This document shows positions 1-43,136 of a stretch of 43,136 nucleotides of DNA, piece by piece. Position 1 is the stretch's first letter. The number at the start of each line of letters is the position of its first letter. The stretch comes from Bacteroidota bacterium (lineage in GTDB: Bacteria; Bacteroidota; Bacteroidia; Bacteroidales; UBA932). The notes beneath the pieces were generated by a model that was not told the origin of the DNA, made no database searches, and saw only the letters and a program-made list of their open reading frames with translations. The stretch spans positions 1 to 43,136 of the forward strand of contig JAKQLB010000010.1 of assembly GCA_029567375.1 (NCBI GenBank), written 5' to 3'. Made by a program: the position numbers and the translations under genes.

Positions 1-219
1 GTCCGTGTAATGGAAGGAATGTGAGTCACAGTGGCTTTCACAACAGTCATGATGATCGTGTGTATGATCGTGAATTGACTCGCAAGATACATCACCCATC
101 ATAAGTACCAAATCCGTGGTTCCCTCAATGTGGCATTTATGCACTCCGAAACCCACGAATCCTACAATATAGAAGATCGTGAAAAGCGCACAAAATAGAT
201 GTTTTACAAGTGTTTTCAC
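1..219 (-). CDS. His/Cys-rich small secreted or membrane protein, 3' end cut by window edge
   Basis: The minus strand is open from a GTG at 219 to the window edge, 73 codons with no stop. The N-terminus is a hydrophobic signal or anchor segment (about residues 4-27). It is followed by a His/Cys-rich region with an HDHTHDHHDCC cluster and a second CESHC group, which suggests metal binding. The pattern of a single HxC-like site after the anchor followed by CC resembles the Bacteroidota HYC_CC_PP small proteins, but the C-terminal part that would decide this lies outside the window. No in-frame ATG exists upstream, so the GTG start is a best guess. The gene diverges from sppA. The function is not known; metal sensing or handling is only an inference from composition. 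Confidence 0.5.
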   Translation of the reverse strand, partial: MKTLVKHLFCALFTIFYIVGFVGFGVHKCHIEGTTDLVLMMGDVSCESIHDHTHDHHDCCESHCDSHSFHYTD

Positions 220-287
220 CGGGGCAAAAGTAAAAATTATATGTATATTTGCAAAATATATTAAGTATCAAATCAAAGGTTCCAAAT

Positions 288-2051
288 ATGAAAGATTTTT
301 TCAAAGTGCTGTTGGCCTCATTCGTAGGCACTGTCCTCGCCTTTTTGGTGTTCGGATTTTTCTCAATCATACTGCTTGTAGGTATAGCATCATTCGGTTC
401 TTCCGATGAACCTATCATTGCGAAAGAGAGCATATTGCTTCTGGATTTCAAGACTCCCATCACCGAACAGAAGGGCGATAAGTTCTCCGTTAACCCTATT
501 ACCGGTGATATCGACATGACCGGAAGTATGTCGCTCTATTCTTTTGTAAAAGCAATCGACGCTGCAGCTGAAGATACGGGCATAAAGTTCATTTACATGA
601 CTCCCGGAACTCTTAATATGGGCATTGCCCAAATGGAAGAGGTCAGGGATGCCCTCAAGCGGTTCCGTGCCTCAGGCAAGGCGATAATCTCCTATTCCAA
701 TGAGTTCAATAACGCAAACTACTATCTCGCTTCTGTTTCAGACAAAGTAATATTCAACCCTTACGGTGATGTTTTCATCCTTGGATTGAGTTCAAACATG
801 ATATTTTTCAAAGACCTTCTCGACCGTATAGGAGTTGAATTGCAACTTATAAAACACGGAAAGTATAAAGCCGCGGCTGAGCAATTCGTTCAGAATGATA
901 TCAGTGCCGAAAACCTGGAACAAAACAAGACAATGCTCAACTCCATCTGGAAGGGCTGGTGCGATGAGATTGCAGAGTCCAGGGATTTCAATTCCGAACA
1001 ATTCAACTTCTGGATTGATAATCTTGAATTCCATAATGCCTCCAGTGCACTCGAAAAGGGGCTTGTGGATGAATTGTGGTATAGCGACCAGGTAGCCGAG
1101 TACCTTTGCTCCCTCTACGGAGTCACCGAAGTAAAAGATCTCAAATTTACACCCATAACCAAATATGCCGCAGCGCGTGTAAAACCCGAACTACGTGCCA
1201 AAGAGAAAATTGCAGTGGTTTATGCTGACGGAGAAATCGTAATGGAAGGAACTGATAAGGCAGTCTCCGGCATCAAATTCTCCCAAACCCTTGAAAAAAT
1301 AAGAAAAGACTCCACCATCAAAGCCGTGGTACTAAGAGTAAACTCTCCGGGGGGCGGCGTATCGGCCTCTGAAATGATTCACCGTGAAATATCTCTGCTG
1401 AAAGAGGTAAAACCTGTGATTGCAAGTTACGGTGACTTTGCTGCCTCCGGCGGGTACTGGATTTCAGCTAAAGCCGACAAGATATTTACCAACAAATCCA
1501 CCCTTACCGGCTCAATCGGAGTGTTCGCACTCGTGCCTAATGTCAGCAAGACGATGGAAAAACATCTACACCTCCGTTCGGTGGCGATCACCACCAACAA
1601 ACACAGTGATGCAATGAGCGGTATGCGTGCCCTCGACAATGCCGAAAGAGAGTATGTTCGGCAGTCAGTGGAGAAAATCTACACCGACTTTACCTCTATC
1701 GTAGCAACAGGCAGAAACATGAGTGTTGAACAGGTCGAAATGATTGCTCAGGGTAGAGTCTGGGCCGGCAGTGACGCGCTGGAGATCGGGCTTGCAGATA
1801 TGGAGGGTGGGCTGGTTGACGCCATTGCATATGCGGCTGAAATGGCCGGTCTATCAAAGTATCGTCTAGTGGAGTATCCTCAAGTCAAAACTACTCTGGA
1901 GAAACTTATGGAATCCCTTTCAAAGACAGGTGCGGATATCAACACGCTGGCAGATCCTTTCGCATACATAGAGAAAAGTTATTCACGTCTGAAAGAGGCA
2001 ACCGGAGCAGTTCACTATGCCCGTCTCCCTATAGTTTACGACATAAGATAA
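288..2051 (+). CDS. sppA: Signal peptide peptidase SppA, long (67K) type
   Basis: SppA is a membrane-anchored serine protease of family S49 that degrades cleaved signal peptides in the inner membrane. The protein has 587 residues when started at ATG 288, which places a hydrophobic anchor at residues 8-32; an upstream in-frame start at 249 would put a polar leader before the anchor and is less likely. It has the two tandem S49 domains of the long form. The general-base lysine lies in GKYKAAAE (Lys194) and the nucleophile in DFAASGGYW (Ser387), matching the Lys/Ser dyad split across the two halves in E. coli SppA. A TAnnTTTG box (TATATTTG) lies at 244-251 without a clear -33 partner. It converges on tilS with only 15 bp between the stops. 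Confidence 0.95.
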   Translation: MKDFFKVLLASFVGTVLAFLVFGFFSIILLVGIASFGSSDEPIIAKESILLLDFKTPITEQKGDKFSVNPITGDIDMTGSMSLYSFVKAIDAAAEDTGIKFIYMTPGTLNMGIAQMEEVRDALKRFRASGKAIISYSNEFNNANYYLASVSDKVIFNPYGDVFILGLSSNMIFFKDLLDRIGVELQLIKHGKYKAAAEQFVQNDISAENLEQNKTMLNSIWKGWCDEIAESRDFNSEQFNFWIDNLEFHNASSALEKGLVDELWYSDQVAEYLCSLYGVTEVKDLKFTPITKYAAARVKPELRAKEKIAVVYADGEIVMEGTDKAVSGIKFSQTLEKIRKDSTIKAVVLRVNSPGGGVSASEMIHREISLLKEVKPVIASYGDFAASGGYWISAKADKIFTNKSTLTGSIGVFALVPNVSKTMEKHLHLRSVAITTNKHSDAMSGMRALDNAEREYVRQSVEKIYTDFTSIVATGRNMSVEQVEMIAQGRVWAGSDALEIGLADMEGGLVDAIAYAAEMAGLSKYRLVEYPQVKTTLEKLMESLSKTGADINTLADPFAYIEKSYSRLKEATGAVHYARLPIVYDIR

Positions 2052-2066
2052 GGAAAAAGCAATAGA

Positions 2067-3395
2067 TCACACCTTCGTGATAGATACAACTTGTTTGGTG
2101 GCCGCTGTGATTTTCCAGCGGTCATCAATTCTTTTGCCCACAATGCAGACAATCTGCTCCACCCCTTTTTTGTCGAGCGTAGTGACAACGATCTGACGCT
2201 TTTTTTCCTCCACATCGAGCTTTAGGTCAATAAAAAAGTCGCTTAACTTTTTGAAGCCTTTCATACCAAAAGGTCTGAAACGATCCGCAGGCTTCCATCT
2301 GCGGCATATAAGAGGGAATTTAAGCCGTCTGCCATCTACATACAGGGTACCTTCAGGTGCATTTTTGGGATTGAATCCGGCCGGTTTTGTGAAGACTTTT
2401 ATCGAGACCTTGAAGTCATCATAATTCTGATCTCCGGGATAGACCTTGATATACTGTCTGTCCCGAATAAGAATGTGCGTAGGGGAAAAAAATGTCTTAC
2501 CGCTCTGACCCTTGAGTGTCTCGGCTATCTGAGTTATCTGAGCATCATTGAACCCATAACTCTCCAATATCATGAATAACCACCAGTTGATGCTTTTTTC
2601 AGCCTTGAGTGCCTTGATGTCAATATGTAACACGCCATCTACCATACGGTAGAGAGTACCTTTCCTTGTATTGTATAGCTCTTCCAAGACCTCCGATATC
2701 TCGGAGAAGCGAGCCATAGATGTGTTGATTGTCTGCAGGAAGGAGGGATTAATTAGCTCAAAGTGAGGAAAGACCTCATTGCGGATGCGATTGCGGTGAT
2801 AGTACGACTCTTTGTTAGTGGAATCTTCCCGGAAAGGAACATTGTGCGAAGCCACATAGTCGCTGATATCATGTCTGGTAGCGAAGAGCAGCGGACGGAT
2901 AATGGGTCCGTTTGAGCGCCGGATCCCGGAGAGTCCTCGAAGGCCGGTACCCCTGAGAAGATTGATCATCAGAGTCTCTACACTATCGTTAAGATTGTGT
3001 GAAATGGCGAGGAAGTCCATCGAGTGCTCCTCCAACAGGGAGAAAAACCAGCCGTATCGAAGGTCGCGTGCCGCCATCTGGGTTGAAATCGATTGCTCCT
3101 GTGCAAACTCGTGAGCATTTACCTTTATCGTGTAAAAAGTAATACCGTATTGCTTGCACCAATCACGCACCATATCCTCATCCTGATCGCTTTCGGGACC
3201 TCTGAGGGAGAAATTGACGTGTGCAATCCTAAATGTGCAGGGCACGGTTGTATTTAGAAAAAGGTTAGCCATACACATAGAATCCATTCCTCCGCTAACT
3301 CCGACAAGGATCGATGGGTTGTCAACGCCGGCAATAAGAGAACGCAATTCTATGTCAAAAAGCTCCTGCACAATCCATTTATTATTTATTTCCAA
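2067..3395 (-). CDS. tilS: tRNA(Ile)-lysidine synthetase TilS
   Basis: TilS attaches lysine to C34 of the CAU anticodon of tRNA-Ile, so that it reads AUA and is charged with isoleucine. The PP-loop motif SGGMDS is at residues 34-39, followed by the typical N-type ATP pyrophosphatase domain (to about residue 220) and the C-terminal TilS substrate-binding domains. At 442 residues it has the usual family length. It is the last gene of the proS-DUF3078-tilS run on the minus strand, and its ATG lies inside the 3' end of the DUF3078 gene (14-nt overlap), which suggests coupled translation. Confidence 0.95.
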   Translation of the reverse strand: MEINNKWIVQELFDIELRSLIAGVDNPSILVGVSGGMDSMCMANLFLNTTVPCTFRIAHVNFSLRGPESDQDEDMVRDWCKQYGITFYTIKVNAHEFAQEQSISTQMAARDLRYGWFFSLLEEHSMDFLAISHNLNDSVETLMINLLRGTGLRGLSGIRRSNGPIIRPLLFATRHDISDYVASHNVPFREDSTNKESYYHRNRIRNEVFPHFELINPSFLQTINTSMARFSEISEVLEELYNTRKGTLYRMVDGVLHIDIKALKAEKSINWWLFMILESYGFNDAQITQIAETLKGQSGKTFFSPTHILIRDRQYIKVYPGDQNYDDFKVSIKVFTKPAGFNPKNAPEGTLYVDGRRLKFPLICRRWKPADRFRPFGMKGFKKLSDFFIDLKLDVEEKKRQIVVTTLDKKGVEQIVCIVGKRIDDRWKITAATKQVVSITKV

Positions 3396-4338
3396 AAGTA
3401 TAAGATAATCCTATACTGAAAAGTTCCTTAAACTGCACTCCGGGCACTTTTATGGGTTTTCCGTTATCATCAAAAATTATATTACCCTGTTTGTCTTTTT
3501 TATCCAGAAACTTTATAGCATCATCATAGATGAGATTGGTCCTGAGGGTTACGGAAAAAAACTTGGTAATTTTAGCATCCGCATTTACATCCCAAAAGAC
3601 CTTGACATTTTGGGGCTTATTAAGATAGTCCGAGAAGAGTGTGAGAGAAGTAAGGACTTTGAAGTTTTCAACTTCTATTTTTCCATCGACCTTGATCTGA
3701 GCACCAAGTTCAAACCGGCAAAACTGATCTTCGGCATTGCCATATTTTTCGCGTAGTTCCGGATTCTTTACCATTACGGTCTTTCCCGTAAGAGGAGAAA
3801 TATTGATGGAGAAATTGTTGAAAGGCTTGTAGTCCACACCAAAACCGAGAGACACATATGCCGGAGTGAAGAAATCCGATACCAGATTGCCCTTCTCATG
3901 GCCTTGGGCAAACTGGGTTCTAAGATTGAACAGGGCTGATATGTATAGGGTTTCTACTGCCTTGTAACCCACTTTGCTGTCTAATATAAGACGGTCATCA
4001 CTCTTCTTGTAGCCATCTTCAAAAGATTGTATGAAGCCATAACCGACCTGGAGTTGGTTGTCCCATATGAGTTTTTCACGTTTGTAATTGGCATTAGCTC
4101 CGGCAAAAGTATTGAGTGAAATGGAACCGTAACCTCCGGTTGCCCAGTTGGTAAGTGAAAGTCGTGAGAAACCGATCTGTGTGGTAAGGCTTTTAGTCCA
4201 ATATTGGGGCTTTGGGGCCACGACCGTATCGGCCACCGCTACAGTAGTATCTGCGGGAACTACTTCCTGCGCAAATAGTGCCGTTCCCAAAAACAAAAAC
4301 AGAAGAAATGCGATTGATCGTTTCATATAATGTTTCAT
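3382..4338 (-). CDS. DUF3078 family outer-membrane beta-barrel protein
   Basis: The protein has an N-terminal signal peptide ending in LFAQ and 318 residues. It shows the features of the Bacteroidota DUF3078 family: an early YWxKSLTTQIGFSRLSLTNW segment, alternating aromatic and polar beta-strands, and a C-terminal strand ending SIGLSYTFGNK, as expected for an outer-membrane barrel. No biochemical role is established for the family. A second ATG at 4326 gives a more conventional signal peptide (MKRSIAFLL) and may be the real start. A TAAATTTG -7-like box (4352-4359 on this strand) overlaps the proS stop, but there is no good -33 element. It overlaps tilS by 14 nt. Confidence 0.85.
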   Translation of the reverse strand: MKHYMKRSIAFLLFLFLGTALFAQEVVPADTTVAVADTVVAPKPQYWTKSLTTQIGFSRLSLTNWATGGYGSISLNTFAGANANYKREKLIWDNQLQVGYGFIQSFEDGYKKSDDRLILDSKVGYKAVETLYISALFNLRTQFAQGHEKGNLVSDFFTPAYVSLGFGVDYKPFNNFSINISPLTGKTVMVKNPELREKYGNAEDQFCRFELGAQIKVDGKIEVENFKVLTSLTLFSDYLNKPQNVKVFWDVNADAKITKFFSVTLRTNLIYDDAIKFLDKKDKQGNIIFDDNGKPIKVPGVQFKELFSIGLSYTFGNK

Positions 4339-4356
4339 TGTAACAATGTAGCAAAT

Positions 4357-5835
4357 TTAATATGCTCTTGCAAAAAGCACCCTTTCATGGGAAGGCTTGC
4401 CGGAATAGATGCACTTGCCCTCTTCCTTGCAGACGAATGAATCCAAAGGGATGCAGCGGACGGTGGCTTTGGTCTCATCTTTAATTTTAGCCTCTGTCTC
4501 AGCAGTACCGTCCCAGTGGCAAAGCAAGAATCCACCTTCTTCTATTTTCTCTTTGAACTCATCCCAGCTATCTACCTTAAATGTATTTTCCTCGCGGAAT
4601 TTTAGTGCTTTTGCATAAATATTTTCCTGAATATCATCCATCAAAGCGAGCAGGCGCTCTGCAAGTCCCTCCTGAGGGACACTCTCCTTATTAAGATTAT
4701 CACGACGGGCGAGCTCCACGACTCCGGCAGCCAGATCTCTGGGACCTATTACGATGCGTGCAGGTACTCCTTTGAGTTCCCACTCGGCGAACTTGAATCC
4801 GGGACGTAGATTGTCCCTGTCATCCACCTTCACCGATAATCCTGCAGCCTCAAGTTCCTTTTTGAGCTCATACATTCTCTCCAAAAGCTGAGTATGCTCC
4901 TCTTCCGTCTTGAAAATAGGCACCATCACCACATGATAGGGCGCAAGTTTCGGTGGCAATATCAAACCATGATTGTCGCTGTGGGTCATAATCAGTGCTC
5001 CCATCAGACGGGTAGAGACCCCCCATGAGGTGGCCCATACATAATCAAGGCCGCCCTCCTTATTGGCAAACTGCACATCGAAGGCCTTGGCGAAGTTCTG
5101 ACCCAGGAAATGCGATGTGCCTGCCTGCAAAGCTTTACCATCCTGCATGAGAGCTTCGATGCAGAGAGTATCCACAGCACCTGCAAAGCGCTCCGACTCA
5201 CTTTTACGACCTACCACGACGGGCATTGCCATATACTCGCGCGCAAACTGCGCATATAATTCGACTATCATCTGAGTCTCATCTATCGCTTCCTGTTCAG
5301 TAGCATGGGCAGTATGCCCCTCCTGCCACAGGAATTCCGCAGTACGGAGAAAGAGGCGGGTACGCATCTCCCAACGCACCACATTGGCCCACTGGTTACA
5401 AAGGATGGGAAGATCCCTCCAGGATTGTATCCAGTTTTTGTATGTATTCCAAATGATTGTTTCAGATGTGGGGCGAACCACAAGTTCCTCTTCGAGTTTT
5501 GCAGAAGGATCAACCACAAGACCGGAGCCGTCGGGATCAGCCATCAGACGGTGGTGAGTCACCACAGCACACTCTTTTGCAAACCCTTCTACGTGCTCCG
5601 CTTCCCTGCTGAGGAATGATTTGGGTATGAAGAGAGGGAAATAAGCATTGACATGACCTGTCTCTTTGAACATTTTGTCAAGCTGGTTTTGCATCTTTTC
5701 CCAGATGGCATATCCGTAAGGTTTTATCACCATACATCCTCTAACTGCCGACTGTTCAGCAAGATCCGCCTTTAACACGAGATTGTTGTACCATTGGGAG
5801 TAATTTTCTTCCCTACTTGTTACTTCTTTTGCCAT
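4357..5835 (-). CDS. proS: Prolyl-tRNA synthetase, short archaeal/eukaryote-like type
   Basis: This class II synthetase charges tRNA-Pro. Started at ATG 5833-5835 it has 492 residues, the size of the ProS type 3 form without the bacterial INS editing insertion. The motif 2 region ([20 protein letters not shown]), the anticodon-binding domain with [19 protein letters not shown], and a Cys-containing C-terminal zinc-binding-like domain (CHWDG, CIPLD, CKEEGKC) are all visible. The open frame extends upstream to 5898, but that stretch overlaps the divergent lipoprotein promoter and does not resemble the family N-terminus. It is first of a three-gene minus-strand run with the DUF3078 gene and tilS. 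Confidence 0.96.
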
Positions 5836-5841
5836 TTTTTG

Positions 5842-5871
5842 TTGTATTTGGTATAAAAATTGATATATTTG
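5842..5871 (+). promoter_or_regulatory. Bacteroidota-type promoter for the lipoprotein-porin operon
   Basis: A TTG at 5842-5844 is followed after 19 nt by TATATTTG at 5864-5871, matching the primary sigma factor consensus of Bacteroidota (-33 TTTG or TTG, -7 TAnnTTTG). Transcription would start about 7 nt downstream, giving a leader of about 45 nt that contains the Shine-Dalgarno sequence of the next gene. Based on consensus match and position only. Confidence 0.65.
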
Positions 5872-5922
5872 TAATGAAATGCGACTGCAAAAGTACAAAA
5901 TTATCTAACACAGGAGGTAAAA

Positions 5923-6993
5923 ATGAAAAACAAAGTTTTCTATCTGTTTCTTATAGCCGTTACAATGGTGATAAGCTCTTGTGGTACCACAAGTTATTAT
6001 TCTTCCGCATCATTTGATGACGGCATATACTACAGGCCCACACGCGAGTCGAGGGCTGCGATGGTTGCATCAAATAAAGAAATGCACGAATCTGCGAAGA
6101 AACCGCAATCATATATTCTGGAGGACGAGGAGGGTAACTACTACCTCGTAGATGATGAAACATCTTATGCTGAAAGATTGAGAAAATTTGACAGCCCTAC
6201 CTATACCTTCTATGTTGATTACGGTGTTTGGACCTCCCCCTGGTACAATCCATGGTGGGGTTCATATAGATATCCCTATTTCGGTTACCCCTACTATTCG
6301 TGGTACTCCGGATGGTATAGTCCCTGGTATCACGGCTGGTATGATCCATGGTATTCAGGCTGGTATGATCCCTGGTATTACGGATACGGCGGATATGGCT
6401 GGTACTACAACTATTGGAATCCATGGTATTATCACGGATACTACCCCGGACCGGGACATCCTCACAACTACTATCAGGATGTTGCTTACGGGAAACGCTC
6501 TGCAGCTGACGGCCAGAGTTACCGCAATACTCGGCGCACAACTGCATCCGGCGGCTCCGCATACACAAGGAGGAGCGAAGGCAGAAGTGCTGACAGCTAT
6601 AACTCAAGCGGAGTATATACAGGTGCACGTAGCACCACCGGATCAAGAAGCGGTACCATCTATCAACGCAGTTCCGGCAGCTCTGCACGCAGTTCCGGTA
6701 GTGTAAGTACCGGCACTACACGTTCCTCACGCAACTCAGAGAGTTACAGCACGGGCAGTAGCAGGAGCTCATCCGGCAGTTACAGCAGCGGTAGCAGCAG
6801 GAGTTCGTCCGGCAGCTACAGCACCGGCAGCAGCAGAAGTTCTTCAGGCAGCTACAGTACAGGTAGCAGCAGGAGTTCGTCCGGAAGCTACAGTAGCGGT
6901 GGTGGAGGATATAGTGGCGGTGGCGGATATAGTGGTAGTAGCGGTAGTAGCGGTGGAAGCAGTGGTGGCGGAGGTACCGGAGGAAGGAGATAA
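5923..6993 (+). CDS. Low-complexity lipoprotein rich in Trp/Tyr/Pro and Ser/Arg/Gly repeats
   Basis: The protein has 356 residues. A type II signal peptide ends in VISSC (Cys20), so it should be a lipoprotein. Residues of about 95-190 are dominated by WY, PWY and GWY clusters, then an Arg/Ser/Thr-rich linker follows. Four 12-residue repeats of the form GSSRSSSGSYST (6754-6897) precede a Gly/Ser tail. A strong Shine-Dalgarno (AGGAGGT, 7 nt before the ATG) is notable because Bacteroidota mostly do without one. The gene lies 25 nt upstream of a FadL-type porin. Such proteins are sometimes labelled vitellogenin-like by composition only; the function is unknown. The Tyr/Trp-rich and Ser-rich halves suggest an extended surface or cell-wall-contacting protein, which is inference. 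Confidence 0.85.
   Translation: MKNKVFYLFLIAVTMVISSCGTTSYYSSASFDDGIYYRPTRESRAAMVASNKEMHESAKKPQSYILEDEEGNYYLVDDETSYAERLRKFDSPTYTFYVDYGVWTSPWYNPWWGSYRYPYFGYPYYSWYSGWYSPWYHGWYDPWYSGWYDPWYYGYGGYGWYYNYWNPWYYHGYYPGPGHPHNYYQDVAYGKRSAADGQSYRNTRRTTASGGSAYTRRSEGRSADSYNSSGVYTGARSTTGSRSGTIYQRSSGSSARSSGSVSTGTTRSSRNSESYSTGSSRSSSGSYSSGSSRSSSGSYSTGSSRSSSGSYSTGSSRSSSGSYSSGGGGYSGGGGYSGSSGSSGGSSGGGGTGGRR
6754..6897 (+). repeat. Four tandem 36-bp coding repeats (12 residues each)
   Basis: Four consecutive units each encode GSSRSSSGSYS followed by S or T. The DNA copies differ by synonymous changes (AGT/AGC, AGG/AGA, TCC/TCA), so the amino-acid sequence appears conserved while the bases drift. Such a tract is prone to copy-number change. 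Confidence 0.9.
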
Positions 6994-7018
6994 TTCAAAA
7001 TCAAAATGTGAACAGAAA

Positions 7019-8551
7019 ATGAAAAAGATTACAACCATACTGTTTTCTATCCTGCTGACAACAGGACTTAGTGCCCAGACTGCAGGAGAGGCTCTGACAT
7101 TCTCCCAACAACACTACGAAGGGACTGCGCGTACGCTTGCCATGGGTAACGCCTTTACTGCTCTTGGAGGTGATTTGGGAGCAATAGCCATTAACCCTGC
7201 ATCCAGTGCCATATACAGATATTCCCAATTCTCTTTGACGCCTTCGTTCATTACAAGCAATGGCGAAACTAACTATTTGAATGATGTTTACAATGACTCC
7301 TTCACAAGGATGGCAATGTCCAATCTGGGGTTCGTCATGGCATTTGACACGGGTAATTACTCCGGACTTCTCAACTACAATTTCGGCATAACACTCAATC
7401 GCAACAACAGTTTCAACGCCATAATGACCGCATACGGCATTACTGACCAGTCGTCACTACTGGGATCCATCGCTTCCGGTCTTTCCGGAGTCCATGTGTC
7501 GGCACTGGAAAGCACGGATTCATACAATCCATTCTACAACAACAATCTCGCATGGACGGAAGTTCTGGCATGGGAAACATATCTGCTGGCCAATACTCCC
7601 GATTCGGATTACGATTACATCGGTTCTACCGAAAATATCTATGACAACAGCATAATTGAACTGGGCGGTGAACTTGAACAAAGTTATTACCGCAAAATAC
7701 ATGGTGGCACCAACGCCTTTTCACTCAATTTCGGAGGCAATTTTTCGGATTTCTTCTATTTCGGCGCAAACCTCAACCTCCTAAGTCTTACATATGAATT
7801 GAATGAGACTTATGGTGAAAAAGCTATCAATACGAGGGATTTTCAGGATGGGTTTGAGTCGATGACCTCGACCTATTGGCAGCGTTCAAACGGCTCCGGC
7901 GTCAACTTCCAGGTTGGAGCTATAGTAACTCCCATACCAGGTCTCCGTGTCGGCGCCTCATTCACCTCTCCCACATGGTTTGACATGACCGACAATTGGC
8001 AGAGAAATATGAAATCCTCATTTGTCAATGGCAATTATTACGATGTCGACTCCCCTGTAGGAGCATACAATTATCGGATCAGAACCCCTATGAGATGGAG
8101 TGTCGGAGCTGCATTCACTTTCGGAAACCGAGCTCTTGTCAGCGCCGACTATGAAAATGTGAACTATTCTAAAATTTGGATGGCTGACAACGACGGCAAC
8201 AGAGAAGTATTCTCAGAAGAGAATAACGAGATTACCAGATATTTCAAAAAGAGTGATATCATCAGAGTCGGAGCGGAAGTTTGGCCTTTAAATATCATGG
8301 CTATAAGAGTCGGATACAACTATTACAGCTCACCTGACCCAGAATTCTATGATGCACAACAATACATTTCCGGAGGCGTCGGATTTAAATTCGGCAAAGG
8401 CAGAACGACTCTCGATATAGCATATCGGAGAAGCATCAACAATTCCGAAAACTTTACTCTATACAATGACTATAGCGGGATTGAAGCCCCCTTAGGCGTA
8501 TACACCTTTGGCAGAGGCAATCTCCTGTTTACATTCGGATTTAAATTCTAA
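7019..8551 (+). CDS. OmpP1/FadL/TodX family outer-membrane transporter
   Basis: FadL-family barrels carry long-chain fatty acids and other hydrophobic compounds across the outer membrane. The protein has 510 residues from ATG 7019, which begins a clean signal peptide (MKKITTILF to LSAQ). The early segment YEGTARTLAMGNAFTALGGDLGAIAINPA is typical of the family, with an NPA-like hatch motif. The C-terminus ends in an aromatic residue (LFTFGFKF), as outer-membrane barrels require. The open frame reads further upstream into the Gly-rich tail of the previous gene, but that part is the out-of-frame shadow of its repeats. It is probably cotranscribed with the lipoprotein 25 nt upstream and converges with wbqC, sharing 4 nt. 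Confidence 0.9.
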   Translation: MKKITTILFSILLTTGLSAQTAGEALTFSQQHYEGTARTLAMGNAFTALGGDLGAIAINPASSAIYRYSQFSLTPSFITSNGETNYLNDVYNDSFTRMAMSNLGFVMAFDTGNYSGLLNYNFGITLNRNNSFNAIMTAYGITDQSSLLGSIASGLSGVHVSALESTDSYNPFYNNNLAWTEVLAWETYLLANTPDSDYDYIGSTENIYDNSIIELGGELEQSYYRKIHGGTNAFSLNFGGNFSDFFYFGANLNLLSLTYELNETYGEKAINTRDFQDGFESMTSTYWQRSNGSGVNFQVGAIVTPIPGLRVGASFTSPTWFDMTDNWQRNMKSSFVNGNYYDVDSPVGAYNYRIRTPMRWSVGAAFTFGNRALVSADYENVNYSKIWMADNDGNREVFSEENNEITRYFKKSDIIRVGAEVWPLNIMAIRVGYNYYSSPDPEFYDAQQYISGGVGFKFGKGRTTLDIAYRRSINNSENFTLYNDYSGIEAPLGVYTFGRGNLLFTFGFKF

Positions 8552-9177
8552 AGGATATAGGAGATGGCGTTGGGGCCCTCATTCGACAGAAGGTCGATAA
8601 TGGAGAGGTTCCCGATGAAACCAAATCTGTCGGAGAAGACCTGGGTCCAGGTCTTCTCCTTTTTATATCTGGCAAGCAGGTTTTCACCACGGTACTTTGG
8701 TTGTATTATGGTGCGAAAATCCCCTTCGAGATACTCTTTCCGATATTCCGAGGTAAACTCTATCTCCGCCTTGATACCGGTCAATTCGAGACATTTCTCC
8801 AGTAAAAGCAGGTTGAGATCGAAAAGAAACCTCTCTTTCCGGTTCAGAATCGGAAAGAGGTCATCCATATAATACTCGAAAAAGGGAGATGAGTTGTAAG
8901 CCGATATAATGGCCCTTTTGTGCTGCTGCAGCCATGGTCTGCCATAGTCTATCCTAACATCGCGGATCGGCACCTTTTGGTAAGCCTCTTTGAGTATGGG
9001 TATCGAGAGAGATTCCTTGCCTGCTGCCGAACAGATATTGCAACGGTTGCGGTATGACTGTTTTTGATAGACTTCGCACTGCTCTATCAACACCTTCCCG
9101 CTACCGGCAATAGCAAAAAAATACTCCACCGGAGGAAAGTATGCGGTAGTCAATATGGCTTGTTCAAACTTAATCAT
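8548..9177 (-). CDS. WbqC family protein
   Basis: The protein has 209 residues and matches the WbqC-like family: an early AYFPPVEYFFAIAGSGKVLIEQ segment, YRNRCNI, a central RDVRIDYGRPWLQQHKRAI block, and SPFFEYYMDD. WbqC proteins occur in O-antigen or sugar-nucleotide clusters, but their reaction is not established. The start chosen is ATG 9175-9177, which overlaps the lpxA stop as ATGATTAA and so suggests translational coupling; an upstream ATG at 9195 is also open. It is last in the lpxD-lpxC-lpxA-wbqC run. Confidence 0.85.
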   Translation of the reverse strand: MIKFEQAILTTAYFPPVEYFFAIAGSGKVLIEQCEVYQKQSYRNRCNICSAAGKESLSIPILKEAYQKVPIRDVRIDYGRPWLQQHKRAIISAYNSSPFFEYYMDDLFPILNRKERFLFDLNLLLLEKCLELTGIKAEIEFTSEYRKEYLEGDFRTIIQPKYRGENLLARYKKEKTWTQVFSDRFGFIGNLSIIDLLSNEGPNAISYIL

Positions 9178-9982
9178 CGAGAGCAGTACTTGCACCTTTC
9201 TTCACTATACCTCTCTTGGAATTAGTTATGAAGTCCAAAATAACCTTTTTGACTTCCGTATCCGGGAAGGCCGACTTTACTCTGGAAACAGCATCGGAGA
9301 TATTCATGCCGGAGTCATATATTACCCTATAAATTTCACGGATTTCATCAATTTCATCGTGAGTGAAACCTCTGCGGTGCAGGCCTACGATATTAATTCC
9401 CGCAAAATTGATGGGGTTGCGTGCTGCAAGAATATAAGGAGGAACATCCTTCACTACTCCTGTGCCGCCGCCTATCATCACATGGGCTCCGATATGGGAA
9501 AACTGGTGAATTAGCGTACCTCCGCCTATAATTGCCCAATCATCAACATCGGTCTCTCCCGCCATCCCCACATAACTCGAGAAAATACAGTTATTCCCTA
9601 TACGACAGTCGTGTGCAATGTGGACATAGGACATTATCAGGCAATTGTCACCTATAATAGTAGCATATCTGCCGCTGGCTGCCGTGCCGCGATTGATAGT
9701 CGCACACTCTCTTATTACTGTATTATTACCGATAATAACGTGGCTCTCCTCCCCCTGGAACTTGAGATCCTGGGGCTCAGCTCCGACTACGGCTCCGGGA
9801 AAAACTTTACAATTTTCACCTATATTGACATAATCCAGAATAATGGCATTGGGTCCTATACAACAACCATCTCCGATCTCAACCTTTCCTGCTATGTAAC
9901 TGAATGGCCCTATCTCTACATTTCTACCAATTTTGGCATCAGGATGGATATATGCGCCAGGATAATTTTTATTGCTGATCAT
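9170..9982 (-). CDS. lpxA: UDP-N-acetylglucosamine acyltransferase LpxA
   Basis: LpxA transfers a 3-hydroxyacyl chain from ACP to UDP-GlcNAc, the first step of lipid A synthesis. The 270-residue protein begins with left-handed beta-helix hexapeptide repeats and carries the catalytic His in HIAHDC (His124). It also has the GGGTGV turn and the C-terminal helical domain (RGFTHDEIDEIREIYRVIY). ATG 9982 is preferred because it starts right at the family N-terminus; the open frame reaches upstream into lpxC in another register. It lies 4 nt after the lpxC stop and overlaps wbqC by 8 nt. Confidence 0.96.
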   Translation of the reverse strand: MISNKNYPGAYIHPDAKIGRNVEIGPFSYIAGKVEIGDGCCIGPNAIILDYVNIGENCKVFPGAVVGAEPQDLKFQGEESHVIIGNNTVIRECATINRGTAASGRYATIIGDNCLIMSYVHIAHDCRIGNNCIFSSYVGMAGETDVDDWAIIGGGTLIHQFSHIGAHVMIGGGTGVVKDVPPYILAARNPINFAGINIVGLHRRGFTHDEIDEIREIYRVIYDSGMNISDAVSRVKSAFPDTEVKKVILDFITNSKRGIVKKGASTALDD

Positions 9983-9986
9983 AATG

Positions 9987-10901
9987 TTATAATATTTTTT
10001 TTTCAAACATGGATTTAAGTGCGGCAGTATTGATTGCGTGGCCAGGTTTGCGGGCAATGATTTTGGCTTTGAGAGGAAGTCCTGCAAGAGCAAAATCCCC
10101 AATAAGGTCGAGAAGTTTGTGGCGGGCGCATTCATTCTCAAAATAGAGGGTCAGATTGTTGAGATAACCTTCCGGTGCCCTTTCAAGATTTTCAACATTG
10201 AAAATGCTCTTTAGACGGAGTAGGGTATTCTCATCTACCTCATTTTCCACGATCACTATGGCATTGTCCATATCCCCGCCCTTGATGAGATTGTGGTTGA
10301 GAAGGAATTCCAGTTCATGGAGAAAGCAGAATGTACGACATGGAGCAATTGCTGAAGCAAAGTTGTCGCCTTCTTCAAAATGTGCCTTTTGCACTCCAAG
10401 TACTTTAGAGTCAAAGTCAATCTCCACCTCCACGCTAAATTTTTCTGCCGGCAGTACCTGCAGAGATGAGCCTGTCTTAGGGTCTTCGAATAGAAAAGGT
10501 TTGCTCACCTCAAGAAATCTTCGGGGAGTATTCTGTAATTGAAGACCATCCGCAAGAATTGTCTCCACAAAAGATCTTGCACTGCCATCCAGAATCGGTA
10601 GTTCTACACTATCGATTGCTACCAGAGCATTGTCAACTCCAAGTCCGGAAAATGCTGCAAGAAGATGCTCTATAGTCATTACTTCTACGCCATCCTTACA
10701 GAGGAGCGTACTCCTGGCAGTGCCGGCGATATTGCGCCATGAGGCCTCTACAAAGGCCTCTTCACCAAGGTCTGTCCTTTGAAAAACAATACCGTAATTC
10801 GCCGGCGCGGGAAATAATGTCATCCTGCAATTAAGACCGGTATGCAATCCTTTCCCCTCAAATGTATATCTCTTTTTTAATGTCTTCTGATGATCCTTCA
10901 T
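9987..10901 (-). CDS. lpxC: UDP-3-O-acyl-N-acetylglucosamine deacetylase LpxC, not fused to FabZ
   Basis: LpxC is the zinc-dependent deacetylase at the committed step of lipid A synthesis. The metal and catalytic residues are present: His79 in TIEHLLAAF, His261 and Asp265 in HKLLDLIGD, and His288 in PGHAIN. The protein ends at residue 304, directly after the LpxC domain. In most Bacteroidota LpxC continues into a FabZ dehydratase domain of about 150 residues; here a TAA follows, and a separate fabZ lies at 31088. The 3' end contains a run of nine A just before the stop. The gene overlaps lpxD by 4 nt (ATGA) and precedes lpxA by 4 nt. Confidence 0.95.
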
Positions 10902-11887
10902 TTCTTTGCACTTGCTTTGAACAAGGCATAAGCCCTCATATAATCCATATAACTTATGGCCGGATAACCCATCAGAGCCTCGCCCTCCTTTCTTACATTG
11001 CCGATAATACCGCTCTGAGCAGCCAAAGTGGTCTTATCCGCAATCGTGAGGTGACCGGCAATACCACTTTGGCCGGCGACGACACATCCTTTGCCAACTT
11101 TTGTCGAACCTGCAATGCCACTGAGTGCTGCCATAACACTATTATCACCCACTTCCACATTGTGTGCGATCTGGCACAGATTGTCAATCTTGACCCCCCG
11201 CCTAACTATGGTGGAGCCCATTGTTGCCCTGTCAACTGTCGTTCCTGCACCTATTTCCACATCATCCTCTATTATGACATTTCCCGTCTGAGGAATCTTA
11301 CGGTATGAGCCGTCTTCACGGGGAGCAAAGCCGAAACCGTCAGAGCCAATTACCGCATTTGCATGAATTATGACATCATGTCCGATGATGCAATCATGGT
11401 AAATGCGTACACCCGGATAAATCAAAGCATTATCACCAATTGTCACTCCATCACCGATATATACTTGTGAGTAAATGTGACAGTTTTTTCCGATTTTCAC
11501 TTTTTTGCCAATAACCGTACCACGCCCCACATAAGTGCCGCGTCCTATTTTCGATGAAAATGGACGGCATACAAAAAAGCGGTTACTCCTGGGACGGCTC
11601 TTCTTGAGTGAGTTAAAGAAGTCAAGAAGCAGTGCTACGGACTCATAAGCATTATCTACCTTGATAAGGGTTGCCGGAATCTCCTGACGTGGCTCGAAAG
11701 ATTTGTTAACCAGCAGGATTGAAGCTTTAGTCGTATATATGTAATGTTCGTATTTGGGATTTACAAAGAAACAAATGGTACCCGGACGTCCCTGCTCTAT
11801 TCTGGCAGGTGCAGATACCTTCACCTGCGGATCCCCAATTACTTCTCCTCCGAGGCGTTCTGCTATCTGTTGTGCAGTAATATTCAT
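10898..11887 (-). CDS. lpxD: UDP-3-O-acylglucosamine N-acyltransferase LpxD
   Basis: LpxD adds the second 3-hydroxyacyl chain, to the 2-amino group exposed by LpxC. The protein has 329 residues: an N-terminal uridine-binding domain (about 1-105), a long series of hexapeptide repeats, and the catalytic His242 in QIAHNVEVG. The family block [19 protein letters not shown] is intact. It is first of the lpxD-lpxC-lpxA-wbqC operon, so the two acyltransferases and the deacetylase acting between them are made from one transcript. No clear TAnnTTTG box was found upstream. Confidence 0.96.
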
Positions 11888-11954
11888 ATATCAGATCTTT
11901 TGATCAATAATCCTTTCATAACATTCATAAAATATGCCAAAAAGATAACAAAAA

Positions 11955-11985
11955 TTTGCCGTTTAACATAGAATTACTAACTTTG
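11955..11985 (+). promoter_or_regulatory. Promoter of the rimP-nusA-infB operon
   Basis: TTTG at 11955-11958 is followed after exactly 19 nt by TAACTTTG at 11978-11985, a full match to the Bacteroidota promoter consensus. The expected transcription start is near 11992, giving a leader of roughly 58 nt that contains the hairpin at 12009-12025. Confidence 0.75.
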
Positions 11986-12008
11986 TCGCCGATATAGTGC
12001 AAGAGATA

Positions 12009-12034
12009 GGGGACGTGTAGTCCCCTTATTTTTT
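12009..12034 (+). terminator. Leader hairpin with T-tract ahead of rimP, possible attenuator
   Basis: A perfect 6-bp stem (GGGGAC/GTCCCC, 12009-12025, 5-nt loop) is followed directly by TTATTTTTT (12026-12034). It lies between the predicted start of transcription and the rimP ATG at 12050. The shape is that of an intrinsic terminator, but it is inside the leader of an essential operon, so attenuation or RNA-stability control is more likely than full termination. No competing antiterminator stem was evident. Confidence 0.55.
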
Positions 12035-12049
12035 CAAAATATCCAAGGA

Positions 12050-12538
12050 ATGATACAAAAAGAGAAAATAGAAGAAATTTTAACGGAATACCTCGCACAA
12101 AAGAGCGACCTTTTTCTGGTGGATGTCAAGATCAGCAGAGATAATGACATTGAAATTGTCATAGAAATAGACAAAGGCTTTCTCTCTCTTGACGACTGCG
12201 TAAATATCAGCCGTTTCGTAGAGTCCAGACTCGACAGGGATAAGGAGGATTTTTCGCTTACTGTGGGTTCAGCAGGCCTTTCAACTCCATTTAAGGTACT
12301 GCGCCAATACCGTAAGGCACTGAATTCCGAGATTGAACTCATACTCAAAAGCGGAGGAAATTTTAAAGGTGTACTGACGGCCGTTTCGGAAGAGGGTATT
12401 ACCTTTGTGACGAAAGTTGCCGAGAAAGTTGAAGGGCAGAAAAAGAAAGTGACCAGGGAAGTGGTCGGAGAATACACTTTTGACCAGATAAAGTCGGCTA
12501 AACCCGTCATTAAATTTGACAAGTATAAGAATAGATAA
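12050..12538 (+). CDS. rimP: Ribosome maturation factor RimP
   Basis: RimP assists maturation of the 30S subunit. The 162-residue protein has the N-terminal alpha/beta domain with LVDVKISRDNDIEIVIEID and DDCVNISRFVESRLD, then the conserved SAGLSTPFKVLRQYRKALNSEIEL junction and the C-terminal SH3-like domain. AAGGA directly abuts the ATG, too close to act as a normal Shine-Dalgarno. It begins the conserved rimP-nusA-infB operon. Confidence 0.95.
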   Translation: MIQKEKIEEILTEYLAQKSDLFLVDVKISRDNDIEIVIEIDKGFLSLDDCVNISRFVESRLDRDKEDFSLTVGSAGLSTPFKVLRQYRKALNSEIELILKSGGNFKGVLTAVSEEGITFVTKVAEKVEGQKKKVTREVVGEYTFDQIKSAKPVIKFDKYKNR

Positions 12539-12562
12539 AAACAATAATTTTTAATAATCAAA

Positions 12563-13801
12563 ATGGAAGGTTTAAACCTAGTCAGCACATTTGCTGAATT
12601 CAAAGATCAGAAAAACATAGACAGGGCCACCATGATGGGCGTGCTCGAGGATGTATTCCTCTCACAGCTCAAAAAGATGTATAGCGAAGATAGCGACTTC
12701 GACATTATAATCAACATTGACAAGGGTGACCTCCAGATTTTCTGGAACAGGGAAGTAGTAGAAGAGGTTACCAACCCCATGACAGAGATCTCTTTCGAGG
12801 ATGCCAACAAGATTGACGAATATGACCTGGGAGAAGAATGTTCAGTGGAAATCAAACTCTCCGACTTCGGCCGTAGAGGCATTCTTAACCTCAGGCAGAG
12901 TCTTTCAGGACGCATTATGGACATTGAGAAAGCCAACCTTTACAACAAATATAGTACAAAGGTCGGCGATCTTTTCGTAGGCGAGGTTTATCAGGTATGG
13001 AAGAGAGAAGTCGTACTTAGGGATGACGAAGGTAATGACCTGATTCTTCCAAAAGAGGAGCAGATTCCCGGTGACTTTTTCAGGAAGGGTGATACTGTAA
13101 GGACCATAATCAAAGAGGTCAGATTCAACAACAGCAATACACCCGTAATTATCCTCTCACGCACATCTACTGAATTCCTGGCAAGACTGTTCGAGCAGGA
13201 GGTTGCAGAAATTTTCGAAGGTCTGATCACTATCAAGAAAATCGTAAGAATACCCGGCGAGAGAGCTAAAGTTGCCGTGGAGTCATATGACGAGCGTATT
13301 GATCCGGTAGGAGCCTGTGTAGGCGTAAGAGGTAGCCGTATTCATAGCATTGTCCGCGAATTGCGCAACGAAAATATAGATGTCATCCCCTGGACCAACA
13401 ACAAGTCACTGCTCATCACAAGAGCACTCAGTCCTGCAAAAATCTCTTCTATGACATTCAACGAAGAGGCAAATCAGGTGAATGTCTATCTCAAACCCTC
13501 CGAGGTTTCCCTCGCAGTGGGCAAGGGTGGTAGCAACATTAACCTTGCAGGTGAACTTGTAGGCTATAAACTTGAGATTTATCGTGATGATGACGGCCTC
13601 GAACCCGAAGAGGATGTTTTGCTCACAGAATTCAGCGACGAGATTGATATGTGGATTATAGAGCAACTGCAGAAAATCGGGTGTGACACTGCCAAGAGCG
13701 TTCTCGCGCTTTCAGTGGAAGATATCGTAAAGAGGGCTGACCTTGAAGAAGAGACCGCAATCGAGGTACATAAAATCCTCAGAGCGGAATTTGAAGACTA
13801 A
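12563..13801 (+). CDS. nusA: Transcription termination/antitermination factor NusA
   Basis: NusA binds RNA polymerase and nascent RNA to modulate pausing, termination and antitermination. The 412-residue protein contains the N-terminal polymerase-binding domain, the S1 domain (about residues 130-200), and the paired KH domains with [22 protein letters not shown] and [14 protein letters not shown]. Its C-terminus ends with a short helix-hairpin-helix-like segment (about residues 365-412), without the acidic repeats of E. coli NusA, as usual for the phylum. It lies 24 nt after rimP and 32 nt before infB. Confidence 0.96.
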
Positions 13802-13833
13802 TTTTAACAATTATATATATCGGGAGGAAATAT

Positions 13834-16605
13834 ATGTCAGATCAGAAACAATATAGAATAAAACAGGTAGCGACAGCCTTTAACATCAGTACCGGCACAC
13901 TACTCGAATTCCTTGAAAAGAAAGGACATGGAGGCGACCTGACCATAACGTCCAAAATTTCGCAAGATATCTACGATCTTGTTGCAAAGGAGTATGGACA
14001 GGATAAAGCCATTAAGGAGGAATCAAAGAAGATTGTGAGGAAAGTAAAGGAAATCACTGATATGGAGCACCGTAAGGAGCAACAGGAAGAAGAGCCGGTC
14101 GAAGAGGTGATCATAAAGAGCAGAGTGCTGTCAAGCCCGGAGAAACAGGTAAAAACTCCCGAACCTGTACCTGAAGAGACAGTTCCCGTTATTAAGCCTG
14201 AAATCCCTGAGATTAAGGTTATCGGAAAGATAGAGCTTGACGAGAAAAAAACCAAAACCCGATCCAAACCCAAACAAGAAAAGAAGGAAGCCACGAAGGA
14301 AGAGCCTAAAAAGGCATCAACAACACCTTCTGAGCCGGAGAAAAAGAAAAAAACTTCTGAAAAAAAGAGCGCGACTCCTGCACAGGAAGAAAAATCGAAA
14401 GAAACTAAACAGATAAAGAGTCACTTACGGAAGTTACCGGGTCCGAAAATCGTAGGACATATCGATATCTCCCAATTTGAGAAAAAGGAGAAACCAAAGA
14501 GTGAAAGGAGTGACAAGAGTGAGAAGAGCGAACAACAGGTTGAGAAGAGAAGCAAAGGCAAGAGGGAGCGTATCCAGAACAGTAAAAGGGTAGATGTTAC
14601 CAAAGCCCATCAGGAGCACAAAAAGCAAAAGGAGTCTCATAGCGGAGGTAAGGGCAAATACAGCAAAAAAGATCGTTTCAAATCAGTACGCCCGGAAATT
14701 GATGAGGACGAGGTACAAAAGCAGATCAAAGAGACCTATGCCCGTATGACAGAGGGCAGAGGAAAGACCAGAGGATCAAGGCGCCGCCGCGAAAAGAGAG
14801 AAATAATCTCCCAAAAGGCACAGGAAGAGCAGATACTTCAGGAACTTTCCAGCAATGTTCTCAAGGTAACCGAGTTCGTTACAGCCAACGAACTTGCAAT
14901 CTTAATGAACAACACACCCGTGACCAAGGTTATAGAGGCCTGTATGAACCTCGGAATGATGGTTTCCATCAACCAGCGTCTGGATGCCGAAACACTTGTA
15001 CTTGTGGCAGAGGAGTTCGGATATGAAATAGAATTTGTAACGGTAGAAACCCAGGGAGCCATCGAGCAGGAGGAAGACAAAGAGGAAGATATGGTTGAAC
15101 GTCCGCCCATCGTTACCGTTATGGGTCACGTGGACCATGGAAAGACGTCGCTGCTTGACTATATTCGCAAGGCTAATGTAATTGCCGGAGAGGCAGGTGG
15201 AATTACCCAGCATATCGGTGCTTACAATGTAAAACTCCCTTCAGGTAGACGTATTACATTCCTCGATACTCCGGGTCACGAAGCATTTACGGCGATGCGT
15301 GCACGTGGTGCCAAAGTTACTGACGTAGCCATTATCATCGTTGCCGCTGACGATGCCATAATGCCCCAGACAGTTGAAGCTATCAGCCACGCGCAGGCAG
15401 CGGGTGTGCCGATGATTTTTGCAATCAATAAAATTGATAAGCCGGGTGCCAATCCCGAGAAAATCAAAGAACAGCTCGCCAATATGAATATCCTCGTGGA
15501 GGATTGGGGTGGCAAATATCAGTGTCAGGAAATCTCTGCAAAGAAAGGTATCAATATAAAGGAACTGCTTGAGAAAGTGCTTCTTGAGGCAGACCTGCTT
15601 GAACTGAAGGCCAACCCGGACAAGCGTGCCGTAGGCAGCGTCATAGAGTCATCACTCGACAAAGGCCGTGGCTATCTGGCCACTGTACTAATCGAGTCAG
15701 GTACGCTGAGGGTCGGCGATGTAATGCTTGCAGGATGTTACACCGGTCGCGTTAAAGCCATGTTCAATGAACGCGGGCAGCAAATCACCGAAGCGGGGCC
15801 CTCAACACCCGTATCAGTGCTGGGACTCAACGGAGCACCCACTGCGGGTGACACCCTCAATGTGCTCGAAGATGAGAAGGAGGCGCGCGACATCGCCAAT
15901 AAGAGAGAGCAGTTGATACGCATACAGGGCATCCATACCCAGCCTCACATTACTCTTGAGGAGATCGGACGTCGTATCGCACTTGGCAACTTCAAGGAAC
16001 TCAATATCATCGTTAAAGCCGATGTGGACGGATCCGTCGAGGCACTTGCAGATTCCCTCATAAAACTCTCTACGGAAGAGGTTCAGGTTAAGGTAATCCA
16101 CAAAGCTGTAGGTGCCATCTCGGAGAACGACGTTATGCTGGCTTCGGCATCCAACGCGGTAATTATCGGATTCCAGGTGCGTCCTTCCATGGAAGCACGC
16201 AGACTTGCTGAAAGTGAGAGTATCGAAATACGTATCTATTCTGTGATTTACGATGCCATTGAAGAGGTTAAGAGCAGTATCGAAGGTATGCTCGCCCCCT
16301 TGGAGAAAGAGGAGGTTACTGCTACTGCTGAGGTACGCGAAATTTTCAAGATTTCCAGAGTCGGAACCATCGCCGGCTGTATGGTAAAAGAGGGTAAACT
16401 GATCCGCACAGCCAAGATAAGAGTAATCCGCGATGGTATTGTGATCTATACCGGCAAACTCGGATCGCTCAAGCGATTTAAGGATGATGTCAAGGAGGTT
16501 GCTTCAGGATTTGACTGCGGTCTGAATATCGATGGATTCAACGATGTAAAAGTCGGTGATATCATCGAGGCTTACACCATTGTCGAAATCAAGCGCAAGC
16601 TCTAA
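13834..16605 (+). CDS. infB: Translation initiation factor IF-2
   Basis: IF-2 is the GTPase that delivers initiator tRNA to the ribosome. The 923-residue protein has an N-terminal IF2_N segment, a Lys/Glu/Pro-rich low-complexity linker (about residues 60-310), a second IF2_N-like helical segment (about 340-400), and the G domain. The G domain carries G1 GHVDHGKTS (from residue 431), G3 DTPGHEAF and G4 NKID; domains II-IV follow. A good Shine-Dalgarno (GGAGG, about 7 nt from the ATG) precedes it. The stop overlaps the convergent HAD phosphatase gene by 4 nt. Confidence 0.97.
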
Positions 16606-17321
16606 TCTGACAAGAGTGACAATAGATCCCGGGAGTGCCAAACGGCATTTCCGGGATTTTCTTTATTGAAAGGATTGTAATAAAAACTAGCTATTCCGAA
16701 CTCAATTGCGCCTACTATGTCATTGGGATAATCATCCCCGATCATGATTGTACGGGCTTTTATTTTTTCATCAATCTCCACTCCTTCCCCACAAAGGGCC
16801 TCGAGTGCTTTTTGAAAAATGAGCGGGTCAGGTTTGTGGACTCCCACCTCTTCCGAAATCATAACTGCTCTGAAAAAATGATCTATTTTCGAGACACGAA
16901 GTTTGCGATACTGAACCTCTTTGAAGCCATTGGAGACAATGGCCATTTTGCCGTCACGTGCAGCAATAGCCTCCAGTACTTCGCGCGCTCCCGGCATAAG
17001 AATATCTCCGAGAGCCATAAAATCGAGATAATCACTGCCCATTTGTTCGGCTGCATCGGCATCGTCTATGCCGTAATGGTCTCTTAAAGTTTGATGAAAT
17101 CGCTCACGCCTCAGATACTCCTTTGCAATACGTCCGGCCTCATAGTCATCCCAGAGACGGCGATTGATCACTTCATATCTTTCTAAAAAAATATTCCTGT
17201 CCCCTATCGGTGGATTCCATTTGTCGAGCAGCATTTCCATTGCCGCATTGGCATTCGCGTCAAAATCCCAGATTGTCCTGTCGAGGTCCAGAAGAAAATA
17301 GTCGTATCTCTCAATTATCAT
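16602..17321 (-). CDS. HAD-superfamily nucleotidase, YjjG-like
   Basis: The protein has 239 residues. Motif I is [10 protein letters not shown] (Asp12 and Asp14), motif II is [16 protein letters not shown], and the motif III/IV region is [12 protein letters not shown]...[13 protein letters not shown]. The helical cap and the WDF after motif I are typical of YjjG-type pyrimidine nucleotidases, which remove phosphate from (often non-canonical) nucleoside monophosphates. It lies 3 nt downstream of the M64 peptidase gene, in the purB run, and its 3' end carries the infB terminator hairpin within coding sequence. Confidence 0.88.
16626..16667. terminator. Terminator hairpin of the infB operon, inside the HAD gene
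   Basis: ATCCCGG (16626-16632) pairs with CCGGGAT (16651-16657), with an inner TGCC/GGCA stem, followed on the plus strand by TTTCTTTATT. It lies 20 nt past the infB stop and within the last codons of the convergent HAD gene, so the coding sequence and terminator are shared. Confidence 0.65.
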
Positions 17322-17324
17322 TGG

Positions 17325-18623
17325 CTATTTGCAATAATAGTCAATCATTCTTTGGATTGCTGCATTACATACAGGGCAGAAACCCTCTGCAGTATTGCTT
17401 TTCATACGACAATCAAAATAGGGTCTGTAAATTCCTTTAGCAGAGTACCCTCCCCCTTCAAATGCCCCAACAACGCCTTTGTATGTCTCCTCGTTGGGTG
17501 TAGGTATTGGAGTACCCTCTTTTACCATAGAGGCCCATTTAGAAGAGAAATCGGCCAGTGTGGTCAGGTTGGGCTCCCAGGGCTCGACCGACATGTCGTA
17601 CATATCCTCATAAGCGACATGAGAATCATAATACTCATCGCCCAAGCCTGCAAAACTATGTCCGAATTCGTGTACCAGGACTTCAGCTTCATATTTGTTG
17701 TCCGACATACCCAGACCATAATAATTGTAGATACCCCCGCCACCATATTTGTCTGTATTTACAATTACATAAATTGCATCACAGGGAGCATTGGAGACCA
17801 GTTGAGAAAGTTTTTTATGGTCGGGGAGAGTGAGATACCTCTCTATGAAAAATGTATTGAAATGGGAGTCGGCAACAGTGTTTTTCCAGATGTTCTGATG
17901 GGGAATGTCGGTACCGGAATCGATGGAAATCGACTCTACGGCCCAGATATTGAAATCACTCTTACGCGATTTATAAGGTTCGATGGCAAAGAGATAGCCG
18001 ATGAATTTATTCACATCGCTGCGATATTTTTCCATCTCCCCCGCCGTATAACCTTCAGCGACAAATACCAGGTCTACTTTGTTTTCGGAAGGTCCGTTAT
18101 ACAACACCTTCGCTACTTCAAAATTGTTTTCTTTGTCGCGATTGATGGAGGAGTCTTTGGGATCAATTTCGAAACTGGAAAGTTCAGACAATTGGCCGCT
18201 CCTTTTAATTCTCTCCGATATCACAATCTTTACCTTTTTTTTAGGAAATGGAATTCTTAACGAGTTGTTGTATGACTTATTTACCCTTGAAGCCTCCGGA
18301 GTTGTCCTCCATTCGGCAAAAAGGGAACAGAAGCCCTGAGAAAAGATTTTTGTGCCGTCAGCTGCATAAACATCAATAGTATACTCACCATAATCGAAAT
18401 CGGGCAGCAGGTGCTCCCTGGTGCCGCTCCACTCCTTTTCAAAATGAAGACCGTCGAGATAGACGTTCTGAGTTTTCGAGTTACCGACAAACATCAGATC
18501 AATTCTGAGCCTGTCTTGAGTAAAATGATCATTGTAACCTCCCTGTCCACTGTTTCCCTGCGCGCTACAGGAGGCAGTAAGCAGCATCAGCAATAGGGCT
18601 GCCATATTCAAAAAACTTTTCAT
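17325..18623 (-). CDS. M64-family metallopeptidase lipoprotein
   Basis: The protein has 432 residues and a type II signal peptide with lipobox LTASC (Cys19), so it should be anchored in the outer membrane. The zinc site HEFGHSFAGLGDEY (His318, Glu319, His322, with Asp329 downstream) and the preceding N-terminal beta domain match peptidase family M64, which includes an IgA-cleaving protease from a gut bacterium. The substrate here is unknown. Four Cys near the C-terminus (FDCRMKS, FCPVCNAA, YYCK) may form disulfides. It sits 12 nt after purB and 3 nt before the HAD gene, so it is probably cotranscribed with housekeeping genes. Confidence 0.88.
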   Translation of the reverse strand: MKSFLNMAALLLMLLTASCSAQGNSGQGGYNDHFTQDRLRIDLMFVGNSKTQNVYLDGLHFEKEWSGTREHLLPDFDYGEYTIDVYAADGTKIFSQGFCSLFAEWRTTPEASRVNKSYNNSLRIPFPKKKVKIVISERIKRSGQLSELSSFEIDPKDSSINRDKENNFEVAKVLYNGPSENKVDLVFVAEGYTAGEMEKYRSDVNKFIGYLFAIEPYKSRKSDFNIWAVESISIDSGTDIPHQNIWKNTVADSHFNTFFIERYLTLPDHKKLSQLVSNAPCDAIYVIVNTDKYGGGGIYNYYGLGMSDNKYEAEVLVHEFGHSFAGLGDEYYDSHVAYEDMYDMSVEPWEPNLTTLADFSSKWASMVKEGTPIPTPNEETYKGVVGAFEGGGYSAKGIYRPYFDCRMKSNTAEGFCPVCNAAIQRMIDYYCK

Positions 18624-18635
18624 ACCGATTGTAAA

Positions 18636-19976
18636 TTAGATTCCTGTATAATTTTGTGGCGTAATGGCCTTTAGTTCGTTCTTTATCTCTTCCGATACGT
18701 TGAGATTCTCAATGAAGGCTGCTATGGAAGCAGCGGAAATATGTTCATTCCCACGGGTAAGCTCCTTGAGGGTTTCGTAAGGATTGGGATAACCCTCTCT
18801 GCGCAGAATTGTCTGAATAGCCTCAGCTACAACCGCCCAATTGGCCTCAAGGTCCGCTTCAAGTGCGGGACGATTGAGTATGAGCTTATCCAGCCCCTTG
18901 AGCAGAGATTTGAGCGCAAGCAGCGAGTGAGCCAAAGGTACTCCTATAGTGCGCAGTACGGTAGAATCGGTCAGGTCACGCTGCAACCTGGACAAGGGAA
19001 GTTTCGCCGCCAGATGCTCGTACAGAGCATTTGCCACTCCGAGATTGCCTTCGGCATTTTCGAAATCGATTGGATTGACCTTGTGCGGCATTGCAGAAGA
19101 ACCCACCTCGCCCGCTTTCACCTTCTGGCGAAAATACTCCATCGAGATGTAGGTCCAGATATCGCGGCAAAGGTCGATCAGTATGGTATTGATGCGTTTT
19201 AGATTGTCAAACAGGGCTGCGAGATTGTCATAATGCTCTATTTGTGTTGTGGGATAAGAACGCTTCAACCCTAATTTATCCTCAATGAAATGCGATGCGA
19301 AACTATTCCAGTCTATGGAGGGATAGGCCACATGATGTGCATTCAAGTTGCCGGTAGCTCCTCCGAATTTGGCACAATAAGGGAGGGCTATCAACTGAGA
19401 TTTCTGTTCTTGCAGACGTGCAGTAAAGACCCCTATCTCTTTGCCGAGTCTTGTAGGGGATGCCGGTTGACCGTGTGTGCGGGCAAGCATCGGCACTTGC
19501 GCCCATTCCTGCTTCATCTTAAGAAGAACGGAAAGCATAGTCTCGAAAACGGGCATATAAACATCTCTGATGCCTTCCAGGAGTGAAAGTGGTGTAGCAG
19601 TATTATTGATATCCTGTGAAGTGAGACCGAAGTGGACAAACTCGACATATCGTTCCAGACCCATTTTCCTGAATCTTTCCTTTATGAAATATTCCACCGC
19701 CTTGACATCGTGGTTGGTGATCTTTTCGGTAGCCTTTATTTCGTATGCCTCTTCGAGGCCAAAATCCTGATAAATTTTCCGCATCGCGGGAAAAAGTGAA
19801 GGGCTGACTCCCTGAAGCTGCGGCAAAGGAATTTCGCAAAGCGCAATGAAATACTCAATCTCCACCCTTACCCTGTAACGGATGAGCGCAAATTCTGAAA
19901 AATAATCACTAAGTTGCTCAGTCTGAGCACGGTATCTGCCATCTACGGGCGATATTGACATCAAAGGGTCCAACAT
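18636..19976 (-). CDS. purB: Adenylosuccinate lyase
   Basis: PurB catalyses two fumarate-releasing steps of purine synthesis. The fumarase/aspartase signature GSSAMPHKVNPIDFENAEGN is intact, with SPVDGRY at the N-terminus and the catalytic TRTHGQPASPTRLGKE block (ARTHGQPASPT). It has 446 residues from ATG 19976, preceded by AAAAGGAG; a TTG six codons upstream is also open. A TACATTTG box lies at 19999-20006 on this strand, without a good -33 match. Two genes, the M64 peptidase and the HAD nucleotidase, follow closely. Confidence 0.96.
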   Translation of the reverse strand: MLDPLMSISPVDGRYRAQTEQLSDYFSEFALIRYRVRVEIEYFIALCEIPLPQLQGVSPSLFPAMRKIYQDFGLEEAYEIKATEKITNHDVKAVEYFIKERFRKMGLERYVEFVHFGLTSQDINNTATPLSLLEGIRDVYMPVFETMLSVLLKMKQEWAQVPMLARTHGQPASPTRLGKEIGVFTARLQEQKSQLIALPYCAKFGGATGNLNAHHVAYPSIDWNSFASHFIEDKLGLKRSYPTTQIEHYDNLAALFDNLKRINTILIDLCRDIWTYISMEYFRQKVKAGEVGSSAMPHKVNPIDFENAEGNLGVANALYEHLAAKLPLSRLQRDLTDSTVLRTIGVPLAHSLLALKSLLKGLDKLILNRPALEADLEANWAVVAEAIQTILRREGYPNPYETLKELTRGNEHISAASIAAFIENLNVSEEIKNELKAITPQNYTGI

Positions 19977-20011
19977 ACTCCTTTTATTATACAACTTACA
20001 AATGTACTGAT

Positions 20012-20809
20012 TTATTTCAAAAAATCATAGAGGGTAACGCACCCGCGGGCAGCGGCCACATCATGTACCCTCAAAATATCGGCTCCTGCCAGCAAAGCCT
20101 GCAGATGGAGCGCCGTAACTGCTTCCAGAGACTCTTCGGGCGTTATGCCGAGAGGTTGGTAAATCATTCTCTTACGAGAAATACCTACTAAAATCTTCCT
20201 GCCACATTTCTTCAACTCCGGCAATCCTTTGAAAAGACGATAATTGTCTTCAATACTCTTGGAAAAACCGAAACCGGGGTCGAGAATCCAATCTCTCACA
20301 CCCTTAGCAGCCGCAACCTCCCCGAAATTCCTGAAATAATCCGCAACCTCTTCTACCACATCCTCATACTCATAATTATAGTGCATCGTCACACAATCAC
20401 CCTTGCGGTGCATAGCTATATACTCCAGATCCAATTCGGCAACCCTCTCCAACATTCCCGGATCCTCCTCTCCCGCTGAAATGTCGTTGACGACGAAGGG
20501 GCCGGCAGTCTCATAGACCCTTCTAACAATATCTCCTCTGTAGGTATCCACTGAAAACCTCACTCCCGCAAATCGTGAAGCAAAAAGCCGCACAACCGGC
20601 GACAACCGCTCCCATTCCTGCTCCAGAGAGACCGGCGCCATATTGGGACGGGTGGAAACAGCACCGATATCTATGCTATCCGCCCCCTGCTCAAGCATGG
20701 TTTCAACCCTCGCAATAAAGGCATCCTTCTCTTTCGCACGACTTTGTGCAAAAAAGGAGTCGTCATTGACATTGACGATTCCCATAATTTCTACTCTCTG
20801 TTTTTCCAT
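20012..20809 (-). CDS. folP: Dihydropteroate synthase
   Basis: FolP joins p-aminobenzoate to the pterin pyrophosphate in folate synthesis and is the sulfonamide target. The 265-residue TIM barrel shows MGIVNVNDDSFF, DIGAVSTRP, VVNDISAG, WILDPGFGFSKSIEDN, LVGISRKRMI and RVHDVAAAR. The first loop reads NDDSF where the classical sequence is TPDSF; I believe this form occurs in other Bacteroidota, and the rest of the site is intact. ATG 20807-20809 was chosen because the upstream open frame overlaps the divergent tmk gene and lacks family similarity. A TATCTTTG box lies at 20847-20854 on this strand. Confidence 0.94.
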   Translation of the reverse strand: MEKQRVEIMGIVNVNDDSFFAQSRAKEKDAFIARVETMLEQGADSIDIGAVSTRPNMAPVSLEQEWERLSPVVRLFASRFAGVRFSVDTYRGDIVRRVYETAGPFVVNDISAGEEDPGMLERVAELDLEYIAMHRKGDCVTMHYNYEYEDVVEEVADYFRNFGEVAAAKGVRDWILDPGFGFSKSIEDNYRLFKGLPELKKCGRKILVGISRKRMIYQPLGITPEESLEAVTALHLQALLAGADILRVHDVAAARGCVTLYDFLK

Positions 20810-20861
20810 AATCCGAAGATATAAGTTAACTTTGTAGGATAAAATACAAAGATATAAATTT

Positions 20862-21539
20862 ATGCTGATAGTACTCGAAGGACTTGATGGGGCCGGTAAA
20901 TCCACACAGCTCACAATGGTCTCCAATTATATGGAATCGCGCGGACATAAGGTCGAATATCTCCATTTTCCCAGATTCGATGCTCCGGTTTTCGGAGATC
21001 TTATCGCAAGATTTCTCAGAGGGGATTTCGGTTCAATAGAGCAGGTGCATCCACAACTTGTAGCTCTGCTTTTTGCAGAGGACCGCAGGGATGCAGCTCC
21101 AATATTGCGCAATTGGCTCGCTGAGGGAAGATGTGTGGTACTCGACCGATATTACTACTCCAACATTGCGTTCCAGTGCTCCAAACTCGAATCGGCTGAA
21201 GAGTCACGCCTGCTAAGAGACTGGATTATTGATGTAGAGCTCGGGCATTTCGGCATTCCGGCACCGGATCTCAACCTTTTCCTAGATGTACCTATCAATT
21301 TTGTAGATTCGAAGCTTAGCGCTTCGCGAAAAGGGGACGACCGCTCCTACCTTGAAGGCAAGATTGATATACACGAGGCCGATATTGACTTCCAAATAAA
21401 GGTTAGAAATATCTATCTGGAGCAATGCGCTCTGGATGAGAATTTCAAAAGGATCGACTGCAGTGACGGGAGTGGCAACATGCTTCCTGCAAACGACATT
21501 TTCATCAAAATACGAACGGAGATAGAGGCAGTAATATGA
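20862..21539 (+). CDS. tmk: Thymidylate kinase
   Basis: Tmk phosphorylates dTMP to dTDP. The 225-residue protein begins MLIVLEGLDGAGKST with the P-loop at residues 7-15, has the DR(Y) motif in VVLDRYYYSNIAFQ, and the LDVPINFV region before the lid. The lid sequence SASRKGDDRSYLEG is longer than in E. coli. It diverges from folP over 52 nt that contain TAnnTTTG boxes on both strands (plus strand TAACTTTG at 20827-20834). It overlaps the next gene as ATGA. Confidence 0.94.
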   Translation: MLIVLEGLDGAGKSTQLTMVSNYMESRGHKVEYLHFPRFDAPVFGDLIARFLRGDFGSIEQVHPQLVALLFAEDRRDAAPILRNWLAEGRCVVLDRYYYSNIAFQCSKLESAEESRLLRDWIIDVELGHFGIPAPDLNLFLDVPINFVDSKLSASRKGDDRSYLEGKIDIHEADIDFQIKVRNIYLEQCALDENFKRIDCSDGSGNMLPANDIFIKIRTEIEAVI

Positions 21540-22756
21540 AGTTATCAAAAGCTCTATGCCGACTCATCTTCGGCCTTACATTCATACTTTCGGGTTTTCT
21601 TAAGCTCACCGACCCCATCGGTACGGGACTGATCATCCTGGAGTATCTCGCGGTATTTCATTTGGGATTTCTCAATGCCGCTTCAATTGGCATCGGCATT
21701 GCGCTGTCAGCGATAGAGTTTCTTATAGGTATCTCCATTCTTCTGGGATTGAGGATGAGATTTTTTACCTGGTTAGGGCTTGGCTTTATCTCATTTTTCA
21801 CCCTGCTCACGCTTTATCTGGCCATATTCAATCCTATCACCGATTGCGGCTGCTTCGGCGAAGCGATTCACCTGACCAATTGGGAGACTTTCTACAAAAA
21901 TCTTGTGCTGCTGACCTGTGCGCTGGTGCTCTTTTTCAACCGCAAAAGTTTTATTCCCATAGCACACGCTGCTGTTGAGTGGGTAAGTGTGGGACTTTTC
22001 TTAAGCGTAGCACTGCTGATTGCAATTCCAACCTATTACAATATCCCACAGATTGATTTTACTGCCTATAAGATAGGAACCGACCTTGATGTGCTGACCA
22101 GGGAGTCGCATGCTGAGTATGAGACTGTTTTCGTTTACTCAAAGGATGGTAAGCAAAGGGAGTTTGATCTTCACGATCTGCCCGACTCCACCTGGACATT
22201 TGTGGACTCAAGAACGGAGCTGGTTTCCGGGTCGGCGGAATTGGCGCAAGTGGATATATCACTCAGGGATACATCCGGAGAGTATTGTACTGAAATACTC
22301 TTACAAGAGGAACCCTTAGTAGCGGGAGTGATATGGGATCCCGAGGATATGACTCCACAAATGTGGAGCAATCTGGCCCTCTTGAAGTCCGAATCAATTT
22401 CGTCAGGCAGCCGGTTTATACTCCTAAGCACCGTCAGGGAGTTTGCTGAGAGTCCGGTGGCAACATTTTTCCCTCAGGAAATAATCTATACAGCTGACCG
22501 CAAGGCTCTGATGACACTTGTGCGCTCCAATGGAGGAGGAGTCTATTTCAATGACGGAACTATTATCCACAAATGGGCCTCACGCAGAATTACTTCTGAA
22601 AGAATATCTGACATCCTTTCGGAAGATAGCGATCAGGTAGTTCTGAATGACTCCATCCACCAACGTCTCTACATCAACATTCTGCTCATTGGCATCATTC
22701 TGATAGTCATCCTGATGCGCTATTTCTGCAAATCCTTCTACACGCACAAAGGGTAG
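21536..22756 (+). CDS. BT_3928-like membrane protein with DoxX/MauE-type N-terminus
   Basis: The protein has 406 residues. Four or five membrane segments fill residues 5-167, with a DCGCFG motif after the third (Cys104 and Cys106), as in MauE/DoxX-like proteins thought to handle thiol redox or electron transfer. A soluble region of about 200 residues follows, then a C-terminal membrane segment (about 380-398). The overall layout resembles a conserved Bacteroidota family seen next to folate and nucleotide genes; the function is not known. The start overlaps tmk by 4 nt. The TAG stop (22754-22756) is the first unit of a heptamer array, and the last residues (YTHKG) could be affected by it. Confidence 0.8.
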   Translation: MKLSKALCRLIFGLTFILSGFLKLTDPIGTGLIILEYLAVFHLGFLNAASIGIGIALSAIEFLIGISILLGLRMRFFTWLGLGFISFFTLLTLYLAIFNPITDCGCFGEAIHLTNWETFYKNLVLLTCALVLFFNRKSFIPIAHAAVEWVSVGLFLSVALLIAIPTYYNIPQIDFTAYKIGTDLDVLTRESHAEYETVFVYSKDGKQREFDLHDLPDSTWTFVDSRTELVSGSAELAQVDISLRDTSGEYCTEILLQEEPLVAGVIWDPEDMTPQMWSNLALLKSESISSGSRFILLSTVREFAESPVATFFPQEIIYTADRKALMTLVRSNGGGVYFNDGTIIHKWASRRITSERISDILSEDSDQVVLNDSIHQRLYINILLIGIILIVILMRYFCKSFYTHKG

Positions 22757-22865
22757 GTGCGAGTTGCGGGGTGCAGGGTGCGTGTTAGTTTTGAGTGTGT
22801 AGTTATTAGTATCGAGTTGTGGGGTGCGGGGTGCGCGGTAGTTCTGAGTCAGGAGTGAGGAGTAT
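22754..22865 (+). repeat. Heptamer array A, sense strand of the BT_3928-like gene
   Basis: About fifteen degenerate 7-nt units run from the TAG stop of the upstream gene, for example GAGTTGC, GGGGTGC, TGAGTGT, GTAGTTA, GGAGTGA. Most keep a 7-nt register with AGT or GGT at a fixed place, with two slips. The plus strand is rich in G and T and poor in C. Orientation is outward from the upstream gene. Confidence 0.8.
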
Positions 22866-23149
22866 GAGACAATGGCTTTTCTGTTTAATTTTGTTTTTTT
22901 ATTTTTTTTGCTTATTTTGGACCGTTGAGTATCAATCGTTTGAAGTAGGGGGACTTCATAACATGCTTGTGGCAAAACAGAATATCGCATTATGTCTGTT
23001 CGGGCAATTGCACATAGGTTCGCTCTATCTTGCTGATATAGAGATGCTTGCCACTCCCTCCCCCATTCAAAAACAAGTAACTTTTCCAACTACCATTCAT
23101 GTTATGTTGGCCCCTACAGGAGCCGACAGAAGGACTCTTTTGCTCGTTG
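22866..23149. other. Unassigned block between heptamer arrays A and A'
   Basis: This 284-nt stretch holds a T-rich start (about 22876-22920) and then ordinary-looking sequence. A plus-strand frame (22864-23217, opening MRQWLFCLILFF) and minus-strand frames are open but match no family I recognise, and the plus frame runs on into the repeats. I see no promoter, RNA gene or mobile-element end in it. It may be a decayed gene or repeat. Confidence 0.4.
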
Positions 23150-23236
23150 CGGCCGTGTTGCGAGGTGCGTGTTGCAGGGTGCGCGGCAGTTCCAAGTCTA
23201 TAGTATATAGTGTGTAGCAGAGTCAAGAGTGGAAGA
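23150..23236 (+). repeat. Heptamer array A', same orientation as A
   Basis: Units such as GCAGTTC, CAAGTCT, ATAGTAT, ATAGTGT and AGAGTGG follow a GTGCGTG/GTGCGCG-type stretch. The left part (TTGCGAGGTGCGTGTTGCAG) resembles array A units. It may be a second piece of array A split by the unassigned block at 22866-23149. Confidence 0.7.
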
Positions 23237-23312
23237 CAAGACAAAGAACAGAGAAATAATTGAATAACAAACAGTCATCGTAAAACAAGACCAATCTTAA
23301 AATCAAATACTT

Positions 23313-23444
23313 ATGAAAAACAAAACGTTAAAACCGGCGGAACAATACACCTCGCCCGACATAGAAGTTATCGAAATTGAACTGACCCAAAACATCCTTA
23401 CTGCCAGTCTTCCCGACGTTGGAGACGGAGGAGACGCATGGTAG
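23313..23444 (+). CDS. 43-residue peptide gene of unknown function
   Basis: ATG 23313 opens 43 codons ending TAG 23442-23444. The product begins MKNKTLKPAEQYTSPDIEV, continues with an acidic EVIEIELTQNILTAS segment and ends GDGGDAW. Short Bacteroidales proteins of this shape (a SPxxEVIEIE core, a hydrophobic ILTAS, an acidic Gly-rich tail) are commonly seen beside fimbrillin-like or other surface lipoprotein genes; I know no assigned role. It lies 79 nt upstream of a fimbrillin-like lipoprotein gene. There is no signal peptide. A modified-peptide precursor or a regulatory partner is possible, but no modifying enzyme is nearby. Confidence 0.7.
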   Translation: MKNKTLKPAEQYTSPDIEVIEIELTQNILTASLPDVGDGGDAW

Positions 23445-23451
23445 GTATGGT

Positions 23452-23507
23452 TTAGCTATTAGCCGTTGGCTATTAGCAATGCGTAATGAACAATCAGCCA
23501 ATAACAA
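23452..23507 (+). repeat. Heptamer array G, TTAGCnn type
   Basis: Eight consecutive 7-nt units follow the 43-aa gene: TTAGCTA, TTAGCCG, TTGGCTA, TTAGCAA and four more diverged units. The core differs from the AGTNNNN arrays (TTAGCNN or TTGGCNN). Related TTGGCTA-type sequence also occurs at the tail of array E (36172-36195). Confidence 0.65.
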
Positions 23508-23523
23508 AATAAAACTCATAGCT

Positions 23524-25032
23524 ATGAAATTCAAACTATTTATTATTTCACTGCTTGCCATAATGGTGGTGGGCTGTACGCTTGAATCTAGTCCCGAACC
23601 TGAGAAGGAAGCGGGAAAGATCGTGACCATAAGCGCCACTGTCCCGGGAGAAACCCGTGTGGCATACGATGACGATACGCGCAAACTCGAATGGCAGACC
23701 GGTGACAAACTACTGCTGGCAGGATATGACGGTACAACCTATAAGGGAAGCGAAATCTTTGACTGGACCGGAGGCAATAGTTTTCAGGGGACAGCGGTGC
23801 CAGGTGCCACCACTTACAAGGCCTATTATCCCGGAGAGATAATTACGCTGGATGGTAATGGCAACATGCAACCCCTTGCCGCTGACTTCTGGCAACAGAC
23901 ACAGAACGGAAACGGTATGACTAACCATCTTCGCAAAAAACTGCTCTTGATTGACAGGAATGCCAATGCTATCGATCAGACCTTTAATCTGGCCTTGAGA
24001 TGTGACATATTAAGATTCTGCCTCGGCGGCATTCCACAAGATGCAGGGACACTCAGCAGACTGATTTATACGGTAGAAACGGCAACGGGAGTATTCACAT
24101 CAATGACGCTTAACATGACCGGTGTAACCATCTCTGCCTCTTTGGACAGTATTACCGCTTTCCTCGCTTTTGACCCTGCTGTGATGGGTATAGCTGAGGA
24201 CGGAAAGGTAACAATAAGGTTGGTCGGCAACAAAATATACGAGTGGAGCAAAATCATTACCAACGGAATGCTATACGTAGCCGGAAAACGATACACTGCT
24301 AACGTAAGCGGCGTTTGGACAGAAGTGTTAATCAACCCGCTCAACCCGCTCAGCTACTTTGCCGAGCACAATATGGCAGACCTCAACGGCACCTTCGAGA
24401 CAGGTCACGACGCCTCAGGGCAGTACCTCTTTACTTGGTATGACGCTATGACATACAACACCACCCCGGCTACGCTTAACGGCAAGAGTTACTACCTGCC
24501 CACTAATGAAGAGCGGCGAGCCATTATCCCGGAAGACAACTCTTATGTAAATTTCGACGGTATCGGTGCTCGTACACTCAGTGACGCGGCTGTAACTGTT
24601 GGCGGTGAAAATTATACCATGAGCGGTACTTTTGACAATGTCGGCAACGTGGTTTACGCCACGTTAACCTACACGTACCAATCCTGCCCGACGTTATACG
24701 CGATAGCTCGTTACCGGACAGAGAACTTGAGTGCAGGTAACGCGAATGGGCGAATGGTGGTTGATATGCAGTTAACCGTTACACCATACACGATGGATGA
24801 GGCAAAGAGTGCTGATTGGGGTGCCGTTGGCGTGGTTTCGCGTGTGTTCCCGGCGGCGGGCTTCGGTTTACGCGGACGGCGCTTCGAACAAGGCACGGCC
24901 GGCCGCTACTGGTTGTCCACGGAGAGCAGCGGCCAAGGGTGGGTCGTAGGCTTCGGCAGCGACAACGCGGGCAGCGTGATCGCCAGCACCAATACCTACG
25001 AGTTCTCCATTCGTCTGGTGTCCCGGGAATAG
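23524..25032 (+). CDS. Fimbrillin-like lipoprotein with a C-type-lectin/FISUMP-like C-terminal domain
   Basis: The protein has 502 residues. The type II signal peptide ends VVGC (Cys18). Residues of about 30-270 resemble fimbrillin/Mfa-like lipoproteins (KLEWQTGDKLLLAGYDG, then YKAYYPGEI and QTQNGNGMTNHLRKKLLL). The C-terminal part has FPAAGFGLRGRR, GRYWLSTESSGQGW and YEFSIRLV, the pattern of C-type-lectin-fold domains of the Fibrobacter major paralogous (FISUMP) kind, also used by variable proteins of diversity-generating retroelements. The last 180 coding bases reach 66% G+C against about 45% upstream in the gene. ATG 23524 was chosen because the frame upstream is repeat and the signal peptide starts here. 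It lies between inward-facing heptamer arrays. Surface adhesion is inferred. Confidence 0.78.
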   Translation: MKFKLFIISLLAIMVVGCTLESSPEPEKEAGKIVTISATVPGETRVAYDDDTRKLEWQTGDKLLLAGYDGTTYKGSEIFDWTGGNSFQGTAVPGATTYKAYYPGEIITLDGNGNMQPLAADFWQQTQNGNGMTNHLRKKLLLIDRNANAIDQTFNLALRCDILRFCLGGIPQDAGTLSRLIYTVETATGVFTSMTLNMTGVTISASLDSITAFLAFDPAVMGIAEDGKVTIRLVGNKIYEWSKIITNGMLYVAGKRYTANVSGVWTEVLINPLNPLSYFAEHNMADLNGTFETGHDASGQYLFTWYDAMTYNTTPATLNGKSYYLPTNEERRAIIPEDNSYVNFDGIGARTLSDAAVTVGGENYTMSGTFDNVGNVVYATLTYTYQSCPTLYAIARYRTENLSAGNANGRMVVDMQLTVTPYTMDEAKSADWGAVGVVSRVFPAAGFGLRGRRFEQGTAGRYWLSTESSGQGWVVGFGSDNAGSVIASTNTYEFSIRLVSRE

Positions 25033-25033
25033 T

Positions 25034-25056
25034 TAGTTAGGCGTCTTACCTAACTA
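25034..25056 (+). other. 8-bp hairpin just after the lectin-like gene
   Basis: TAGTTAGG (25034-25041) and CCTAACTA (25049-25056) form a perfect stem with a 7-nt loop, starting 2 nt after the stop codon. There is no T-tract, so it is not an intrinsic terminator; the real terminator is at 25121. A hairpin directly behind a C-type-lectin variable region is a feature of diversity-generating retroelement targets, but no reverse transcriptase or template repeat is in the window. Confidence 0.6.
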
Positions 25057-25120
25057 CCGAGCCCTAATTTAAGCCGGAGGCTAAGCTGAGCTAAATTTAA
25101 AGGCATTTTAACACAAAAGG

Positions 25121-25158
25121 GACCGACTAAAAAGACATTTTAGTCGGTCTCTTTTTTT
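25121..25158 (+). terminator. Strong intrinsic terminator of the lectin-like lipoprotein gene
   Basis: A perfect 12-bp stem (GACCGACTAAAA with TTTTAGTCGGTC, 25121-25149, loop of 5 nt) is followed by a run of seven T at 25152-25158. It is the clearest intrinsic terminator in the window. The stretch 25057-25120 between the lectin gene and this hairpin holds nothing else that I recognise. Confidence 0.9.
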
Positions 25159-25210
25159 AATTAACAATCAGCTGTTATCAATATTCAACAGCCCGCTACT
25201 AACATCAAAA

Positions 25211-25273
25211 ACTCGTACCTCGTACCTCGCAACCCGCAACTACACACTACATACTTCCCACTACAGACTACTT
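25211..25273 (-). repeat. Heptamer array B, sense strand of the oxidoreductase gene
   Basis: Nine units in perfect 7-nt register read on the plus strand as ACTCGTA, CCTCGTA, CCTCGCA, ACCCGCA, ACTACAC and so on to ACTACTT, which contains the oxidoreductase stop. On the gene's own strand they read AGTNNNN-like. Over 63 nt the plus strand has 26 C and 5 G. Diverged units may extend left to about 25163. Confidence 0.85.
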
Positions 25274-28200
25274 AAACGCTTGTTCGCTGAGGCCGGGGCC
25301 ATCGAGGGCTAACTTGCGGAAATAATCGGGAACTTCCCGCCCAAGGAGTGAATCCACATAGAGTTTGGCGATATATTGCGACAGCATGAATCCATGTCCG
25401 CGCATACCCATGAAGAGTCCTCTGGCCGGATCCACGATATAGCGTGGCTCAATATAATAACCGCTCCACATGGCCTGGAAACTCATTCCCCGCAATTGCG
25501 GTATCCAATCTGAAAATACCTCCGCCACTATCTCGATAAATTCCCTGGTACCCACTTTCAGATTCCTGAATGTATCGGTCGCATCATTTGCCGGTGAAGC
25601 ACATCCGATAATCTGGCCCGTATCTGCCAGCTGCTGGCCGTAAACCGCCGAAAATCCCTTGTATTTACGACGATCAATAAGCATATCCAGAGGAGCTCCA
25701 TTCTTGCCCAGTAAAGGGAGACGCTTGGTGATGAAAGCCTGGTGACGCACGGGGAACAATCCTGTCTCAATGCCGAGCTGTTTTGCAAATTTCTCCGCAT
25801 TCGCTCCAAGTGCGTTGACAAAGATTTCCGTCTGATACCTCACATATTTGCCGTCAGGATGCTTGACAAGCAATTCGTAGAGGTCACCATTTCTCGAAAC
25901 ATTTACAAGTTGCGTATTTTCAAATACGGTACCTCCTGCCTCAATTCCCAGGTGGCGCACCAAATCTATGGTACGGCCTGGAGAAGCCTGCCAGCAATCC
26001 CTCGATATAAGGGCATGACTATAGAGATCCAGATCCGGATTGAAATAATCCGATATTTCCCGTTTGAAATCTTTTTTCTCCACCATATAGGCATCCGACC
26101 AGGCAGTAGAGGCCTCAAGTGCCTTATAATTAGCCTCGTCATGGGCAAAACTTATATATCTTATAAGTCTGAAATCAATCTCACCTTTAGAGTCAAGATC
26201 CTTGAAAATCTCGAGATTGTGTTTTGCAATATCCGCAAGCGCAGGCAGTGAAAAAGCGGGACGGCCACCCGCAATATTTCTCCAGGAGCTGCCGTGATCC
26301 ATATTGATCAAAATGGGTGCAAAACCCGCCTCAGCCAGATATCTGAATGTGGCACTGCCGGCTATTCCGCCTCCGGCCACAAAAGCGCCCACCTTTAAAG
26401 GGGTTTGGCCGGTAAAGCGGTCTGAAGTGATGAAAACCCCACTGCCTTCACGGTTAGAGACTGCGCCAATCTCAACCAGATTGGCCATAGGTCCTCTGGG
26501 AGTAAACTCACCAATTACCTCTATTCCATGGTTACGCAGCGCTTGACGTGCCCTTTGAAGGCATCTGCTGCCTCTGCAGACTCCCATACCTATACGAGTG
26601 ATATGCTTGAGCTCCTGAGCCGTAATGCTGGTACGATTACCCATCATTTTCAGGAGTTGTTCAAGGTTGACATCCTCACAGTGACAAATAAATGTATCAG
26701 CCAAATCCTTTTCATCAGAATCCCCTTTGGATACCGGCTTCAACTCCAGCGGCTCCGGATAGTGCTCTTTCACTATAAATCCGCGCGCTTTGAGCAGGTC
26801 CTCAGGGGAGCTCTCATCATATATTTCCGTAGCTTTAACTATAGCTACATTGGTGCGGTTGGGCTTTGTAAGGATACGCTCAATGATACCCTCTCCTACC
26901 TTTTTACCATCGTTGTCCACGAGGAAAACCTCGCTTCCACTCTCTGCGAAATATTCTATAGGCAGATAGAGAAGTTTTTTCTCAGTACGGTAGCCGAAAA
27001 TCGCAAGTCCGGGACACTGTGATACACACTCCATACATCCGATGCACTTGTCATAATCGATAAAAGGTACGGTGGAAGTGGAACTCTTGGTAATTGCACC
27101 GTGGCGACAAGCAAAAGAGCAGGGATTGCAGGCAAAGCCGTAGATGCAATCCATCAGAACAAAACCACCCTTTGCCATACGCTCAGCAGAAGGCTTACGC
27201 GGTTCATCGAGGATCCGTTTTGGATGCTGTTGAGAATCTATATATTCCTTTGAAATGGTAAGATACTCATCATAATTGATCCTGCGGCCGAGAGCCTGCA
27301 TGATCTCAAAAGCACACTGGCGGCCCCTGAGTACCGCAGAAGTGCCCTCTCCTATACGCACAGCATCGCCTACTCCGTGACATGCGAGACCGAAGACCTC
27401 CTGTCCTTTACGCAAGAGCTGGTTGTCAGGGATAAGTCCGGTACAGATATTAATACAATCTATACCATCTATGCGGCGTTCCGTGCCCGGAATCGCCTTG
27501 AAATTTTCACAACGTGCAATGATGGCTCCGGTGATGCCGCTGCGATCTTCATTGGGAATAGCCTCAAGCAAAACATGAGAGGTCATTATGGGAATGCCGA
27601 GACGGCGCACACGGTTTGCCTGGACGGGGAATCCTCCCTCATGAGGCATTGCCTCAATGATTGCCTTAACATGGGCTCCGGCCTGCATTGCCTGATATGA
27701 GGTAAGATAACCTATATTGCCGGCACCTACGGTGAGAATATTCTTTCCGAGAAGTGTATACTCCTTGTTCATCATCCTCTGAACCACAGCTGCAGTATAT
27801 ACCCCGGGAACATCGTCATTTTTTAAGGGAGGCATAAAGGGCAATGCTCCGGTAGCTATCACGAGCTGTTCCGCTTCAACGTAGAATATCTCCTGGGTTA
27901 CAATGTTCTTAACGGCGATAAGCTTACCTTCAAGGATATCCCATACGGTAGAATCGAGGAAAATCCCTTCCTGATTATCTCCTGCAAGGGTTTTGGCTAT
28001 ATCAAATCCCCTCATTCCACCGAACTTGCGTTCATGCTCGAAGAAAAAGAACTGGTGTGTCTGCATCAAAAACTGACCGCCTATCTTGTCATTGTTGTCG
28101 ATGACGAGATTGTCCACCCCCGCCTTGTTAAGCTCTTCACGTCCCGCCAGACCTGCGGGGCCTGCTCCGATGATTGCTACAGTCGTACGGTAAGTGCGTT

Positions 28201-28552
28201 TGAGAGTATCTTTGAGAAAACCCTCCGGCACTGACGCCATCACCCCTTTTTCGCCTGCAGCATTGGCATCTCCGATGCGTTCAACTATTTTGACATCGTC
28301 AACTTTTGTGATACATATCCTGCGTATTGTACCATCGACCAGCATTTCACAGGCCCCGCATTTGCCGATACCGCATTCCATGGAGCGATGACGGCCTAAA
28401 AGACTGTGCTGGTGAATCGGATATCCCGCCTGATGAAGTGCCGCAGCGATAGTATGGCCCCTCTGTCCTCGAACAGGAGTGCCTTCAAATAGAAATTCCA
28501 CAAGATCTTCCTGTGGAATATCCAGAATGGGGTGATTTGTTATTTTATACAT
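25268..28552 (-). CDS. Giant fused FAD/iron-sulfur amino-acid or opine oxidoreductase (HcnABC/SoxAB/proline dehydrogenase-like)
   Basis: One 1094-residue chain joins parts that are usually separate subunits. Residues 1-100 form a plant-type [2Fe-2S] domain (Cys60, 65, 68, 80). Residues 121-430 are an FAD/NAD(P) disulfide-reductase-like domain (VAIIGAGPAG at 125-134, ATG at 233-235). Two [4Fe-4S] motifs follow (Cys469, 475, 478, 482 and Cys503, 506, 509, 513), then a BFD-like [2Fe-2S] site (Cys623, 625, 659, 664). From about 718 it is a DAO-type FAD oxidase/dehydrogenase (GAFVAGGGIAG). This is the part list of HcnABC hydrogen cyanide synthase, opine oxidases, heteromeric sarcosine oxidase and archaeal dye-linked proline dehydrogenase. 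The likely role is oxidation of an amino acid, imino acid or opine; the substrate cannot be read from sequence. No cytochrome or transporter partner is adjacent. A TAATTTTG box lies at 28578-28585 on this strand without a clear -33. Confidence 0.88.
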   Translation of the reverse strand: MYKITNHPILDIPQEDLVEFLFEGTPVRGQRGHTIAAALHQAGYPIHQHSLLGRHRSMECGIGKCGACEMLVDGTIRRICITKVDDVKIVERIGDANAAGEKGVMASVPEGFLKDTLKRTYRTTVAIIGAGPAGLAGREELNKAGVDNLVIDNNDKIGGQFLMQTHQFFFFEHERKFGGMRGFDIAKTLAGDNQEGIFLDSTVWDILEGKLIAVKNIVTQEIFYVEAEQLVIATGALPFMPPLKNDDVPGVYTAAVVQRMMNKEYTLLGKNILTVGAGNIGYLTSYQAMQAGAHVKAIIEAMPHEGGFPVQANRVRRLGIPIMTSHVLLEAIPNEDRSGITGAIIARCENFKAIPGTERRIDGIDCINICTGLIPDNQLLRKGQEVFGLACHGVGDAVRIGEGTSAVLRGRQCAFEIMQALGRRINYDEYLTISKEYIDSQQHPKRILDEPRKPSAERMAKGGFVLMDCIYGFACNPCSFACRHGAITKSSTSTVPFIDYDKCIGCMECVSQCPGLAIFGYRTEKKLLYLPIEYFAESGSEVFLVDNDGKKVGEGIIERILTKPNRTNVAIVKATEIYDESSPEDLLKARGFIVKEHYPEPLELKPVSKGDSDEKDLADTFICHCEDVNLEQLLKMMGNRTSITAQELKHITRIGMGVCRGSRCLQRARQALRNHGIEVIGEFTPRGPMANLVEIGAVSNREGSGVFITSDRFTGQTPLKVGAFVAGGGIAGSATFRYLAEAGFAPILINMDHGSSWRNIAGGRPAFSLPALADIAKHNLEIFKDLDSKGEIDFRLIRYISFAHDEANYKALEASTAWSDAYMVEKKDFKREISDYFNPDLDLYSHALISRDCWQASPGRTIDLVRHLGIEAGGTVFENTQLVNVSRNGDLYELLVKHPDGKYVRYQTEIFVNALGANAEKFAKQLGIETGLFPVRHQAFITKRLPLLGKNGAPLDMLIDRRKYKGFSAVYGQQLADTGQIIGCASPANDATDTFRNLKVGTREFIEIVAEVFSDWIPQLRGMSFQAMWSGYYIEPRYIVDPARGLFMGMRGHGFMLSQYIAKLYVDSLLGREVPDYFRKLALDGPGLSEQAFK

Positions 28553-28701
28553 AAAACCAAGTGCGTTATAGAATTGCCAAAATTAGTCTTTTTTTATAGA
28601 AAAAGAAACTTTTTCAAAATAGTCCGTTTCAACACGGGTAGTTTGTAGTAAAGAAGATATCTTGCGACAGTGTTAAACTAGATAAAAAATGGAGGTAAAC
28701 A

Positions 28702-29760
28702 ATGAAACGATTTGTGCTGATGGGGGTTTTATTCTCCATCATTTTAGCATCCTGCAATATGGGTGCCTTTGAGGAAAGGCAAGCATCGCTTTCCTTCTCT
28801 TTTGCTGTGCCACTGAAAACTACCGTTACTAAAGCCGTATCCTTACCGGACACCAACTCATTTATTCTGCTGGTCAAGAGCAATACCGGAGAGACACTTT
28901 ACAACGGACTGTACGGCTCCAGACCGGCGGAAATTAAAGTACCCGCAGGAACATACGAGGTCTCCGTACGCTCTATTGAATTTGACAAGCCCGCATTTGA
29001 GACTCCGCAGTACGGTGACAGCAAGGTCATAGTAGTCTCGAACGGAGAAAAGGTCTCCATAGCCTTTCTTTGCAAACAACTCAATTCGGGCATGAGGTTC
29101 TCCTTTTCGGAAAACTTTCTAAAAAAGTACAATAGCGGATACCTTTTGTTGGAACAGGAGGCCGGCAATCTGGAATATCTCTTTACAGAACAGCGCACCG
29201 CCTATCTCAAAGCAGGAAACGTCAGTATCTGCCACAAGAGCAATACGGGCAGTGTGCCACTCTTCTGCCGCACTCTTGGAGCCGGTGAAATCCATAACAT
29301 AACACTGGAAGCATCGGCAGCCGAATCAGCTTCGGAGTTTACAATAAAAGTGGACACGACTGTCGTGTACATCAATGAAAAGGTAGTCATAGGGGATGAG
29401 TTCAGCGGTGACGACGGAAGTAGTGCACAAAAGGCGGTTTCGGTGTCCCAAGCTAAAAATCGTATCGGTGACACACTCTGGGTCTGGGGCTACATCATAG
29501 GAGGTGATATGAGTTCATCATCGGTGACATTTGTTGGCCCATTTACTAAGGATTCACATATCGCCATTGCGGAAAATGCCTCTGAAAAGAGCCGTGATGC
29601 CTGCTTTTCGGTTGAACTCTCCAAAACCGCCGTGAAAAATGCTCTTAATCTGGTCGCAAATCCCTCCAACCTCGGACGTAAGGTTTTTCTAAAGGGAGTG
29701 GTTGTGGAATCCTATTTTGGCCTAAACGGCCTTAAAAAAGTATCGGAGTATAGTATGTAG
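28702..29760 (+). CDS. DUF4493/DUF6359 surface lipoprotein
   Basis: The protein has 352 residues. The type II signal peptide ends LASC (Cys18). Residues of about 28-220 look like a DUF4493 domain (a TGETLYNGLYGSRPAEIKVP strand, PAGTYEVSVRS). The C-terminal part (about 245-350) matches DUF6359, an OB-like domain (SSAQKAVSVSQAKNRIGDTL, VWGYIIGGD, KVFLKGVVVESYFG). Both families are Bacteroidota secreted domains of unknown function, and together they suggest a surface ligand-binding protein. A strong Shine-Dalgarno (GGAGGT) precedes the ATG. The last two residues and the TAG stop are contributed by a heptamer array, so the natural C-terminus may once have been different. It diverges from the giant oxidoreductase over about 150 nt. 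Confidence 0.8.
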   Translation: MKRFVLMGVLFSIILASCNMGAFEERQASLSFSFAVPLKTTVTKAVSLPDTNSFILLVKSNTGETLYNGLYGSRPAEIKVPAGTYEVSVRSIEFDKPAFETPQYGDSKVIVVSNGEKVSIAFLCKQLNSGMRFSFSENFLKKYNSGYLLLEQEAGNLEYLFTEQRTAYLKAGNVSICHKSNTGSVPLFCRTLGAGEIHNITLEASAAESASEFTIKVDTTVVYINEKVVIGDEFSGDDGSSAQKAVSVSQAKNRIGDTLWVWGYIIGGDMSSSSVTFVGPFTKDSHIAIAENASEKSRDACFSVELSKTAVKNALNLVANPSNLGRKVFLKGVVVESYFGLNGLKKVSEYSM

Positions 29761-29801
29761 TGTGTAGTGTGTAGTATGAAGTTGGGGAGTTAGAGGTGAT
29801 G
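29752..29801 (+). repeat. Heptamer array C, left arm of island 2
   Basis: Seven units in near-perfect register: AGTATGT, AGTGTGT, AGTGTGT, AGTATGA, an 8-nt unit, AGTTAGA, GGTGATG. There is no C in 50 nt. The first unit contains the start of the TAG stop of the upstream lipoprotein; the last contains the ATG of the four-helix-bundle gene, with AGAGGTG in a Shine-Dalgarno-like position. Confidence 0.9.
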
Positions 29802-30197
29802 AATGCGCGTTATAAGAAATTTGGTGATTTTAGGGATTTAATTGTTTACAAAAAAGCCTTTAAACAGGGTTGTGAAATTTTCGATTTGACTCTCTCATTT
29901 CCCAAAGAAGAGCAATATTCACTAACTAGCCAAATCCGTCGTTCGACTAGATCTGTTTGTGCAAATTTAGCGGAAGCTTATAGAAAAAGGAATTATTTAA
30001 AACACTTTTAATTGAAAATTACCGATTGTTTAGGAGAAAATAGCGAAACATTTGTGTGGTTGGAATTTGCAAGGCAACATACATATATTTCAAAAGAGCT
30101 ATTTCTAAAACTTTGTGCCTCAAACGCTGAAATAACAAAACTTTTAATATATATGTATAACAATCCGAGTAAATTTGGTGTAAAGGAAATACTATAA
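29799..30197 (+). pseudogene. Four-helix-bundle protein (S23/IVP type), broken by an in-frame stop
   Basis: The frame encodes FGDFRDLIVYKKAF, then SLTSQIRRSTRSVCANLAEA and YRKRNYLKHF, followed by TAA at 30009-30011. It resumes in the same frame with LKITDCLGENSETFVWLEFA to a TAA at 30195-30197. Both halves align with the usual order of the four-helix-bundle family found as 23S rRNA intervening-sequence proteins and related to the Avd accessory protein of diversity-generating retroelements. In intact members a sense codon stands where the TAA is. A single base change explains the break; the total (132 codons) matches normal family length. It is bracketed by inverted heptamer arrays C and D, with TAGAGGTGA at one end and its complement at the other. 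Confidence 0.85.
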
Positions 30198-30212
30198 TAC
30201 AGAACGGATAAG

Positions 30213-30301
30213 CACAATCACCTCTATCTCAACACTTTGCTACAGACTCGAAACTAGAGACTATAAACTTACTACACACTACATACTCAGAACTACACAC
30301 T
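30213..30301 (-). repeat. Heptamer array D, right arm of island 2
   Basis: On the minus strand (sense for fabG) about eleven units read AGTGTGT, AGTTCTG, AGTATGT, AGTGTGT, one 11-nt unit, AGTCTCT, AGTTTCG, AGTCTGT and weaker ones, ending at ATAGAGGTGA. It is the inverted partner of array C, and both end at TAGAGGTGA. The plus strand is C-rich and G-poor (about 27 C to 6 G). It stops exactly where the fabG terminator palindrome begins. Confidence 0.88.
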
Positions 30302-30337
30302 AAAAAAATTGTTCGGAAATTTCCGAACAATTTTTTT
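30302..30337. terminator. Perfectly palindromic bidirectional terminator behind fabG
   Basis: A perfect 36-nt palindrome runs from A7 through TTGTTCGGAAA and its complement to T7, giving a hairpin followed by a T-run on either strand. It overlaps the fabG stop codon (30336-30338) and separates the fab operon from island 2. Confidence 0.9.
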
Positions 30338-31076
30338 ACATTCCTCCATCCACAACTATGGTCTGACCTGTGACGTAGCCGGAAAGATCGGAGCCGAGGA
30401 AGAGGGCCACATTGGCAATATCTTCAGGAGTAGCCGAGCGACGGAGAGCAATCATTTTGATCCATCCCTGACGCACCTCTTCAGGAAGGGCATCTGTCAT
30501 TTCTGTCTCTACAAAGCCGGGAGCTATGCAATTGACACGAATACCACGTGAACCCATCTCCTTGGCAATACTCTTGGCCAAGCCTATCATTCCTGCTTTG
30601 GAAGCGGCGTAATTGCACTGTCCTGCATTACCTGAAATACCCACGATAGAGGTCATATTGATGATGCTGCCACCTCTTTGACGTGCCATGACAGGCACCA
30701 CAGCATGGGTAAAGTTGAATGCGGATTTGAGATTTACCGAAAGGATTTCATCCCACTGCTCTTCACTCATCCTCATCAGAAGACCATCTCGAGTCACACC
30801 TGCATTATTGACAAGTATATCGATTCTCCCAAAATCGGCCATTAACTGCTCCACAAGCTCGTGTGTTTGCTTAAAATCGGATGCATCTGAAGTATATCCC
30901 TTGCACCGCACCCCGAGAGCTGTGACTTGTGCCACAGTATCGAGAAAGTGCTCACTCTCGCTACGCGCCGTAAATGCGATGTCTGCGCCCTCTTGGGCGA
31001 ATTTGATGGCAATTGCCTTGCCGATACCTCTTGATGCACCGGTTACAAGTGCAATTTTTCCTTTAAGTAGTCCCAT
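30336..31076 (-). CDS. fabG: 3-oxoacyl-ACP reductase FabG
   Basis: FabG reduces 3-ketoacyl-ACP with NADPH in each cycle of fatty-acid elongation. The 246-residue short-chain dehydrogenase has the TGASRGIG cofactor motif (12-19), the NNAG motif, the catalytic Ser143, Tyr156 and Lys160 (YAASK), and the C-terminal GYVTGQTIVVDGGM typical of FabG. It is the last gene of fabH-fabK-fabF-fabZ-fabG, 11 nt after fabZ. Confidence 0.95.
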   Translation of the reverse strand: MGLLKGKIALVTGASRGIGKAIAIKFAQEGADIAFTARSESEHFLDTVAQVTALGVRCKGYTSDASDFKQTHELVEQLMADFGRIDILVNNAGVTRDGLLMRMSEEQWDEILSVNLKSAFNFTHAVVPVMARQRGGSIINMTSIVGISGNAGQCNYAASKAGMIGLAKSIAKEMGSRGIRVNCIAPGFVETEMTDALPEEVRQGWIKMIALRRSATPEDIANVALFLGSDLSGYVTGQTIVVDGGM

Positions 31077-31087
31077 TACGCTATATG

Positions 31088-31528
31088 TTATAGTTTTCTC
31101 TCCTCCAATTTGTCATTGTCCACAAGGGCGAATGCAAGTTTGCTTTTCACACACAATTTTCCATCAACTGATCCTTTGGCCTCAGTAAAATAAACCATCC
31201 CCTTCTTGTCTACAAGCCTGGCGGTGGTCTCAAAAGTATCTCCGGGAAAAACAGAATTTTTAAACCTAACTCCTTCAATGCCCGCATAAAATGGTGTACG
31301 TCCCTTCAAATCATCTCCTATAAGCAAAGCGCAGGCTTGTGCCATCATCTCGCAAAGTATCACTCCCGGTACTACCGGATGACCCGGAAAGTGCCCTTGA
31401 AGGAAAAACTCCTCTCCGGTAACATGGTAACTGGCGTGTGCCACATTGTTTTCATCAATTTCAATCTTATCAACGAGTATCATAGGTTCTCGATGAGGGA
31501 TGAACTCTTTGATCTGCTCTCTTGTCAT
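31088..31528 (-). CDS. fabZ: Stand-alone 3-hydroxyacyl-ACP dehydratase FabZ
   Basis: FabZ removes water from 3-hydroxyacyl-ACP. The 146-residue hot-dog-fold protein carries PHREPMILVD and the active-site block LQGHFPGHPVVPGVILCEMMAQ (cut here to 20 or fewer in use: His46 and Glu60). A TTG four codons upstream is also open, but ATG 31528 is preferred. In most Bacteroidota this activity is the C-terminal half of an LpxC-FabZ fusion; here LpxC at 9987 is unfused, so this may be the main dehydratase. A TATATTTG box at 31538-31545 on this strand could be an internal promoter. It lies 29 nt after fabF. Confidence 0.9.
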   Translation of the reverse strand: MTREQIKEFIPHREPMILVDKIEIDENNVAHASYHVTGEEFFLQGHFPGHPVVPGVILCEMMAQACALLIGDDLKGRTPFYAGIEGVRFKNSVFPGDTFETTARLVDKKGMVYFTEAKGSVDGKLCVKSKLAFALVDNDKLEERKL

Positions 31529-31557
31529 AATCCTGTGCAAATATAGTTAAAAAAGGT

Positions 31558-32802
31558 TTATAAATTTATCCTGCGTAAAGCTATACAGCCATTGTGTCCT
31601 CCAAATCCCAGGGAGTTGGAAAGCGCAATATCAGCCGCAAACTTGCGTGATTTATTCGGAGTATAATCGAGATCACACTCGGGGTCGGGTTCTTGGAGAC
31701 CGATTGTCGGAGGTACAATACCCTCATAGGGGGCCATTACGGCAGCAACCAACTCCACTCCTCCTGCACCACCCAGCATATGGCCGGTCATGGACTTAGT
31801 GGAGGAAATAGCAACTTTGCGTGCTTCTTCTTCACCTACGGCAAGTTTTATGGATATTGTCTCGGACTTATCGTTTAGAGGAGTGCCGGTGCCATGGGCA
31901 TTGATATGGATTTTCTCTCCCTTGCGGTATCCGGCCTCTTCTAGAGCCTGACGCATCGCCTCAGCTGCCGTTGTACCGTCCGGACGCGGTGCGGTATAAT
32001 GGTAGGCATCGCAGGTATTGCCGTATCCGCACACTTCTGCATAGATTTTCGCTCCGCGTGTTACTGCATGGTTATACTCCTCCAGCACCACTATTCCCGC
32101 TCCCTCAGCTATAACAAAGCCCTGCCTGCGTATGTCGAAGGGCAGAGAGGCCTGCAAAGGATCCTCCGAGCGGGATAGTGCTCTGCTGTTAGCAAATCCG
32201 CTGATGGAAAGTGGCGAAACTGCCGCTTCGGAACCACCGCAGATAATGGCATCGGCGTAGCCATGCTTTACGGCTCTGAAAGCCTCACCAATTGAGTGGG
32301 TCCCTGTGGCACAAGCGGTTACTATCGGTAAACAAACACCCCTCGCATCGTACTCAATAGCTATATTTCCGGCTGCAATATTAGAGATCATCATAGGGAT
32401 AAAGAGCGGAGATACCCATTTTGGCCCCTCTTGAACCAATTTGGTAGTTTCATTTACGAAGGTTTCCATACCTCCAATGCCTGATCCAATATAGACTCCA
32501 AGGCGGTCAGGAGCAATATTCTCCTTATTGAGACCGCTGGCTGTCATCGCCTGATTGGCCGCAGCCAGAGCAAAAAGTGCATATCGGTCATTCTTACGAG
32601 CTGTGGGGGGATCAATGCCGTAATCGCCGGGGTTGAAGCCTTTTACCTCTCCGGCAATCTTTACCAGAAGATTATCTGTGGGAAAACGCTCTATCAGCCC
32701 TATTCCGCACTTTCCTGCCGTGATGGAAGACCAGAAATCCTTCAAATTATTTCCAACAGGAGATATTACCCCCATTCCTGTTACTACTACTCTGCGTCCC
32801 AT
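31558..32802 (-). CDS. fabF: 3-oxoacyl-ACP synthase II FabF
   Basis: FabF is the elongating condensing enzyme. The 414-residue protein has the Cys-His-His triad: Cys164 (VTACATGTHS), His304 (NAHGTGTPLND) and His342 (KSMTGHMLGGAGG). The length and the C-terminal SNSLGFGGHNG are standard. It starts 1 nt after the fabK stop, which indicates tight coupling. Confidence 0.96.
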   Translation of the reverse strand: MGRRVVVTGMGVISPVGNNLKDFWSSITAGKCGIGLIERFPTDNLLVKIAGEVKGFNPGDYGIDPPTARKNDRYALFALAAANQAMTASGLNKENIAPDRLGVYIGSGIGGMETFVNETTKLVQEGPKWVSPLFIPMMISNIAAGNIAIEYDARGVCLPIVTACATGTHSIGEAFRAVKHGYADAIICGGSEAAVSPLSISGFANSRALSRSEDPLQASLPFDIRRQGFVIAEGAGIVVLEEYNHAVTRGAKIYAEVCGYGNTCDAYHYTAPRPDGTTAAEAMRQALEEAGYRKGEKIHINAHGTGTPLNDKSETISIKLAVGEEEARKVAISSTKSMTGHMLGGAGGVELVAAVMAPYEGIVPPTIGLQEPDPECDLDYTPNKSRKFAADIALSNSLGFGGHNGCIALRRINL

Positions 32803-32803
32803 A

Positions 32804-33748
32804 TCAAATGCATTTTGAGGTATCCTTAAGGAGCTCCCGAGCTCTATTGATGATCTCGAGAATTATCTCTTTTGCCGGCTGGACCTTCTTAACCAGACCT
32901 GCACTCTGACCGGCCATAAAGCTGCCCATCTTCTCATCTCCATCCTTAACTGCTTTGCGGAGCGAACCGCTACCGAATTCCATGATAGCTTCGGGAGTCT
33001 GGTTAGGATCATTCTCCATCTGGGCGAATTTCCGGGTGAAAGGAGTTTTTAGTGCGCGTACCGGGTGTCCAAGGGTTTTCCCTGTAACAATGGTATCGGT
33101 GTCGCCTGCAGCAATAATCTTCTGCTTGAAAACATCATGAGCAGTGCATTCACTTGCCGTAACGAAAATAGTTCCGCACTGAACGCCTTCTGCTCCGAGC
33201 ATCATTGCTGCTGCAAAGCCTCTACCGTCTGCAATACCACCTGCTGCAATAACCGGAATTGAGACCGCATCACACACCTGAGGTATCAGAGCCATCGTAT
33301 TCATCTCTCCGATGTGTCCACCTGCTTCTCCACCTTCAGCAATGACTGCCACTGCACCCATTCTCTCCATACGTATGGCAAATGCTGTGGAAGCTACTAC
33401 AGGTATTACTTTAATACCTGCTTCAAGCCACTTTTCCATATATTTTGAAGGCGAACCTGCACCTGTAGTGACAACCGGCACCTTTTCGTCGATAACATAC
33501 TGCGCTACCTGGTCAGCAATGGGACTCATCAGCATTATGTTTACGCCGAATGGCTTGTTTGTCATTTTTTTGCATTTTCGGATTTCCTCAAGGACCACAT
33601 CCGCACCTGCATTGATGCTGGAGATGATTCCCAAACCTCCGGCATTGGAGACTGCACTGGCCAGAGCAGCATCTGCAACCCAGGCCATGCCACCTTGCAA
33701 GATCGGGTATTCAATACCCAATAATTCTGTAATTCTTGTTTTTATCAT
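32804..33748 (-). CDS. fabK: Enoyl-ACP reductase II FabK (FMN-dependent)
   Basis: FabK performs the last reduction of the elongation cycle and is unrelated to FabI. The 314-residue 2-nitropropane-dioxygenase-like barrel begins IKTRITELLGIEYPILQGGM, and has GGEAGGHIG, IAAGGIADGRGFAAAMMLGA and the FVTASECTAH loop, very close to the streptococcal FabK pattern. ATG 33748 was chosen from the family N-terminus; an in-frame ATG at 33769 lies inside fabH. FabK-bearing strains are generally less sensitive to FabI inhibitors such as triclosan, which is family knowledge. It lies 5 nt after fabH. Confidence 0.94.
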   Translation of the reverse strand: MIKTRITELLGIEYPILQGGMAWVADAALASAVSNAGGLGIISSINAGADVVLEEIRKCKKMTNKPFGVNIMLMSPIADQVAQYVIDEKVPVVTTGAGSPSKYMEKWLEAGIKVIPVVASTAFAIRMERMGAVAVIAEGGEAGGHIGEMNTMALIPQVCDAVSIPVIAAGGIADGRGFAAAMMLGAEGVQCGTIFVTASECTAHDVFKQKIIAAGDTDTIVTGKTLGHPVRALKTPFTRKFAQMENDPNQTPEAIMEFGSGSLRKAVKDGDEKMGSFMAGQSAGLVKKVQPAKEIILEIINRARELLKDTSKCI

Positions 33749-33753
33749 GATTT

Positions 33754-34713
33754 TCAATTTTTTGACCATTTAAGGAGACAGGCCCCGGCTGTGAAGCCTG
33801 CTCCAAATGCGCTCAACACAATGGTATCTCCGCGATTGAGTGTTTGGTTACGGTTTAGTTCGTCAAGGAGAATTGGAACACTGGCAGAGGATGTGTTGCC
33901 ATAATTCGCAATGTTGTGCGGAAATTTCACTTTGTCCTGGTCGAGCGATTTTCTAATTGTTTCAATAATACGGATATTTGCCTGATGCAGAAGATAGTAG
34001 TCCACATCATCATAAGTGATACCATTCTCCTCAACCACTCTGCGAATATCGTTTAAAGAGGCGTTGACTGCAAGTTTGAAGACGTCCTGACCCTTCATCA
34101 CAAGCGGACCTCCGAACTCTTCCTTTGTAATGAATGGAGTCTTTTCGAGCTGCCTGATCTGATAGAGGGGATCGATACTACTGAAGGAAGAGAGTGCAAT
34201 GGATTTGAAATCATCTCCTCTTTTAAGGACTGCCGCACCGGCACCATCCCCGAAAAGGACACAGGTACTACGCTCCTGCCAATCACACATACGAGTAGGT
34301 TCTTCGGCACAGACTACGAGGATATGGTTAATGTCGCTTTTACTCTTAAAAAACGAGTTTGCAATATCCAGCGCATAAATAAATCCCGCACAGGCACTGT
34401 TCAGGTCGAAACAGGGGCAGGTAGCTCCTATCATCCCCTGGACAATACAACTCAGTGATGGAGTAATGTACTCATTTACTACGTTGGAGCAAATTATAAA
34501 ATCCAGATCTTCCGCGGAAATACCGGCATCTTTCAATGCATTGTGGCAAGCTTCCGCAGCCAGATCCTCTAACTTTACATGTGAAATAAGTTGGCGTTGC
34601 TTTATACCGGTGCGAGTGGTAATCCACTCATCACTTGTGTCAAGAAAAGTGGAGAGCATATCATTTGTCACTGTAAGTGACGGATGGGCTCTCCCCGTTC
34701 CAATAATGTTCAT
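33754..34713 (-). CDS. fabH: 3-oxoacyl-ACP synthase III FabH
   Basis: FabH condenses acetyl-CoA or a branched primer with malonyl-ACP to start fatty-acid synthesis. The 319-residue protein has Cys108 (LNSACAGFIYAL), His243 (LLHQANIRI) and Asn273 (YGNTSSAS). It is first of the fab operon on the minus strand, divergent from the LytTR regulator. Neither fabD nor acpP is present in the cluster, so malonyl transfer and the carrier protein must be encoded elsewhere. Confidence 0.96.
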   Translation of the reverse strand: MNIIGTGRAHPSLTVTNDMLSTFLDTSDEWITTRTGIKQRQLISHVKLEDLAAEACHNALKDAGISAEDLDFIICSNVVNEYITPSLSCIVQGMIGATCPCFDLNSACAGFIYALDIANSFFKSKSDINHILVVCAEEPTRMCDWQERSTCVLFGDGAGAAVLKRGDDFKSIALSSFSSIDPLYQIRQLEKTPFITKEEFGGPLVMKGQDVFKLAVNASLNDIRRVVEENGITYDDVDYYLLHQANIRIIETIRKSLDQDKVKFPHNIANYGNTSSASVPILLDELNRNQTLNRGDTIVLSAFGAGFTAGACLLKWSKN

Positions 34714-34877
34714 TTTTAAAATTTTTTGAGTTTGGGCCGTAAATTTATTTGAGGACCGGCAAATGACAAAATGATTGTGGTTGTCGGTGACATTATGTGG
34801 TGGAATTAGTCCTATTTGGGGTAAAATTTTCGTTTTTGTGGCATCTTTGCTTATCTTTGAACTTTGAATTATACAGA

Positions 34878-35852
34878 ATGAATAGGAAAATATCGGATTT
34901 TCTGCTTGAAAAAAGGCACCAGGTTGTTATGATTATAACAACATTAATTGTTACAATAATAGTTCTCTTAATTATTGTACCTTTTTCACCCACTGCCTGG
35001 CTTAAACTCTCAGGACCGGTATCTTTCTTTCTCACAGTCGGCTTTTTGGCGGTGGCAATTCTTATTCTCGTCATCTGTCGCATTTTTATGTGCAGACTGA
35101 GAAGAAGACAGCAATTCCGCCTCTGGAGCTATTCGCTATGGCTGATTGCAGAATTACTTGTGATTGCTCACTTTTATGCCTATGTGACACTCACCTTGAG
35201 GAAATCGGATCTTATTGCAGGTGATTTCTCCTTTGCAACCCTAGTGACCAGAGGTCTGGTAGGAGTAACCGCCATTCTTTTCGGTTCCAATACCATCTCC
35301 ATCCTTTGGTCAATCCAGCGTGACCAGAAAGAGCGTTTGAAAATCCTTTCAACCGAATGGAAGAGCACCGCACGTGGCCCTGTAATCTTGGATGGCAAAA
35401 GGATTCCTGCCGAAGGGGTAATCGGCACTTCCGGTGACACTGCGTTACAAAACAAAATTGCAAATGAATCGGATTCGGACGATGATATCTCTTCCTCTAT
35501 GTACCCTGAAAGTGAGTCCAGAATAATCAACCTTTTTGACCATAATGGTATCCTTAGGTTCTCCATTAAAGAGTCCGACCTCTACTATATCATATCCCAG
35601 GATAACTATGTGCGTATCCACTATCTGAATAACGGAGAAATGACCAGCTATATGCTCCGCTGTCCTCTTAAGGTGATAGAAAAGTCTATCAAGGGCTCTT
35701 CGCTGATCAGATGCCACCGCTCATATATAGTCAACATATCCAGAATCAAAGTACTCCGTAGCGAAAAAGATGGCTTCTTCATTGACATGGATTATGATGG
35801 CATTGCAGAAATCCCCATTTCAAAGAGCTATTCCGACACCTTTATGGAGTAG
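34878..35852 (+). CDS. Membrane-bound LytTR-family DNA-binding regulator
   Basis: The 324-residue protein has four predicted membrane segments (about 17-36, 47-71, 84-106 and 122-147), a polar linker rich in Ser/Asp (about 195-212), and a C-terminal LytTR domain (about 215-320). The LytTR domain shows ESDLYYIISQDNYVRIHYL, a central SYMLRCPLKVIEKS helix and RCHRSYIVNISRIK. There is no receiver domain, so it would sense through its membrane part or a partner. ATG 34878 was chosen from family shape; a frame open from 34797 overlaps the promoter region. A TATCTTTG box lies at 34852-34859. Its targets are unknown; it is next to the fab operon and a 58-aa helix-turn-helix-like gene. Confidence 0.85.
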   Translation: MNRKISDFLLEKRHQVVMIITTLIVTIIVLLIIVPFSPTAWLKLSGPVSFFLTVGFLAVAILILVICRIFMCRLRRRQQFRLWSYSLWLIAELLVIAHFYAYVTLTLRKSDLIAGDFSFATLVTRGLVGVTAILFGSNTISILWSIQRDQKERLKILSTEWKSTARGPVILDGKRIPAEGVIGTSGDTALQNKIANESDSDDDISSSMYPESESRIINLFDHNGILRFSIKESDLYYIISQDNYVRIHYLNNGEMTSYMLRCPLKVIEKSIKGSSLIRCHRSYIVNISRIKVLRSEKDGFFIDMDYDGIAEIPISKSYSDTFME

Positions 35853-35926
35853 TTCTCAAAAAAAATAGCAGGGAAGGAATCGAGCTAGACCAGTAATAAA
35901 TAAGTTTAAATCACTATAATTAGAAT

Positions 35927-36103
35927 ATGGAAAAAGATGTTATACTCAAAGCAATGCGAGAGGCGGACAAGCCTCTTTCAGCAGGTGAGGTTACCAAACT
36001 TACTGGAATTGATCGCAAGATAGTTGATAAAGTTTTTGCGGAACTGAAGAAAAGCGGAGAAATAACCTCCCCCGTCAGATGCAAGTGGACACCGGCAGAA
36101 TAG
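35927..36103 (+). CDS. Small winged-helix-like DNA-binding protein, 58 aa
   Basis: ATG 35927 opens 58 codons ending TAG 36101-36103. The product starts MEKDVILKAMREADKPLSAG and continues with EVTKLTGIDRKIVDKVFAEL, a typical helix-turn-helix, then a short wing (SGEITSPVRCKWTPAE). Small single-domain proteins of this form are widespread in Bacteroidales; their targets are not known. It is 74 nt downstream of the LytTR gene in the same direction. The TAG stop begins heptamer array E. Confidence 0.75.
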   Translation: MEKDVILKAMREADKPLSAGEVTKLTGIDRKIVDKVFAELKKSGEITSPVRCKWTPAE

Positions 36104-36200
36104 TGTGTAGTATGTAGTGTGTACTGTGAAGTGTGAAGTGTGGAGTGTGGATTCTGAGTGAGGAATTAGATGTTGGCTATTTGCTGTTAGTTCTAGCTTC
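36101..36200 (+). repeat. Heptamer array E, left arm of island 3
   Basis: From the TAG stop of the 58-aa gene: AGTGTGT, AGTATGT, AGTGTGT, ACTGTGA, AGTGTGA, AGTGTGG, AGTGTGG, ATTCTGA, then weaker units and a TTGGCTA-type tail. Only one or two C occur in the first 55 nt. The register is perfect for at least eight units. Confidence 0.88.
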
Positions 36201-36328
36201 TAATTGACACCGTTGTTAGCATAGTTGCTCTACTAATAATCTTTCTGAATATAATACTAATATACTAGCTTGAATTGTGAAATACAAAGTCCTGGGCTAA
36301 TTATTCTTAACCCAGGACTTTTAAATTT
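36201..36328. other. Core of island 3: no gene, one intrinsic terminator
   Basis: Between arrays E and F the only structure seen is a perfect 11-bp hairpin (AAAGTCCTGGG 36286-36296 with CCCAGGACTTT 36311-36321, loop 14 nt) flanked by A-rich and T-rich sequence, which could stop transcription from either side. No open frame, IS end or RNA gene was recognised. Confidence 0.75.
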
Positions 36329-36491
36329 TACTAATTAAAACTTGGAACTTCCAACTTTTAATTCCTAACTCGAAACTCTGTCGCGGAAATCCAAACTCTG
36401 GACTCTTAACTCAAAATAATACTCAGAGCTATGTACTCAGAACTCTGAACTAATAAACTTACTCAGAACTACACACTCGGAACTCTGAACT
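36329..36491 (-). repeat. Heptamer array F, right arm of island 3
   Basis: On the minus strand (sense for the rubrerythrin gene) about twenty units read AGTTCAG, AGTTCCG, AGTGTGT, AGTTCTG, a longer unit, AGTTCAG, AGTTCTG, AGTACAT, AGCTCTG and so on to AGTTGGA, AGTTCCA, AGTTTTA. Three slips of 9-12 nt interrupt the register. It is the longest array in the window and the inverted partner of array E. Confidence 0.85.
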
Positions 36492-36525
36492 GAGATACTT
36501 TGAAAATTACTTTTCAAAGTATCTC
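36492..36525 (-). other. 15-bp hairpin spanning the rubrerythrin stop codon
   Basis: A perfect 15-bp stem (36492-36506 with 36511-36525) has a 4-nt loop that contains most of the stop codon. No T-tract follows on the minus strand; heptamer array F starts immediately. It may stabilise the mRNA 3' end or act with a Rho-dependent terminator. Confidence 0.7.
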
Positions 36526-37061
36526 TTATATAGTCCTTCAAACGCCTGTCCGTGACGTGCTTCGTCTTTGCACATCTCATGAACTGTGTCATGTATGGCA
36601 TCATAATTGAGTTTCTTTGCCTTATCAGCGATACGCTTTTTGTCAGCGCAGGCCTCTGCTTCGGCTTCCATGCGTTTTTTAAGGTTGGTCTTCGTATCCC
36701 ATACCACTTCGCCGATGAGTTCTGCAAATTTAGCTGCATGTTCAGCCTCTTCCCAAGCGATGCGCTTGTAAGCCTCCGCTATCTCGAGATAACCTTCCCT
36801 GTCAGCCTGGCGGCTCATTGCAAGATACATCCCAACTTCACCACATTCAGCTGTAAAGTGGTCCTTTAAACCGTTCCAAATCTCTTCATCGCAGCCTTTC
36901 GCAACTCCGATCTTGTGTTCATCGGCCCATACAAGACCATCTTTTTTCTCTTCTACCTCCTTGAATTTGGAAGCAGGCACGTTGCAGATAGGGCATCTTT
37001 CAGGGGGTTCGGGACCTTCGTGGATATATCCGCACACTGTGCAAATCCATTTCTTTTTCAT
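36507..37061 (-). CDS. Reverse rubrerythrin (rubredoxin domain first)
   Basis: Rubrerythrins reduce peroxide in anaerobes. In this 184-residue protein the rubredoxin-like iron site is at the N-terminus (Cys7, Cys10, Cys23, Cys26) and the diiron four-helix domain follows, with [20 protein letters not shown] and DEARHGQAF supplying the Glu/His ligands. This order is the reverse rubrerythrin type known from clostridia. The gene stands alone, after the aminotransferase terminator, and a short leader open frame lies upstream. Confidence 0.93.
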
Positions 37062-37099
37062 AAAATTTTTGTTTTAGTATCGTTTATAATTATTAAAAA

Positions 37100-37150
37100 T
37101 TAGCCGAAAAGTGTACAGCAAATAATATGCCTTTTTATTGCTTTTCGCAT
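37100..37150 (-). CDS. Possible 16-residue leader peptide upstream of rubrerythrin
   Basis: ATG 37148-37150 is preceded by a strong AGGAGGT (37154-37160) and opens 16 codons, MRKAIKRHIICCTLFG, ending TAA at 37100-37102. It lies between the aminotransferase terminator and the rubrerythrin ATG (38 nt before it). The strong Shine-Dalgarno is the main support, since such sites are rare in this phylum. A role in regulation, or chance, cannot be told apart from sequence. Confidence 0.35.
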   Translation of the reverse strand: MRKAIKRHIICCTLFG

Positions 37151-37160
37151 TATGACCTCC

Positions 37161-37192
37161 TAAATAAAATAGAGGTGAAGTCATCACCTCTA
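37161..37192 (-). terminator. Terminator of the aminotransferase gene
   Basis: TAGAGGTGA (37170-37178) pairs perfectly with TCACCTCTA (37184-37192), loop of 5 nt, followed on the minus strand by TTTTATTTA. It lies 31 nt after the aminotransferase stop. The same TAGAGGTGA nonamer bounds island 2. Confidence 0.8.
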
Positions 37193-37223
37193 TCTACATT
37201 GATAATAGTAATCCGGAAGGAAA

Positions 37224-38423
37224 TTATTTTACTCTGCCGGGATAATGTTCAAGAGCTACTTCCAGACACTTGAGTGCGGCTTTGATGTCCTCTTCCTTGA
37301 GTACGTATGCCATACGTATCTGGTTTGTTCCAAGTCCCTTAGTTGCGTAGAAACCTGCGAGAGGAGCCACCATTACCGTCTGTCCCTCGTACTCAAACTC
37401 CTCGAGCAGCCATTGTGCAAACTTGTCACTATCGTCAACGGGGAGCTGTACCACCGCATAAAATGCGCCCATAGGTGTTGGCACTACTACACCTTTAATC
37501 TTCCTAAGTCCCTCAAGGAGAACATTACGACGATGGATATACTCGTCACGAACTTCCTTGAAATACTCCGCAGGAGTATCGAGAGCACCCTCAGCCGCAA
37601 TCTGACCATATGCAGGTGAGCAGAGACGCGCCTGGGCATAACGGAGTACGTATTTCATCACCTCTTTGTTCTTTGATACGATAAATCCGATTCTCACACC
37701 ACAGAGACTGTATCTCTTGGAAACAGAGTCAAGGAGAATAACGTTCTCCTCAAGTCCGGGGGTATGCATACAGGAGAAGTGGGGTTCATCGGTATAGCAG
37801 AACTCACGATATACCTCATCCGAATAGATAAAGAGTCCATGCTTTTTAGCAATAGCACCTAGCTCCATCAGCGCCTCTTTGGTATAGAGAGATCCTGTAG
37901 GATTGCCCGGGTTGCAGATAATGATACCCTTGGTCTTGGGAGTAATTTTCTTCTCAACTTCCGACATCGGAGGAAGTGCAAAGCCATCCTCTATCTTTGT
38001 AGTGATGGGTTTTAGTATAACGTCATTCTGCAGGGCAATTGCGTTGTAATTGGTGTAGAAGGGCTCGAACACGATAACTTCGTCATCGGGATTACAGGTG
38101 ACTGCAAGTGCGATCTGGAGTGCCTCGCTACCACCGTTGGTAATGTTGATGCAGGATGTATCGATGTCAATATTGATCCCTTTGTAATACTTCACAAGTC
38201 CTTCGAGCAGACTCTTGTTACCTGCTGAGTTGGGATAAGCTACAAGTTTGAGCTGGTTGTTCTTTACAGCGTCAAGTGCCTCTTTCGGAGAAGCAATGTC
38301 GGGCTGACCGATGTTGAGGTGATAAACTTTAATACCTCTTTTTTTCGCTGCATCAGCATAAGGAACAAGCTTCCTGATAGGGGAAGCCGGCATCTTTTGG
38401 GCTTTTTTAGAAAATGTTAGCAT
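37224..38423 (-). CDS. Class I/II PLP-dependent aminotransferase, aspartate-aminotransferase-like
   Basis: The 399-residue fold-type I enzyme has the PLP lysine in LLDSVSKRYSLCGVRIG (Lys236), NPGNPTG (171-177), the YSDEVYREF segment and a C-terminal Arg in NQIRMAY that binds the substrate carboxylate. It most resembles aspartate/aromatic aminotransferases of the I-gamma or MalY/AspC-like kind; the exact amino donor cannot be fixed from sequence. The gene stands alone between dacB (45 nt upstream) and its own terminator. Confidence 0.85.
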   Translation of the reverse strand: MLTFSKKAQKMPASPIRKLVPYADAAKKRGIKVYHLNIGQPDIASPKEALDAVKNNQLKLVAYPNSAGNKSLLEGLVKYYKGINIDIDTSCINITNGGSEALQIALAVTCNPDDEVIVFEPFYTNYNAIALQNDVILKPITTKIEDGFALPPMSEVEKKITPKTKGIIICNPGNPTGSLYTKEALMELGAIAKKHGLFIYSDEVYREFCYTDEPHFSCMHTPGLEENVILLDSVSKRYSLCGVRIGFIVSKNKEVMKYVLRYAQARLCSPAYGQIAAEGALDTPAEYFKEVRDEYIHRRNVLLEGLRKIKGVVVPTPMGAFYAVVQLPVDDSDKFAQWLLEEFEYEGQTVMVAPLAGFYATKGLGTNQIRMAYVLKEEDIKAALKCLEVALEHYPGRVK

Positions 38424-38468
38424 ATTGAAAATCTGTTGTTATTGTTATTAAATAGTTTACTTCTCAAT

Positions 38469-39944
38469 CTATCTGCGAGCGCCGTACTTAGCAAGTTCAC
38501 GCATAAAACCTTCGATTTTTGGCTGAACTGCACTTGTGGGACAATCAAAATTATTGACCAGAATGGCAAACTTAATGTGACCCTTCTTTGTCTTCACATA
38601 GCCCGCATAACATCTCACACTCGACAAGGATCCACTCTTGGCCCTGATAATCTCCTTTATTTCCTCTTTTTCTCCCTTTAGCACCCCTTCAAGTGTACCG
38701 GGACGTCCGGGACCAGGGAAACTCTCAAAGTATTGGTCAAATGTAGCACTTTGTTCTTTATAAGTGTAAAAATTTGTGAAGAATCTTGGAGAAACATAGT
38801 TTTCTCGGGAGAGGCCGCTACCATCGTCCTGGTGAAGTCCGTAAGTGTCGACACCATGGTCTTGTAGATACTGTTCTACCGCCTCTGTAGAGGCATAAAA
38901 ATAGGAATTGTCAACGAGTACTTTACCAAGCATCTTCAACATAGTCTCTGCAAAAAAGTTATTGCTGATGGTATTTGTCACATTTATAACCTCAATTAAT
39001 GCAGGAGAGAAAGTCTCCACCAGATATGTAAGTTTATCCTGATCGGGAACAGCAATGCCCATCTGCTTGAGCGAAGCCACATCATTTACCCCAAGTGAAG
39101 GAATACCTTTACCTGTCAGAAAAGTATCGAATGCACCTGCACAGGTTGAAGGCCCGAACCTGTTGGAACGTGTTATCGCCCTCTTGGGCATATCCACCGC
39201 ATAAGTGCCTACAAATTTGCCTACCGGAGCAAGGTTGGTAACATAATACTCGGTACCGTCACGACTTTTTTCAGGTCCGGTGACAACTTGGTTGATATAG
39301 GTCATTTTGGGTGAATATGGAGGAAGCGGAGTGATTTTAACAGGATCACCCACTGTTGCCCCCGGCTCAATCTCAAAACGGCTAAGGTTTTCAGCGTAAG
39401 AGAGTCCTGAAGGACCGCTGCCATAATAATAGCCGAGATTGCCATAAGCCCAGCTATCAGGAATATTCTCATCAATAAAGAAACGATCATCGCCGATGAT
39501 ACTGCCATTGATGCGTTTGATGCCGGCTTCTGCTATTGCGTCAGCCCATATACCGAAAATAGAATCTATGGGATATGCTATTTCATCCTGTGAACCGAGT
39601 GTTGGGTCACCTCCGCCGACAATATATAGATCACCATTCAAGGTGCCGTCATCCATTATATGACCGTCATAGGCAACCTTTGTGGAGAATTTGAAGTCGG
39701 GACCAAGCACCTCTATAGCCACTCCCGTAGTAATGGTCTTCATAGTAGAAGCGGTCAGCAGTGGCATCTCCCCATTCCAGGAGGCAATATCTTTTCCATT
39801 TTCATCCACAGCAAGAATGGCGACCGCGGCATTGATAAAGAGAGAATCGGTTTTGAGCTGTCTGTTAATATAATTCTGCACCCGGTTCTGAGCAAAAATA
39901 AGCCCCGGGAAAAGCAAAAAAGCGGCAATTAGTCTTATACGCAT
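38469..39944 (-). CDS. dacB: D-alanyl-D-alanine carboxypeptidase/endopeptidase, PBP4 (S13) family
   Basis: PBP4-type enzymes trim and cleave peptidoglycan crosslinks in the periplasm. The 491-residue protein has a signal peptide (MRIRLIAAF to IFAQ), the SxxK motif STMK (Ser66, Lys69), SGLSREN as the SxN motif, and KSG in IRAKSGSLSSVRCYAGYV as the third motif. The large domain II insertion between the first two motifs is as in the family. ATG 39942-39944 starts the signal peptide; the upstream frame is not credible. Confidence 0.92.
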   Translation of the reverse strand: MRIRLIAAFLLFPGLIFAQNRVQNYINRQLKTDSLFINAAVAILAVDENGKDIASWNGEMPLLTASTMKTITTGVAIEVLGPDFKFSTKVAYDGHIMDDGTLNGDLYIVGGGDPTLGSQDEIAYPIDSIFGIWADAIAEAGIKRINGSIIGDDRFFIDENIPDSWAYGNLGYYYGSGPSGLSYAENLSRFEIEPGATVGDPVKITPLPPYSPKMTYINQVVTGPEKSRDGTEYYVTNLAPVGKFVGTYAVDMPKRAITRSNRFGPSTCAGAFDTFLTGKGIPSLGVNDVASLKQMGIAVPDQDKLTYLVETFSPALIEVINVTNTISNNFFAETMLKMLGKVLVDNSYFYASTEAVEQYLQDHGVDTYGLHQDDGSGLSRENYVSPRFFTNFYTYKEQSATFDQYFESFPGPGRPGTLEGVLKGEKEEIKEIIRAKSGSLSSVRCYAGYVKTKKGHIKFAILVNNFDCPTSAVQPKIEGFMRELAKYGARR

Positions 39945-39967
39945 AATGTTGTGCTTTATTAAAGAGA

Positions 39968-39998
39968 CAAAAATAGCAAAAAAGAGGGATTGTTTCAA
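39968..39998 (-). promoter_or_regulatory. Promoter of dacB
   Basis: On the minus strand TTG (39996-39998) and TATTTTTG (39968-39975) are 20 nt apart, close to the Bacteroidota consensus. Transcription would start about 15-20 nt before the dacB ATG. In the same divergent spacer, TAATTTTG at 40008-40015 on the plus strand could serve purM but lacks a well-spaced -33 element. Confidence 0.6.
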
Positions 39999-40112
39999 TA
40001 AAACAAGTAATTTTGTAGAATATAATTCAAAAAGCGGAGAGAGCACTAAACGTTGCGGAAAACAAATTTAGATAATTGCTTTTCTACAGATTGTAGACCA
40101 AATAGTTTGAAT

Positions 40113-41294
40113 ATGACCAATACTGAAGCCAACAGATATGCGGCAAGAGGGGTTTCCTCATCCAAGGAAGATGTGCATAAGGCCATCGCCGATATGGACA
40201 AGGGACTTTTTCCGAAAGCATTCTGCAAGATTGTACCCGATTATTTGGGTCATAATCCGGAATATTGCGTAGTAATGCACGCAGATGGAGCAGGTACCAA
40301 AAGTTCCCTGGCCTACATTTACTGGAAAGAAACAGACGACATGAGCGTCTGGAAGGGTATTGCTCAGGATGCGATAGTGATGAATACGGACGACCTGCTC
40401 TGCGTAGGGGCTACTGATAATATCCTTATCTCCTCTACTATCGGGAGAAACAAAAGACTCATACCCGGAGAGGTAATCAGCGCACTGATAGGCGGTTCAC
40501 AGGAGTTTGTCGGCAAAATGGCCGATCTCGGCATCGGACTACGGCTCACCGGCGGAGAGACCGCGGATGTGGGAGACTTGGTGCGGACAGTGATTGTGGA
40601 CAGTACCGTTTGTGCCCGTATGCGCCGCAGTGATGTTATAGACAATGCACGTGTTTGCGCCGGTGATGTAGTGGTGGGACTGGCATCCTTCGGGCAAGCC
40701 ACATATGAAGAGGAGTACAACGGCGGTATGGGCAGTAATGGACTCACCTCCGCACGCCATGATGTATTTGAACACTCCATCGCAACCAAATATCCTGAAA
40801 GTTTCGACAGCTCAGTCGATGAAAAATATGTATATTGCGGTAGCAAAGCCCTTACCGAGATTGAACCGGAGAGCGGACTCACCTACGGCAAACTGGTACT
40901 CTCCCCTACCCGCACCTATGCGCCGGTGATCAAGAAAGTACTTGAGAGGTACCGTCCGCAAATCCACGGCATGGTGCATTGTTCGGGCGGTGCCCAGACC
41001 AAAGTGCTCCATTTCATTGAGGGACTCAAAGTAATCAAGGATAATCTCTTCCCTGCACCGGTGCTCTTCAGGACTATCCAGCAGGAATCTGGGACACCAT
41101 GGAGTGAGATGTACAAGGTATTCAATATGGGGCACAGGATGGAACTTTATGTTCCGGAAGAGATTGCACAGGATATCATCTCTATTTCCGAAGAATTCGG
41201 GATAGAGGCGCGTATCGTCGGAAGGGTGGAAAAAGCTCCACAGGCTGAGGTCGAAATAATTTCGGAGTACGGAAAATTCAACTATAGAAGATAA
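40113..41294 (+). CDS. purM: Phosphoribosylformylglycinamidine cyclo-ligase (AIR synthase) PurM
   Basis: PurM closes the imidazole ring in purine synthesis. The 393-residue protein has the AIR-synthase ATP-binding block VMHADGAGTKSSLA, the MNTDDLLCVGA segment, the GGETADVGDL loop and the C-terminal HCSGGAQTKV and VFNMGHRMELYV. The length is that of the longer Bacteroidota form. ATG 40113 is preferred over a TTG at 40053. It lies 2 nt before the racemase-like gene. Confidence 0.92.
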   Translation: MTNTEANRYAARGVSSSKEDVHKAIADMDKGLFPKAFCKIVPDYLGHNPEYCVVMHADGAGTKSSLAYIYWKETDDMSVWKGIAQDAIVMNTDDLLCVGATDNILISSTIGRNKRLIPGEVISALIGGSQEFVGKMADLGIGLRLTGGETADVGDLVRTVIVDSTVCARMRRSDVIDNARVCAGDVVVGLASFGQATYEEEYNGGMGSNGLTSARHDVFEHSIATKYPESFDSSVDEKYVYCGSKALTEIEPESGLTYGKLVLSPTRTYAPVIKKVLERYRPQIHGMVHCSGGAQTKVLHFIEGLKVIKDNLFPAPVLFRTIQQESGTPWSEMYKVFNMGHRMELYVPEEIAQDIISISEEFGIEARIVGRVEKAPQAEVEIISEYGKFNYRR

Positions 41295-41296
41295 TT

Positions 41297-42781
41297 ATGA
41301 AAAAAGCACTGATTATCCTCCTCACATTCTCTGCGGCATTATGTTCATGTAAGAAAAATGTCCGGCAGACGGCCATCAATCTGCCCATAGTTGACAGAGC
41401 TCTCTACGACAGCACCTCCATTTTTTATGGAAATTTTGAAGAATATCCCAAAGACCTCAAGATGCTCCCCATCGGAGTCTTCGATTCCGGTACGGGGGGA
41501 TTGACAGTCCTCGAAAAAATTATCTCTCTCGATGTTTTTGACAACATTACCGGCCAAATGGGAGATGATGACATCCTCGATTTTGCCGGCGAACATTTCA
41601 TATATCTCGCCGACCAGGCCAATATGCCCTACGGCAATTATGACGCCGAAGGCAAGAGTGATTATCTTAGGGAACTGGTAATCAAGGATGCGCTTTTCCT
41701 TTTGGATGACAACTATTACGAAACTCAATACAACAGGGAATCCGATGGCATTAAACCCCGCGTAAAAATCATCGTTATTGCCTGCAACACAGCTACAGCT
41801 TACGGCTTGAAAGATATCACCTCACTGCTGGAGAAGAGCAACACCGGTGTAAAGGTAATCGGAGTGATCAATGCCGGCGTAAAGGCTACGTTTGACCAAT
41901 TAAATGTGAATGACGGCGACGCACCTTTCGCCATTGGAGTACTTGCGACACCCGGCACAATCGCCTCCGGTGCATATCAGCGTACAATCGAAGAGATGAT
42001 AGCAGAACGCGGCATTAAAACTGATGTAACGGTTGTAAATCAGAAAGGTTATGGATTTGCCGAAGCAGTTGACAGCGAGCCGGATTTTGTCAATCCTGTC
42101 CTTTATACACCTCGTGATTCCTACAGAGGTCCCCGTATCGGACGCGGAGATGATTCCCTCGACATCAATTTGATGAGGATTTACAATTTTGACTTTTCAG
42201 GCAACAGAATGCTTTACAGAAGGGATGCACAAGGACGCTACAGAGATATCCAGCTCAACGATGCCGTCAACTACGCACGTTTTAACCTAGTTTCACTCCT
42301 GGAAAAACACCGTCTTAGCGGCTCCACATCTCCTTTGAGAGCAGTCATACTGGGTTGTACCCACTATCCTTTCCTGATCGAAACACTCCAACAAGTCATA
42401 AACGAATTAAAAAACATCAAAGTCGAGAACCAATATCTCTACAAGCATCTCATTGCGGATGATTTCATTTTCATAGACCCCGCAATCTACACTGCAATTG
42501 AGTGTTACAACACTCTTCGCGTAGATGGCAACCTTGCCCTGCGTATCGGGGACCAGAAGGTAAACGGATATATTTCCGTCCCTGACGGATTTCTCGACAG
42601 CAAATACCTGACCCTTGACGGCAAACTTACATACGAGTTCAAATATGGCAGGGATGTGGATTCCAAAGAGATAACAACCAAACAGGTACCATTCTCCAAA
42701 AGCAATATAGACAGCAACAACCTCCTGCGAATCAAGTCACTGCTGCCCTATTCCTACGAACTTATATATCCTGCACTCTAA
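41297..42781 (+). CDS. Aspartate/glutamate racemase homologue carried on a lipoprotein signal
   Basis: The 494-residue protein has a type II signal peptide with lipobox LCSC (Cys18), so it should act in the periplasm or on the outer membrane. MurI motifs follow: PIGVFDSGTGGLTVLEK (Asp63, Ser64), YLADQANMPYG, VIACNTATAYG (Cys163) and VILGCTHYPFL (Cys354, His356). Both catalytic cysteines of glutamate racemases are thus kept. It is nearly twice the length of cytosolic MurI (about 270); extra segments lie at about 70-100, 135-155, 250-320 and after 385. A cytosolic MurI must exist elsewhere for cell-wall synthesis. Possible roles are release or interconversion of D-amino acids outside the cell, or a non-racemase hydrolase use of the fold. 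It is coupled with purM and the exonuclease gene. Confidence 0.85.
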   Translation: MKKALIILLTFSAALCSCKKNVRQTAINLPIVDRALYDSTSIFYGNFEEYPKDLKMLPIGVFDSGTGGLTVLEKIISLDVFDNITGQMGDDDILDFAGEHFIYLADQANMPYGNYDAEGKSDYLRELVIKDALFLLDDNYYETQYNRESDGIKPRVKIIVIACNTATAYGLKDITSLLEKSNTGVKVIGVINAGVKATFDQLNVNDGDAPFAIGVLATPGTIASGAYQRTIEEMIAERGIKTDVTVVNQKGYGFAEAVDSEPDFVNPVLYTPRDSYRGPRIGRGDDSLDINLMRIYNFDFSGNRMLYRRDAQGRYRDIQLNDAVNYARFNLVSLLEKHRLSGSTSPLRAVILGCTHYPFLIETLQQVINELKNIKVENQYLYKHLIADDFIFIDPAIYTAIECYNTLRVDGNLALRIGDQKVNGYISVPDGFLDSKYLTLDGKLTYEFKYGRDVDSKEITTKQVPFSKSNIDSNNLLRIKSLLPYSYELIYPAL

Positions 42782-43136
42782 TGATGCTAAGCGAGTTCAT
42801 TACACCTGAAGAGATAGATTGCCTTGAAATCATTTCATTTCCAGGTGAAATCAGTGTGATATCGACTACCGGAAAGAAGTACAAAGAGGCTATAAAGCAT
42901 CTGAGGGAACAAATTTTCATCGGCTTTGACACCGAAACCAAACCCAATTTCCACGCCAATACCCCACGTAACTCCACAGCATTACTGCAACTTTCCAGCG
43001 AAACGAATGCATATCTGTTCAGAGTGCAAAAGATAGGCCTCCCGCAGGAGCTGGCAGATATCTTATCAGACCCGGAAATCACCAAAGTGGGGGCAGCTAC
43101 CACGGATGATATCAGAGGACTACAACATTACAGAGA
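42781..43136 (+). CDS. 3'-5' exonuclease (DEDD family), 3' end cut by window edge
   Basis: The frame opens at ATG 42781, overlapping the previous stop as TAATG, and runs to the window edge (118 codons). FIGFDTETKP carries the first DEDD acidic pair, followed by STALLQLSSETNAYLF and KVGAATTDDIRGL, the usual second block. It is like the small ribonuclease-D-type exonucleases of Bacteroidota. The last catalytic motif is outside the window. A second ATG at 42784 is also possible. Confidence 0.85.
   Translation, partial: MMLSEFITPEEIDCLEIISFPGEISVISTTGKKYKEAIKHLREQIFIGFDTETKPNFHANTPRNSTALLQLSSETNAYLFRVQKIGLPQELADILSDPEITKVGAATTDDIRGLQHYR

Follow-up and report, generated by a model that had tools for sequence, protein, structure and literature searches.

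Heptamer arrays at gene 3' ends of a Bacteroidota genome and their possible origin as arms of small elements carrying PF05635 genes

The window analysed, a stretch of 43,136 nucleotides from a Bacteroidota genome of the lineage UBA932, raises the question of what placed inverted arrays of degenerate 7-nt units, with an AGT core, around its convergent gene junctions. The answer favoured here, with somewhat more confidence than doubt, is that a family of small selfish elements, the full form of which contains a gene of family PF05635, has these arrays as its arms.

Anatomy and location of the arrays

Runs of AGT with a 7-nt period were retrieved at all seven places listed by the first-pass annotation, with at least three consecutive units each (Table 1). 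When single gaps were allowed, chains of at least four units covered positions 22787-22867, 23188-23215, 25235-25269, 29752-29786, 30242-30301, 36102-36150, and 36336-36491. In the source genome, a five-unit AGT pattern (at most one mismatch) gave 205 matches, which are overlapping matches and not distinct arrays, versus 5 with the pattern reversed; these pattern counts cover AGT- and TGA-core dialects only. Similarly, a sample of 553,512 bases of this genome contained 42 arrays, compared with none in a Markov shuffle and three in the reversed sequence, and its triplet runs numbered 178 for period 7 and 0 to 16 for the remaining periods from 4 to 12. Consisting of tandem 7-nt units with a conserved core in intergenic positions, the arrays belong to the degenerate heptamer repeats.

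Table 1. Arrays and associated features at the three convergent junctions of the window
Feature	Start	End	Strand	Remarks
Left arm, junction 1	22754	22867	+	Starts at TAG stop of MauE/DoxX-like gene (21536-22756, Pfam); AGT runs, lag-7 match 0.61
Extra array inside island 1	23150	23236	+	Upstream of lipoprotein; away from any gene 3' end
Lipoprotein-like ORF, cargo of island 1	23422	25032	+	No Pfam match; arms only in G005 and G012
Right arm, junction 1	25211	25273	-	TAG stop common with oxidoreductase gene (25268-28552)
Left arm, junction 2	29747	29801	+	Provides TAG stop of DUF4493/DUF6359 gene (28702-29760)
PF05635 ORF (23S_rRNA_IVP, four-helix bundle)	29799	30197	+	Interrupted by a single stop; intact copies in G061, G014, G017, and G062
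Right arm, junction 2	30213	30301	-	Immediately behind T-run of fabG terminator
fabG terminator-like hairpin with T-run	30302	30337	-	Between fabG stop and array; by eye
Left arm, junction 3	36101	36200	+	Starts at TAG stop of 58-aa HTH-like gene (35927-36103)
Internal hairpin, island 3	36286	36322		By eye
Right arm, junction 3	36329	36491	-	Immediately behind hairpin at rubrerythrin stop (36507-37061)

Within the window itself, the original description of arrays on either side of all three convergent junctions holds. Samples amounting to 1.37 Mb from six related genomes contained 81 arrays, which were enriched at convergent junctions: 36 lay in 38.1 kb of convergent spacers, 27 in 76.7 kb of co-directional spacers, and 3 in 47.7 kb of divergent spacers, besides 4 within called genes and 11 at stretch ends; these counts include orthologous junctions, which are non-independent, and rely on a simple in-house gene caller. 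Furthermore, 20 of the 40 source-genome stretches were chosen from contigs already known to carry arrays, and seven stretches of relatives were chosen for holding the window's junctions. The supposed absence of arrays from operons was thus contradicted by their abundance between co-directional genes, and their supposed absence from divergent spacers turned out to be rarity. Among arrays nearest to a gene 3' end, 30 of 31 in the source genome and 53 of 58 in the six-genome samples lay on the strand of that gene. The notion that each array points away from the gene it abuts stood as a strand rule, the array at 23150-23236 abutting no gene 3' end. In the samples, the arrays were neither equally common at divergent or coding sites nor free of strand bias, the two outcomes named beforehand as refuting the original proposal. 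A hairpin related to that of island 3 occurred in another array island of the same genome (L060, near position 17633), its loop being identical and its stem altered on both sides, as judged by eye.

Inverted arms with exchangeable content had also been proposed, and sister genomes indeed showed other cargo, arms only, or neither at the same junctions. The oxidoreductase junction contained the lipoprotein gene in G000, G061, and G014, other sequence in its place in G017, and arms only in G005 and G012. The PF05635 island of the fabG junction was present in G000, G061, G014, G017, and G062, and missing from G005. Finally, the rubrerythrin junction had a short inverted pair in G061 and no array in G012. 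By eye, no target-site duplication was seen at two filled/empty pairs, the ancestral state of which is unproven, and the third spacer of this comparison was replaced as a whole.

Association with PF05635 genes

The four-helix-bundle pseudogene noticed earlier at junction 2 was identified as PF05635 by a Pfam search, and this junction provided the only PF05635 match among the window proteins tested. The gene lies between the arms and is orthologous and intact in four relatives; its dN/dS ratio of 0.08 to 0.11 in seven pairs (dS 0.59 to 0.71) reflects selection on the protein.

This association extends beyond the window. Across several phyla, 80 PF05635 loci were compared, and 40 of them had period-7 or period-8 arrays in their 250-bp flanks (23 with period 7 and 18 with period 8), versus 3 and 0 loci, respectively, farther out; periods 4-6 and 9-13 occurred near the ORF in 0 to 3 loci each. 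Such arrays were thus not found at half of the loci, and 27 of 77 lacked clear inverted flanks. Similarly, within 100 bp of PF05635 at 30 loci of the order, a period-7 stretch occurred in 16, a period-8 stretch in 6, and any other period in 0 to 2. The flanks were inverted relative to each other (z of at least 4) in 50 of 77 loci, compared with 10 of 77 in direct orientation and 0 of 69 for distant flanks. In 54 of 78 loci, the two flanks resembled each other more closely than the 95th percentile of pairs taken from different loci. Sixteen plasmid loci, 14 of them cyanobacterial, had inverted flanks (z of at least 4) in ten cases.

Across genomes, PF05635 was present in six of the eight array-bearing members of the genus, versus none of the 32 others. 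Among 247 Bacteroidota genomes, at least ten array matches were found in 158 of 193 with PF05635 and in 9 of 54 without it, a link that persists within genera but has exceptions, 26 of the 193 having fewer than five matches. In addition, arm-bearing PF05635 copies sit inside operons, such as cas operons and frdA-frdB; the spacer of the latter measures 445 bp with the element, and of the 17 genomes that could be resolved, 12 have a spacer of 4-46 bp. As the arms of twelve frdA-frdB copies mostly have period 8, a period of 7 is not essential.

Proposed element and alternative explanations

The element may consist of a repeat array, a payload, and an inverted repeat array, the full form carrying PF05635 as its single gene. 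Relatives of PF05635 with a solved structure form rings of five four-helix bundles. The PF05635 gene is absent from the majority of copies, those of junctions 1 and 3 included, which would retain the arms, a hairpin, or foreign cargo; for these, the first-pass term of non-autonomous elements is still a good description. Insertion would take place where it is cheapest, either at the stop codon of a gene or directly downstream of its terminator, and elements would therefore gather at convergent junctions and not in divergent, promoter-containing spacers. Arms would lengthen or shorten by 7-nt steps, their bases drifting while the two arms are kept as inverted copies of each other. We infer that the elements move, and that PF05635 acts on the arrays, which would spread through this action. 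The ring may bind an array as a single strand or a hairpin, and array pairs may be copied or moved by the replication and repair machinery of the host, with no reverse transcriptase encoded by the elements. Weighing against this reading are the loci and genomes in which arrays and PF05635 occur apart, the direct arrays of one cyanobacterial locus, the mostly period-8 arms of the frdA-frdB copies, the two sites without a target-site duplication by eye, and the folding of the islands described below.

Several other candidates were rejected. An RNA-hairpin function is not indicated for the islands of this clade, five of which fold no better than shuffles (z from -1.3 to +0.4), as do two single arms (z of -0.3 and +0.9); in G009, six pairs in five loci fold into long stems, according to raw folds without a shuffle control. 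A reverse-transcriptase route was dismissed, as RVT_1 occurred in two of six array carriers and eight of 31 non-carriers of the genus. Phage carriage was not supported either, since no match at 1e-5 was obtained when 50,697 phage records were searched by tblastn with one PF05635 protein. Finally, a link of the lipoprotein to diversity-generating retroelements (DGR) was dropped, its C-terminal part having no BLAST match to a 16.8-kb contig with an Avd-like gene and a reverse transcriptase.

The foremost alternative is slippage, heptamers arising and expanding as microsatellites at gene ends where insertions are tolerated, with PF05635 being irrelevant. Array length indeed differs between relatives in 7-nt steps (at junction 2, five units in G000 and about 26 in G014). 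Moreover, PF05635 was not found, even by a more sensitive profile (E 0.1), in six array-rich Bacteroidota genomes (G157, with 420 matches, G167, G231, G275, G300, and G151), which are 95-100% complete and have at least 20 matches each. In the parts of the literature covered, polymerase slippage is discussed (PMC4692102) and the origin of heptamers is left open (PMC4679880). However, slippage alone would yield neither inverted pairs bracketing one protein family across several phyla nor an all-or-none distribution within one genus, making this explanation unlikely.

Less likely still, the arrays may be safe-harbour target sites, into which PF05635 or other cargo, such as the lipoprotein gene, inserts or is swapped by recombination between arrays. 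The variable content of the oxidoreductase junction agrees with this, as does a cyanobacterial PF05635 locus with long arrays in direct orientation (L294), but insertion into a single array would leave direct flanks, whereas inverted ones prevailed.

It is quite improbable that the arrays serve as functional 3' ends at which read-through transcription between convergent genes is halted by the C-rich arm facing it, in a Rho-type manner. Besides the 3'-end position and strand bias, the C-rich, G-poor composition of the opposing strand in four arms (C 0.25-0.42, G 0.00-0.11) is in favour, but their YC dinucleotides (0.079-0.160, versus 0.125 in the window) are not consistently enriched, and a Rho rut site was rejected on this ground. 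Furthermore, about 11 of 59 arrays already follow a hairpin or terminator (by eye), PF05635 copies with such arms lie inside operons, and sister genomes lack arrays at the same junction. Least credible of all are backup stops, TAG every 7 nt closing every frame: TAG, often shared between array and gene, does end 29 of the 39 genes that an array overlaps or abuts (background 266 of 999), with array-to-gene offsets of -2, -9, or -16 in 28 of 59 cases, but the stop-free units GTACGGG (rubrerythrin junction of G061) and GGGAACA (Nostoc sp. C052) occupy like places, and arrays behind terminators need no such stops.

Returning to the selfish elements, the data suggest that one widespread family lies behind both gene-end heptamers and the PF05635 ring protein. 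A broader version, tentative and in our view rather to be doubted than believed, would make PF05635 proteins the agents of bacteria-wide selfish elements, by which inverted arrays of heptamers or octamers are written at the 3' ends of genes; the heptamers of cyanobacteria, Xanthomonas, Beggiatoa, and Bacteroidota and the rRNA intervening sequences would then be one thing, and PF05635 genes of cas operons would be passengers, not CRISPR parts.

Comparison with known systems

The arrangement, initially thought to be undescribed, has been published for Xanthomonas. The heptamers of Xanthomonas and Nostoc (GGGAATC and GGGGA(C/T)T) are intergenic, lie on the coding strand, and form G-quadruplexes; downstream arrays are mostly located 0-50 bp past stop codons, with few between divergent genes, and inward-facing pairs are known from Xanthomonas, with few in Nostoc (PMC4692102, in the parts covered). 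Inward-facing pairs and a position after the stop codon on the coding strand were found here too. In contrast, the unit sequence differs, and quadruplex formation is a feature of the Xanthomonas and Nostoc repeats; here, AGTGTGT units contain no three-G run and AGTGGGT units contain one. Its authors report no general link of heptamers to mobile elements, and the covered parts of that paper do not mention PF05635. TAACTGA heptamers, described for Beggiatoaceae, Cyanobacteria, and five Bacteroidetes, likewise form arrays of patchy, possibly horizontal distribution, with an AGT core on the reverse strand and no carrier protein identified, although in the main Beggiatoaceae genome they mostly lie just upstream of start codons (PMC4679880).

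Hence, the geometry is already known, whereas the partnership with PF05635 was not found in print: apart from the Coxiella intervening sequence, searches of the open-access PMC library showed no paper that links heptamer arrays to genes of this family. As the covered parts of both heptamer papers (PMC4692102, PMC4679880) name no agent, joining the two would give both a concrete, testable owner, and the PF05635 genes of cas operons would be recast as passengers. Should movement be shown, the element would rank as a small mobile one that relies on a single gene, for a ring-forming protein, and on no known enzyme, and DNA or RNA would thereby be moved in a novel manner.

Inverted ends and numerous gene-less copies recall MITEs, but the ends are tandem arrays here, no transposase was identified, and the two sites inspected by eye had no target-site duplication. 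The DGR accessory protein Avd is related to PF05635 in fold and family (PMC10053308, in part); unlike in DGR, RVT_1 does not track the arrays within the genus. Lastly, 23S rRNA intervening sequences sit in rRNA genes and are excised by RNase III (PMC4990558, in part), whereas the window arrays lie between protein genes and form longer arrays as arms. According to the same parts of that paper, S23/PF05635 proteins have no known function, and the Coxiella intervening sequence combines an S23 ORF and terminal inverted repeats with tandem heptamers (GACAGAT) before the ORF, a layout like that of the PF05635 element proposed here, and in favour of it.

Placement and strand of the heptamer arrays

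All seven arrays named in the first-pass annotation were retrieved in the window. In the whole 3.38-Mb assembly of this genome (G000; 400 contigs), a five-unit AGT pattern with at most one mismatch gave 205 overlapping matches, versus 5 for the reversed pattern. A sample of 553,512 bases of G000 contained 42 arrays, versus 0 upon Markov shuffling and 3 in the reversed sequence, 7 being the sole rich period among periods 4-12.

Placement was assessed for 81 arrays in 1.37 Mb from six related genomes, with a simple hexamer-based gene caller that misses small genes, such as the 58-aa gene next to rubrerythrin. The counts are not independent, as orthologous junctions recur in the sample, 20 of the 40 G000 stretches came from contigs already known to bear arrays, and some stretches of relatives were picked for the window's junctions. 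Convergent spacers contained 36 arrays in 38.1 kb, co-directional spacers 27 in 76.7 kb and divergent spacers 3 in 47.7 kb; a further four arrays lay within called genes, and 11 at the ends of the stretches. Of the arrays nearest a gene 3' end, 53/58 were on the strand of that gene (30/31 in the G000 sample alone), and eight more were nearest a 5' end. The enrichment at convergent junctions, the gene-strand bias and the 3'-end position proposed in the first-pass annotation were thus confirmed, whereas the claimed absence from operons was not, because of the arrays in co-directional spacer (27/81). Furthermore, TAG was the stop codon of 29 of the 39 genes with an array starting within 12 nt of the gene end, versus 266 of 999 genes overall (Fisher p = 1.7e-9). 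Array offsets of -2, -9 or -16 occurred in 28/59 cases, the stop codon being one of the array's own TAG units. About 11 of these 59 arrays started, as judged by eye, behind a terminator T-run or hairpin, several of them at junctions orthologous to those of fabG and rubrerythrin.

Individual features of the G000 assembly
Sequence	Position	Feature	Observation
Window	6893-7003	Join of two overlapping ORFs	Period-9 similarity of 0.66
Window	24700-25032	C-terminal part of island-1 lipoprotein	Strongly divergent between G000 and G061/G014 (L142, L143)
Window	29799-30197	Island-2 pseudogene, fabG junction	Both pieces match PF05635, the second below the Pfam cut-off
Contig C99 (L062)	14677-16479	Avd-like match and RVT_1 gene	Weak PF05635 match, 0.9 kb ahead of an RVT_1 gene
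Contig C330 (L073), 4.3 kb		PF05635 pieces	Three in a row, with period-7 stretches

Arrays, islands and PF05635 within the genus

Arrays within the genus are nearly all-or-none, with more than 100 matches each in G000, G005, G009, G012, G014, G017, G061 and G062, and 0 or 1 in the 32 other genomes. PF05635 (the 23S rRNA intervening sequence protein) was found in G000, G005, G014 and G017 with the Pfam model and in G061 and G062 by profile search, all six being array-bearing; the other two array carriers, in which it was not found, are 51% and 65% complete. It was found in none of the 32 other genomes (31 by Pfam model, one by profile; Fisher p = 7.3e-6). Purifying selection acts on the PF05635 ORF of the fabG junction (dN/dS 0.08-0.11 across seven pairs), although the G000 copy has one stop. 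By sequence, the relatives of this ORF with solved structures are 2gsc (XCC0516 of Xanthomonas campestris) and 2rld, with five chains each; 2gsc is reported as a ring-shaped homopentamer (PMC4990558).

Comparison of the window's three junctions among sister genomes, as the first-pass annotation had proposed, revealed filled, arms-only, swapped and empty states. At the fabG junction, the PF05635 island was present in G000, G061, G014, G017 and G062; G005 had merely a short remnant beside two terminators, and in G012 no array was found in the 146 bp behind fabG before the contig end. The outgroup G035 had the neighbour gene unchanged and no array, and G025 a different neighbour gene. The oxidoreductase junction contained the lipoprotein in G000, G061 and G014, arms alone in G005 and G012, and other sequence in G017. 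The rubrerythrin junction had a long island common to G000, G014 and G005, and a short inverted pair of different dialect (unit sequence) in G061; neither arrays nor the 58-aa gene were found in the 212 bp held by the G012 contig. Two further junctions were filled in one genome and of about zero length in another (loci L054 versus L252 and L279 versus L258). In the former pair, the presumed insert itself provided a stop codon, and no target duplication was visible by eye. In a third pair, the entire spacer differed, terminator included.

G009, which belongs to a separate branch of the genus, uses a dialect of its own (AGTCTAG, AGTTAAG, AGTCCAG); in 11 fetched stretches, long stems are formed by six inward-facing pairs, spread over five loci, as seen with no shuffle control. 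In island 1, the C-terminal end of the lipoprotein may resemble a retroelement-diversified lectin end; no template for it was found on C99, on which the Avd-like and RVT_1 genes probably constitute a diversity-generating retroelement. Contig C330 may represent a nest of array elements, or contamination.

PF05635 and arrays beyond the genus

PF05635 was found at E 0.001 in 193 of 247 Bacteroidota genomes (183 above the Pfam cut-off), of which 158 had at least 10 AGT/TGA pattern matches, versus 9 of the 54 genomes without PF05635. Permutation stratified over the 11 genera with both states gave 0/20,000, and 4/20,000 without the window's genus; in three of the 11 (g73, g94, g68), the median array matches were higher in PF05635-free genomes. 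Six PF05635-free genomes had at least 20 matches (one had 420), a profile search for PF05635 finding none in these six, and 26 PF05635 genomes had fewer than five. Therefore, arrays can persist or arise without the protein.

In the order, a period-7 stretch lay within 100 bp in 16/30 PF05635 loci and a period-8 stretch in 6/30 (other periods, 0-2), and in many cases the flanks could be recognised as inverted arrays whose unit is specific to the genome (14 inspected). One locus of G054, which belongs to this order, is identical to that of Dysgonomonas sp. 511, a species of Bacteroidales. A further 80 loci came from named genomes (L147-L226); being the best 80 of 577 confirmed, they do not form a random sample. 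Near the ORF, 23 of them had period 7 and 18 had period 8, together 40 loci, versus 3 and 0 farther out; in the 18/80, period-8 arrays took the place of period-7 ones, except for one locus with both. Thirteen of the 40 array loci were titled outside Bacteroidetes (Anaerolineaceae, Atribacterota, SAR324, Nitrospirae, Sedimentisphaerales, several Patescibacteria and one archaeon), in draft assemblies in which contamination may occur. Among these best 80, flanks were inverted copies in 50/77 loci, and in 54/78 the similarity between the arms of one locus exceeded that between arms from separate loci.

One PF05635 query matched 31 plasmid records, 25 of which were cyanobacterial. Inverted flanks (z >= 4) occurred in 10 of the 16 regions fetched from these 31, examples being Nostoc edaphicum (AGTAGGG arrays) and Nostoc sp. 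C052 (GGGAACA arrays); one region (L294) had long arrays in direct orientation. Some plasmid copies lay within operons, between cas6 and cas4 in two and between cas10 and cmr3 in one; in L294, L297 and L306, the PF05635 gene has arrays of 7 or 8 nt and is inside a cyanobacterial cas operon. These genes are probably passengers of the operons and not components of CRISPR; an earlier count of PF05635 genes in cas loci gave 18, regarded as an interesting associated function (PMC3936711).

Between frdA and frdB, the element occurred in at least 12 of the best 80 of 577 loci (thirteen inspected), mostly with period-8 arms. In the order, 25 of 30 frdB loci were covered and 17 junctions resolved: 12 measured 4-46 bp, three 138-256 bp (two with some period-7 signal) and the single junction containing the element 445 bp, the remaining length being invalid through a miscalled start. 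The arms at the frdA-frdB site had different dialects and were complementary within a dialect, most clearly in L151, L154 and L164/L165; the own arm was the best match in just 3/12, because several loci have a dialect in common.

Probable nature of the element and known systems

The simplest account, and the most likely one, is a selfish element, which would consist of an arm, a payload and an inverted arm, its full form bearing PF05635 and its common form being gene-less, and whose mode of movement we infer. Related internal hairpins were found in two G000 islands and in two G009 islands (L350 and L351, with a nearly identical loop), the stems being changed on both sides. This is compatible with repeated gene-less copies, although terminators could look alike. 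A reverse transcriptase of the element's own is unsupported, because RVT_1 genes do not track the arrays (2/6 carriers versus 8/31 others of the genus).

The first-pass annotation knew of no description of this arrangement; PMC4692102 already describes the geometry for Xanthomonas heptamers. No paper linking heptamer arrays in general to PF05635 was found in the open-access literature. PMC4679880 documents heptamers from Beggiatoaceae, Cyanobacteria and some Bacteroidetes. The Coxiella intervening sequence, as described in PMC4990558, contains tandem heptamers and inverted ends around an S23 ORF.
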